64,000 nucleotides of DNA from Centroberyx gerrardi (taxonomy: Eukaryota > Chordata > Actinopteri > Beryciformes > Berycidae): NCBI RefSeq assembly GCF_048128805.1, contig NC_136005.1, positions 13,418,975 through 13,482,974 of the forward strand. The letters are read 5' to 3'. Below, piece by piece: positions 1-64,000 of this stretch (position 1 is its first letter; each line of letters starts with the position of its first letter). Position numbers and translations under genes: made by a program. The notes under the pieces were generated by a model. It saw only the letters and a program-made list of their open reading frames with translations. It was not told the origin of the DNA and did no database searches.

Positions 1-1402
1 TAGTGGGAAGAGGGTCAGATAGGCTGGCTGTGGATTTAGAGGAAAGTAATTTAGAGATGGTGTCTAAGGAGACAGTCTCAAATTGCGGCTAGCACTCCAT
101 GCTAGCTGAAAGACCTCAAGTTTGGATGAGCGCCATTTGCGTTATAGCTTCAAGTCAAGCGAGTCAAGTAGAAGTAGTTGTGGAAGTATCAGTACGGCGG
201 GTGCTGTAGGCATCAACTAGATTTGAATGCCGACAGGGCAGTTCAATTTTAAATTTAATGAGGTAATGGTCTGATAATGCCGGTGGATATGCCAGAACTT
301 TAGTATTGCCATTAGAATGGGTCAGTGGTGGGTAGAGTACTGAAAATCTATACTCAAGTAAAAGTACAATTACTCCCATAAAAAATGACTGAAGTAAAAG
401 TGAAAATTACCATTTGAGAAACCCACTCAAGTAAAAGTAAAAAAGTACCTGGTTAATAAATTACTCAAAGTACAAGTTACTTTCCATTTTAATATTTTTA
501 GGGTGTGCGGGCCAGTGCAAAATAATGAAAAAACAGCACTTGTTGATAAAACTTTCTTAGCCCTTTATAAAACAGAATATAAGTCTGTTTAACTCTAGTA
601 TTTACAGACATTATCAAAGTAACCAAACCTATTACAGCCCCAAAATGCAGTAGATACCGAATACAATACAATGAATTAAAACTCAGATTTTCTGTTCTGT
701 AGTATTACTCCCTGTACCAAGACCTCAGTCAATCAACTAGAGAATGAAAACTTCTTTGCATTCACATTTTTCATTTGGGGATACCCATTTGTTGGAAGCT
801 GCCTCTTGTTCTGGGTTTTGCTCCGTCATCATCGCATCGTGGTCAAAAGACAGGTGATGCTTATTTTTCTTCCAGGCAGCTGGCAACTTGGCATCTGCAG
901 TAGAGGTGCTCCTCGCGCTCTCCCCCCCCTACACTCAATCCCCGCATTTAGAGCAGACTAGTTGTAACAAAGGTATAAATGGCAAATGTAGTGAAGTAAA
1001 AAGTAGATTACTGGCTCAAAAATATACCCGAGTAAAGAGTAGAAGTACAGTTTAAAAAAAGGAACTAGAAGTATTCGTTCCTTAAAAAAAACTACTTTTT
1101 TACTCATGTGCGTTAATGCGTTACTACCCACCCCTGGAATGGGTCTGTTCGTGAATCAACTGAGTAAAGCCAAAAGTGTCAATTAGGGACGAAAAAGCTT
1201 TGCTAAGTGGATCAGTTTTACTATTTAGATGAATATTGAAATCACCGATAATTAAGATGTTGTCCGCACAAGTTACAAGGTCGGAGAGGAAATTGTAAAA
1301 TTCTTCTAAAAAAGACGAATAGGGCCCAGGAGGGTGATAAACGATAATTAGGTAGAAAGGCAGTGGCAGGATACCAGAGTGTCTTGTCTTGTTTTATCCT
1401 TT
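1..1402 (-). mobile_element. L2/CR1-clade LINE, endonuclease part, cut by window edge
   Basis: Read on the minus strand, about 1,400-1,145 encodes an AP-endonuclease segment with the GDFNIH motif, and about 314-164 continues with the SDHYLIKF motif of the same domain. A hAT-type element (323-1,136) splits the two. The reverse transcriptase part lies beyond the left edge; in the next units it sits on the low-coordinate side. The element is 5' truncated near 1,400. Confidence 0.8.
323..1136. mobile_element. Non-autonomous hAT-type element
   Basis: An 814-bp insertion with inverted ends CAGTGGTGGGTAG and CTACCCACCCCTG, flanked on both sides by the 8-bp direct repeat GAATGGGT (315-322 and 1,137-1,144). 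The 8-bp target duplication and CAG-type ends fit the hAT superfamily. It carries no transposase ORF. It sits inside the LINE endonuclease region. Confidence 0.88.
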
Positions 1403-1413
1403 GCATTTTTTAT

Positions 1414-1468
1414 GAGTTGAAGCCATGACATACTCATTACATGTGCTTCAGCCTGCTGAGCTACCAGA
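1414..1468 (-). mobile_element. tRNA-derived SINE head upstream of protease gene 1
   Basis: On the minus strand this reads as a tRNA-like segment with an A-box-like GTAGCTCAGCAGGCTG and a B-box-like GGCTTCAACTC. It is a remnant of the SINE seen more fully at 6,060-6,176. It lies about 240 bp upstream of the start codon, in opposite orientation. Confidence 0.5.
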
Positions 1469-1710
1469 CACACAAGCAGTTGATTTAATCAGTTTCATTG
1501 AAAATAGTATGTGAGAACACATCTCTCCTGACCTCACTATCTTCACTAAAAGACATTAACTGTAGAGTTGCACTGGTACAAACAGGATGTGGCTGTCAGA
1601 TATAAGGAAATCTATATGTGAACCACAAGGCTGTGCAGACTCTGCTCTATACAAGGACTACTCTGCTCTATTTGACATCATCATTAGACCAGGTTGAGTG
1701 TCCTGCCTGC

Positions 1711-3180
1711 ATGATGCGTGGTTTGCACACATTTCTGCTTTTTCATGTTCTGACATGTCTGGGACAAAAAGGTAAGACTCTCTCAGGAGGGAAAACTGAT
1801 TAGTATTTATCTTTTGGGCTTACATTAACTATTTGTGATCTATATTTCTTTCTTTCATTTATCTATCTTTACATTCTTTTCAGCACTTGGGAGTAAAATC
1901 ATAAATGGGGAGAAGGCCCAGGAGAAGTCATTGCTGTACATGGCATCAGTGCAGTATAATGGAAAACATGTATGTGGAGGATTCCTTGTCAGCGAAGAGT
2001 TTGTAGTCACTGCTGCCCACTGCGACTTGAAGTGAGTTACTTTTCCTCTACAAGCAATCTCTGATTACTTTGATTGTAAATCAAATCAGAAATTTAAAGA
2101 GTGAACATGACTTTATGTTATATATGCCTAATATTTTCAAAAGTGATGAATCATTTTTTTGTGGCACTACATGAGAAAAACTATTGACAACTTCTCACTG
2201 ATCATTTATTCAGGACAAATGCCAAAATGAGTGTTGTTCTTGGCACCCACAACCTCAAGAGAGTGAATAAGAAAACAATGAGATACAATGTAATGAAATA
2301 CAAACACCCATGCTATGAGGACACCGAATACGGAAATGACATCATGCTCCTCAAAGTAAGCAGATATTTATTCAACCTAATCTAATAGTCATGAGTGACA
2401 TTGTGGCATTTTACAGTCCTCTGCAAATCCCTTGTGTTTAGTTAAGTTTTTGTTTTGTTTCATTTAGTTCAACAATTGTAAAAAATAAAATGTATAGCAA
2501 AACATTGTCAAGCATGACGCATTAAAATCAGAGACTTATTTCTAATGCAATTAAATGTAAAAAACATGGTGGTAAATGAATAGCAACATACATACATAAC
2601 ATTACTACAAAAAAACAAAACAAAAAAAAAACAATTTTGTGTGTTTCTAGCTGTCTAGGAAAGCTAAACTAAGTGAAACGATCAAAACAATTCAACTTCC
2701 AAGTCAGGATGAAATCATCAAAGCCAACACAAAGTGCATTGTAGCTGGATGGGGATACATTAAAACTGGCGGTACGGCTGTTAATAACCTGAGAGTCGTG
2801 GATGTGTCTACCATCGACCTGGACGTCTGTCAGGAGGAATGGAATCAGATTTCAGGAGGGCCGCTCACCCTTCCAGCCAATATTATCTGTGCAGGTGGAT
2901 ATGAGACAAACAAAGGATTTTGTCAGGTGTGTTGTATTCCTTTTCCCTACAAATATGAAATGTCAACTGGTATGAATGAACAAATTGAGATATGTTTTTT
3001 CTCTCATAGGGTGATTCTGGTGGCCCTCTGGTGTGCAATGGGACGGCAGTCGGCATTGTATCTTTCAACTACCGTGAAATCTGTGACTACCCAACTGTAC
3101 CCAACGGCTATGTGGAGATATCAAAATTCCTTCCCTGGATCGAAAAGATTCTCAAAGAAAAGGCATTCAAGGTGTACTAG
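1711..3180 (+). CDS. Granzyme-like secreted serine protease, gene 1
   Basis: Five coding exons with GT-AG borders: 1,711-1,771; 1,884-2,031; 2,214-2,355; 2,651-2,926; 3,010-3,180. Together they encode 265 residues, the usual size for granzymes. Residues 1 to about 20 form a signal peptide; GSK is followed by IING at 26, the expected mature end after zymogen cleavage. The S1-family triad is complete: H66 in TAAHC, D112 in NDIMLL, S212 in GDSGGP. The four conserved disulphides are present, including 191-220, which granzyme B, chymase and cathepsin G lack. S1-pocket positions read G189, F190, Q192, N216, N226, so it is unlikely to be trypsin-like by the D189 route. C103 is an extra, possibly unpaired cysteine. 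AATAAA lies at 3,281. It probably acts in leukocyte granules as an immune effector protease (inferred); substrate unknown. It is intact and closest to genes 3 and 5. Confidence 0.88.
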
Positions 3181-3540
3181 TCTCACACAAGAAGCTTTGT
3201 TTCAACATACTTCTACTATATTTAGAGGTATCGTAGTATCTGAGTAGTTCTGTCAGTGTCTGCTGCTTAACCCAATGCATAATAAACTTGGTTTATTCCA
3301 TATACTGTTTTGTTTCTGACTCCATGCTCATTATTAGAATGATATAATGATATATAAATTAATAAAAAATGCATGGAACTTTTTCCAACATTCACAAACA
3401 ATGAATGCCTCTCACACAAAATTATTGCTGGTGTAAACCACATTATGTGTTACTATATACTAAACTTATGAGTCATCATTAGAATTTTGCTTACAAAATA
3501 GTTCTGTTTTAAATCACATGTGTTTTTGAAATACTGAATT

Positions 3541-3790
3541 TCAGGTTGCAATTGTTTCTAGGATGGATACATATCATTTTCTAATGAAGCCCCTCATACA
3601 GAGTAGAGGAAACAGGAGGTTCTGGCAGGACTCGACCCAGCAGACCAGCAGGGTCTTGTGTGTTGGCTCTAAAGGGAAGAGTCTTAACCACTCCTTTCTA
3701 ACTCTCCACCCCCACTGCTGGAGATACAGAGACACTGGCCTCACAACCTGAACCCAAAAGGCCGTACAGAGCCCCACACACATTCAATAG
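3541..3790. repeat. Conserved 250-bp island after protease gene 1
   Basis: This stretch recurs after every protease gene (9,663; 19,974; 22,705; 33,049) with only one or two differences, although its flanks differ clearly between the gene 1/3 and gene 2/4 types. On the minus strand it contains a tRNA-Ser/Leu-like GAGTGGTTAAG and a B-box-like GGGTCGAGTCC. Short ORFs on both strands are not supported as genes. Confidence 0.7.
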
Positions 3791-4154
3791 TGTATCAACA
3801 TTTGAAATTAAAAGGTGCTTCTTCCCTGCTGTTTATGCTGATGAACCTTAGATTATTCTGTCTGTATCCTAGCACAAAAAAAAATAAAAAAATACTAAAA
3901 CAGTCTTTGTTCCATGCTTAATAAAAGCACATTCACTATTGTGGTTTGTCTGACATCTTTTACGGTGCATGAAACAGAATGTAAAAATTGCAGTATTCTT
4001 TTTTTTTTTTTTTTTTATCAAAGAATAATATGTTTTGCTAATGAGTGATTAAAAAACATTATGATTCCTTCATCACCCAGAGATGAGGACATCAGTTGTG
4101 GTCATGGTGCAGGTGACCACAGGCTGCAGTAAGTGATGTGAAACAACACCACAT

Positions 4155-4650
4155 CCTTTTTTCAGTGCTTCACAATCAAGACAAACAAAACATTGACAAA
4201 TGATATAGATCAATAAAACAGGACAATGAGGCAAACCAGTATTAAAAATAAATAGATAAATAAAACCAAATAAAATTAAATGTTCCAACCACATTTGAAT
4301 AAATAGCAGACAAGGCAAATAAAATAAAATGACAGAAAAAAACAAACTAATAAGAGCTAAATATGATAAATAGGCCTTAGATAAAAATAAGTTTTTGCAG
4401 AGTGATTTAAAAGATGATACTGACTCTGCCAGCCTGAGCAGGCAAGCCGTTCCAAAGCCACAGAGCCCTGATGGAAAAAGCCCGGTCACCTCTAGTCCTT
4501 GACCTGAACACAGGAACAGTCAGAAGGTTCCTGCCTGAGGATCTCAGACTGCACACAGGTTCATACAGGAACAAAAGTTCATTATGATAACTAGGGTCCA
4601 GGCCATGCACAGCCTTAAAATCCTAAAGCCACAGGCAGTGAGCATTAAGC
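4155..4650 (-). mobile_element. LINE 3' fragment (CR1/L2-like ORF2 C-terminus)
   Basis: The minus strand encodes the end of a non-LTR reverse transcriptase ORF: HGLDPSY, then SRTRGDRAF and LWNGLPAQAG, then a weak KSLCKNLF stretch, the standard C-terminal sequence of fish CR1/L2-like LINEs. It is 5' truncated. Copies sit at 10,258, 11,276, 20,588, 23,301 and 24,319. The homologous site after gene 5 (about 33,680) lacks it. Confidence 0.65.
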
Positions 4651-5282
4651 TAAAGTACATTGTTTCACTCTTCTTGCTAGTCAGCTACCACCACAACACT
4701 GCAACATTATTAAATTGAAAGAAAATGTGGCTGCCATGGGCATGAAAATAAAAACTGATTTGCCCAATTACAGGTCAACATTTGTCTGATGAAGGAGATT
4801 TTTTTTTTAATAAATGGAAGACAGCCACACTGATAGGCAGGTTAATTAAAAGCTCAATTTGTGACTTCGGTGGACTTGCACTGATGGAGATGCTGCGCCC
4901 TCTCATGGTCAAAAGGCAGAACGACTATAAAATTCTTATTTCAAACATGTCTGACTCTGGCCCTCTCTGCTGGGTATAATGAGGTACTGACCAGATAATA
5001 ACAGCAAGAGGTATTGCATCTATATCCAATACTACGTTGGTATCTGACTGGATTGGTAAAGACAAAACAATAAAGATGTGATGTAGTCAGACTTGTATAG
5101 TACTGCAGACACACTGAAGAATGTGTCCTTATCTGAGATACTTCTTACAAGTCACATTTTTTTTTGAAATGCTTTCAATTGTGAATTCAGAAAACACACA
5201 AAACAGAAAAAGTACATCCCAAACAGGGTCAGAGTGTGTGTATGTGTGTGTGTGTGTGTGAGTGTGCGCTTGTGTGTGTGTA

Positions 5283-5325
<43 letters not shown>

Positions 5326-6059
5326 ATGATTGGCAGATGTGTGCCTGTGCCTCATATATGTGAGTGCACATGTGTACATGTGTGAGAGCACTAGACAACA
5401 CTACCTGCAGGCAAGGAAATGAACAGAAAGGAAGGCTGGTAGGGAGAGACCATGCAATTATGCATCCAAATACAGTAAACCCAACATCTAACGGACATGG
5501 AAAGAAAACTCCAATGATTTTGCATGCCTGATTTTGTGTATGCATGTGCCTGCATACATGTATATGTGTTTATGTGCAGGTGGATATTTGTTTGCATCAT
5601 ATGAAAGCATATTTTCCAGTTGATACATAAGATTAATTATCATCACTCTAAATTGACTAAAGGCATGTTTAATTCTGGTCAATTAAAACATTAACAGACT
5701 GAGTAATAATATTGCTGTGGTCATCTAGCAGTCATTTATATGATGAAGGTAATTTAGATTGAAACATTTGGTCTGTAGAGCATTAAGTGGTTTCATGAAT
5801 GTGAGAACATCAATGCTCAAGTCTGAAGATGGTAACTGTGGTTTCCAGCTTCTGTGTTTCCTCTATTTGGTCAGGGGGGAAAGGAAATGTTTGAGTGTGC
5901 GGTGAACACAACTGTCAAAAGATGATAACACAAAGATTAATAATCGCATAGATCCTCACCACAACTAGTGCTTATTAAAAGTGGTATAGTTTTTTTTATT
6001 GTAACACTTCAAGATTTTAGCTTTTATTTGTGTATTATTTATATTTATTAGGTATTATA
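4651..6059. other. Non-coding spacer between protease genes 1 and 2
   Basis: No gene is seen. It carries a compound (TG)n/(GA)n microsatellite at about 5,234-5,324 and sequence shared with 11,790-13,270 of the same unit, so it is part of an older internal duplication. Confidence 0.7.
5234..5324. repeat. Compound (TG)n and (GA)n microsatellite
   Basis: An interrupted TG run is followed by about 40 bp of uninterrupted GA. The equivalent positions at 12,456 and 25,497 hold a long GT run with only a short GA tail. Confidence 0.95.
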
Positions 6060-6176
6060 CAATGGATGGCAAATTAAATGAATGGTGGAAGAGAGTCTGA
6101 CAGATGTGACAGAACTCTGAGTTGAACCCATGACATACTGACTTCATGATATGTGCTTCAGCCTGCTGAGCCACCA
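6060..6176 (-). mobile_element. tRNA-derived SINE upstream of protease gene 2
   Basis: On the minus strand it begins TGGTGGCTCAGCAGGCTG (a perfect A-box TGGCNNAGNNGG) and has GGGTTCAACTC as B-box about 50 bp later. A CT-rich tail follows, as in teleost tRNA-derived SINEs. It lies about 220 bp from the start codon of gene 2, in opposite orientation. Confidence 0.65.
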
Positions 6177-6626
6177 GAAACACAAGCAATTGTTTTAGTT
6201 ACAGTTTCATTGGATATAGTATGTGAGACCTCACTAAAACCACTGACCTCACTAAAAGACAATTGCACAGGTACAGACAGGATGTGGCTGTAAGAGTTCA
6301 GATATAATATAATCTAGATGGGAACGACAAGGCAGACTCTGCTGTATATAAGGATCTATTTGAGACCACCATGAGACCAGGTTGAGTGTCCTGCCTGCAT
6401 GATGCGTGGTTTGCACAAATTTCTGCTTTTTCATGTTCTGACATGTCTGGGACAAAAAGGTAAGACTCTCTCAGGAGGAAAAACTGATTAGTATTTATTT
6501 GTTTGGCTTACATTAACTATTTGTGATTTATCTTCCTTTCTTTCATTTATCTATCTTTTCATTCTTTTCAGCATTTGGGAGTGAAATCATAAATGGGAAA
6601 AAGGCCCAGAAGAAGACATTCCTCTA

Positions 6627-7608
6627 TGTTAGGCTTGACCCGATTAGCGGCTGGATTCACAGCAAAAGAGGCGGTGGTACGGTGCAACCAAAGGTGTTTA
6701 TTCACCCACAAAAATGACATAACAAGACAAAAATGACACTAAGTTGCAAAAAATGAGAGCATGGCTATGAGCAGCTCTCCAGGGTCCTACCAATAGCTGA
6801 GGCAGATGAACACTGGCAGCCCTTTATACTCTGCCTCAGGTAATTAACCTGGATGCTACCAACTATAGGGGTCACTTGCATAACATTCAACAATACAATA
6901 CACTGCCCCCTTTAACCTACCAGTCTACATATCTATCCGATACATACAGTCAAATTGATGTTGCTCTCAAACAATAAATACTGCAACATATAAACAATAT
7001 ACATTTGAGTTCAAACACCCACACAACACACAACACCCCCCCTGCTATCCCATCACATGGTCCCTCCCGGAACTATATATAGGTGCTCGGACACCCCGGG
7101 GAACTCTTTTGCCCGAACACCCTGGAACACAGACAAGACAGCACAGGTAAGTGATTGCATGAACCAACAATTAAAACCCTTACATTGCACCACTGTAGTA
7201 TTGCACTTAGAAATATATATTGCACTTAAGGTATTGCACTTAGAAATATTGCACTTGCCCATACCAAATCATGATATTCAACTAAACAATGAAAACCCAT
7301 TTCATGTCAGGTTGAGTACTGAACATTTGTTTGTTTCCTTCAGGTGGAGCTTCAATCCTTGACCATGCTGAGTAACTGCTCCAGCAGGACAAGATAAAAT
7401 AACTCACACAAACAAACTTAAAATGTTTAGTAAAATATATATATATATTCAATAAAATACTTTAAATCATGACTCTGTTTGCAATTATTAATGCTGTGCA
7501 AATATTACTGTGCAAACTATGCTGTGCAAACCATTTAATAAATCAAAGTGTACAATACAAATGTGCAAATAGTGCAAAGGATTAGTAACGAAGTGTGCCT
7601 TCGTTACA
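6627..7608. mobile_element. Solo LTR of an LTR retroelement
   Basis: A 982-bp block starting TG and ending CA, flanked by the 5-bp direct repeat CTCTA (6,622-6,626 and 7,609-7,613). It holds a TATA-like stretch near 7,070 and AATAAA-type signals in its last third, with no internal coding region. This is what recombination between the two LTRs of a provirus-like element leaves. The family is not assigned from sequence alone; a 5-bp duplication suits gypsy-, copia- or ERV-type elements. With one LTR, age cannot be estimated. The unit 2 gene has lost exon 2, so it cannot order the insertion against the duplication. Confidence 0.82.
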
Positions 7609-8288
7609 CTCTACATGGCATCAGTGCAGATTGATGGAAACCATGTTTGTGGAGGATTCCTTGTCAGCAAAGAGTTTGTAGTCACTGCTGCCCACTGCGA
7701 CCCGGAGTGAGTTACTTTTCCTCTACAAGCAATCTTTGATTACTTTGATTGTAAATCAAATCACAAATTTAAAGAGTAAACACAACTTTATGTTACATAC
7801 AGCAAATATGATCAAAAGTGATGAATAATTGGTTCACATTACAAGAGAAAAACTACTGACAACCTCTCACTGATCATTTATTCAGGGAATATGGCAAAAT
7901 GAGTGTTGTTCTTGGTACCCACAACCTCAAGAGAGTCAACAAGAAAACAATGAGATACGATGTAGTGAAATGCAAACACCCCTCCTATGATGGTGTCCAA
8001 TACGGGAATGACATCATGCTCCTCAAAGTAAGCAGATATTTATTCAACCTAATCTAATAGTCATGAGTGACTTTGTGGCATTTTACAGTCCTCTGGAAAT
8101 CCCTTGTGTTTAGTTAAGTTTAATTTTTCCTTTCATTTAGTTCAACAATTGTAAAAATTTAATGTATAGAAAAACATTGTCAAGCATGACGCATTAAAAT
8201 CAGAGACTTACTTCTAATGCAATTGTAAAAAAAAAACATGGTGGTAAATCAGTAGCAGCATACATTAACATTACTACAATAAAAAAAA

Positions 8289-8351
8289 GAAAAAGAAAAA
8301 AATAATTATATATATACTGTATATATATACATGCACACACACACACATACA

Positions 8352-8391
<40 letters not shown>

Positions 8392-8412
8392 TGTACTATA
8401 TATATATATTTT
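8289..8412. repeat. (TA)n-rich microsatellite in intron 3 of protease gene 2
   Basis: Nearly self-complementary TA and TATG runs, including a short (CA)n. Absent from intron 3 of genes 1, 3 and 5. Confidence 0.9.
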
Positions 8413-9662
8413 ATTTTAATTTTTTTTTGCAAGTTGGTAGTTCTAATACACACTATATTATAATGCTGTACAAAAAGCTAACAGCAACATTCAAATAAAT
8501 CATTCTGCAGCTCTATCTTGCAGCCATTGTTTGACTTTGAACCTAAAGATGTGCTGACTTGAGGTCTGTTTAACAGATGGATAGAGGAAGTTTGTCGTGA
8601 TATTAAGCCCTACTAGTCTTTAATTTTTACTTTTTGATTCTGTGTGTTTCTAGCTGTCTAGGAAAGCTAAACTAAGCAAAACAATGAAAACAATTAAACT
8701 TCCAAGTCAGGATAAAATCATCAAAGCCAACACAAAGTGCATTGTAGCCGGATGGGGATTAATTAAAACTGGCGGTACGACTGTTGATGACCTGCGAGTC
8801 GTGGATGTGTCTACCATCGACCTGAAAGTCTGTCAGAGGGCATGGAAACGCCTTCTAGCCAATGTTATCTGTGCAGGTGGATATAAGACAAAAAAAGGAT
8901 TTTGTCAGGTGTGTTGTATTCCTTTCTCTACAAATATAAAATGTCAACTGGTATGAATGAACAAATTAAGATGTGTTTTTTTCTCTCATAGGGTGATTCT
9001 GGTGGCCCTCTGGTGTGCAATGGGAAGGCAGTCGGCATTGTATCTTTCAACAACAGTGACAACTGTGACTACCCAGATCTACCCAATGTCTATACAGAGA
9101 TATCAAAATTCCTTCCCTGGATCAAAAAGATTCTCAAGAAAAAGGCATGTAAGGTGTACTAGTCTTACACAAGAAGCTTTGTTTCAACATACTTCTGTTA
9201 TATATAGAGGTATCGTAGTATCTGAGTAGTTCTGTCAATGTCTGCTGCTTAACCTAATGCATAATAAACTTGGTTTATTCCAAATTATGTTTTGTTTCTG
9301 ACTCCATGCTCCAGAACGATATAAGACACAGAACAATGTATAAGTTAATAAAAAATGCAAGGCCTTTTTTCCAACAATATATTGACAAAACCTCTCAGGT
9401 TAAGTTTGATGTTGTATGTTCAATGGACATACAGTAGGGTTCAGTGATCAGGCACAAGCAGAAGTTTCTAAAATCAGATAAACTTTGAAAACATTTGAAA
9501 AATGCCTACTCCCACAAAATGATTGTTGGTATGATAGTAAACCACATTATGGGTTACTATATAAAAATAACTAAACTAATATACTAAACTTATGAGTCAT
9601 CATTAGAATTTTGCTTACAAAATAGTTGTGTTTTAAATCATGTGTTTTTGAAATACTGAATT

Positions 9663-9912
9663 TCAGGTTACAATTGTCTCTAGGATGGATACATATCATT
9701 TTCTAATGAAGCCCCTCATACAGAGTAGAGGAGACAGGAGGTTCTGGCAGGACTCGACCCAGCAGACCAGCAGGGTCTTGTGTGTTGGCTCTAAAGGGAA
9801 GAGTCTTAACCACTCCTTTCTAACTCTCCACCCCCACTGCTGGAGATACAGAGACACTGGCCTCACAACCTGAACCCAAAAGGTCGTACAGAGCCCCACA
9901 CACATTCAATAG
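9663..9912. repeat. Conserved 250-bp island after protease gene 2
   Basis: Same island as at 3,541. The 62-codon stretch inside it differs from the gene 1 copy by a single codon, while the 400 bp between gene end and island have clearly diverged. Confidence 0.7.
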
Positions 9913-10257
9913 TGTATCAACATTTGAAATTAAAAGGTGCTTCTTCCCTGCTGTTTATGCTGACGAATCTCATATTATTCTGTCTGTATCCTAGCACAAA
10001 AAAAAGCAATCTTTGTTCCATGCTTAATAAAAGCAAATTCACTATTGTGGTTTGTCTGACATCTTTTACGGTGCATGAAACACAATGTAAAAATTGCAGT
10101 ATTCTTTCTTTTTTTTTTTATCAAAGAATAATATGTTTTGCTAATGAGTGATTAAAAAACATTATGATTCCTTCATCACCCAGAGATGAGGACATCAGTT
10201 GTGGTCATGGTGCAGGTGACCGCAGGCTGCAGTAAGTGATGTGAAACAACACCACAT

Positions 10258-10440
10258 CCTTTTTTCAGTGCTTCACAATCAAGAGAAACAAAAGATTGAC
10301 AAATGACATAGATCAATAAAACACGACAAAGAGGCAGAGCGGTGATAAAAATAAATAAATAAATAAAACCAAATAAAATGAAATGTTCCAGCCACAATTG
10401 AATAAATAACAGACAACTTTGGAGAGTGATTTAAAAGATG
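10258..10440 (-). mobile_element. LINE 3' fragment, shortened copy
   Basis: The same fragment as at 4,155, but cut after about 180 bp and joined directly to the sequence that precedes the ghost promoter. Confidence 0.6.
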
Positions 10441-10494
10441 ATACTGACTCTGCCAGCCTGAGCAGCCAAGCCGCTCTCAGACAGCCAGTGGATG

Positions 10495-10747
10495 GCAAAT
10501 GAAGAGAGAGAGTGAAGAAGAGAGTCTGACAGATGTGACAGAACTCTGAGTTGAACCCATGACATACTGACTTCATGATATGTGCTTCAGCCTGCTGAGC
10601 CACCAGAACCACAAGCAGTTGTTTTAGTCACATATAGTTACAGTTTCCCTGGAAATATTATGTGAGAACACATCTCTCCACTGACCCCAACATCTTCACT
10701 AAAAGACATGTAGAGTTGCACAGGTACAGACAGGATGTGGCTATAAA
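10495..10747 (+). pseudogene. Ghost promoter of a lost protease gene (with SINE)
   Basis: Matches the upstream region of protease gene 2 (about 6,065-6,300): the SINE remnant, then CTTCACTAAAAGACAT, then ACAGGATGTGGCT. No protease exon follows. Instead an unrelated 500-bp block begins. This indicates a third protease gene in the ancestral unit whose coding part is gone. Confidence 0.65.
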
Positions 10748-11249
10748 GGCCTGGATATGCTTCCTCAGAACTGCTTCTGAGAACCTCCCAAAACGAACTT
10801 CCAGAAGCCCTGAACCTTCATGGTTCTTCAGAACAATAGGGTCTGTAGGAGGAGCTGCAGGCTGTCTGTCAAACAAGGGGGAGGGGTGGTAAACAGGAAC
10901 TAGTCATGGGTCAGAGGTGAAAGCCTGTGTTTCCTGTTGTCTGTTCAAAGAAATGGCGGCAGGCTTGTTTCCCATGTCACAGGTTTATTTGTGGCGCTCT
11001 GCTACAATATTGGCACGAGCCACCACAAAATCAAAAGTTGGTCAGCATATATAAATTGATCTAAAGCGATCTGTAGGGCTGCGCGTCGCGTTATGTTCTC
11101 TGTCGCACCAGAGACTGATCTCACCGGCGCTCACAGCTGCTGCTCCAAAGTGGATTCAAAAAGCCAAAGCAGCCACTGTATTTTTACGCACAGCTATTAT
11201 GCACGGCACCATAGGTCATTTAACTGATAAACGTGTCGCGCTAGCCGAG
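10748..11249. other. Unassigned block replacing a lost protease gene body
   Basis: About 500 bp, richer in CG dinucleotides than its surroundings in its second half, with no paralogue inside the unit. It begins where the ghost promoter stops and ends where the LINE-flank sequence resumes at GTAAGTGATGTGAAAC. No clear terminal repeats or target duplication and no credible ORF were found. It may be an insertion or the filler of a deletion. Confidence 0.5.
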
Positions 11250-11275
11250 TAAGTGATGTGAAACAACACCACATC

Positions 11276-11790
11276 CTTTTTTCAGTGCTTCACACTCAAG
11301 ACAAACAAAAGATTGACAAATGACATAGATCAATAAAACAGAAGGACAATGAGGCAGAGCGCTGATAAAAAATATTGAAAAATAAAACCAAATAAAATGA
11401 AATGTTCCAGCCACATTTGAATAAATAACAGACAAGGCAAATACAATAAAATGACAGGAACCCCCCCGCCCCCCCCCCAAAAAAATAAAATAAATAAAAA
11501 ACAAAAACAAATAAGAGCCAAAGATTATATAAAAGGCCTTAGATAAAAGTACGTTTTGCAGAGTGATTTAAAGGATGATACTGACTCTGCCAGCCTGAGC
11601 AGGCAAGCCGTTCCAAAGCCACGGAGCCCTGATGGAAAAAGCCCGGTCACCTCTAGTCCTTGACCTGAACACAGGAACAGTCAGAAGGTTCCTGCCTGAG
11701 GATCTCAGACTGCACACAGGTTCATACAGGATCAAAAGTTCATTATGATAACTAGGGTCCAGGCCATGCACAGCCTTAAAATCCCAAAGC
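11276..11790 (-). mobile_element. LINE 3' fragment (CR1/L2-like ORF2 C-terminus)
   Basis: Full-length version of the fragment at 4,155, with the same TRGDRAF and LWNGLPAQAG residues. It contains a C-tract at 11,461. Confidence 0.65.
11461..11478. repeat. C-tract (G-rich on minus strand)
   Basis: Seven C, one G, then ten C. The unit 2 copy has seven C, one G and eleven C, which suggests slippage after duplication. Confidence 0.9.
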
Positions 11791-12454
11791 CACAGGCTGT
11801 GAGCATTAAGCTAAAGTACATTGTTTCATTCTTCTTGCTAGTCAGCTACCACCACAACACTGCAACATTATTAAATTGAAAGAAAATTTGGCTGCCATGG
11901 GCATGAAAATAACACTGATTTGCCCAATTACATGTCAAAATTAGACTGATGAAGGAGATTTTTTAATAAATGCCCCAAGAAAGACAGCTACACTGATAAG
12001 AGGATTTATGAAAAAGCTCAATTTGTGACTTCAGTAGACTTGCACTGATGGAGATGCTGCGCCCTCTCATGGTCAAAAGGCAGAACAACTTTTAAAGTCT
12101 TACTTCAAACATGTCTGACTCTGGCCCTCTCTGCTGGGTATAATGAGGTACTGACCAGATAATAACAGCAAGAGGTATTGCATCTATATGCAATACTACA
12201 TCTGTTGGTATCTGACTGGATTGGTAAAGACAAAAAAACTAATGATGTGATGTAGTCAGACTTGTATAGTACTGCAGACACACTGAAGAATGTGTCCTTA
12301 TCTGAGATACTTCTTACAAGTCAAGTCACATTTATTTATGAAATGCTCTCAGTTGTGAATTCAGAAAATAAAGCCAGAAATTCAGATAAAAAAATATATA
12401 TATATAAAAAAGACAGAAAAAGTACGTCCCAGACTTTCAGAAACGGGTCAGAAC

Positions 12455-12531
<77 letters not shown>

Positions 12532-13468
12532 AAAGAGAGAGAGAGCGCACCCTTATCTGTGTGAGTGCATATATGTACATGTGTGAGAGCACTAGACAAT
12601 ACTACCTGCAGGCAAGGAAATGAGCAGAAAGTAAGGCTGGTATGGAGAGACCATGCAATTATGTATCTAAATACAGTAAACCCAACATCTACATGCATGT
12701 TCATGTGCAAGTGGGTATTTGTTTAGTTTCCAGTTGATACATAAGATCAAGGGAATTTAGATGGAAACATTTGGTCTGTAGAGAGTTAAGTGGTTTCATG
12801 AATGTGAGAACATCAATGCTCAAATCTGAGGCTGGAAACTGCGGTTTCAGTTTCCATGTTTCCTCTATTTTGTCAACGTGCAAAGAAATGTCATATGTAT
12901 ATGTCACACAACAAATGTGAAACACAGAAACTGGAAACTCAGATTTGAGAATTCATTTTCTCACATTTCTAAAACCACTTAATTCTCTAGACCAAATGTT
13001 TCCATCTACAGCAGAGATATGCCTCAGTCTGTTAATGTTTTAATTGACCAGAATTAAACATGTCTTTAATCAATGAAGTGTGATGATAATTAATCCTAAA
13101 TACTTTCATATGAAGCAAATACCCACCTGCACATAAACAGATATACATGTATGCAGGCACACTCATACATAAAATCAGGCATGCAAAATCATTGGATGCA
13201 CGCATGGATTTTTTCATTGACACTTCAAGATTTTAGCTTTATCTTTATAGTATTTAGGTGTTATACAGTGGATGGCCAATGAAATGAATGGTGGAAGAGA
13301 ATGTGACAGATGTTCAGGGTTCAATTTCAGATCTCCTTTTGTTCTTTTTATACCTGCATCCACTAAGTAAAATTATTCAGAAGTACAAAATATCCTTTCA
13401 TGTGTATGTCTACATATTTTATTTTTTCTGCTCTTGTGTTTTTATTCTTCTTGTATTTTTATTCTTGT
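11791..13468. other. Non-coding spacer between LINE fragment and LINE
   Basis: No gene is seen. Parts match 4,650-5,800, which shows an older duplication within the unit. It holds a long GT microsatellite at 12,456 and, near 13,265, a short piece resembling the SINE flank. Confidence 0.7.
12456..12530. repeat. (GT)n microsatellite, about 75 bp
   Basis: Uninterrupted GT run followed by a short GA stretch. The unit 2 equivalent at 25,497 is only about 52 bp long. ORFs of repeated Val-Cys or Thr-His across it are artefacts. Confidence 0.95.
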
Positions 13469-15031
13469 TCAAGTTCAAGTTTGTTTATTTATATATCCCT
13501 TTATCACAAGCATGTCTCAGAGGACTTTACAGAGAATGAGCCTAACTAGATCTAACTAAACAAAAACCAGTGGTGAACAAAATGATATAGGACAAGTATA
13601 GCGAAAAGCACAAGACAGGCAAGAGCAGATTCTAGCAAGACAAACAATCTACCTATTCTACGTAGCCTAACCTACCCGGCACCCCCAGCCTTAGACCCTA
13701 ATTGCACACAAGGAAAAACTCCCAAGAAAAACCTTAGTAGGAAAACTTGGAAGAAACCTTGGGCGGGCTGAGGCAAAGAGAGAACCTGAGAAAGAGGAGA
13801 GAAACAGCTGCACACAAAGACAACGAACACCGGAGTAAGAAACACATCCAGGTGGGAGCAGCATCAGGGACGGACTAAGGCCAACACCGACGACCGTCAG
13901 AGCTGGGGCAGCACCTGTCTGCTGACAGCTGGAAGACTGAGCCAGAATCTGAGAAAAGGGGGGAGAAAACCAGCCGCACACACACACACACACACTGCAG
14001 CTGTGCAAATGCAGCACATAAACCCAGACATATTTGGTCACAGACACACAGACAGCAAATAGAAAGTGATTAGACACAGTGTAACCAGGAGGCAGCCCTA
14101 AGCTATGTTCCCAATGTCAAATTCCTATATAAATACTGTCTGAGCTAAGGTAGAAGAATAGACTGTGTCGATCCCAAGCCAACGGTGCTATGGTAGGTCG
14201 TGTGATTGCGAGAATATGAAGGTTGTGAATCTAGATTTGAAGATTTCGACAGAATTAGCTTCGCTGACTGTAAGAGGTAGCTGGCTCCAGAGATAGGGAG
14301 CTCAGTAGGAGAACACTCTACTGCCTGCTGATTTTTTCTTGATTCTAGGGATAGTAAGGTAACCAGCGTCCTGGGATTGGAGGGCGGGAATGCAAGGAAT
14401 GATGACGGGACGATTTCTATGCTAACAGAAGCACCTTAAAGTCAGATCTGGCTTGAATTGGGAGCCAGTGAAGGGAGGTCAGGATTGGAGTAATGTGGTC
14501 AAATTTTCTAGTTGTGTAGTATTCTGGCGGCAGCATTTTGCACGAATACGACATTACAATAATTGAGCCTTGATATGGCATCCGCCATATTTAGCAGGGA
14601 ACGAATTTTCGAGATGTTGCGAAGGTGGAAAAATGCTATCTTAATGATTTCCTTAATGTGAGCATCGAATGAGAGAGCTGAGTTGAAAGTAACACCAAGG
14701 CTTTTAACTGTGGAACTCTGGAGAATTAAGCAATCCCCAAAATTGAAAGTAAGGTCTGCAACAGAAGGCAGTTGGGTTTTTGGGCCAATGACTATAGCAT
14801 CTCAGTTTTGTTGGCATTTAGTCGCAAGAAGTTTTGTGACATCCATTTTGTGACAGCGATTACGCATAATTGTAGGTTTGTAAGTTGTGAACGGTTGTCA
14901 GCTCTAATGCGTATGTAAATTTGAGTGTCGTCTGCATAACAGTGAAATTTAATACCATAGCTGCGGAAAATTTCACCAAGAGGTAGCATGTAAATGGGGA
15001 AAAGCAAAGGTCCTAGCACAGAGCCCTGCGG

Positions 15032-16000
15032 TCAAGGGCGTCACTTTGTGTTGAAAAGTGGTGGGGACACAAAACATTTTTTAGACGGTCTTCAACATAT
15101 GCGATTTTAGGCAATGTAATGGGGGGATCGGTATGAGGTCAGAGTAGATAATTACGGCAAGAAAAAAATTGCATAACGGCGCATCAAAAGGGCATAGCCT
15201 AGGCTACTACAGAGTCGACAATACGAAAATACTCAGCATAAAACGCTCAACAACGTCGACAAGTACAGTCACCCATATGCATCACATCCACAGCTGCAAC
15301 ACCATGTCAATCGAACAATGCCAATATCACATCTACTGTAGAAAGCACCAGTGCATGAAGACCTGGCTTCGCTCTTCAATGTCACAAACCCGACTCAACA
15401 GCGTGGCTGTTTGTCATGTTCACAGAGAGAGAACGGAAAACTTGGACAAGAAGAAACTGTGTCAAGAATTTGTTAAAGTTACTGATCGGAGCATGCACAT
15501 TTTTGGGTCATTTTAGAATCAGTCTCCCCAGCGTCCCCAGTGTAAATGACACCTGTGCCCTCTCCTGCTCTTCAGTCTCCTTTTTTCCTCCAGTGGCTCT
15601 CTCCCTCTTCCTCTTCCCTGTAACTGTTCACCTCAACAAATAATTTCATCTCTAAGTAAACTGTCCACCATGTGAGCGGTATGAAATGCTGGTATGTTTA
15701 ATAGAGACTTTGCAATTACAGCCACAGCAGGTGCCATGGAGGTCCATTTGAGAACTGGCTGTGCGCAAATAATGTGAAATATAGAACAAATATAGAACAA
15801 ACTGTGTGTTTTCTTATTGTGCAAATAAACCTTTCTCAAAGCGTTCTCATTTGTTAGTTAACATTTCTTGGTGCAAGCTATTTTTCAGAACATTTTTAAC
15901 AAATTATGCTTTTAAAAAGTGATGGGGACAAAATCGGCCATTTCAAAAAGTGGTGGGGACATGTGTGTCCCCAGCGTCCCCAGTGTAAATGACACCTATG
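15032..16000. mobile_element. Non-autonomous hAT-like element inside the LINE
   Basis: A 969-bp insertion flanked by CCTGCGG at 15,025-15,031 and 16,001-16,007. Without it the LINE reads straight through [10 protein letters not shown]. The ends are imperfect inverted repeats (AGGGCGTCAC and the complement of GTGACACC-like sequence), with GGTGGGGACA next to both. A second copy of the 3' terminal sequence lies internally near 15,520-15,562. An apparent 115-codon ORF inside resembles nothing known and is probably fortuitous. Confidence 0.7.
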
Positions 16001-16656
16001 CCTGCGGTACGCCACAGTTAACTTTAGAGTGTTCAGATATAATATTTTTGTGTGAGACACAACGCGTTCTATTGGATAAGTAGGAATTGAGCCAGGAAAG
16101 CGCAGAGTTGCGGATGCCAACATAGTTCGCTAGGCGGTTTAGGAGAATATTATGATCGACTGTATCGAATGCCGCTCTCAAATCAAGTAAGATAATAACA
16201 GAAGAAGAGTTGGAGTCTGAGGCAAGGAGTAGGTCATTTACCACCTTTGTGAGAGCAGTCTCAGTTTTAGATTTCTTTGAGCAGATTGAGCAGGTTTAAT
16301 TATGGCTGATTTGAAGGAGAAGGGCACAACGTCAGAGGAGAGAGAGGTATTGATGATGTTGAGTAGGGAGGGGCCTAATCAACTTAGTGGGAAGAGGGTC
16401 AGATAGGCTGGCTGTGGATTTAGAGGAAAGTAATTTAGAGATGGTGACCTCAAGTTTGGATGAGCGCCATTTGCGTTATAGCTTCAAGTCAAGCGAGTCA
16501 AGTAGAAGTAGTTGTGGAAGTATCAGTACGGCGGGTGCTGTAGGCATCAACTAGATTTGAATGCCGACAGGGCAGTTCAATTTTAAATTTAATGAGGTAA
16601 TGGTCTGATAATGCCGGTGGATATGCCAGAACTTTAGTATTGCCATTAGAATGGGT

Positions 16657-17470
16657 CAGTGGTGGGTAGAGTACTGAAAATCTATACTCAAGTAAAAGTA
16701 CAATTACTTCCATAAAAAATGACTGAAGTAAAAGTGAAAATTACCATTTGAGAAACCCACTCAAGTAAAAGTAAAAAAGTACATGGTTAATAAATTACTC
16801 AAAGTACAAGTTACTTTCCATTTTAATATTTTTAGGGTGTGCGGGCCAGTGCAAAATAATGAAAAAACAGCACTTGTTGATAAAACTTTCTTAGCCCTTT
16901 ATAAAACAGAATATAAGTCTGTTTAACTCTAGTATTTACAGACATTATCAAAGTAACCAAACCTATTACAGCCCCAAAATGCAGTAGATACCGAATACAA
17001 TACAATTAATTAAAACTCAGATTTTCTGTTCTGTAGTATTACTCCCTGTACCAAGACCTCAGTCAATCAACTAGAGAATGAAAACTTCTTTGCATTCACA
17101 TTTTTCATTTGGGGATACCCATTTGTTGGAAGCTGCCTCTTGTTCTGGGTTTTGCTCCGTCATCATCGCATCGTGGTCAAAAGACAGGTGATGCTTATTT
17201 TTCTTCCAGGCAGCTGGCAACTTGGCATCTGCAGTAGAGGTGCTCCTCGCGCTCTCCCCCCCCTACACTCAATCCCCGCATTTAGAGCAGACTAGTTGTA
17301 ACAAAGGTATAAATGGCAAATGTAGTGAAGTAAAAAGTAGATTACTGGCTCAAAAATATACCCGAGTAAAGAGTAGAAGTACAGTTTAAAAAAAGGAACT
17401 AGAAGTATTCGTTCCTTAAAAAAAACTACTTTTTTACTCATGTGCGTTAATGCGTTACTACCCACCCCTG
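16657..17470. mobile_element. Non-autonomous hAT-type element, second copy
   Basis: Same 814-bp element as at 323, with GAATGGGT target duplications at 16,649-16,656 and 17,471-17,478. Both copies have the same insertion site, so they arose by segmental duplication and not by separate insertions. Confidence 0.88.
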
Positions 17471-17744
17471 GAATGGGTCTGTTCGTGAATCAACTGAGTA
17501 AAGCCAAAAGTGTCAATTAGGGACGAAAAAGCTTTGCTAAGTGGATCAGTTTTACTATTTAGATGAATATTGAAATCACCGATAATTAAGATGTTGTCCG
17601 CACAAGTTACAAGGTCGGAGAGGAAATTGTAAAATTCTTCTAAAAAAGACGAATAGGGCCCAGGAGGGTGATAAACGATAATTAGGTAGAAAGGCAGTGG
17701 CAGGATACCAGAGTGTCTTGTCTTGTTTTATCCTTTGCATTTTT

Positions 17745-17829
17745 TATTCTTGTCTTTATAACCAATTTCTGTAAAGCACAAACTTGTTTTGTTTTAAAAG
17801 TGATGTATAAATAAACTTGAACTTGAACT
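17745..17829 (+). mobile_element. LINE 3' tail fragment
   Basis: Ends in GTATAAATAAACTTGAACTT, the type of 3' end seen on fish L2 elements, in plus orientation and abutting the 5' end of the minus-strand LINE. Present at 30,820 as well, absent from unit 1. Confidence 0.5.
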
Positions 17830-17839
17830 GGATGTGAGA

Positions 17840-17900
17840 GAACTCTGAGTTGAAGCCATGACATACTCATTACATGTGCTTCAGCCTGCTGAGCTACCAG
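17840..17900 (-). mobile_element. tRNA-derived SINE head upstream of protease gene 3
   Basis: Same remnant as at 1,414, slightly longer on the left (AACTCTGAGTTG retained). Confidence 0.5.
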
Positions 17901-18143
17901 ACACACAAGCAGTTGATTTAATCAGTTTCATTGAAAATAGTATGTGAGAACACATCTCTCCTGACCTCACTATCTTCACTAAAAGACATTAACTGTAGAG
18001 TTGCACTGGTACAAACAGGATGTGGCTGTCAGATATAAGGAAATCTATATGTGAACCACAAGGCTGTGCAGACTCTGCTCTATACAAGGACTACTCTGCT
18101 CTATTTGACATCATCATTAGACCAGGTTGAGTGTCCTGCCTGC

Positions 18144-19613
18144 ATGATGCGTGGTTTGCACACATTTCTGCTTTTTCATGTTCTGACATGTCTGGGACAA
18201 AAAGGTAAGACTCTCTCAGGAGGGAAAACTGATTAGTATTTATCTTTTGGGCTTACATTAACTATTTGTGATCTATATTTCTTTCTTTCATTTATCTATC
18301 TTTACATTCTTTTCAGCACTTGGGAGTAAAATCATAAATGGGGAGAAGGCCCAGGAGAAGTCATTGCTGTACATGGCATCAGTGCAGTATAATGGAAAAC
18401 ATGCATGTGGAGGATTCCTTGTCAACGAAGAGTTTGTAGTCACTGCTGCCCACTGCGACTTGAAGTGAGTTACTTTTCCTCTACAAGCAATCTCTGATTA
18501 CTTTGATTGTAAATCAAATCAGAAATTTAAAGAGTAAACATGACTTTATGTTATATATGCCTAATATTTTCAAAAGTGATGAATCATTTTTTTGTGGCAC
18601 TACATGAGAAAAAATATTGACAATCTCTCACTGATCATTTATTCAGGACAAATGCCAAAATGAGTGTTGTTCTTGGCACCCACAACCTAAAGAGAGTGAA
18701 TAAGAAAAAAATGAGATACAATGTAGTGAAATACAAACACCCATGCTATGAGCACGTCTCATCTGGGAATGACATCATGCTCCTCAAAGTAAGCAGATAT
18801 TTATTCAACCTAATCTAATAGTCATGAGTGACATTGTGGCATTTTACAGTCCTCTGCAAATCCCTTGTGTTTAGTTAAGTTTTTGTTTTGTTTCATTTAG
18901 TTCAACAATTGTAAAAAATAAAATGTATAGCAAAACATTGTCAAGCATGACGCATTAAAATCAGAGACTTATTTCTAATGCAATTAAATGTAAAAAACAT
19001 GGTGGTAAATGAATAGCAACATACATACATAACATTACTACAAAAAAACAAAACAAAAAAAAAACAATTTTGTGTGTTTCTAGCTGTCTAGGAAAGCTAA
19101 ACTAAGTGAAACGATCAAAACAATTCAACTTCCAAGTCAGGATGAAATCATCAAAGCCAACACAAAGTGCATTGTAGCTGGATGGGGATACATTAAAACT
19201 GGCGGTACGGCTGTTGATAACCTGAGAGTCGTGGATGTGTCTACCATCGACCTGGACGTCTGTCAGGAGGAATGGAATCAGATTTCAGGAGGGCCGCTCA
19301 CCCTTCCTGCCAATATTATCTGTGCAGGTGGATATGAGACAAACAAAGGATCTTGTCAGGTGTGTTGTATTCATTTTCCCTACAAATATGAAATGTCAAC
19401 TGGTATGAATGAACAAATTAAGATGTGTTTTTTCTCTCATAGGGTGATTCTGGTGGCCCTCTGGTGTGCAATGGGACGGCAGTCGGCATTGCATCTTTCA
19501 TCTACCGTGGAATCTGTGACTACCCAACTGTACCCAACGGCTATGTGGACATATCAAAATTCCTTCCCTGGATCGAAAAGATTCTCAAGGAAAAGGCATT
19601 CAAGGTGTACTAG
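18144..19613 (+). CDS. Granzyme-like secreted serine protease, gene 3
   Basis: Exons 18,144-18,204; 18,317-18,464; 18,647-18,788; 19,084-19,359; 19,443-19,613, encoding 265 residues with signal peptide, IING at 26 and triad H66, D112, S212. Exons 1, 2 and 4 and intron 3 are almost identical to gene 1, but two short patches are not. The loop just before D112 reads YEHVSSGND instead of YEDTEYGND, and the loop before C220 reads ASFIYRGIC instead of VSFNYREIC. Position 190 is Ser instead of Phe (GSCQ), which changes the wall of the S1 pocket. It probably acts as a granule or secreted effector protease with a specificity different from gene 1 (inferred). AATAAA lies at 19,714. Confidence 0.88.
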
Positions 19614-19973
19614 TCTCACACAAGAAGCTTTGTTTCAACATACTTCTGCTATATATAGAGGTATCGTAGTATCTGAGTAGTTCTGTCAGTGTCTGCTGCT
19701 TAACCCAATGCATAATAAACTTGGTTTATTCCATATACTGTTTTGTTTCTGACTCCATGCTCATTATTAGAATGATATAATGATATATAAATTAATAAAA
19801 AATGCAAGGAACTTTTTCCAACATTCACAAACAATGAATGCCTCTCCCACAAAATTATTGCTGGTGTAAACCACATTATGTGTTACTCTATACTAAACTT
19901 ATGAGTCATCATTAGAATTTTGCTTACAAAATAGTTCTGTTTTAAATCACATGTGTTTTTGAAATACTGAATT

Positions 19974-20223
19974 TCAGGTTGCAATTGTTTCTAGGATGGA
20001 TACATATCATTTTCTAATGAAGCCCCTCATACAGAGTAGAGGAGACAGGAGGTTCTGGCAGGACTCGACCCAGCAGACCAGCAGGGTCTTGTGTGTTGGC
20101 TCTAAAGGGAAGAGTCTTAACCACTCCTTTCTAACTCTCCACCCCCACTGCTGGAGATACAGAGACACTGGCCTCACAACCTGAACCCAAAAGGTCGTAC
20201 AGAGCCCCACACACATTCAATAG
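19974..20223. repeat. Conserved 250-bp island after protease gene 3
   Basis: Same island as at 3,541, with the tRNA-like boxes on the minus strand. Confidence 0.7.
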
Positions 20224-20587
20224 TGTATCAACATTTGAAATTAAAAGGTGCTTCTTCCCTGCTGTTTATGCTGATGAACCTTAGATTATTCTGTCTGTAT
20301 CCTAGCACAAAAAAAAAATAAAAAATACTAAAACAGTCTTTGTTCCATGCTTAATAAAAACAAATTCACTATTGTGGTTTGTCTGACATCTTTTACGGTG
20401 CATGAAACAGAATGTAAAAATTGCAGTATTCTTTTTTTTTTTTTTTTTTATCAAAGAATTATATGTTTTGCTAATGAGTGATTAAAAAACATTATGACTC
20501 CTTCATCATCCAGAGATGAGGACATCAGTTGTGGTCATGGTGCAGGTGACCACAGGCTGCAGTAAGTGATGTGAAACAACACCACAT

Positions 20588-21083
20588 CCTTTTTTCAGTG
20601 CTTCACAATCAAGACAAACAAAACATTGACAAATGATATAGATCAATAAAACAGGACAATGAGGCAAACCAGTGATAAAAATAAATAGATAAATAAAACC
20701 AAATAAAATTAAATGTTCCAACCACATTTGAATAAATAGCAGACAAGGCAAATAAAATAAAATGACAGAAAAAAACAAACTAATAAGAGCTAAATATGAT
20801 AAATAGGCCTTAGATAAAAATAAGTTTTTGCAGAGTGATTTAAAAGATGATACTGACTCTGCCAGCCTGAGCAGGCAAGCCGTTCCAAAGCCACGGAGCT
20901 CTGATGGAAAAAGCCCGGTCACCTCTAGTCCTTGACCTGAACACAGGAACAGTCAGAAGGTTCCTGCCTGAGGATCTCAGACTGCACACAGGTTCATACG
21001 GGAACAAAAGTTCATTATGATAACTAGGGTCCAGGCCATGCACAGCCTTAAAATCCTAAAGCCACAGGCAGTGAGCATTAAGC
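20588..21083 (-). mobile_element. LINE 3' fragment (CR1/L2-like ORF2 C-terminus)
   Basis: Unit 2 copy of the fragment at 4,155, with the same TRGDRAF and LWNGLPAQAG residues. Confidence 0.65.
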
Positions 21084-21698
21084 TAAAGTACATTGTTTCA
21101 CTCTTCTTGCTAGTCAGCTACCACCACAACACTGCAACATTATTAAATTGAAAGAAAATGTGGCTGCCATGGGCATGAAAATAAAAACTGATTTGCCCAA
21201 TTACAGGTCAACATTTGCCTGATGAAGGAGATTTTATTTTTAATAAATGGAAGACAGCCACACTGATAGGCAGGTTAATTAAATCTCAATTTGTGACTTC
21301 GGTGGACTTGCACTGATGGAGATGCTGCGCCCTCTCATGGTCAAAAGGCAGAACGACTATAAAATTCTTATTTCAAACATGTCTGACTCTGGCCCTCTCT
21401 GCTGGGTATAATGAGGTACTGACCAGATAATAACAGCAAGAGGTATTGCATCTATATCCAATACTATGTTGGTATCTGACTGGATTGGTAAAGACAAAAC
21501 AATAAAGATGTGATGTAGTCAGACTTGTATAGTACTGCAGACACACTGAAGAATGTGTCCTTATCTGAGATACTTCTTACAAATCAAGTCACATTTATTT
21601 ATGAAATGCTCTCAGTTGTGAATTCAGAAAATAAAGCCATAAATTCAGATAAAAAAATAAATAAATAAAAAAGACAGAAAAAGTACGTCCCTTTCTAG
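21084..21698. other. Chimeric spacer leading into truncated protease gene 4
   Basis: Up to about 21,560 it matches the spacer after gene 1 (4,650-5,140). From about 21,585 to 21,690 it matches instead the spacer at 12,310-12,430. It then joins directly to the last bases of a protease intron 3. Two recombination joints are therefore visible within about 130 bp. Confidence 0.7.
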
Positions 21699-22207
21699 CT
21701 GTCTAGAAAAGCTAAACTAAGCAAAACAATGAAAACAATTAAACTTCCAAGTCAGGATAAAATCATCAAAGCCAACACAAAGTGCATTGTAGCCGGATGG
21801 GGATTAATTAAAACTGGCGGTACGACTGTTGATGACCTGCGAGTCGTGGATGTGTCTACCATCGACCTGAAAGTCTGTCAGAGGGCATGGAAAAGCCTTC
21901 CAGCCAATATTATCTGTGCAGGTGGATATAAGACAAACAAAGGATTTTGTCAGGTGTGTTGTATTCCTTTCTCTACAAATATAAAATGTCAACTGGTATG
22001 AATGAACAAATTAAGATGTGTTTTTTTCTCTCATAGGGTGATTCTGGTGGCCCTCTGGTGTGCAATGGGAAGGCAGTCGGCATTGCATCTTTCAACAACA
22101 ACTATATCTGTGACTACCCAGATCTACCCAATGTCTATACAGAGATATCAAAATTCCTTCCCTGGATCAAAAAGATTCTCAAGAAAAAGGCATGTAAGGT
22201 GTACTAG
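21699..22207 (+). pseudogene. Granzyme-like serine protease gene 4, only exons 4 and 5 left
   Basis: Exon 4 (21,699-21,953) and exon 5 (22,037-22,207) are intact and in frame, with GDSGGP and the C220 loop (NNNYICDYPD). Exons 1 to 3, including signal peptide, activation site, His and Asp, are absent together with the promoter. The intron 3 acceptor CTTTCTAG survives. It is the unit 2 counterpart of gene 2 and like it has the shorter 255-nt exon 4. No functional protease can be made from this locus. AATAAA lies at 22,308. Confidence 0.85.
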
Positions 22208-22704
22208 TCTTACACACGAAGCTTTGTTTCAACATACTTCTGTTATATATAGAGGTATCGTAGTATCTGAGTAGTTCTGTCAATGTCTGCTGCTTAACCT
22301 AATGCATAATAAACTTGGTTTATTCCAAATTATGTTTTGTTTCTGACTCCATGCTCCAGAACGATATAAGACACAGAACAATGTATAAGTTAATAAAAAA
22401 TGCAAGGCCTTTTTTCCAACAATATATTGACAAAACCTCTCAGGTTAAGTTTGATGTTGTATGTTCAATGGACATACAGTAGGGTTCAGTGATCAGGCAC
22501 AAGCAGAAGTTTCTAAAATCAGATAAACTTTGAAAACATTTGAAAAATGCCTACTCCCACAAAATGATTGTTGGTATGATAGTAAACCACATTATGGGTT
22601 ACTATATAAAAATAACTAAACTAATATACTAAACTTATGAGTCATTAGAATTTTGCTTACAAAATAGTTCTGTTTTAAATCATGTGTTTTTGAAATACTG
22701 AATT

Positions 22705-22954
22705 TCAGGTTACAATTGTCTCTAGGATGGATACATATCATTTTCTAATGAAGCCCCTCATACAGAGTAGAGGAGACAGGAGGTTCTGGCAGGACTCGAC
22801 CCAGCAGACCAGCAGGGTCTTGTGTGTTGGCTCTAAAGGGAAGAGTCTTAACCACTCCTTTCTAACTCTCCACCCCCACTGCTGGAGATACAGAGACACT
22901 GGCCTCACAACCTGAACCCAAAAGGCCGTACAGAGCCCCACACACATTCAATAG
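22705..22954. repeat. Conserved 250-bp island after protease gene 4
   Basis: Same island as at 3,541, kept even though the gene before it has lost its 5' half. Confidence 0.7.
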
Positions 22955-23300
22955 TGTATCAACATTTGAAATTAAAAGGTGCTTCTTCCCTGCTGTTTAT
23001 GCTGACGAATCTCATATTATTCTGTCTGTATCCTAGCACAAAAAAAAGCAATCTTTGTTCCATGCTTAATAAAAGCAAATTCACTATTGTGGTTTGTCTG
23101 ACATCTTTTACGGTGCATGAAACACAATGTAAAAATTGCAGTATTCTTTCTTTTTTTTTTTTATCAAAGAATAATATGTTTTGCTCATGAGTGATTAAAA
23201 AACATTATGATTCCTTCATCACCCAGAGATGAGGACATCAGTTGTGGTCATGGTGCAGGTGACCACAGGCTGCAGTAAGTGATGTGAAACAACACCACAT

Positions 23301-23483
23301 CCTTTTTTCAGTGCTTCACAATCAAGACAAACAAAACATTGACAAATGATATAGATCAATAAAACGGGATAATGAGGCAGACCAGTGATAAAAATAAATA
23401 AATAAATAAAACCAAATAAAATGAAATGTTCCAGCCACAATTGAATAAATAACAGACAATTTTGGAGAGTGATTTAAAAGATG
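23301..23483 (-). mobile_element. LINE 3' fragment, shortened copy
   Basis: Unit 2 copy of the fragment at 10,258. Confidence 0.6.
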
Positions 23484-23537
23484 CTACTGACTCTGCCAGC
23501 CTGAGCAGCCAAGCCGCTCTCAGACAGCCAGTGGATG

Positions 23538-23790
23538 GCAAATGAAGAGAGAGAGTGAAGAAGAGAGTCTGACAGATGTGACAGAACTCTGAGTTGAACC
23601 CATGACATACTGACTTCATGATATGTGCTTCAGCCTGCTGAGCCACCAGAACCACAAGCAGTTGTTTTAGTCACATATAGTTACAGTTTCCCTGGAAATA
23701 TTATGTGAGAACACATCTCTCCACTGACCCCAACATCTTCACTAAAAGACATGTAGAGTTGCACAGGTACAGACAGGATGTGGCTATAAA
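23538..23790 (+). pseudogene. Ghost promoter of a lost protease gene, unit 2 copy
   Basis: Same as at 10,495: SINE remnant and protease-type upstream sequence with no exon following. The loss therefore predates duplication of the unit. Confidence 0.65.
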
Positions 23791-24292
23791 GGCCTGGATA
23801 TGCTTCCTCAGAACTGCTTCTGAGAACCTCCCAAAACGAACTTCCAGAAGCCCTGAACCTTCATGGTTCTTCAGAACAATAGGGTCTGTAGGAGGAGCTG
23901 CAGGCTGTCTGTCAAACAAGGGGGAGGGGTGGTAAACAGGAACTAGTCATGGGTCAGAGGTGAAAGCCTGTGTTTCCTGTTGTCTGTTCAAAGAAATGGC
24001 GGCAGGCTTGTTTCCCATGTCACAGGTTTATTTGTGGCGCTCTGCTACAATATTGGCACGAGCCACCACAAAATCAAAAGTTGGTCAGCATATATAAATT
24101 GATCTAAAGCGATCTGTAGGGCTGCGCGTCGCGTTATGTTCTCTGTCGCACCAGAGACTGATCTCACCGGCGCTCACAGCTGCTGCTCCAAAGTGGATTC
24201 AAAAAGCCAAAGCAGCCACTGTATTTTTACGCACAGCTATTACGCACGGCACCATAGGTCATTTAACTGATAAACGTGTCGCGCTAGCCGAG
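23791..24292. other. Unassigned block, unit 2 copy
   Basis: Near-identical to 10,748-11,249. No gene or recognised element seen. Confidence 0.5.
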
Positions 24293-24318
24293 TAAGTGAT
24301 GTGAAACAACACCACATC

Positions 24319-24833
24319 CTTTTTTCAGTGCTTCACACTCAAGACAAACAAAAGATTGACAAATGACATAGATCAATAAAACAGAAGGACAATGAGGCAG
24401 AGCGCTGATAAAAAATATTGAAAAATAAAACCAAATAAAATGAAATGTTCCAGCCACATTTGAATAAATAACAGACAAGGCAAATACAATAAAATGACAG
24501 GAACCCCCCCGCCCCCCCCCCCAAAAAAATAAATAAATAAAAAACAAAAACAAATAAGAGCCAAAGATTATATAAAAGGCCTTAGATAAAAGTACGTTTT
24601 GCAGAGTGATTTAAAAGATGATACTGACTCTGCCAGCCTGAGCAGGCAAGCCGTTCCAAAGCCACGGAGCCCTGATGGAAAAAGCCCGGTCACCTCTAGT
24701 CCTTGACCTGAACACAGGAACAGTCAGAAGGTTCCTGCCTGAGGATCTCAGACTGCACACAGGTTCATACAGGATCAAAAGTTCATTATGATAACTAGGG
24801 TCCAGGCCATGCACAGCCTTAAAATCCCAAAGC
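24319..24833 (-). mobile_element. LINE 3' fragment (CR1/L2-like ORF2 C-terminus)
   Basis: Unit 2 copy of the fragment at 11,276. It includes the longer C-tract at 24,504-24,522. Confidence 0.65.
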
Positions 24834-25495
24834 CACAGGCTGTGAGCATTAAGCTAAAGTACATTGTTTCATTCTTCTTGCTAGTCAGCTACCACCACAA
24901 CACTGCAACATTATTAAATTGAAAGAAAATGTGGCTGCCATGGGCATGAAAATAACACTGATTTGCCCAATTACATGTCAAAATTAGACTGATGAAGGAG
25001 ATTTTTTAATAAATGCCCCAAGAAAGACAGCTACACTGATAAGAGGATTTATGAAAAAGCTCAATTTGTGACTTCAGTAGACTTGCACTGATGGAGATGC
25101 TGCGCCCTCTCATGGTCAAAAGGCAGAACAACTTTTAAAGTCTTACTTCAAACATGTCTGACTCTGGCCCTCTCTGCTGGGTATAATGAGGTACTGACCA
25201 GATAATAACAGCAAGAGGTATTGCATCTATATGCAATACTACATCTGTTGGTATCTGACTGGATTGGTAAAGACAAAAAAACTAATGATGTGATGTAGTC
25301 AGACTTGTATAGTACTGCAGACACACTGAAGAATGTGTCCTTATCTGAGATACTTCTTACAAGTCAAGTCACATTTATTTATGAAATGCTCTCAGTTGTG
25401 AATTCAGAAAATAAAGCCATAAATTCAGATAAAAAAAAAAATATATAAAAAAGACAGAAAAAGTATGTCCCAGACTTTCAGAAACGGGTCAGAAC

Positions 25496-25550
<55 letters not shown>

Positions 25551-26488
25551 AAAGAGAGAGAGAGCGCACCCTTATCTGTGTGAGTGCATATATGTACATG
25601 TGTGAGAGCACTAGACAATACTACCTGCAGGCAAGGAAATGAGCAGAAAGTAAGGCTGGTATGGAGAGACCATGCAATTATGTATCTAAATACAGTAAAC
25701 CCAACATCTACATGCATGTTCATGTGCAAGTGGGTATTTGTTTAGTTTCCAGTTGATACATAAGATCAAGGGAATTTAGATGGAAACATTTTGGTCTGTA
25801 GAGAGTTAAGTGGTTTCATGAATGTGAGAACATCAGTGCTCAAATCTGAGGCTGGAAACTGCGGTTTCAGTTTCCATGTTTCCTCTATTTTTTCAACGTG
25901 CAAAGAAATGTCATATGTATATGTCACACAACAAATGTGAAACACAGAAACTGGAAACTCAGATTTGAGAATTCATTTTCTCACATTTCTAAAACCACTT
26001 AATTCTCTAGACCAAATGTTTCCATCTACAGCAGAGATATGCCTCAGTCTGTTAATGTTTTAATTGACCAGAATTAAACATGTCTTTAATCAATGAAGTG
26101 TGATGATAATTAATCCTAAATACTTTCATATGAAGCAAATACCCACCTGCACATAAACAGATATACATGTATGCAGGCACACTCATACATAAAATCAGGC
26201 ATGCAAAATCATTGGATGCACGCATGGATTTTTTCATTGACACTTCAAGATTTTAGCTTTATCTTTATAGTATTTAGGTGTTATACAGTGGATGGCCAAT
26301 GAAATGAATGGTGGAAGAGAATGTGACAGATGTTCAGGGTTCAATTTCAGATCTCCTTTTGTTCTTTTTATACCTGCATCCACTAAGTAAAATTATTCAG
26401 AAGTACAACATATCCTTTCATGTGTATGTCTACATATTTTATTTTTTCTGCTCTTGTGTTTTTATTCTTCTTGTATTTTTATTCTTGT
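24834..26488. other. Non-coding spacer, unit 2
   Basis: Collinear with 11,791-13,468. No gene is seen. It contains the GT microsatellite listed at 25,497. Confidence 0.7.
25497..25548. repeat. (GT)n microsatellite
   Basis: About 52 bp, shorter than the 75-bp allele in unit 1. This is one of the few clear length differences between the units. Confidence 0.95.
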
Positions 26489-28056
26489 TCAAGTTCAAGT
26501 TTGTTTATTTATATATCCCTTTATCACAAGCATGTCTCAGAGGACTTTACAGAGAATGAGCCTAACTAGATCTAACTAAACAAAAACCAGTGGTGAACAA
26601 AATGATATAGGACAAGTATAGCGAAAAGCACAAGACAGGCAAGAGCAGATTCTAGCAAGACAAACAATCTACCTATTCTACGTAGCCTAACCTACCCGGC
26701 ACCCCCAGCCTTAGACCCTAATTGCACACAAGGAAAAACTCCCAAGAAAAACCTTAGTAGGAAAACTTGGAAGAAACCTTGGGCGGGCTGAGGCAAAGAG
26801 AGAACCTGAGAAAGAGGAGAGAAACAGCTGCACACAAAGACAACGAACACCCGGAGTAAGAAACACATCCAGGTGGGAGCAGCATCAGGGACGGACTAAG
26901 GCCAACACCGACGACCGTCAGAGCTGGGGCAGCACCTGTCTGCTGACAGCTGGAAGACTGAGCCAGAATCTGAGAAAAGGGGGGAGAAAACCAGCCGCAC
27001 ACACACACACACACACACACTGCAGCTGTGCAAATGCAGCACATAAACCCAGACATATTTGGTCACAGACACACAGACAGCAAATAGAAAGTGATTAGAC
27101 ACAGTGTAACCAGGAGGCAGCCCTAAGCTATGTTCCCAATGTCAAATTCCTATATAAATACTGTCTGAGCTAAGGTAGAAGAATAGACTGTGTCGATCCC
27201 AAGCCAACGGTGCTATGGTAGGTCGTGTGATTGCGAGAATATGAAGGTTGTGAATCTAGATTTGAAGATTTCGACAGAATTAGCTTCGCTGACTGTAAGA
27301 GGTAGCTGGCTCCAGAGATAGGGAGCTCAGTAGGAGAACACTCTACTGCCTGCTGATTTTTTCTTGATTCTAGGGATAGTAAGGTAACCAGCGTCCTGGG
27401 ATCGGAGGGCGGGAATGCAAGGAATGATGACGGGACGATTTCTATGCTAACAGAAGCACCTTAAAGTCAGATCTGGCTTGAATTGGGAGCCAGTGAAGGG
27501 AGGTCAGGATTGGAGTAATGTGGTCAAATTTTCTAGTTGTGTAGTATTCTGGCGGCAGCATTTTGCACGAATACGACATTACAATAATTGAGCCTTGATA
27601 TGGCATCCGCCATATTTAGCAGGGAACGAATTTTCGAGATGTTGCGAAGGTGGAAAAATGCTATCTTAATGATTTCCTTAATGTGAGCATCGAATGAGAG
27701 AGCTGAGTTGAAAGTAACACCAAGGCTTTTAACTGTGGAACTCTGGAGAATTAAGCAATCCCCAAAATTGAAAGTAAGGTATGCAGCAGAAGGCAGTTGG
27801 GTTTTTGGGCCAATGACTATAGCATCTCAGTTTTGTTGGCATTTAGTCGCAAGAAGTTTTGTGACATCCATTTTGTGACAGCGATTACGCATAATTGTAG
27901 GTTTGTAAGTTGTGAACGGTCGTCAGCTCTAATGCGTATGTAAATTTGAGTGTCGTCTGCATAACAGTGAAATTTAATACCATAGCTGCGGAAAATTTCA
28001 CCAAGAGGTAGCATGTAAATGGGGAAAAGCAAAGGTCCTAGCACAGAGCCCTGCGG

Positions 28057-29025
28057 TCAAGGGCGTCACTTTGTGTTGAAAAGTGGTGGGGACACAAAAC
28101 ATTTTTTAGACGGCCTTCAACATATGCGATTTTAGGCAATGTAATGGGGGGATCGGTATGAGGTCAGAGTAGATAATTACGGCGAGAAAAAAATTGCATA
28201 ACGGCGCATCAAAAGGGCATAGCCTAGGCTACTACAGAGTCGACAATACGAAAATACTCAGCATAAAACGCTCAACAACGTCGACAAGTACAGTCACCCA
28301 TATGCATCACATCCACAGCTGCAACACCATGTCAATCGAACAATGCCAATATCACATCTACTGTAGAAAGCACCAGTGCATGAAGACCTGGCTTCGCTCT
28401 TCAATGTCACAAACCCGACTCAACAGCGTGGCTGTTTGTCATGTTCACAGAGAGAGAACGGAAAACTTGGACAAGAAGAAACTGTGTCAAGAATTTGTTA
28501 AAGTTACTGATCGGCACATGCACATTTTGGGGTCATTTTAGAATCAGTCTCCCCAGCGTCCCCAGTGTAAATGACACCTGTGCCCTCTCCTGCTCTTCAG
28601 TCTCCTTTTTTCCTCCAGTGGCTCTCTCCCTCTTCCTCTTCCCTGTAACTGTTCACCTCAACAAATAATTTCATCTCTAAGTAAACTGTCCACCATGTGA
28701 GCGGTATGAAATGCTGGTATGTTTAATAGAGACTTTGCAATTACAGCCACAGCAGGTGCCATGGAGGTCCATTCGAGAACTGGCTGTGCGCAAATAATGT
28801 GAAATATAGAACAAATATTGAACAAACTGTGTGTTTTCTTATTGTGCAAATAAACCTTTCTCAAAGCGTTCTCATTTGTTAGTTAACATTTCTTGGTGCA
28901 AGCTATTTTTCAGAACATTTTTAACAAATTATGCTTTTAAAAAGTGATGGGGACAAAATCGGCCATTTCAAAAAGTGGTGGGGACATGTGTGTCCCCAGC
29001 GTCCCCAGTGTAAATGACACCTATG
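28057..29025. mobile_element. Non-autonomous hAT-like element inside the LINE, second copy
   Basis: Same 969-bp insertion as at 15,032, with CCTGCGG at 28,050-28,056 and 29,026-29,032. Confidence 0.7.
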
Positions 29026-29731
29026 CCTGCGGTACGCCACAGTTAACTTTAGAGTGTTCAGATATAATATTTTTGTGTGAGACACAACGCGTTCTATTGG
29101 ATAAGTAGGAATTGAGCCAGGAAAGCGCAGAGTTGCGGATGCCAACATAGTTCGCTAGGCGGTTTAGGAGAATATTATGATCGACTGTATCGAATGCCGC
29201 TCTCAAATCAAGTAAGATAATAACAGAAGAAGAGTTGGAGTCTGAGGCAAGGAGTAGGTCATTTACCACCTTTGTGAGAGCAGTCTCAGTTTTAGATTTC
29301 TTTGAGCAGATTGAGCAGGTTTAATTATGGCTGATTTGAAGGAGAAGGGCACAACGTCAGAGGAGAGAGAGGTATTGATGATGTTGAGTAGGGAGGGGCC
29401 TAATCAACTTAGTGGGAAGAGGGTCAGATAGGCTGGCTGTGGATTTAGAGGAAAGTAATTTAGAGATGGTGTCTAAGGAGACAGTCTCAAATTGCGGCTA
29501 GCACTCCATGCTAGCTGAAAGACCTCAAGTTTGGATGAGCGCCATTTGCGTTATAGCTTCAAGTCAAGCGAGTCAAGTAGAAGTAGTTGTGGAAGTATCA
29601 GTACGGCGGGTGCTGTAGGCATCAACTAGATTTGAATGCCGACAGGGCAGTTCAATTTTAAATTTAATGAGGTAATGGTCTGATAATGCCGGTGGATATG
29701 CCAGAACTTTAGTATTGCCATTAGAATGGGT

Positions 29732-30545
29732 CAGTGGTGGGTAGAGTACTGAAAATCTATACTCAAGTAAAAGTACAATTACTTCCATAAAAAATGACTG
29801 AAGTAAAAGTGAAAATTACCATTTGAGAAACCCACTCAAGTAAAAGTAAAAAAGTACCTGGTTAATAAATTACTCAAAGTACAAGTTACTTTCCATTTTA
29901 ATATTTTTAGGGTGTGCGGGCCAGTGCAAAATAATGAAAAAACAGCACTTGTTGATAAAACTTTCTTAGCCCTTTATAAAACAGAATATAAGTCTGTTTA
30001 ACTCTAGTATTTACAGACATTATCAAAGTAACCAAACCTATTACAGCCCCAAAATGCAGTAGATACCGAATACAATACAATTAATTAAAACTCAGATTTT
30101 CTGTTCTGTAGTATTACTCCCTGTACCAAGACCTCAGTCAATCAACTAGAGAATGAAAACTTCTTTGCATTCACATTTTTCATTTGGGGATACCCATTTG
30201 TTGGAAGCTGCCTCTTGTTCTGGGTTTTGCTCCGTCATCATCGCATCGTGGTCAAAAGACAGGTGATGCTTATTTTTCTTCCAGGCAGCTGGCAACTTGG
30301 CATCTGCAGTAGAGGTGCTCCTCGCGCTCTCCCCCCCCTACACTCAATCCCTGCATTTAGAGCAGACTAGTTGTAACAAAGGTATAAATGGCAAATGTAG
30401 TGAAGTAAAAAGTAGATTACTGGCTCAAAAATATACCCGAGTAAAGAGTAGAAGTACAGTTTAAAAAAAGGAACTAGAAGTATTCGTTCCTTAAAAAAAA
30501 CTACTTTTTTACTCATGTGCGTTAATGCGTTACTACCCACCCCTG
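29732..30545. mobile_element. Non-autonomous hAT-type element, third copy
   Basis: Same 814-bp element as at 323, with GAATGGGT duplications at 29,724-29,731 and 30,546-30,553. Confidence 0.88.
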
Positions 30546-30819
30546 GAATGGGTCTGTTCGTGAATCAACTGAGTAAAGCCAAAAGTGTCAATTAGGGACG
30601 AAAAAGCTTTGCTAAGTGGATCAGTTTTACTATTTAGATGAATATTGAAATCACCGATAATTAAGATGTTGTCCGCACAAGTTACAAGGTCGGAGAGGAA
30701 ATTGTAAAATTCTTCTAAAAAAGACGAATAGGGCCCAGGAGGGTGATAAACGATAATTAGGTAGAAAGGCAGTGGCAGGATACCAGAGTGTCTTGTCTTG
30801 TTTTATCCTTTGCATTTTT

Positions 30820-30904
30820 TATTCTTGTCTTTATAACCAATTTCTGTAAAGCACAAACTTGTTTTGTTTTAAAAGTGATGTATAAATAAACTTGAACTTG
30901 AACT
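30820..30904 (+). mobile_element. LINE 3' tail fragment
   Basis: Same fragment as at 17,745, ending in GTATAAATAAACTTGAACTT. Confidence 0.5.
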
Positions 30905-30914
30905 GGATGTGAGA

Positions 30915-30975
30915 GAACTCTGAGTTGAAGCCATGACATACTCATTACATGTGCTTCAGCCTGCTGAGCTACCAG
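30915..30975 (-). mobile_element. tRNA-derived SINE head upstream of protease gene 5
   Basis: Same remnant as at 17,840. Confidence 0.5.
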
Positions 30976-31218
30976 ACACACAAGCAGTTGATTTAATCAG
31001 TTTCATTGAAAATAGTATGTGAGAACACATCTCTCCTGACCTCACTATCTTCACTAAAAGACATTAACTGTAGAGTTGCACTGGTACAAACAGGATGTGG
31101 CTGTCAGATATAAGGAAATCTATATGTGAACCACAAGGCTGTGCAGACTCTGCTCTATACAAGGACTACTCTGCTCTATTTGACATCATCATTAGACCAG
31201 GTTGAGTGTCCTGCCTGC

Positions 31219-32689
31219 ATGATGCGTGGTTTGCACACATTTCTGCTTTTTCATGTTCTGACATGTCTGGGACAAAAAGGTAAGACTCTCTCAGGAGGGA
31301 AAACTGATTAGTATTTATCTTTTGGGCTTACATTAACTATTTGTGATCTATATTTCTTTCTTTCATTTATCTATCTTTACATTCTTTTCAGCACTTGGGA
31401 GTAAAATCATAAATGGGGAGAAGGCCCAGGAGAAGTCATTGCTGTACATGGCATCAGTGCAGTATAATGGAAAACATGTATGTGGAGGATTCCTTGTCAG
31501 CGAAGAGTTTGTAGTCACTGCTGCCCACTGCGACTTGAAGTGAGTTACTTTTCCTCTACAAGCAATCTCTGATTACTTTGATTGTAAATCAAATCAGAAA
31601 TTTAAAGAGTGAACATGACTTTATGTTATATATGCCTAATATTTTCAAAAGTGATGAATCATTTTTTTGTGGCACTACATGAGAAAAACTATTGACAACT
31701 TCTCACTGATCATTTATTCAGGACAAATGCCAAAATGAGTGTTGTTCTTGGCACCCACAACCTCAAGAGAGTGAATAAGAAAACAATGAGATACAATGTA
31801 ATGAAATACAAACACCCATGCTATGAGGACACCGAATACGGAAATGACATCATGCTCCTCAAAGTAAGCAGATATTTATTCAACCTAATCTAATAGTCAT
31901 GAGTGACATTGTGGCATTTTACAGTCCTCTGCAAATCCCTTGTTAAGTTAAGTTTTTGTTTTGTTTCATTTAGTTCAACAATTGTAAAAAATAAAATGTA
32001 TAGCAAAACATTGTCAAGCATGACGCATTAAAATCAGAGACTTATTTCTAATGCAATTAAATGTAAAAAACATGGTGGTAAATGAATAGCAACATACATA
32101 CATAACATTACTACAAAAAAACAAAACAAAAAAAAAACAATTTTGTGTGTTTCTAGCTGTCTAGGAAAGCTAAACTAAGTGAAACGATCAAAACAATTCA
32201 ACTTCCAAGTCAGGATGAAATCATCAAAGCCAACACAAAGTGCATTGTAGCTGGATGGGGATACATTAAAACTGGCGGTACGGCTGTTGATAACCTGAGA
32301 GTCGTGGATGTGTCTACCATCGACCTGGACGTCTGTCAGGAGGCATGGAATCAGATTTCAGGAGGGCCGTTCACCCTTCCTGCCAATATTATCTGTGCAG
32401 GTGGATATGAGACAAACAAAGGATTTTGTCAGGTGTGTTGTATTCCTTTTCCCTACAAATATGAAATGTCAACTGGTATGAATGAACAAATTAAGATGTG
32501 TTTTTTCTCTCATAGGGTGATTCTGGTGGCCCTCTGGTGTGCAATGGGACGGCAGTCGGCATTGTATCTTTCAACCACAAAGTTAAAAAGTGTGACTACC
32601 CAGATGTACCCAACGTCTATACAGAGATATCAAAATTCCTTCCCTGGATCGAAAAGATTCTCAAAGAAAAGGCATTCAAGGTGTACTAG
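31219..32689 (+). CDS. Granzyme-like secreted serine protease, gene 5
   Basis: Exons 31,219-31,279; 31,392-31,539; 31,722-31,863; 32,157-32,432; 32,516-32,689, encoding 266 residues. Signal peptide, IING at 26, H66, D112 and S212 are present. Exons 1 to 3 read the same as gene 1, including the YEDTEYGND loop. Exon 5 instead resembles the gene 2/4 type near its end ([13 protein letters not shown]) and has a unique charged loop, [10 protein letters not shown], one residue longer than in the other genes. The gene looks like a mosaic of the two subfamilies, probably by gene conversion (inference). S1 residues: G189, F190, N226. AATAAA lies at 32,790. It is the array copy nearest to the single-copy protease downstream. 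Confidence 0.88.
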
Positions 32690-33048
32690 TCTCACACAAG
32701 AAGCTTTGTTTCAACATACTTCTGCTATATTTAGAGGTATCGTAGTATCTGAGTAGTTCTGTCAATGTCTGCTGCTTAACCCAATGCATAATAAACTTGG
32801 TTTATTCCAAATACTGTTTTGTTTCTGACTCCATGCTCATTATTAGAATGATATAATGATATATAAATTAATAAAAAATGGAGGAACTTTTTCCAACATT
32901 CACAAACAATGAATGCCTCTCACACAAAATTATTGCTAGTGTAAACCACATTGTGGGTTACTATATACTAAACTTATGAGTCATCATTAGAATTTTGCTT
33001 ACAAAATAGTTGTGTTTTAAATCACATGTGTTTTTGAAATACTGAATT

Positions 33049-33298
33049 TCAGGTTACAATTGTTTCTAGGATGGATACATATCATTTTCTAATGAAGCCC
33101 CTCATACAGAGTAGAGGAGACAGGAGGTTCTGGCAGGACTCGACCCAGCAGACCAGCAGGGTCTTGTGTGTTGGCTCTAAAGGGAAGAGTCTTAACCACT
33201 CCTTTCTAACTCTCCACCCCCACTGCTGGAGATACAGAGACACTGGCCTCACAACCTGAACCCAAAAGGCCGTACAGAGCCCCACACACATTCAATAG
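33049..33298. repeat. Conserved 250-bp island after protease gene 5
   Basis: Same island as at 3,541. The sequence directly after it (33,300-33,680) is clearly more diverged than in other units, which makes the conservation of the island stand out. Confidence 0.7.
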
Positions 33299-33680
33299 TG
33301 TAGCAACATTTGAAATTAAAAGGCGCTTCTTCCCTGCTGTTAATCCTGACGTATCTATGTAATTATTATTCTGTCCTATCACAAAAACAATAAAATCCAT
33401 TCCATGCTTAATAAAAGCCAATTTTCTCTGAAAGGACAGCCTGAATATACCACCGTTGAAAAGTTTAATCTTTTGCGGTGCATGAAACAGAATGTAAAAA
33501 TGGCTGCAAATTATTATTATTATTTTTTTTTTTTTATCAAAGACTAACATGTTTTTCCCATGAGTGATTCAAATAATCAGGATTCCTTCATCACCCAGAG
33601 ATGAGGATGTCAGTTGTGGTCATGGTGCAGGTGACCACAGGCTGCAGTAAGTGATGTGAAACAACACCACATCCTTTCCT

Positions 33681-34258
33681 CAATAAGGAGAAGGAGAGGA
33701 AAGTGCAGTAACTATAACATTAGAACATTAGTACATTAGTAAATATTATTTCATTTGCGACTGTATTGTGCCTATTCTTCACATTGTAGAGAACATGGTG
33801 GTTTCATGTGTGTATGTGTATGTGTGGATGGGGGTGGTGAATGCATGTTTGCGTGTGTTTTATTCAAGCAGAACTTCTGCTTGCTCAGCTCTGAATTTAT
33901 CTAAAATTCTTACCTTTATTGAACAAGTGTATGACTTTCAATTGACCACAACAACACTCGAGCATAAAAATATCATGACAGGGTTTCTCAGGACAAGTTG
34001 TAATTCCTCAGGATGGTGTTCCCTTTCAGAATCCCCAGTAAATATAGCTATAACTCCACCAGTAACATGTGTGTGTGCATCGATCATGCAACTCTATTTC
34101 GAAAACCTAAAACCATGTCTTTTGTAATTTCACCAACATTTTCACAAAATAATATTGGCAAATACAATGACACAATAACGAACAAGAACTAAGCACACCT
34201 CATTCTTCTCCAATAAATGTAAGCTCAACAGGGGAAGGTGCTCATTTGACCGTAGACC
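33681..34258. other. Spacer and presumed promoter of the single-copy protease
   Basis: Unique sequence beyond the array. No gene is seen. It presumably includes the promoter and 5' UTR of the protease starting at 34,259; no clear TATA box could be assigned. Confidence 0.5.
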
Positions 34259-36321
34259 ATGGCAATCAGCTTTGCGCTGCTGCTGCTCATCGCCCTAAAT
34301 GGTAAGAGACACTATCTTCATTGCAAAAATCCCATTCATCAAATGACAGCAACTCCAAACAACCAGCATTAGTTTCTTTGTCAAAGCATAACGTATGTGT
34401 TGTTTCTGTGTGTTAAAAGTTATAAAAACCACATGAAAAGGCAGTGAGAAAATTGGTTCCCAACTGCCTGAGGAAGAGCGCTAAGCTTGAAACGCATTGC
34501 ATTTGAGTAGCTGCTTAACCGAGCCTATATTTGTGTTCATTTATTGCTTTGAAGTGCTTGTATTTGTTAGCACTATTTATAGCAAATAAACTACTTGTTT
34601 AGTGCATTATACGGTTTCCCACCTTTCCTATTTAAAGTTATATAAATAACTGCATTTGCATTGCAACACATCTAATAAAACTCTTTTACTCTCCTCTTAT
34701 TGTAAACTCTACGAAGACAGTAGCATCTGAAACTGATTACTACAAACTTACAATAAGTAGGTTGACTAAGCAAATAATGGCAGATACATTTTGTGTTTCC
34801 AGGGGCTGATGGGTACCGGGTCCGGGCGGGTATAGTTGGAGGCACAGAGGCCGCCCCCAACTCCCGCCCCTACATGGCCTCCTTGCAAATCCAAGGCCAG
34901 CACAACTGTGGGGGCGTACTGGTGAGAGAGGACTTTGTGCTCACAGCAGCACACTGTCGGATATCTCGGTGAGATTACCATTGTATCCCTTCCTGTTTTC
35001 TCAGTAATAACATGATAACAACAACATGACGGTATCAGATGACTGAAGAGTTAACATAATGTGAAAAGGTTAAAGCTGTTAACAATCTCTCTCAGCGTGT
35101 CTGGGGATCTGAGATGGTGAGAGAAAAAAAAAATGTTAGGGAGGCATAAGTCCTTCAATGCTTGCAGGGAGTTTGACAACTAGCATGCTTAATAACTGCA
35201 TGCTTCCAATCTTGTTTTCTAGGCAATACAGAGTTGTGCTTGGGGCTGTTTCCCTGTCAGCTACAGAGGCTACAAAACAGGAGTTCACTGCTATCCAATC
35301 CATTCCACATCCCCAGTACGATGGACATCAAAATGATGTCATGCTTCTAAAGGTGAGGACAGCATAGCTAAAATGTAAAAATGAGGCAGTGATGAACCTT
35401 TACAAGTTGTTTAGTGTACAGATTTTTGGTAGAACCCCTATATCATTGCTACATAGAAACCTAAACCAGCCAGTTAGGATGACACTAAAATCCGACACAA
35501 TGAACACCGTACACTTAGTGAACATCTTCTATATTTCTACCATCAACCTCTCAGCTGGACCGCAGGGCCAACCTGACCAGTGCAGTGCAGCTGATCCCTC
35601 TGATGCAGGGCAGGCTGAGGAGATCCAGTCAGTGCAGCACAGCCGGCTGGGGGGACATCGGGGACAACCACACCATAGCAGACAAGCTGCAGGAGGTCAA
35701 AGTAAACATCCTGTCACTGCAGAGCTGTCGTCGCAGATGGGGAGAGGTTCCCATCACCGGGTCGATGGTTTGTGCCACTGGAGACCGCCAATTCCAAGGC
35801 TTCTGCTCGGTACGACAACACACTGGCCAGCCAGTGATTAGACCTAGCATAATATATCACCCAAAGCCAAATTGGCCTTTGTAGCTTCTGTCATTACTGT
35901 GCAAAGGTGGGCCAAGGCACTGTAAAAGTCTTTGAGATTTCTAAAATATCACAGATAAACATAGGCAAACCAATATTGTTGTTAAAATCTAGAATCTTCT
36001 TGTTGAAAGATAAATAAAAATTTTCTAGGTGCTCAGTGGTGCAGTTCCCTACATCTTATTGTGGTTTGGCATTTGGCCACTAGTACTGGGCCCATATGAA
36101 AAATCTCAGTTTGTTCTTAACAAAGACCTCATAGTGCACCTACTGTACCTGTGTGTTATCTGTTCAAGGGGGATTCAGGCGGCCCGTTGGTGTGCAATGG
36201 AACTTCAGCAGGTGTTGTCTCTTTCTCTGGGCAGCGATGTGGCAACCCCAGGACCCCGGACGTCTACATGCGCACATCCTCCTACAGGGGATGGATCAGA
36301 AACGTGCTGAACAGCAATTAG
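34259..36321 (+). CDS. prss57: Elastase-like serine protease, PRSS57 (neutrophil serine protease 4)-like
   Basis: Exons 34,259-34,301; 34,803-34,968; 35,223-35,352; 35,555-35,809; 36,169-36,321, with GT-AG borders, encode 248 residues. A short Leu-rich signal peptide precedes IVGG at residue 25. The triad is H65 (TAAHC), D108 (NDVMLL) and S201 (GDSGGP). The specificity residues by alignment are G189, F190, S192, S216 and D226 (GFCSGDSGG; SFSGQRC; TPDVY). G189 with D226 is the elastase pattern. The combination with F190, S192 and S216 is, from knowledge of the family, that of NSP4, which prefers arginine through an unusual pocket. All four core disulphides can be formed. The gene is single copy, outside the duplicated array, and uses unrelated intron sequence. 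Azurocidin is excluded by the intact triad; factor D would have D189. It likely acts in granulocyte granules. Orthology needs a tree. Confidence 0.72.
34440..34615. mobile_element. Dispersed repeat remnant in intron 1
   Basis: Contains the CTGAGGAAGAGC...CTTGAAACGC arrangement found in many fish interspersed repeats, and an AT-rich tail with AAATAAACTACTTG. The family is not identified. Confidence 0.35.
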
Positions 36322-36471
36322 GGCAATTATATTGAATTAGATGACGCTTAATACAGTCTGTAGGCAAACAGATTCAGACCAAAATGCTTCAAAATATACA
36401 GTGCATTTACTGCGCTCATTACTCCAAAGCTGTGTTCATGTGTTGCAATTCATAATAAACTTTGATCTCTC

Positions 36472-36512
<41 letters not shown>

Positions 36513-37149
36513 CTCAGAGGAGGTGGTTGAGAAATCCACCCTATGCGTCTCAAAATAACAATTAACAGAAACCTAACTGTTCAAAGCTCACAGTCCAATC
36601 CCCCCCACCACCACCCCCTTCACACACACACACACACACACACACACATGCACACACTCATTCAGGCCTAGTCTACCTGGCATAATAAGATTATGGATTT
36701 TTAAGGAGTCAGGATTAGGTCAAGTGAAGCATGCAGGTGTCCTGTCTGCCTGTCACTCATGCTGCCTTCATGTGCTCCTCGTAAGCTCCTACTTGCAAGT
36801 TTGGAACTCGTAAGCATGACGTTGTGCAATGAAGTGTTTTGGGTTGGAAATAAAAAAATGGCAAAAGCATCATGGCAAAAAGTAGTTTTTGATGGCTTTT
36901 ATTCTTTATGTCAGAAATCACACCTAATGTGCTGCAGTGCAGAAGAGGGGGAAACGTGTTAATTTATTTAAAAGTTAAAAGTTGTTGTATATGCATGGCA
37001 TCTAAAAGTAAAAAAAATAGTGAAAATATAAACATACAACAAGACTAATCATATACATTGAATGCCGGACAAAACATATGATAATAAAATACATTACTTT
37101 TACTATTAATTGTTGAACACTCTTCCATGCTCTCCGTCCCCTAGACCTG
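36322..37149. other. Protease 3' flank and spacer
   Basis: AATAAA at about 36,453 may end the protease transcript. A (TG)n run (36,474-36,510) and a (CA)n run (36,621-36,648) face each other about 110 bp apart. No gene is seen. Confidence 0.6.
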
Positions 37150-37540
37150 GCATCTCGGCAAATGGGGCATCTTAAAAAATTCCGACTTTCCCTGCTGTAT
37201 TGACCACGTTGTTGGGTCGTTCCTGTGCACTAAAGCCGTAATTACGCTATTTCCGACAACACTCGAAGGCAGCATTACCACAACTGGGTAACATTATTTT
37301 GAGGCTCGTGAAAAGTCCATGTCATCGTAATTGAGACATCAATTCCCACTGTTCTTTGCGCGCATGTTCATGCCCTCGTCTGCAGTCATCGTAACCAAAG
37401 GCTCGCTGGGAACTATAGTTTTTTCCCCCGTCCTCCCATTTTCCACAGGTTTCGCGAGGTTTGCATGGGCGGGTTGTGTGTGGCTACATTTCTCTGCCAG
37501 ACGAACTGAACAATACTGATATGAAATCTGCGTAAAGGTA
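37150..37540 (+). promoter_or_regulatory. Probable promoter and first exon of the spindlin gene
   Basis: CTGGGAACTATAGTT at 37,406-37,420 matches the ZNF143/Staf-type site (reverse of AACTACAATTCCCAG) at 13 of 15 positions. TTTCGCGAGG follows at about 37,451. A donor-like AAAGGTAAAA near 37,536 would close a non-coding first exon. The next exon starts at about 38,300 with the initiator codon. Inferred from sequence only. Confidence 0.45.
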
Positions 37541-38318
37541 AAAAAAAAATATGTGTAGGAGAAAGGATAGCGCTGTTAATACCCAGTTGGTGGTTTTGTT
37601 TGTTAGCATCGGGGACACTGAAAAACGGATATAGCCTCTTGTACTTTCCTGAACATCTGCATTGAGGTAGAGCTTGGACAGACTAGAATTATTGATAACC
37701 TATTGCCATCGAACACTAGTGTAGGTGTGTTGGCTTTAGTCCAGGACAGGTACGGTTTAACTAGTCGAGTAGTCTACTTGGTTTGCCTCACCATAGTTTG
37801 TCACAGCATGTAGACAATAGGTGCGACAAATCTAACCGGCTACATACTGTAATTTTTCAGATACAGTGAGATGGCTGACGTATTCTCTTGAAGTTGTGTC
37901 ACAGACAATCTGTCTTATTGGCTCTTTAATTGTAAACCTAACGCGAGGCTTATGCGATCAAAAAATGGGCTAACTATATCATGTTATGATATGTAACTGA
38001 GCCAGACGAACTACACTGTGTTGCTTCAGAAGATTGTGCATTGCAAACAGTGACCTCCATGGCTGTGTAGTTCAAGAAAATAACCAGGAAGTTATTCCAT
38101 CATGCTAAGCCATTGGCTGCTGTGGTTGTCAGTCCCTGCTGTGTAGGCTACAGCCTGCTGCCACAGATCTCTTCAAGTAAGCTAGCATTTCAACTGGAGT
38201 ACAGGCCTTTCTTATGCTGTAGTATGTCTAAAGCATGGCAGCTTGCATACTCACTCAAATATTAATTGAACATTGCCCTCTCTTTCTCTCACTCATTAGC
38301 CTTTGAATTTCTGGAGGC

Positions 38319-41300
38319 ATGTCCAAGAAAAGGGGCAGGTATGTAGAAACATGTAGCCATATGTCATCATATGATGCCATTATTGCTGGTGTTCGTATAT
38401 GACAGTAAAACCAACATGTTGCATCCAGCTACATGGAGACGTGGTTAAGCCAGGTACACCACATTTCATTGTCAGGACTTGTCCAATATTGGAGTTGTGA
38501 CTGTTTGTTTTGTAATGACATATTAAAGTAGACTATTGCCTCACCTATTGCTAGAAACTATGACAAAACATCAGTTTGCATGATCATTTCATTAGCTGTG
38601 TGCATTTAAAAATAGTAAAATGAATTTTGATGGAGTGATGATAAAGTTGCCTACAGACCTGAACAAAAAAAAAAAAAAAAAGGTTATTTGAGGAGGCCTT
38701 AATTCAACCTACAGTAACATAGCAGAAACATCTCAAAAGCAGTAACATCACTTATAAATAAATGTATTTTGATTAAGCTGTTATGTTTATGTAAGTTCCC
38801 TTTTTTTTTTTTTTTTTAACCCTTAATCACATACGTACATACATACACGCATATCCATCCTGTCTTACCAGAAAGCGGAGTAGCGGGGAACTGAGTGACA
38901 CAGTAACCCCTGACCCCAACTGCATTCTGGGAGTCCGTATTCAGCACAACTGGCGTGAGAAGGGGAACCAGAGCAAATGGAAGGGCACGGTGCTCGACAG
39001 GCTCAACGTTAACCCTTCTCTCTTCATGGTCAAGTATGACGGCTTCGACTGTGTCTACGGCATTGAGCTGTTCAAGGATGAGAGGGTGTCAAACCTACAA
39101 GTCCTTACAGAAAAAGTTGGTGAGTGAGTAGTAGCTCGTCTTCACTTCTCAGATTCAGATTCAGATTTATTTTCGGCAGGTACATATGCACATAAGAGGA
39201 ATTTAGCTTGGTACATTGGTGCGGACAAAAACAGACAAAAACAAAACAATAAAACAATAACAGTAAAGTGGCATCCAGTGCAATATACAGCCACAAGCAA
39301 TAGCCAAATAGACAATAATCATATATACAAGCAGTGCTATTAGCAGTTAAAGATGAGAATAGCACAAGAAAAAATATGACTGTATATAAGGTATAAAAAT
39401 AGGAATTGTAAAATTGTAAAAATGTACAATATGATATATTAAATAGATTTAACATCAGTATATACTGTACATATCTATGTATGTGTGTGTGAGTGTGTGT
39501 GAGTATCCTCACAGAGTCAGTCTGTCTGTGCCAGCAACCATAATCAACTAATAAGACAAATGCACATTTTTGTGTTGAATAATGGTGATGTGTTAAGTTT
39601 TTTGCAACAGTTCGGTTAGATCACAAACATGCACACACTCTTTATGCCAAAAAAGGTTCTCTAAAGCAGACTGACATTGATCAGAGGGCAAGTGAGAGCA
39701 GGGGAGCAAATCTCTTACTTCCATATCATTGTTTTCACATTCATATTTTCCTTTGTGTGTCTCCGCAGTAAACAACAAGATCAAGATACCTCACGGGGCT
39801 GAGGAGCTGGTGGGCAAAGCGGTGGAGCATCTCTTTGAAAAGGAGGATGGAGAGAAGAATGAGTGGAGGGGCATGGTGCTCTCCAGAGCTCCAATCATGA
39901 CCAACTGGTATTATATCACTTATGAGAAGGACCCAGTGCTTTATATGTACCAGCTGTGGGATGACTATGCTGATGGGGACCTGAGGATTCTGCCTGAAGC
40001 AGGTATTGGCAATGAGCATATAACAAAGCTTCATACTTCACAAAGCTTTATGAAATTGTTTTTCATAATCTTAGCTTATGGCGTATTAGACGAGATCAAG
40101 ACTGATCACTATGTGACATAAAGCAATATTCCATTTTGGTGGAATATTTCCATTTTTTGGCATGGATAATGTGAGTTCATGAACATTAGCTGTCCTGAGA
40201 GTCTGTAATCGCCACCAGTCATCAGGCATTTTGACTCTCATTAGCTAACAGGCAAAATTAGCCTACTTCTCGCAACCTTGGACACAGAGAATCCTGACAG
40301 ACACTGACTCTTTGAGTCCATACACCATATGCATTTGTGTGTGAAAAAGTTCAAATATCCTACTATCCTAATATCCTCCTTTTAAGTGGAATATCACCTT
40401 AAAGGGAAAATGCACCATAAGCAGAATTAAGTCAGGCAGTGTCTCTTGGAGAGATTAGATAAGAGTTATGTACATGAAAATGTTTCTCACAACTGAAAAT
40501 GTTTCTCACAGCTGAAAATGTTTCTCACACAGCTGAACATGTTTCTCACAGATGAAAATGTTTCTCACGGCTAGATATGAGAGCCAAGACTCTAATCAGT
40601 GATTTCATCAAGCAACACTTTCTGGAGCTGTCTCCGGAAAGTATGAGTATGTTTAAATACACACAAATAGCTCCTTCTAATTTCAGGATATTAAAATATT
40701 TCTGTGCCTAATCGTAATTATGAGGAAATTGAGTTAAATAGGATATTCCAACATTATACAGAATACAGGGGCATGTAAACACCTCATCCTGTTTACTATT
40801 TCACTCTATTTAAGCTTTGTGTTCATGATAATATTCAGCATTTCCAGAATAAAAACTTAACTGAGACATGAGACAGACAGAGTTCCTGTGCAGGTCTGGA
40901 AAGTCTTAAAAGTATGGAAAATTATTTTCTTAATTTTCAAAGACCTGAAAAGGTATGGAAATTATGAGAAAACTAATTAAAAGTATGGAGAGAAAAAAAA
41001 CAATATTTCCATACTTGTGTTCTAATTAGGCAATATACTTTGATGGGAGTGGAAGCAAAGTGGACAAGTTTGTTTCATGCCCTCTTTGAGGCGCCTCGGC
41101 GGAATTTGAGGGGTTTTCTGGCTCTCTAAATATGGCAGTTGGTTGTCCAAGGATCCAGCCACAGACAAAGGGGTGTTTTGTAATTGTTTGGTTTGATTGG
41201 ACTTAGGGTCAACCAAAATGTCTATCCCTATGCACTCATGAAGTTGAAACATGATGCCTCACTAAATTCTGTGCTATTGTCATTCAATAAATTAAAAAAT

Positions 41301-42087
41301 GTTTTACTTCTGGCCCTCAACATACTGTATGTAAACTGATATGTTTACCGTAGTCTCAGATGGGGGAAAAATCCCCTGCGAAGTCTGGAAGTTTAGGCCT
41401 GAAAAAGGGAAATGTGCAAGAACCTGGATAGAACTATTATCCATAATGCTGCATCAATATAAATGCAGCGAATGAATAGGACACAGTGCTTTTGTGAACG
41501 CTGTGACAGTACCGGGATTATTTTCTGGGGACATTTTGGCATCAGCAGTTCTATGAAGCACATTTAGGTGTTAAAGTTCATGTGTCAACAAACTCAATGT
41601 TCCGTATATCGTCAGCAGCTCCAGAAAGTGTCGGTGGATGACAGCACAGATTAAAGTCTTACTTTTCTGGATTCTTTGGGAAACATTGGTTCATCTTCAC
41701 AAATAATAACGTAACCGCCCGAGATCGTAGGAATGATGTTAACTTTAATGTAATGTTTACCTTTTAAGGGTACCAAATAACAGCAAATACTCCAAATGAC
41801 ACAAGAAAATCTCAAATTTAACTGTAATCGTAATCCGAAAATGAACCTGTTTTCCCCTCTTGTTCATTCCTCTCTCCTCAGAAAACAAGCACCTGTTACC
41901 TGCAGACAGGAAGCCAGGAGAAGAGACGGAGAGTCTGGTGGGCAAGCAGGTGGAGTATGTTACTGACAAGGGTGTGAAGAGAACGGGCCTGGTCATCTAC
42001 CAGGTCCCCGCCAAGCCCTCGGTCTACTACATCAAATACGATGATGACTTTCACATCCACGTCTATGACCTGGTCAAAACCACCTAG
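38319..42087 (+). CDS. Spindlin-family histone methyl-lysine reader (SPIN1-like)
   Basis: Coding exons 38,319-38,338; 38,872-39,119; 39,769-40,002; 41,882-42,087 encode 235 residues (SPIN1 has 262). Three Spin/Ssty Tudor-like repeats lie at about 25-86, 100-165 and 180-235. The second repeat keeps the whole aromatic cage that binds H3K4me3 in SPIN1: F112, W122, Y141 and Y148 equal F141, W151, Y170 and Y177 at a constant offset of 29. The first repeat keeps W34, W43, Y62 and Y69, the H3R8me2a cage. The N-terminus is short and basic (MSKKRGRKRSS) and lacks most of the SPIN1 tail. It is a nuclear chromatin reader and transcriptional coactivator by family knowledge. The start ATG is the first after a 3' splice site and sits 18 nt into the exon. 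It could be a diverged spindlin paralogue (spindlin-Z-like or SPIN4-like); the exact orthologue is not settled. It lies tail to tail with micos13. Confidence 0.88.
39150..39530 (-). mobile_element. LINE-type 3' end in spindlin intron 2
   Basis: On the minus strand it ends with AATAAATCTGAATCTGAATC, a polyadenylation-like signal followed by a short tandem tail, as in L2/CR1-like LINE 3' ends. The rest is AT-rich and non-coding. Confidence 0.45.
40003..41881 (+). other. Spindlin intron 3 (1.9 kb)
   Basis: Apart from the minisatellite no element is recognised. It runs from a GTATTG donor to a CTCCTCAG acceptor. Confidence 0.7.
40476..40568. repeat. Minisatellite in spindlin intron 3
   Basis: Five imperfect copies of a roughly 20-bp unit, TGAAAATGTTTCTCACAGC. 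Confidence 0.85.
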
Positions 42088-45000
42088 AGATGATGGACAC
42101 TTTATCTCACCCTCCTGCCCACCACCATCTGCTTACTTTTCATTCATTATCATCTCTCATTCAAAGCCTTGGCAGGGTTTAACAGATAATATGCTTTATT
42201 GTTCAGAAAAAAAAAGAAGTGTAATCTTTTTTGGTATGCACAGCGGAACTGTAGCATCGCTATGCTAGGACATTAGGGGGAAGGAGAGAACCTCTGTACA
42301 TGCGAGAGGTATACCTCTTAGTCAACTTGTTTGGTTGCTGCCGCTCTACTTACTAGTTTCAGTTTTGACAGTCCAGGAGTGCTTCTGCCCAGCAGCTACA
42401 AAGTTCAGTTGTTAATGAGTTTGCATTGTTGTCCCTAAGATACTCACTAATCTGTCCTTACTTAAAGCAACTGCATTGATGACATCCCAAAATGTAGTGA
42501 AGTGTTTTTAACAGTGCTGCCCAAACTAGCTTTTTAAAGCCATTTTTCTTTGAACCATCTTAATGACCGATAAGCATGATACACTGATGAATAAGTCCTT
42601 TATAGACTAGTCTAAACTTTTGAGGACCAGTAAAGTCTACAGCTTCAATGTGAAATGCTACATTGCCCCTTAATATCACAATATCAGAAATATGTGGGTT
42701 TGTTACTGTGCAGCTCATTTTATTGATTCATGTGTAAATTCATGCCTAATTATTCCCTATTTACAGTTCTACAAACTAGACATCTTACAACTGGTTGCAC
42801 CGGTCTAAGTGAAGAACAGTGCCACACATAACCCACAATTGTCGTGTTTTACATAGCGGCCTTGCTTAGAGGCAATTACTGATCTAGTGTGAATGGGCAG
42901 GTGAAGACATGTATGTATCTAGCTATCTAACCAGAATATCGAATCAGGGGTTAGTATTAGAAGGGATGAATGGAAGCAGCATTGAAACATCACCTGAATG
43001 TGGCCCTTGTATATTAGACTTTGATGAAGGCACCGTTTATTCAGATGAGTTATTCTCATTTGGAAGTATGACCCTACAGCGACCCCTTGTGACCATATTT
43101 AGTATTACAGCATCTGTGGCTGTCTGGACAGGCTACATAACAGATAATATGCCATTAATGCCGGGCCCCTCTCCATTTGAAGGCAGGTTTCCACACAGGC
43201 ACTCACCCTAGTTTAATAGCACAAGGAACATCAGTTCCTTTGTATTGGTAATGAACAGGCAGTTTGCTAAATTCTCATACAAATTTGATCCCACACAAAT
43301 CATAAAGTGCCTTCAGGCTCATCATGTTGCAATATTGTATATATTTGCGCTCCTAACCTAACATAGCTTATGAAGGCCACCAGTTGGTCTTTGTTATTCA
43401 TTGAAAAGTTAGATGCTCTAACAAAAATTGTGACACTGACAGCTTGAGAAAAGTTTTGCAACCATCAATTTATATTAGAGGATATGTGCAATGTTTTGCT
43501 GTTAATGCAGTATGAACATGTTCTTCAAATATAACATGCTTAGTCATTGGTTGTATAATCTCATTGTTGGTGATATTGTGGGGAGCACTTGATTATATAT
43601 TGTATAAAGTTTATATGTTTAGGTTGTGGTACGCTACATTGTTTCCCCAACATGCTTTTTTGTTTATGAGCAAATGTGGCAGATTATGCTTTAAGTCACA
43701 CGCATGAAGAAAACTTATAACACAGTTATTTGTTATAATACATTCAGCATACAGTATTTAATCTGTAAAATTTGTGTAAAATGTATTGTAATGTTGCCTG
43801 TTGTGATTACCCTCATTTATGTGAATATCTCATTAAAACACCACCAGCTTTTAGTAAAAAAACAAAACGTCCACATACAAAAATACAAAAGGTATACATC
43901 ACAGAGATATTATGACATGACATAGACCACAGTGTGTCAAGACAGTTAAGTAAAATCTGGGACTTAGTCTTCATAACGTTGTCTCTAACGGACATGAGAA
44001 CTATGCCTACAGTATGCGATTTCATCCCAAATTTGTCATTACATCCTAGTTCCCGGAATAAGTCTCACTCCTCTCAGCCTTCTTCAAGCCATTCAGTGTA
44101 TCCCTCAGTAAACTAGTTGATTGGTAGGTAAACTGTGATTTTCATGCTGTGATCCTTCATGCTTTTCTATTATCTGGCTGTCAGAAATTTGCATGCATTA
44201 CTTGAACAGTGACCAGAGACTTTCAAGCCTCAGTTATTTTGGCAGTGGAAGAGTGAAAATATCTGGCCGAATCAGGACTGTTTGTTCGACCCACGTTAAA
44301 AAAACAAAAAAAAAACACTTTAATTTGAAAAGGTGACAAAAAAAATAGAACTCCATACTTATTTTGGGGTGTATCACCACCAGTGGTGCCGTGGTGTGGT
44401 TTCTATGTTGAGTAGAGTGGAATTCAAATGACTGTGTGCGCTCTTCTTCACCCTTTCAATCACTTCTCCTTCCTATTCTGAAGTTGTAGCAGCATCCACA
44501 GGCAATTTGTGTCATTGTTCTGTCATGGGTAATAAAGATTTTTGCACATTTTTTTGCTCTGGATCTCAAATGCAATTGATGGACAGTGCAGGTCAAAGAT
44601 GACACTCGCTTAACAAAAAGGTAAAAATCAGTTAAGATGAGAAATCCATTAAGGGCACACTGACATCCCACTGTTGAAATCATGAATTTCATGTGGCTGG
44701 CCTGCATACAGTAGCCCAACTTAAATAACTGAAAGAGACAGAAGACAATTTCCTTTTCCCCAAATACTCTTGATTCAGTTGAACAAATCACACCAAAGAC
44801 TTGACATGTTTAAGGTTTTTGTATTACATAGCCATAAATGGTGAAATTGAATATATATACAACAGACATTCTCTTTATAAAAGACAGGAGTTGGATGGTA
44901 TGAGGAGGACTTGGGTCAATGCCAAAAGGGAGCAAAATAATGTATATTAGACATGGTGTTGAAATAAATAACGATTGTATACACAAAATGCATGACACTG

Positions 45001-45367
45001 TTAAATATGTCCACTACTGGTTATTTTGCTTTCTTGGATAAGTGTTATGTATAGCTCCAAACAATTTCAACATAATTTAGTGTGCAAATGTATCCTTCAG
45101 CAGACTTAAATTGCTTTCAACACAAACATTTTTTTCTAAAACTCTGGTAGTTTTCTAAACTGCGACTGATGTCCTTTATATTTACATCATCTGGAATTAT
45201 TCATTCAGATCAGCCAAATGATTTGATGTAGGGGGGTTTCTTCTTCCCTGTGAGGGGTTTCAACGTTTGAAGTGATGCCATTTCTGAAGTTTGGATCGTG
45301 ACTGCTGAGACCCATCCAAGAGCCATAAAAGATTCAGAAATGTCAGGTTGCTCCATGGTGTTCATGT
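42088..45367. other. Convergent 3' UTRs of spindlin (plus) and micos13 (minus)
   Basis: No coding sequence is seen. The spindlin 3' UTR could extend to ATTAAA near 43,832; the micos13 3' end is not placed. AT-rich and low in recognisable repeats. Confidence 0.5.
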
Positions 45368-47017
45368 TCACTTGGTGAGGTCTTTCAGATACTGCAAACC
45401 CTGATTTGTGTATTCACCTGCTTTTCTTGGGCCGTCTGAAAGAGTTGAAATTGACGACCGCACTCCTAGAATAAAATTAGACAAAAAAAATGCCACAAAA
45501 TAAAACCTTCCAATTATCAAGTTTGAGTCTGATGCACCGGAAATACATAAAAGGCATTTGATTGCCTTTGATCATTACAAGCAGGAATACGATTATAATC
45601 TCATCAAAATGACTCCTTATAGTGATGCTGACTTTGATTACTATGAAACACTGAAAATAGTCTAGGCCTGAAGAGATTGCACTGCATCTAACTAGTGAAT
45701 TATACAACTGCATTTTCAATGCTGTGTGCACTCCATACCACAAGCTCATGACATTACTATACTTGCCCCCTCCCCTTAAAAAACAAATAAATACTCAAGC
45801 TTCTCAGTTCTTACCAGAGTTCCATGCCTGAACGGGAGAGAATTCAATCTTTGGAATAGTTGGGAGCTGAGCCTAAGAGGAAGGATGATCAGTTAGTTTG
45901 AAACCAGCCAGGACAGTAATGTGAGCTAATTAGTCATATAAAATGCAATATAAATCACAGTAGATCTCGACACACTTCAAAACAACCTCAACTGAGATTA
46001 GTGACTGAAACATGTAACATATTTCATAGACTTTCTGATCATTCACCCATGATGCTAGACAGCATTATAAGGTGATTTCCCATAGAGATTTATTGAAAGA
46101 TTTGTTTGAAGGAACTACCTGGAAGTGAACTATCTTCCTCTATTATTGGAAAAATGATGGAAGAGTGTGTCACCCTTGAGTTTGAATTTTGAGCTTAGTG
46201 GACAAGAATGGGGTAATTTAAGACATTATTTGAGTGACATATTATACCAGAGTGGGAATAAATCCACAATGGTGTGATATACTATTAAGATTGTTTATGG
46301 GGAGAGCATGTTGTAAGGGGTGGACACTGCATTACACCACACTGCTCTGCATTTTCCAAGAGCTACGACAACGACGGAGACAAATGTATTCCCCTGATAC
46401 ATTTGCATTATTGTGTTGCATCACACTTCAACGATGAATTGTGATCTCTACCTCCAGGCCAAAATATTTCATCCATTCTTGTATCGCGGGTGGTATTGCA
46501 GCCTTGGCCTTGGCCAACACCTCTGAGCCCTGCTCACTGGCCCCCAGCAGTCCTGAGTCATAGGCAACATACAGAGCTCCTCCTGCAATGGTCACCTTGG
46601 TGGCCAATCTGGAATAGAAAGAACAGAGGCACTCAGGCAAATACCCACTGCTGTACCCACCCGAAACATATCAAACTGACTGACTAGGTGGCTTTCTCCC
46701 ATAAAACGAACGTGTGTTCCTTGGTGCAAAGAAATTATGTTAGTTAGCGAGCCGAGTAGTTGTGTAATTTAGACCAGCGTCCAAGTTCAAGACACATATA
46801 CAATATAATTTTGCTGGTCAGTGAGCTGTTAATCTATAACTAACTAGCTAGCTGGCAAAGTAGCAAAATAAATGTCAGCTGGGAAGCGCTCAGCCTGACT
46901 GACAGTTAGCATTAGTTAGCTACCTGGCTAGTCGGCTGGTTAGCTACGTAATGCGAAACGTATTACAAGTGAATGAAGAAATACTCACTTCACTACAGGC
47001 AAAATCTTTGCCGCCAT
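45368..47017 (-). CDS. micos13: MICOS complex subunit MIC13 (QIL1)
   Basis: On the minus strand four coding exons, 47,017-46,989; 46,608-46,452; 45,872-45,815; 45,465-45,368, encode 113 residues against 118 in human. Diagnostic residues are the glycine-rich membrane segment IAGGALYVAYDSGLLG at about residue 17, PPAIQEW, then PKIEFSPVQAWNSG, and a C-terminus with RKAGEYTNQG. The protein spans the mitochondrial inner membrane and bridges the Mic60 and Mic10 subcomplexes at crista junctions (family knowledge). The start codon lies in ATCATGGCGG, a good context. All introns have GT-AG borders and phases agree. It is divergent from hsd11b1l, 545 bp away, an arrangement also seen next to each other on human 19p13.3. 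Confidence 0.93.
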
Positions 47018-47562
47018 GATCACAGTGGTTTAAATGTTTATTATCTTTAAACTGTGTCTAGTTTGCCGTGAAAGCTATTATGACCACTACGCAAAGAATG
47101 AACTGGACTACCGGCTAGCTAGCTAACTATATGAAGGACAATCCTGTGCACAAGGGCTGAGTCAATAAAGTTGCGTTCAAATGAGCGATTTCAGAGCCGC
47201 TGATTCGTTCAGTCGTGTAGTTGTTGTATTTCGTTCATTTTATTTCATTAAAACTTAGTACACAATATTTGTTTTTTTCTGAAAGACATTTATTTCAAGG
47301 AACAGACATGTTAATCATACCAAGAAAACATAACTGCTATACGTTTGCTATTTCTTTCGGAGAACCTAATCTCGCCTGCCTCAAGTTCAATAAACCTCTT
47401 ATCTGATCACATTTTACACACCCCTTTTTAGAAATACACACTCAAAGAGAGAGAAAGAGAGGGGGTGGGGGAGTTACGTAAACGACCCTTGCTTCCCTCA
47501 TATTGCAGGTCTGAAAACTAGAATTCCGAAGTCTACGGTCATTCCTCAAAAAAATTTGCAAA
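47018..47562. promoter_or_regulatory. Shared bidirectional promoter of micos13 and hsd11b1l
   Basis: 545 bp between two divergent start codons. It contains clusters of TAGCTAGCTG/GTTAGCTA-type tetramers (also extending into micos13 intron 1) and a GA run at 47,445-47,462. No TATA box is apparent. Function is inferred from position. Confidence 0.55.
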
Positions 47563-50500
47563 ATGAGAACTTTCACGAAACTCATACTAGTTGGTGTGGG
47601 CGTTGCTTTCCTGGCTGTCAAGTGGACTGCACCTAGTTTCGATCCAGGTAAGGGTGATGCAACTGCAATATAATAGTAATGTTTTGTGCTGTTGTTGAGT
47701 ATATATAGTTAAAACTATAGTTGTTGACATTTAGGTAGTTTCTTTTTTATGTTTAGGAGAAATTGCCTAGATGATAATTCAATGGCAGCTGGTGGTTATG
47801 GACCTGCAGGTGATTATAATATGCCATTATATAATGTTATTAATTGATAAAATGGTGCTTCAGGGTGTAAAATAGACACTTAAAAGCTTAAAAGTGAATT
47901 GGTCTACCACTAAATTTAAGAATTCCTATATGTTAATGTAGCCTATTGCCTAAGACAATAAATCACTGATTCAAATCCAAAAGCTTGAAACCAGATGAAT
48001 AAGGTGTGGTGTCATCAAAATATACAGCTGAGAGATGATCCATAGATAATGAAGACTAATGAAACTCATGTAATGTTTGCTTTTACATTAATTTGAGCTG
48101 TATTGTATAATACTAACAGTTCTGAGTGAGGTACTGTATCGATATCTACAGAAAATTGCTCAAGGTGCTGTCACTGTGAACTTTCTCATCTTGTCCAATT
48201 CATTCTCTATGGAGCTATACACCTATACTGTATGTGTCATTGCAGTTTGAAAAGTGTGTTTCCCATTTTCAGTGGAAACATTACTGAACGGTCATAGGGC
48301 ATTAACAACAAATCAAAATGGTAAAATTGAATTTCCCTTTGATCACTATGATAGGCTACACTACTCGTCTATGCTAAAACAAAATCTGTGTGCATGATGA
48401 TGTTGATTGAATCTTGACGATTCCCTGGGGAAATTCAGTATTAATAAATATGCCCAATCTGACAAGCTGAAAATGATGAATAATCTGACATGCTTTCCTC
48501 TTGTGACTATGGTCACATGTCAGCGAGAGCTCACTGTATTCATTCACATTGTACAGTGTACAGAGTTCATTTTCCACAAGTAATGAAATGATATGGTGCT
48601 GCCCGAGTACATGCACACCCACAATAAGTAATGAGATTTATTTGTTATTTATTCTCAAGAAACCTTTGACAATTATATATTCTGAGGTAACTGGTAAAAA
48701 AAAAGGTTAATTTCAATGTGTTACAACATTTACAACATTTACAAAGAAGTGTGGTCACAGTTATTGGCACCCTTGCTCCGTGGCAAATTTCTTTTTGATT
48801 TGATACATCTGCTCAGAATATAACCCATGTGAGTCATGAGATTGGTGTTATATTCCACTGGGATGCTCTGGTGAGCCTTGACTTTTGTACCTTGCTTCTG
48901 AAATCTCAGTTGGCTTTTCATCCATACATCAAGTTTGGCTATCTTTTTTACTCTGGTGTAGAGTGGGCCAAATAGTATACCAGTCTGCAAAATCACTATT
49001 ACCTTGTACACTGCTTCCCCTGTGCCTACAAATGTGTATGGAGAACTTTATAGTGAGGCTGTCACTTGCATTTACCCTTGTAATATAGGAAAGAAGGAAG
49101 ATGGAAGGAAAATAACCAGGAGAAATCTTGAAATCTTGCCCAAAAATGTAACATTAAACTGACAAAATTGACATTAAATTGACTAAACAAAGTTGTTAAA
49201 CTTATTGCAAGGTGGTACTGAAGTTATGCTTTATGGTTTAAGATAATGTACTCAACTCTTTGATGTTTCATTAGGGAACATGTTACCAACTTTACATATG
49301 GCAGCGCAGAGCACAGAGGTTTATTCAAATGCATGACAGTGCAGTTCAGGCTTTACAGAGCATTCCAAAGAAATGCACCATGAGTCTAGTGACCATGAGT
49401 CATATTCTAAATATCTATCGAGGACTTTGACTGGCTTCTAATCTTTTTATGGTAAAGGTTATGAAATGCACATCACATATCACAGTGGTTCTAGTAATTA
49501 TGGAGAGCACTGTAATGGTTAGATAGCAAACATTTTTGACTATATAGGAGTGTGATAATGAACTTACCACTGTACTGAAGAAAAAATCGAGTTTTAAGTG
49601 TAATTTTCTGCACAAGATCATACCCCATTCCCACCAAGAATTAGCAATTCTAGACCGGTTCATATTCATAACAATTGCCTCATTCAGCAGTAGTAAGGAG
49701 CAGTTCTTGTGGTCTGTTTTTTTGAGTGATATTGATGATTTTTTACTGTGTAATACAGTGATATTAGTGTCAGGGTTCATGATGGGCTTAGAGCGAAATA
49801 TCGGGCCAGTATTGGCCTTTTATTAAATATCGGATATCGGCCAGCCATGTTTTCTACTGCTGATACGATGGAGGTTCCTCCCCGACCACAGATATAGAAA
49901 AAACAATTTGTAACTTCTGCAATGAAATTTTATTGTGTTTGCATACATTTGATTTATTCATTTAACAGTTTAATAATGTTTTTAATGAATTCTTTAGTAA
50001 CTAAACCCCAAACCTAAATCTGTGGTGAAGCCTGACACCTAATGGTGAACTGGCCATCTGTCACCACCTGTTGCACTCTAAGGTGACATCACCTGGCATC
50101 AAAGATCAGCCAATAGCAGATGGCCAGTTCAGTACCCTACTTTTCACCATTAGGTGTCAGGCTTCGCCACAGAATTGGGTTTGGGGTTTAGTTACTCTTT
50201 AAAGGCAGTAATATATCCCAGATTTCCCCTATGAATGGGTTGGATGGGTCCCTCTGTCTTAAGGAGCTGCTGGGTTTCATGGTCTAATTGCAGATTTAGG
50301 GGATTTTCCACCCCAACAAGAATACAATTCTGGAGGAAGTACTGAATCCTTGTAATGTTTGGCATGAAAATGAGAAAAAAAAAGATATTGAATATCGGCA
50401 CAAAATATTAGCTATCAGCAGTTTTATCAGTATTGGTATGGAAATTCAAAAACCATATCGGTTGCACACTAGTTTGAACTCTTATTTATCGTCATCAACA

Positions 50501-51633
50501 AAACATGGGGTTACAGTACACATGAATGTGTCTTTGCCAAATCTTCCTCTGTTTTATGTGTTTCATGTATTGTTGTGTGTTATGCCCAATATTACTGTAT
50601 CAACATTTTTACTGTTTTGTTTCAGAGTCTCTGAAAGGTGCCAGGGTTCTGGTGACCGGAGCCAGTACAGGTATCGGCGAACAAATCGCATATCACTACG
50701 CCCGCTTTGGTGCCCAGATTGTTATTACAGCAAGGAGGGAGAATGTTCTACAGCAGGTCAGTGAACTTCACAACATATGGATAGACTCAAGAGCCCACAC
50801 ACTGAATTCTGCATACATTTATCAAAACTCAGACCAATAAATGCATAAATAATGCATGCACTTTGTTAGCAGAAAACAGTGTGTAGGCTTTATTTTTCTT
50901 CATATTTTCCATTCTGTCCAGTGGTTGTTGAGGATTATATGTTTACCGTACCATGGTTTCATAGAGTCCATAATACAGATTTGCTAGTTAAAATAACATT
51001 GCATTCACACAGAAATTGAAAAGGACAGAATGCATAGATTAGGCCTGGCTGCAGGTGGATAAAGCACCACTGATTCATTGATTGGAGTGCCTGTATCAAA
51101 GCCACAGGTGTTTTCTATACTCTTTTCTGCTACTGAACAGGTCCGTTAACCCATGTTTTCCAATACTGGTGTACAGGTGGCAGAGAAGTGTCTGAGTCTG
51201 GGCGCCCAGAAAGCTCTGTACATATCAGCGGACATGGCCAGTGAGTCAGACCCAGACAGAGTGGTGAGTTTTGCTCTGGACCAGCTGGGAGGGCTGGATT
51301 ACCTGCTGCTCAATCACATCGGACCGAGCCCCTTCAGCATGTGGGGGGGAGACGTGGATCACACCAGGTGGCTGATGAAGGTAATGCAGCCTATAGTCTA
51401 TTACTGTTACACAGTGCTACTCAACCTTTTTGGTTCATGACCCCTTAAAACGAAGCAAAGCCTACTATGATTTTCCCTTTTCAGGTTGTTTCATTTGATT
51501 AATTATCAGAGGAAGAGACTGAAAACTATTCAGTATTTCACAGGAAAAAATAGAAAATTTGAGAAAAATAGACATTATAATAAATGTATACAGTAGAAAT
51601 ATATATATATTTTGTCCTATCCCTTTTCATTTT

Positions 51634-51699
<66 letters not shown>

Positions 51700-53079
51700 A
51701 AGGTCAATTTCTTCAGCTATATTCAGATGGCTTGGAAAGCTTTGCCCTCCCTTGAGCAAAGTAAAGGTTCACTGGTGGTTGTCTCGTCACTTTTAGGTAG
51801 GTTTGACAAACCATTTCACAGAGATGTTGATGAACAATTCTGCTTATTGCCAGCAAGCTATGAAACATACATCTTGTCCTTAAGTGTCTTTTAATATTCA
51901 ACTTTCAACAGTGATATTGACTGTGGGAAATGTAATGTTATTCCAAAAATTCTGTTGCAAGCTGAATGATGTTTGATGCTTTTGGATGCTGAATGATGCT
52001 TCATGCTGACTGGGTGACACAAATAATACTCTTTCAGTACAATGTCCAGTCTTATCAATATGTAAAGTGACTAATAGCACATCATTATCTTGGGAATTAT
52101 TGCAAGAACAAGTCATGTCAAAACAAGGAAGGAGGAAGGGAGGATGTTTCACGGTAAAGAAATTTGCCTTGCACAAAATGTGTTGGAAAACACTATGTGT
52201 TTGATTGTATTCTGACATGTGTTGTTGTTTCAGGTAAAATACCCAGTCCCTTTGTGGCACCTTACACCTCAACAAAGTTTGCCTTGAATGGCTTCTTCGG
52301 GTCCCTGCAGCATGAGCTGGCTATGAAGAAGAGCAATGTATCCATCTCTATATGCACGCTGGGGCTCATTGATACTGAATCAGCTATGGAGAAAATCAAG
52401 TGAGTCAAAATACACTCAGAACATCCTATAATAGCCTGTGACAAGTCAGTGAAGTCAAATTGTAAAGCTTTTTTTAAAATCAGTATTAGGTGTTTATCTT
52501 ACAGCTACAGCAAACTGATGATCAATCAGTATCAGATTGCTGAATTTAATATTTAATTTGTTTCTATTTAATAGTGCAGAAACGATTAGGTGATCGACAG
52601 AATCATTTTAGTCATTTTAGTCATTTTAGTCAAGTAAAAATACCAAACATTTGCTGGTTACAATTTCACAAATACTAAGATTTTGCTGATTCCTCCATTT
52701 CATATCATTATAAAATGAATACTTTGGGTTTTTCGGCTGCTGGTCAGACTAAGTAAGACATTTGAAGAATCACTTAGGGCTCTGGGAACTTGTGATGGCC
52801 ATATGTCATTATTTTTGACATTTTATAGACTAAATGATTCATCGATTAATCGAAAAAATAATCAGTATCATAATCGGTGTTTTTCTGTGTCCTAGGGGAA
52901 TCACTGATGTTCCAGCCTATCCTGCCACAGATGCAGCCTTGAACATCATCGCTACAGGAGCCACGAGGCAGCAGGAGCTCTTCTACCCCTGGTTCACCTG
53001 CATTGTCAGTCTTGTCAAAGACTGGTTCCCCTCCGTCACAAACCATATCATCCGGAACACCTACAGATACCACCCATGA
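47563..53079 (+). CDS. hsd11b1l: 11-beta-hydroxysteroid dehydrogenase 1-like (short-chain dehydrogenase)
   Basis: Six coding exons: 47,563-47,647; 50,626-50,756; 51,177-51,380; 51,703-51,796; 52,234-52,399; 52,896-53,079, encoding 287 residues, the normal length. An N-terminal hydrophobic anchor (residues 6-20) fits an ER membrane or secreted form. The classical SDR signature is complete: TGASTGIG at 39-46 for NADP(H) binding, ARR at the end of strand 2 favouring NADP, NHIG at 118 in place of NNAG, and catalytic S169, Y182 and K186 (YTSTK). It is an oxidoreductase related to 11beta-HSD1 (HSD3/SCDR10 family), with the physiological steroid substrate uncertain. Intron 1 is 3 kb and full of repeats. 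The acceptor before exon 4 is preceded by a long GT run. Head to head with micos13. Confidence 0.93.
47648..49784 (+). other. hsd11b1l intron 1, left part
   Basis: No coding sequence is seen. About 48,740-49,090 resembles an interspersed repeat (GTTATTGGCACCCTTG near its left side), family not identified. Confidence 0.4.
49785..50480. mobile_element. Dispersed repeat with ATATCGG motifs, split by a hairpin element
   Basis: Both sides carry ATATCGG/TATCGGC-type sequence common to a fish hAT-like repeat (49,795-49,835 and 50,388-50,470). The middle contains the palindromic element at 49,996. Assignment is tentative. Confidence 0.35.
49996..50196. mobile_element. Palindromic hairpin (MITE-like) element
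   Basis: The left arm from AGTAACTAAACCCC pairs with the right arm ending GGGGTTTAGTTACT. The arms run about 65-75 bp at roughly 85 to 90 percent complementarity, with a spacer of about 60 bp. Both arms contain CCTGACACCTAATGGTGAA or its complement. Confidence 0.7.
51636..51694. repeat. (GT)n microsatellite abutting a splice acceptor
   Basis: 59 bp of perfect GT, ending 8 nt before the AG of hsd11b1l exon 4 (51,703). Only TTTTCAA separates the run from the acceptor, so it takes the place of a polypyrimidine tract. Confidence 0.95.
52570..52866. mobile_element. Dispersed repeat in hsd11b1l intron 5
   Basis: Has the GATTAATCGAAAAAATAATC end and the ACGATTAGGTGATCGACAGA start of a very common teleost non-coding repeat, ending 30 bp from exon 6. 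The family is not assigned. Confidence 0.4.
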
Positions 53080-54600
53080 AAACCGGTTATCTATGGCTCC
53101 ATTTTGCATATCTTTTCCATTTCGCTATCTTCTACACAACATTCAATGCGTTGATATTTAATTGTTTTAGATGCTGTTACATCTAACTTATTTGAACACT
53201 AATGTAACAGAAATGTATTTACTTTAAACCCCATTTATCACGCGGAGCATGTTGATTGATTGACTGTGTATTATGTTCCTGTGGACAAGCCTGTCTGTAA
53301 GTCATGTATTCCACTACCTAAATATAGCTTTACTAATCTGAATCATCATACATTTTTGTCTTAATATTTTAGCCTTCCAGTTGCATAATATTTTTCCTCC
53401 CAGGCAAATGGATCATGTTATTATATATAGCAATCTGACCCTTGCCCCATTTTTTCTCATCTTGCTTTTGGGAGAGGTCCAGTTAAAAAAAGTCAACACG
53501 GGAGAAAAGGTCATGGCTAGTGTGTGTTTTCTCTTGGCCTACCTACTGAGGAGGACAGGCTTATACCCTGCTATGAACAGTACTGTAAATGTCCACATGA
53601 GGGCAGTAGTGGCAAAGTAATGAAGTGAGATTCCTCCATTAGGAGCAGATCTGTAGCTCCCAAGACATTTTTACCCAGGGCAACCAGTGTAGCTGACATG
53701 GTATTCCCTGTCCTACGAAATCCTAAATATGCAAACATGATGCCTTTGAAGGCGCTACGGTAAGCTGGTTTGAAAACATTTACTGTTAAACTGTTTACAG
53801 TATAATAATATATATATGACTAACATTGGACACATTTGAAGAGCTTCCTTACAAAATGAGATGAAAAAAGTGTCATCCACTCTTACAAAATGACATGCAG
53901 AACAAAAAAAAAAAAGATAAAAGATAATACTTATTTTAGAGAACAGGAGGTAGCTCAAGTCCTTGGTTGACAGAATGTGTTTTGTGTGCAGGGTGGCTAC
54001 CTCAGTTTCCCCTTGGGGATCAATAAAGTTTATCTGTCAATCAATCAATCAAAATGGTGTCATGTTCACAGATTGGACCATCAATATTTGTAATATTTTG
54101 AATATACTGAATGATGAACTTCAGCTAATGATTTTTTTATTTTTCAAAATGGACATATGCCGTTTTGGAAATTAACTTTTCTTTTTGAATTAGACCCCCC
54201 ACCTCCACTTCTCCCTCGGTCCTTCCTGTTCCTCACCCCTCTGCACTGGATTCCTCTCCATCTCCATTCTTCTCTGCTTCATTCAGTTTCTCCCCTCCTT
54301 GCCATTGCTGGCCACAGTATAGGCGTTGCAGACTTCCTGCAGAGTGGGGGCTTTCTCTGTGGGGTCCTTGTGTCTTTGTTCATCATCCCCAAGGCACCGC
54401 GGGCCTCCTGTGAAGTGGTGGGCCTAATCCATCATGGTGGTCTTCTCTATTATAATACGGCCCTGAGGTTGTACCCTGCTGGCACAGCGCAGTTTGCTTC
54501 TGTATACCAGCAGTGAGTTGACTGAAAAACAATAGTATCCAATTGAAAAGTAAAAAAAAAAAACAGCTTTAAGAGCAATTTCACCTGGATGCCCATACAT
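53080..54600. other. hsd11b1l 3' UTR and flank
   Basis: No gene is seen. At 53,985-54,052 a CTTGGGGATCAATAAAGT segment with a (TCAA)n tail is the 3' end of a fish LINE or SINE. An ORF at 54,157-54,516 is proline- and leucine-rich low-complexity translation and has no gene signal. Confidence 0.55.
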
Positions 54601-55863
54601 TACTCCCCTATAGCAAAATTAAGTGACCTTGAATTTGTAATGTAAAGCTTTGACATGTATGCTTGTATGCTTGCATGCTAATGACTGTGTGATTTTCTTG
54701 CACTCTGCTGTTTTCCCGTAAGCCGAATCTTTTGATTGATATGACTGATGGGGAGAAGTCATTGAAATAGATGTTGTCTTTGTCCTTCTCTGGGGACTCT
54801 TTTGATGATTTGAGAGGATTGTGAAGACGGTATAATCCCTCTGCAGATGCAGTGGAAATAATCTCTCTCTCTCTCTCCCTCCCTCTCTCTCTTTCTCTCT
54901 TTCTATCACACACACAAATATGGTGGGGCCTCCTGGGGAGGGGAGCAGGCATGGCCTGGGAGAACAGCCAGTAACACCTGCAACAGATTAGTGCTCCTAA
55001 TGCTAGGTAATAAATCCTCTCACCCTCCTCTAGCATCTCCATCTCCACCAAGCATGGAAACCAGGCTGGGGAACATTCACACATGCTTAAAACACTGACC
55101 GTAACACACGCACACACACACACACACTCACACACACACACACCCCCCAAACCATTCATGCATCCACAGAGGTATTTATTGGTCCAACACAGTTATTGTC
55201 CACTTTGTCCACAACCTCTTATACACTCACCATCTTATTGGTTCAGTGTCTTGGAGATTTTCCTCAGGGTTTTAGACCTGGGCCTACATCAAGATCAAAC
55301 ATTTTCATTATGGCTGCCAACAGTCAAGGCCAAGACCAAAGCTGAGGCACGGTGCTTTACTGACTACACATAAAACTTAAAAGGTGCGAGTCTGCTTGGC
55401 CAACTGGACTCTGCATTACAGACATTTGAGAATGGAGGCTGAATTCTGTTTTAATATCCGTGATATTACGTATCAGTGAAGCATCTCAATGGCGACAGAT
55501 AAAGAAAGACAATCTGTGTATGTGCTACATTAGTAAAATCAAATGACATGTAAAATAGGTCTATAACCTTTTTTCCAGATAGCATATGTCCTCCGTTTTA
55601 TATTTGCTCCACAAGGTTTGCTGATGCAGCAGAAATGTCATGTCTCAGACCATAAATAGTCACCCATCCATTGAAATAGTATGGTGCACCTCAACCGTCA
55701 TGCGCCAATCTCAATTTATGGTCCTGGCTTGCCCTGGGTGTTTGAGCACAAAGGACACTGCTCCACAAATCTCCATCCAGCTTCATTCACCAGTTACTTT
55801 GAGCACCGTAGAAAGAATGGCCTTGGTGTACACACATGCACGCTTGCTTGTATGTTCACTAGC

Positions 55864-55913
<50 letters not shown>

Positions 55914-56820
55914 CATTTATCATCCATTTCCAAGAGAATGGGTTGCCTACTGGTGAGAATGGGACCCATGAGTCTCCCGTGTGAAGGCGGAGGAGGACGA
56001 CAAACAGTAAATCACAGCAAAGAGCTGACGCAGGCCTACACAGTCTCCTGGTGGTGTAAGCCTGTGTTCTCCCACACATGAAGACCACACATCTAACCCC
56101 ACAGCATCACACTATGATGCAGCAGCAATTTATAGGTCAGAGTTGGTCGCTCCCTCTCCTGTGTCTGATTCCGCAATCGTTTTCTATGTGTTTTACGCCT
56201 CTGGTTTTAGTGTTGCTCTATGATGCTGGGAATGTACTTTCCAAGGAAGTAGCTTTGACATAATGATGGAAAAAGTGGACACAACAAAGAGGATAATTTT
56301 ACATGACTGTTCATTCGTATAGTAATGCACTGTTTTTTAATGCTAGGTCAAGTCAAATATATGAAAAATGAATGTATGAAATTCTTAAAAGAACAAGTTT
56401 GTCATAAAGTCCTTTGACAATATAAATCCCTCCATCATGAGGCCTTCTGAAGCTGCAATACTTAAAACACTGAGTTACAGTATACAGTGTGTAGTGCAAG
56501 TACAGTTGCACATAATATAAACTTATTGAATAAGACAAAGATGTTTGAAGCATATTGTAAGTAAAGACTCTTACTAATAAAACATATACCATACATGTGT
56601 TTTACAGATTTTCTGTGATGTAAATGTTATATAAATTCAAATTTCCCAGCCATTTATTGGCTCTTCACATCGAATCCAACCATTGATCTTGTTGTGCGAG
56701 CAGATTAAGTTGGAAAAGAATGTTAATCTTCCTGAATACCAAGCTTGTGCATGACCTCCGAAAAGTTTTCACAAAACACTGAGCTATGATAACAAAAGGA
56801 GAGAGCGAGCGAGAGAGAGG

Positions 56821-56854
<34 letters not shown>

Positions 56855-57140
56855 GAGAGAGAGAAAGGGGACAATATGAAAACCTATGAAAGGGAGCGTC
56901 AGTGTGAATAAAAACAGTGTGGGTGTGAGAGGTGGCTGAGGTGGCCCTGTGGCCCCTGACCTCCTTCCCCCAGCTCCATTCAGAGCAGCACAATGGTTGA
57001 CACCTGTGTCCTTTCAGTACTGGCACTATTATTATTTACATCAGTCAGTGGGAGAGAGAGGGAAAGACGGACAGAGAGGCCAGAGCTGCTGTGAAGTAGA
57101 GAAGGCCAGCCTCCTCCCGCCTCTCTCAAAGACAGGTACC

Positions 57141-57187
<47 letters not shown>

Positions 57188-58007
57188 CTCTTCCTCTCTA
57201 ATTATTTGAGATAACTCCAAACACATAGACGGAAGGAGAGGATACACAAGGAGGAAAGACGGGGTGTTTTTACATCCTGTAAAGGTCTGTCTTTCTATTC
57301 CAGTTCATCTCTCATCCACTTCATCTCATCACCTCTTTCACAATTAATGCCGAAGGTGTTGGATGGGGTCAGAAAAAAAAAAACAAACTCTGATTTTAAT
57401 TCTTCATGCAACACACAAACCTGGATCTGTAAGGGGGGGGGGGGGGGCGCTTATTACTGCCAAAAAATGGTTGCTGCTCCTGAAAGTCTTTTTTTCCCTC
57501 TCTCTTTTGATAATTTCTCTATTTTGGCCCCTTCACTTCTTTATTCAAAAGAACAAAAACAAGAGTAGAAAAGAATTGACACCCATCTGTTTTCACCCAA
57601 ACTCTCCCAATTAAAAATGATATGCTGGAGGTTATATGCTCAGGTTTCTCCAACTTCAGAGTGTCTTGCACTAGCTAACAATAATAGTACAGTTTCAATG
57701 ACATCTGATACGATAAAATACGGACCCAAACTGTTTTGATTCTGTTTAAGAATTTAATGATGTACGTAGGACAATCATTTCGTTATGTTCTTGTCTTTTA
57801 TCCCTCTGTTGCTGATCAGGCTGGTGGGGCGAGTCACAGGGAGCATGGGTGGCAGGGTGGGGGTTACATGAATTCTTCTTTTTTTTTTTTCATTGGGGGA
57901 GAGAAAGCCCAATTAACAAAGGATAAGAAGTGAACCGTAAACACCCTCAACAAGGCCCAACAAACCTACAAGAACAAGAGCTGGCTTTCTCTCTCTCTCT
58001 CTCTCCT

Positions 58008-58057
<50 letters not shown>

Positions 58058-58476
58058 CCCTCTGTCGACCCCCTCCTCCCTCCTTTCTCTCCCCCCTCGC
58101 TCACTCACTCTCTCTTCCACTTCCCCCACAAAAGGAAGGCTCAGAGCTTACAAAGTGCCAATTAACACTGAATGTTTGCCCCTCGCACCTCCCTCTCTGA
58201 ACTGCTGACAGCTCTGGTGTTTGGGTTAATACCAAAGGCCTGCAAAGAATTATAATTCTCCTCCTTGCCCCATCCCCCCCTTTCTCTCCCTCTCCTATCC
58301 TTTTATTTTGTTTCCAATGGGGTGGTTTTACAGTTCAATGCACGTTCAAAGGGTGATATAAAATGACTTTCCAAAGAATTTCATTTGGGGAGAAGAGGGG
58401 CTGTGTTGCATTGGGGCAGCCAGGGGCAGGTCCAGGGATAGGGGGACCATGGGGAGAGACAGAACCACCAGGGAGA

Positions 58477-58530
<54 letters not shown>

Positions 58531-58930
58531 TGGTAGAGGAGAAGGTGGTTGTTGAGATAGCACAAGAGATATTTGTATCATAATGCATATCGATCACAGT
58601 TCTGTTTCATTTTGTCATGATAGCATAAGATGGTGGCGTGCCATTATTGTTTGTCTGTAATTTCTGTCACTGAACCAGACATTTATATGAGTTCTCTCTG
58701 TTGGCTTTTTCTGCCGTTTGCTGTTTCTCCCTTTGTCACGAGCACATTGTATGCAAAAGAAAAACACAAACGTGACCCCAATTTGCACAGAGTGAACAGC
58801 ACAAGCAAACGTAACACACACACACACCCACACACGCGCAGACATACACACACACCTTCTTTTCCAGTGGAGCCGTAGGTCCCAGTTGAGATGAAGATAG
58901 TGGTTTGGGTCATTTATCAAAGGAAAGGCT
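54601..58930. other. Gene-free region with dense (GA)n/(CT)n tracts, part 1
   Basis: No exon with splice sites and a conserved frame was found on either strand. Simple tracts: CT 54,861-54,903; CA 55,103-55,143; GT 55,865-55,911; GA 56,798-56,868; CT 57,142-57,185; a run of 17 G at about 57,431; CT 57,986-58,055; GA 58,471-58,528. Few interspersed repeats are recognised between them. Confidence 0.6.
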
Positions 58931-60531
58931 GTGCCATGCTTGTTTTTCTCCCTTGCGAGCGCCAATAAATCAGCCTACTGAATAAAAGAGTGGCCAATGA
59001 GAAGGGGTGAGAGGGTTAAACCCTGAGAGAAACGGAGACCCCCAGACTCTTTAAGGGAGCTTCTGCCTGGGCTCAATTCCCTGCTCAAACTGGGTCTGCC
59101 TTGACAATTTATGACCTCTTGGGACCCGGTCTATGCTGCCCTCGCCTCTTTCTTTTCCTTTGGTTGAGGTGATCAGTTAAAATGGCTTATTCAGACACAT
59201 CGAGCAGGGTTCGCCTTGGATTTTGCTTTTGTCCAGAAAAGGGCTTGGTGTATTCTGCTAGATCCCAATACAGTGTGGAGGCAATATACAAGGAAACATG
59301 CATTTGATGGCTAAGAGCAAACCAAGTTCCCCCTCACACCATCATCTTCTTTTATTGTTTCTTTACAAGAAGAGGCCTTAACAAAAGGGCCTTCCTCTTA
59401 CGATGTCATTCCTTGTGATACATGGCCCTGAAGAGAGAGAGGGCGAGTGGAGTGGAACCAAGTTGAACTGGCTTTATTTACATTCAAGTAAGGGGAGCTG
59501 AGCAGAGAGCTGACATGACCTGACACGGTTCATGGTTCCACCAGCGAGGGCTGGCTGGGCCTCCACCTCAACCCTGAGACCCCGGGGTCAAAACGCTCTG
59601 CAGCCTCTGAGGGATGAAGACGACTGGAGAGACATGTGACTGTGGCCTCCGCTCTAAATCCGGGAATCCAGGACTTACTGAAGACAAGGAAAGCACAAAA
59701 TGGTTACTTAAGGCCTGGGAGGGTTGCTAAAGAATTCACCTGAGAGCAAATAAAGTATATATGCACAAGGAATTAGATTTCAAAATTTCAAGACATATGA
59801 TCAGACTACAGTATATCATCTTTATCTGGAGATTTATTTGGAAACAGGTGCTTCCCCTCTAGCTGTGCTGCCAGGCGGTGAAGGAACACTCCGTCTCCTC
59901 TCTGTAACATCTGATTCACATGAACTATAATTTCTCCTTAGCCCTACTTCCTGAATGACGGATCTAAAGGTCAGTGATGTGGCCGTGTCAACTGGGGGTC
60001 GTGAGAAAAGCAGAAAGGAGCACGCGCCTAGAATTAGATGAATGTCAAAATTCGCTCTGCTTCTTTCTCAAAAATGGACCCAAGTGAGAGGAGCCACTTT
60101 GGCCACAATGCAAATACAGGTCTCTCTCTCTCTCTTTTTCTCTCTCCCTCTGTGAATCACAATTTCCTCTCTCCTACATTTATACATTTCTCTCTTTTCT
60201 TCTCTGTCTCTCCTCCCTCATTCCCACTGAGCCCATAGGAATTTCCCTCAGCAGGAGTAGTGATGTGAGCGGTCTGTGCATGTCTGGAGTCTGGGTGACC
60301 CCGTCAGCACCGAGCAGAGTGGAGCTGAGCGGAGCAGTCCGGCCATGGGGGCCGAAAAGCCCTGTGGGACCCAAATCTGGCCCATATTCCAGGCCCGTTC
60401 TGCACCAGATTGGATCCTGGGTTGTAACTCACCCTCCGTCGGCAGTTCGGGACGGTGTGGAGGTGGGGGTGAAACGCAGGTCAGCCAGAGAAGGCTTGCT
60501 TTACTGTCTGTCTCAGAGAATAAGGGAGAGA

Positions 60532-60595
<64 letters not shown>

Positions 60596-62509
60596 TGGTG
60601 AGGTGTATTGGAGATGAGGAAGGTTGGTGGTAGGGAAAAGGGATGAACGGGGAGGAAAAGAAAGGAATTAAATACTAGAACTTGACATGTAGGGAGATGA
60701 AGAAAGTGAATGTATAGACTCTGAAGGTGCAAAGGTGGACAACTCTAATTCCACAGGCATGCAGTTCTCCTTCCTGGTCCATAATTTTCAACTTCTGCAT
60801 ATGCCAAAGATAAATTCCACTCACCAGGATAGCTGTAAGCACATGGATATCTTTAAAGTTCAACTGATACCATAGTATTTGGTAAACAGTAGATCAAAAG
60901 CGACTCTTTCAGTGTGTGTGTGCTCTACTGTCTGAGCAGAGCTTATGAAAGCTACAGTATATCGAGTGGCGAGTGCACTTGACAGTTCTGAAATGCCACA
61001 CAGAATAGCACTGATAGTTAAAATGCAAGCAATAGGAAAGGTTTGAGTTGATCACAGACACACATACACACACACATACATACATAGACATACACACACG
61101 ATGCATAGAACATGTACAATCATATAAGCAGATTTGTAGAGCTCTCTGGGTTATCGGATGAGATGATTTCTACCAGATTTTTGGTGTCAAAGTTCTCTGC
61201 GGAAAGTGATTGATGAGTGCTGGGTAATTGTCCATTGTGAGGAGATGTCAGAGGGAGACGGCGTGTCACCTCGCAGTGAGAGTAAAAGAGCCGGCAAATG
61301 GAAGTGATTACATCTAATATTCAACATCTGGGAGTGATTGCCTCAGAAGACAAGTTTCAAAGAGAGAGAATGGCGGAGAAAAAAGAAAGAGGCAACAGTA
61401 ATTTGCACAGGATTTACGAATCTCCTGAATCGAATTTAGGAATCTTTGCACACATCTTGTTCTATTCCCCCAAGACAATCACTCATGATATGCATGCACA
61501 CACGCATAAACAACCCTACATATCCACTCACATCAACACAAACAACTCACATTATTGATTTGCACAAATTATTTTTTTGGCTGTGAGACAGCCGGTGGCT
61601 AAAACTCACGAGCGATACCAGATAATACAAGTTTTAATACTCACTGCTGTGTGTTGAATTTTAAAGACATCAGACTCACATATCACTACTCCATATATCT
61701 CGCTGTCTGTCTGTGAGCAATCACAAGCCACCCAAGCAATGGTTGCCTGTGTGTCAGAGTTGAGCTGGAGCCAGGTCAGAAGTGATCAAAGACTGCTGAG
61801 GAGAGAGAGAAAGGGGGTTATCTGGTCCCAATTACATTCAATCATGGGAAATTGGCAAAGTGCAAAGCGAGAGAGATCTTCATGATGAGAGCATGAGGCC
61901 AGATGAGCTGAGGTGGTCCGCCGACATTTCTGACTTCACAGAGAAGACGAGAAAATGATAGGCCAAGATGGTGATTCTTGTCAAACTTTTTTTCTTCTTT
62001 TTTTTTAATTTGGAGTATTTTCTCTACCTCTCTGCGTTGCGTGTCACACAGGGGCATTACTGACTTTAAAACTACTGACAATCAAGGATTTAAAGAATTA
62101 ACTGTTGATTATGGGTTACAATGTATTGATAAGCTAAGGAAACTTTAAAAGATGATTAAGGTGAAACAAAGGCTTCTTTGCTTTGTGTACAAAGGACTTG
62201 AACAGATTGCATTTCCCCACCTAATGAATGCTGATAAAGAGAGAGAGATAACCAAACAGGCATAACAAAAGGAATTTCTCTTACTGGGGTTTTCAGTCTG
62301 ATTTGTCAAACACAGTGGTCTGTCCTCTCCTCTGATTGGTCAGGGGCACTCACCAAAGAATGCCAACAAAGTGACTCTCCAGTGTGACCCCCCCGCCCCC
62401 CCTACCTCTGCAACCTCCCCATCCCCCATGACCACCCCCACCCCCCTGCTCTGTGCCCCTCACCCATCCCCCCTCATTCTCCCCACTTTCCCCCACCCTT
62501 TCTTCCTCT

Positions 62510-62542
<33 letters not shown>

Positions 62543-62827
62543 GTTCTCTCCCCGTTGCCTCACGGCTCGCTGTGACCCATCTTGCACCTCCCGAAGCCCA
62601 CAACAGATGCTTGGTGTGTGAAGAAGGTCAGGAGTTCAGGCTTGGCTGAGGCTCCATCCCTCCCTCTGCACAGAGGAGGCCTGCCCTGCGGGTTTATAAT
62701 TATCTGCCGTTGGCATTGAGTGCAGGTTCAAGCACAGTGCAAGCGCTGGCACCGGCGTGGGGGGATGCGCTTGGCTACACACTTGATGATTAGTTGTCCC
62801 TAATTGTCAGCTCCTTGTTCCTTTTTA

Positions 62828-62869
<42 letters not shown>

Positions 62870-64000
62870 TCTCTGTCTTTCTCTTCCTCCCTCTCTCCCT
62901 CGCCAGTTAGGACATCTTTACACAAAATTCAGCGCTTAGTTTATTGTCCCGCCCACGCACTCTGCCCTGCCTTTTGTGCTTCATTAATCTGTTTACCTGT
63001 TTACTGTTGCCACATTACCATCTTGCATCTTTTTAGTGCTCCTTCCTTTAGAAAAAGCCCTCTCTCTGTCATCTGGCATGTAGAGACCATGCCTTGTGGA
63101 TCAACAGGTTTCACAACACCATAGTTCATATTTCCAACCAGGTAAACTCAATGTTGGAATATACTCTGTTCTTGAAATAATGTGGATGAATGATATTGTT
63201 TGACGTTCCATTGCTTTTTTTTAATGATACATTTAAATGCCTAAGAGAATCTTACTCTCATAGCACAATGGTTGTTGAGACGACACACTGCAGTCAAGGG
63301 CTTTGTAAACCCCCATTGGTGGCAGATGCAACGAGCATGCCATAAAATCCTTCCAAGAGGAAAGAATGGGAGGCCTAAAGTTATACTGCCTCCACAGATG
63401 GTCTGCATGGGTCACAGTCACTGACATGGGAAAACCAGGTGGCCTTGACTTTGTTGTGTTCTTGTCTAAATGCATTTGTATCTTGGTACAAAATAAGCGT
63501 TCTTCTTTCTCACCTTGGATGTTCAGTATTTATTCAAAACTAGCATAAAGACTCTCAGTCAGCAAATGAACCAGAGTCATATTATTGAATGCTTCATCTC
63601 CACCTTAAGACATGTGCTTTGTGCTTTTAGTGCTCCTGCTGTTGGAATTGATATTCACTATTAAAATGAGTACAAATCTTTCTTTCGCAAATATTGTATT
63701 CATATTTTATCTGGTGATTCACAGCAGATTTTCTCCTCAGCCGTGTGCAGCAGCTGATTCCAGTCTGTTCCACTGAAAGGTGAATGTGTGCTTTCCATCA
63801 GGCATTTATATTGGCACTGACAGGCAGTGTGATAAATGACATTGGATAAATCCATTCCTCAATGCCTTCAGAGATGTCTCCGTGCCATTAGTCACTCACA
63901 CATGAGATCTCTGCAAGAGTCCATCACTGCTGCTCTGAGAAACACATCTGCAGACCTTGAGAGAGACCCTGAAATGGGTCGACAACTGAACCAATACTGT
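58931..64000. other. Gene-free region with dense (GA)n/(CT)n tracts, part 2
   Basis: No gene is seen. Simple tracts: CT 60,119-60,150; GA 60,523-60,595; CT 62,503-62,542; CT 62,831-62,880. The unique stretches between them contain homeodomain-type cores such as CCTAATTGTC (62,800) and CCAATAAATCAGCC (58,962), and resemble non-coding regulatory DNA near a developmental gene. This is inference from texture only. Confidence 0.5.

What the first reader, a model, noticed from the sequence alone, without database searches (positions are those of the whole stretch)
1711..32689. Tandem granzyme-like array with diversity concentrated in the substrate-cleft loops
Five related protease loci share near-identical framework and introns, but two short loops differ in almost every copy. 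Before the catalytic Asp: YEDTEYGND (genes 1 and 5), YEHVSSGND (3), YDGVQYGND (2). Before C220: FNYREIC (1), FIYRGIC (3), FNNSDNC (2), FNNNYIC (4), FNHKVKKC (5). In the chymotrypsin fold these are the 99 loop and the 217-225 loop, which shape the S2-S4 and S1/S3 pockets. This suggests diversifying selection on specificity, as in a pathogen-driven effector array.
Basis: partly seen in the sequence, partly recalled or inferred. Interest (0 to 1): 0.8.

Follow-up and report, generated by a model that had tools for sequence, protein, structure and literature searches.

The report
Fish granzyme-like array with shuffled loops
A fish chromosome carries a row of twenty related immune-type protease genes whose bodies are nearly alike but whose substrate-gripping loops differ and look swapped between neighbours, so one gene family may have become a set of protein cutters with different targets.

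Summary
The loop variants are real. In the window 3 of 5 loci are intact; one has a 982-bp insertion in exon 2, one keeps only exons 4-5. The window holds the end of a 116-kb, 20-locus array (15 intact frames) in what looks like the fish met-ase locus: POLRMT-type exons lie 64 kb upstream, and the S1 triplet is G-N-N (14 of 15) with Cys191 and Cys220, as in the catfish granzyme-like I group. Diversity sits in five cleft loops (37, 99, 147, 170, 217), not two. Loop divergence exceeds intron divergence in 103 of 105 pairs; catalytic and S1-floor residues are invariant. Loop distances are nearly uncorrelated, and tracts match other paralogs, so short-tract gene conversion is likely; mosaicism is gene-wide. 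Best reading: conversion-shuffled specificity loops kept diverse by selection over a fixed S1 floor. The relatives are known; scale and five-loop pattern look like a new variant.

The parts
   Evidence: PF00089 E 1.7e-59
1955..1972 (+). g16 37-loop YNGKHV
   Evidence: coordinates; variable in the array
2308..2331 (+). g16 99-loop PCYEDTEY, before GND102
2756..2788 (+). g16 147-loop [11 protein letters not shown]
2831..2875 (+). g16 170-loop [15 protein letters not shown]; 8, 10 or 15 residues across 15 genes
3067..3081 (+). g16 217-loop NYREI before C220; 4, 5 or 6 residues across 15 genes
6627..7608 (.). 982-bp insertion in g17 exon 2, TG...CA ends, 5-bp CTCTA duplication (6622-6626 and 7609-7613): solo-LTR-like
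   Evidence: copy number not obtained
9049..9063 (+). g17 217-loop NNSDN, inside a 102-bp exact match to g05 and g06
18741..18764 (+). g18 99-loop PCYEHVSS: holds 7 of a cluster of 8 differences in 15 bp against g16/g20 (g16 coordinates 2320-2334); core GTCTCATCTGGG shared with other VSSG paralogs
22094..22108 (+). g19 217-loop NNNYI, inside a 173-bp exact match to g14
32573..32590 (+). g20 217-loop NHKVKK, inside an 87-bp exact match to g08, in a gene otherwise close to g16 (introns 3/670, non-loop CDS 6/660 differences)
34832..36309 (+). g21: diverged S1A protease exons at the downstream edge, not part of the close array
8647..16446 (+). segmental duplication, 98.9% identical to 21692-29471
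16446..20592 (+). segmental duplication, 96.6% identical to 29521-33677

Best explanation
A lineage-specific expansion of one fish met-ase-locus granzyme-like gene into 20 tandem loci (15 with intact frames). Shown: five loops that in the chymotrypsin fold surround the substrate cleft hold about half of the minimum amino acid changes (87 of 172) in 46 of 266 codons; loop types recur on different backgrounds and are nearly independent of each other; catalytic residues, S1 floor (189, 226) and Cys191/Cys220 are fixed. Inferred: unequal crossing-over makes copies, ectopic gene conversion moves short tracts with loops between them, and selection keeps new loop combinations. The array would encode proteases with one primary (P1) preference, plausibly Met as in catfish granzyme-like I, and different extended (P4-P2') specificities, or different resistance to inhibitors, stored in granules of cytotoxic or other leukocytes. 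Expression, activity and a pathogen as driver are inferred, not shown.
For: Loops above introns in 103 of 105 pairs, non-loop CDS above introns in 5 of 105. Five loops dN 0.30, dS 0.22; framework dN 0.048, dS 0.078; core introns 0.068-0.113. Residue diversity 0.413 in cleft loops v 0.148 in five non-cleft surface segments; 21/46 v 5/70 columns with 3 or more residues, Fisher 1.8e-6. 13 five-loop sets in 15 genes. Loop-loop distance correlations -0.10 to 0.19; recombination test p 0.001 for the gene. Exact tracts g20-g08 87 bp, g19-g14 173 bp, g17-g05/g06 102 bp (no significance computed). H57, D102, S195, G189, N226, C191, C220 15 of 15; N216 14 of 15. M2a over M1a 2dlnL 94, omega 5.6 on 15% of sites, against at most 17.3 in 20 simulations with conversion and no positive selection. 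POLRMT-type exons 64 kb upstream.
Against: Loop dN/dS is not clearly above 1: two named loops 0.93 to 1.19; five loops 1.27-1.33 by counting, 1.86 by codon model, and 1 of 32 neutral-hotspot simulations is as extreme. Under that null M2a gave 6 to 77 in 6 runs. Of 26 sites with posterior 0.9 or more for positive selection, 13 lie in the loops, 13 outside, and only 1 in the 217 loop. Introns and framework blocks are also weakly correlated with each other, so exchange is gene-wide, not loop-specific. The broken pair g17/g19 differs mostly in loops too. The closest pairs g02/g03 and g05/g06 have 0 loop differences. Loop and non-cleft ranges were fixed after I saw the alignment. In-frame loop indels are no evidence for the 15, which were chosen for intact frames.
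Confidence: 0.65

Rival explanations
1. Neutral version: the loops tolerate change and lie in conversion-prone or mutation-prone stretches; conversion homogenises the rest, and no diversifying selection acts.
For: Loop dS is also raised (0.22 v 0.078; alpha 2.7 times framework; codons with synonymous variants, p 0.014); dN/dS of the two named loops is about 1; the broken copies g17/g19 differ in loops too.
Against: The variable segments are five separate stretches in exons 2, 3, 4, 4 and 5 that meet only in the folded protein; non-cleft surface segments vary less; synonymous variants counted per residue class are not raised in loops (19/125 v 34/256, p 0.64).
Confidence: 0.19
2. A sub-case of the best explanation with another driver: the loops diversify to escape protease inhibitors (host, parasite or viral) rather than to take new substrates.
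For: Cleft loops also contact protease inhibitors (established knowledge); the sequence evidence is the same.
Against: No inhibitor data here; not separable by sequence alone.
Confidence: 0.2
3. Assembly artefact: alleles or mis-joined copies make a false array.
For: A 200-N gap lies in the array at C9:13381272; duplicated blocks in the window are 95.9-99.8% identical, partly within fish allelic divergence (general knowledge).
Against: No N in the window; three units of different length; close exon-4 and exon-5 copies were found on this chromosome only; shared loop types occur in copies whose introns differ by 4% (g04/g05) or over 8% (g08/g20, not among the 14 closest pairs). Reads were not available.
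Confidence: 0.06
4. Plain divergence by point mutation after duplication, without exchange of tracts.
For: Some loop changes are single steps (g07 v g08 VKF/VKV).
Against: Shared tracts of 87-173 bp between otherwise different copies; loop distances unrelated to each other and the recombination test.
Confidence: 0.05

Closest known systems
Fish met-ase-locus granzyme-like proteases: catfish granzyme-like I, zebrafish AE-like (PMC4646688, PMC10778636, PMC10855939; passages read, and section 11 of the first)
   Same: GNN triplet, Cys191/Cys220, met-ase locus marked by POLRMT
   Different: Catfish and zebrafish are described with three PRSS57-derived genes there; here 20 loci of one close type with shuffled loops
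Nile tilapia GzmA/K locus expansion (13 genes and a pseudogene; PMC4646688 passage)
   Same: Large fish expansion of a hematopoietic protease locus
   Different: GzmA/K are generally DGG and in another locus; here GNN
Rodent kallikrein arrays (PMC3114847 passages; Wines 1991 on rat kallikreins seen only as a title in its reference list)
   Same: Tandem S1A array, positively selected sites mapping to one face; gene conversion proposed for rat
   Different: PMC3114847 finds little conversion in mouse and rat; here it looks frequent
Wild-mouse granzyme B allele (PMC4263754; abstract and outline read)
   Same: Natural variants of one granzyme that keep the P1 class, differ in substrate preference and change the outcome of a viral infection
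   Different: Alleles of one gene, not a shuffled array
Rat chymase locus (28 genes) and ruminant duodenases (search listings only)
   Same: Tandem expansion with diverse cleavage specificities
   Different: Other loci; I did not examine loop exchange there

Membership tests
S1A chymotrypsin-fold serine protease | Trypsin domain with H57, D102, S195 | tested here: met
   PF00089 E 1.7e-59 for g16, the one spliced protein scanned; triad in 15 of 15 intact genes
Fish GNN group (catfish granzyme-like I) | S1 triplet 189-216-226 = G-N-N | tested here: met
   14 of 15; g18 is G-I-N; numbering set by hand from conserved anchors
Fish GNN group (catfish granzyme-like I) | Cys191 and Cys220 | tested here: met
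   15 of 15; feature from PMC4646688 passage
Fish GNN group (catfish granzyme-like I) | Lies in the fish met-ase locus | tested here: met
   RNA_pol (PF00940) exons 64 kb upstream, read as POLRMT (that animals' PF00940 gene is POLRMT is recalled). One marker only: PF14369, tried for RNF126, gave no hit in the genome
Fish GNN group (catfish granzyme-like I) | Groups with catfish granzyme-like I in a tree | not tested
   catfish sequence not held
Fish GNN group (catfish granzyme-like I) | Met at P1; expression in NK-like cells | not testable with these tools
   no enzyme or expression data
Granzyme / hematopoietic serine protease | Five exons, triad residues in exons 2, 3, 5 | tested here: met
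   that this is the family pattern is recalled
Granzyme / hematopoietic serine protease | Two-residue pro-segment before I16 | tested here: inconclusive
   ...ALG-SE/SK-IING in the 15 intact genes (AIG in g13); signal cleavage site inferred
Granzyme A/K | DGG triplet | tested here: not met
   G-N-N
Mammalian chymase-locus protease | Lacks the Cys191-Cys220 bridge | tested here: not met
   both cysteines present; feature from PMC4646688 passage

The most novel reading that the evidence does not exclude
A germline combinatorial protease repertoire: ectopic gene conversion exchanges five substrate-cleft loops nearly independently among about 20 granzyme-like genes with a fixed S1 floor, so that selection by changing intracellular targets or inhibitors acts on loop combinations, much as on MHC groove or antibody CDR diversity.
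Probability: 0.35. Interest if true: 0.82.

Novelty: new variant of a known kind. Interest (0 to 1): 0.6.

Why it matters
It offers a natural library in which the protease body and S1 floor are held nearly constant while five specificity loops vary, so the part each loop plays in extended specificity can be measured. If the enzymes are lymphocyte granzymes, it suggests that some fish diversify cytotoxic effectors by exchange of loops.

Tried and rejected
Two-loop dN/dS as proof of positive selection: rejected, ratio about 1. M1a/M2a alone as proof: rejected, since a neutral-hotspot null also gives high values (6 runs). Other arrays of the genome as yardsticks: C20 has 10 copies of each of two exon pieces; the 217 loop is alike in 10 of 10 except one R to Q just after Cys220, the 99 loop differs in 2 of 10; inner copies are near-identical, outer ones diverged. 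C12 shows three exon-5 copies with the same 217 loop and two identical 99-loop exons. Both are too little diverged to be matched controls. PF14369 as a second locus marker: no hit in the genome. Structure prediction: not sent, since spliced proteins are not letter for letter in the DNA. Copy number of the g17 insertion: five requests unanswered. Papers: the listings showed no report of such loop exchange in a fish granzyme-like array; that covers an open-licence library, mostly by title and start of abstract.

Choices that could favour my reading: the 60-loop and 224-228 stretch were counted as loops at first and put in the framework later; loop and non-cleft ranges were set after seeing the alignment; g15 was dropped before all codon counts; g09, g11, g17, g19 were used only for tracts and for the g17-g19 pair; g16-g20 was cut at w3700 and g18-g20 was not run (one search gives its loops 19/135 and introns 6/670). 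In one search the most divergent 24-bp windows lie in intron 3, above the loops, where insertions make the alignment gappy.
Full report
What is in the window. g16, g18 and g20 are intact, with five exons and 265, 265 and 266 residues. g17 has a 982-bp insertion in exon 2 with TG/CA ends and a CTCTA duplication. g19 has exons 4-5 only; its repeat unit lacks the stretch that holds exons 1-3 in g17's unit. A diverged sixth protease, g21, lies at 34832-36309.

The array is larger than the window. Exon-5 and exon-4 queries found 18 and 19 close copies, all on C9 between 13336668 and 13451660; the next matches are much weaker (the tool calls such counts lower bounds). After fetching 94.5 kb upstream I count 20 loci between 13335767 and 13451660: 15 intact frames; g15 with a frame break at the end of exon 2; g09 with exons 1-3 only; g11 incomplete in exons 3 and 4, about 500 bp from a 200-N gap; g17; g19. 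There is also a stray exon 1 at 13394131.

Which locus. Exons of the single-subunit RNA polymerase family PF00940, which I read as POLRMT, lie at C9:13253177-13271959, 64 kb before the first copy. In PMC4646688 (passages; section 11) POLRMT is among the genes at the centre of the met-ase locus, the fish subgroup with catfish granzyme-like I generally has the triplet GNN, and fish proteases of this kind have an extra Cys191-Cys220 bridge. Here G189 and N226 are 15 of 15, N216 14 of 15 and both cysteines 15 of 15. [quoted passage not shown] PMC10855939 (passages) describes three PRSS57-derived genes there in catfish and zebrafish. Tree membership was not tested, and a second marker, PF14369, gave no hit.

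Where the variation is. In the 15 intact genes five segments vary: 37, 99, 147, 170 and 217 loops (numbering by hand). By Nei-Gojobori counts five loops have dN 0.30 and dS 0.22, and the mature framework, there without the 60-loop and 224-228, has dN 0.048 and dS 0.078. Core introns diverge by 0.068-0.113. Loops exceed introns in 103 of 105 pairs; the rest of the coding sequence does so in 5 of 105. Loops hold 87 of a minimum 172 nonsynonymous changes in 46 of 266 codons. Mean residue difference is 0.413 in the cleft loops, 0.148 in five non-cleft surface segments and 0.093 in the rest of the mature protein; 21 of 46 against 5 of 70 columns have three or more residues. The 170 loop has 8, 10 or 15 residues and the 217 loop 4, 5 or 6. 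In a sliding scan, gappy parts of intron 3 are more divergent still.

How the loops differ. Aligning g16, g18 and g20, the stretch w1413-2250 holds six differing columns; then 8 differences fall in 15 bp at the 99 loop (g18 alone), and 19 columns differ in exon 5 between 3059 and 3117, 15 of them in g20 alone and 4 in g18 alone. The g20 tract is identical to g08 over 87 bp; g19 matches g14 over 173 bp and g17 matches g05 and g06 over 102 bp (no significance computed). Loop distances are almost uncorrelated with each other (-0.10 to 0.19), but introns and framework blocks are also only weakly correlated (-0.23 to 0.57), so the genes are mosaics throughout. The recombination test gives p 0.001 for the whole gene and for the CDS, 0.015 for pooled introns, 0.048, 0.046 and 0.012 for exons 3, 4 and 5, and 0.75 for intron 3 alone. 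The closest pairs, g02/g03 and g05/g06, have no loop difference.

Selection. With a tree for each exon block, M2a beats M1a by 2dlnL 94, with 15% of sites at omega 5.6; 26 sites reach posterior 0.9, 13 in the five loops and 13 outside. In 20 simulations with conversion and no positive selection the largest 2dlnL was 17.3 and 5 of 20 passed 5.99, so the test is liberal here; those runs gave 0 to 11 sites at 0.9, on a coarser grid. With a separate synonymous rate for loops, the five loops have omega 1.86 (2dlnL 7.7 against 1) and the two named loops 1.19 (2dlnL 0.25). In 32 simulations of a neutral hotspot with conversion, 1 was as extreme; M2a in 6 of them gave 6 to 77. A tree-free minimum count gives 1.33 for five loops (p 0.14), 0.93 for the two loops and 0.71 for the framework; the N:S contrast of loops and framework has p 0.05. 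Synonymous variants are raised in loops per codon (p 0.014) but not per residue class (p 0.64). So diversifying selection is likely, mainly because five separate DNA stretches that meet at the cleft all vary while other surface segments vary less, but dN/dS alone does not prove it.

Most likely mechanism. Duplication makes copies; ectopic conversion of short tracts moves loops between them; selection keeps new combinations. The floor of S1 is fixed, so members probably share a primary preference and differ at other subsites. That the enzymes are active, stored in leukocyte granules and pushed by pathogens is inference from their relatives.

Novelty. Expansions of fish protease loci (PMC4646688), positive selection on protease surfaces (PMC3114847 passages; PMC3068966 passages, which found no conversion in its three genes) and functional variants of granzyme B (PMC4263754 abstract) are known. 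The eight paper searches did not show a fish granzyme-like array with exchange of five cleft loops.

Noticed in passing
window 6627-7608: 982-bp insertion in g17 exon 2 with TG...CA ends and a 5-bp CTCTA duplication, like a solo LTR; genome copy number could not be obtained
   Followed up: partly
window 34832-36309: Diverged S1A protease (g21) at the array edge; exon pieces 30-57% identical to g16
   Followed up: partly
window 38795-40121: Two Spin-Ssty (spindlin) exons
   Followed up: partly
window 50526-51440: Short-chain dehydrogenase exons (first over the Pfam cut-off, second below it); resembles an 11-beta-hydroxysteroid dehydrogenase relative (from memory)
   Followed up: partly
window 27817-28056 and 14792-15031, minus strand: Reverse transcriptase fragments of a LINE-like element in two repeat units (Pfam scan of the first only; the second is its near-identical copy)
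   Followed up: partly
C9:13381272-13381471 (L044): 200-N gap inside the array, about 500 bp from the incomplete copy g11
   Followed up: no
L049-L050 (C20:16591501-16611500): Another S1A array of about 10 copies at 1.9-kb spacing, inner copies nearly identical including the loops, outer ones diverged
   Followed up: partly
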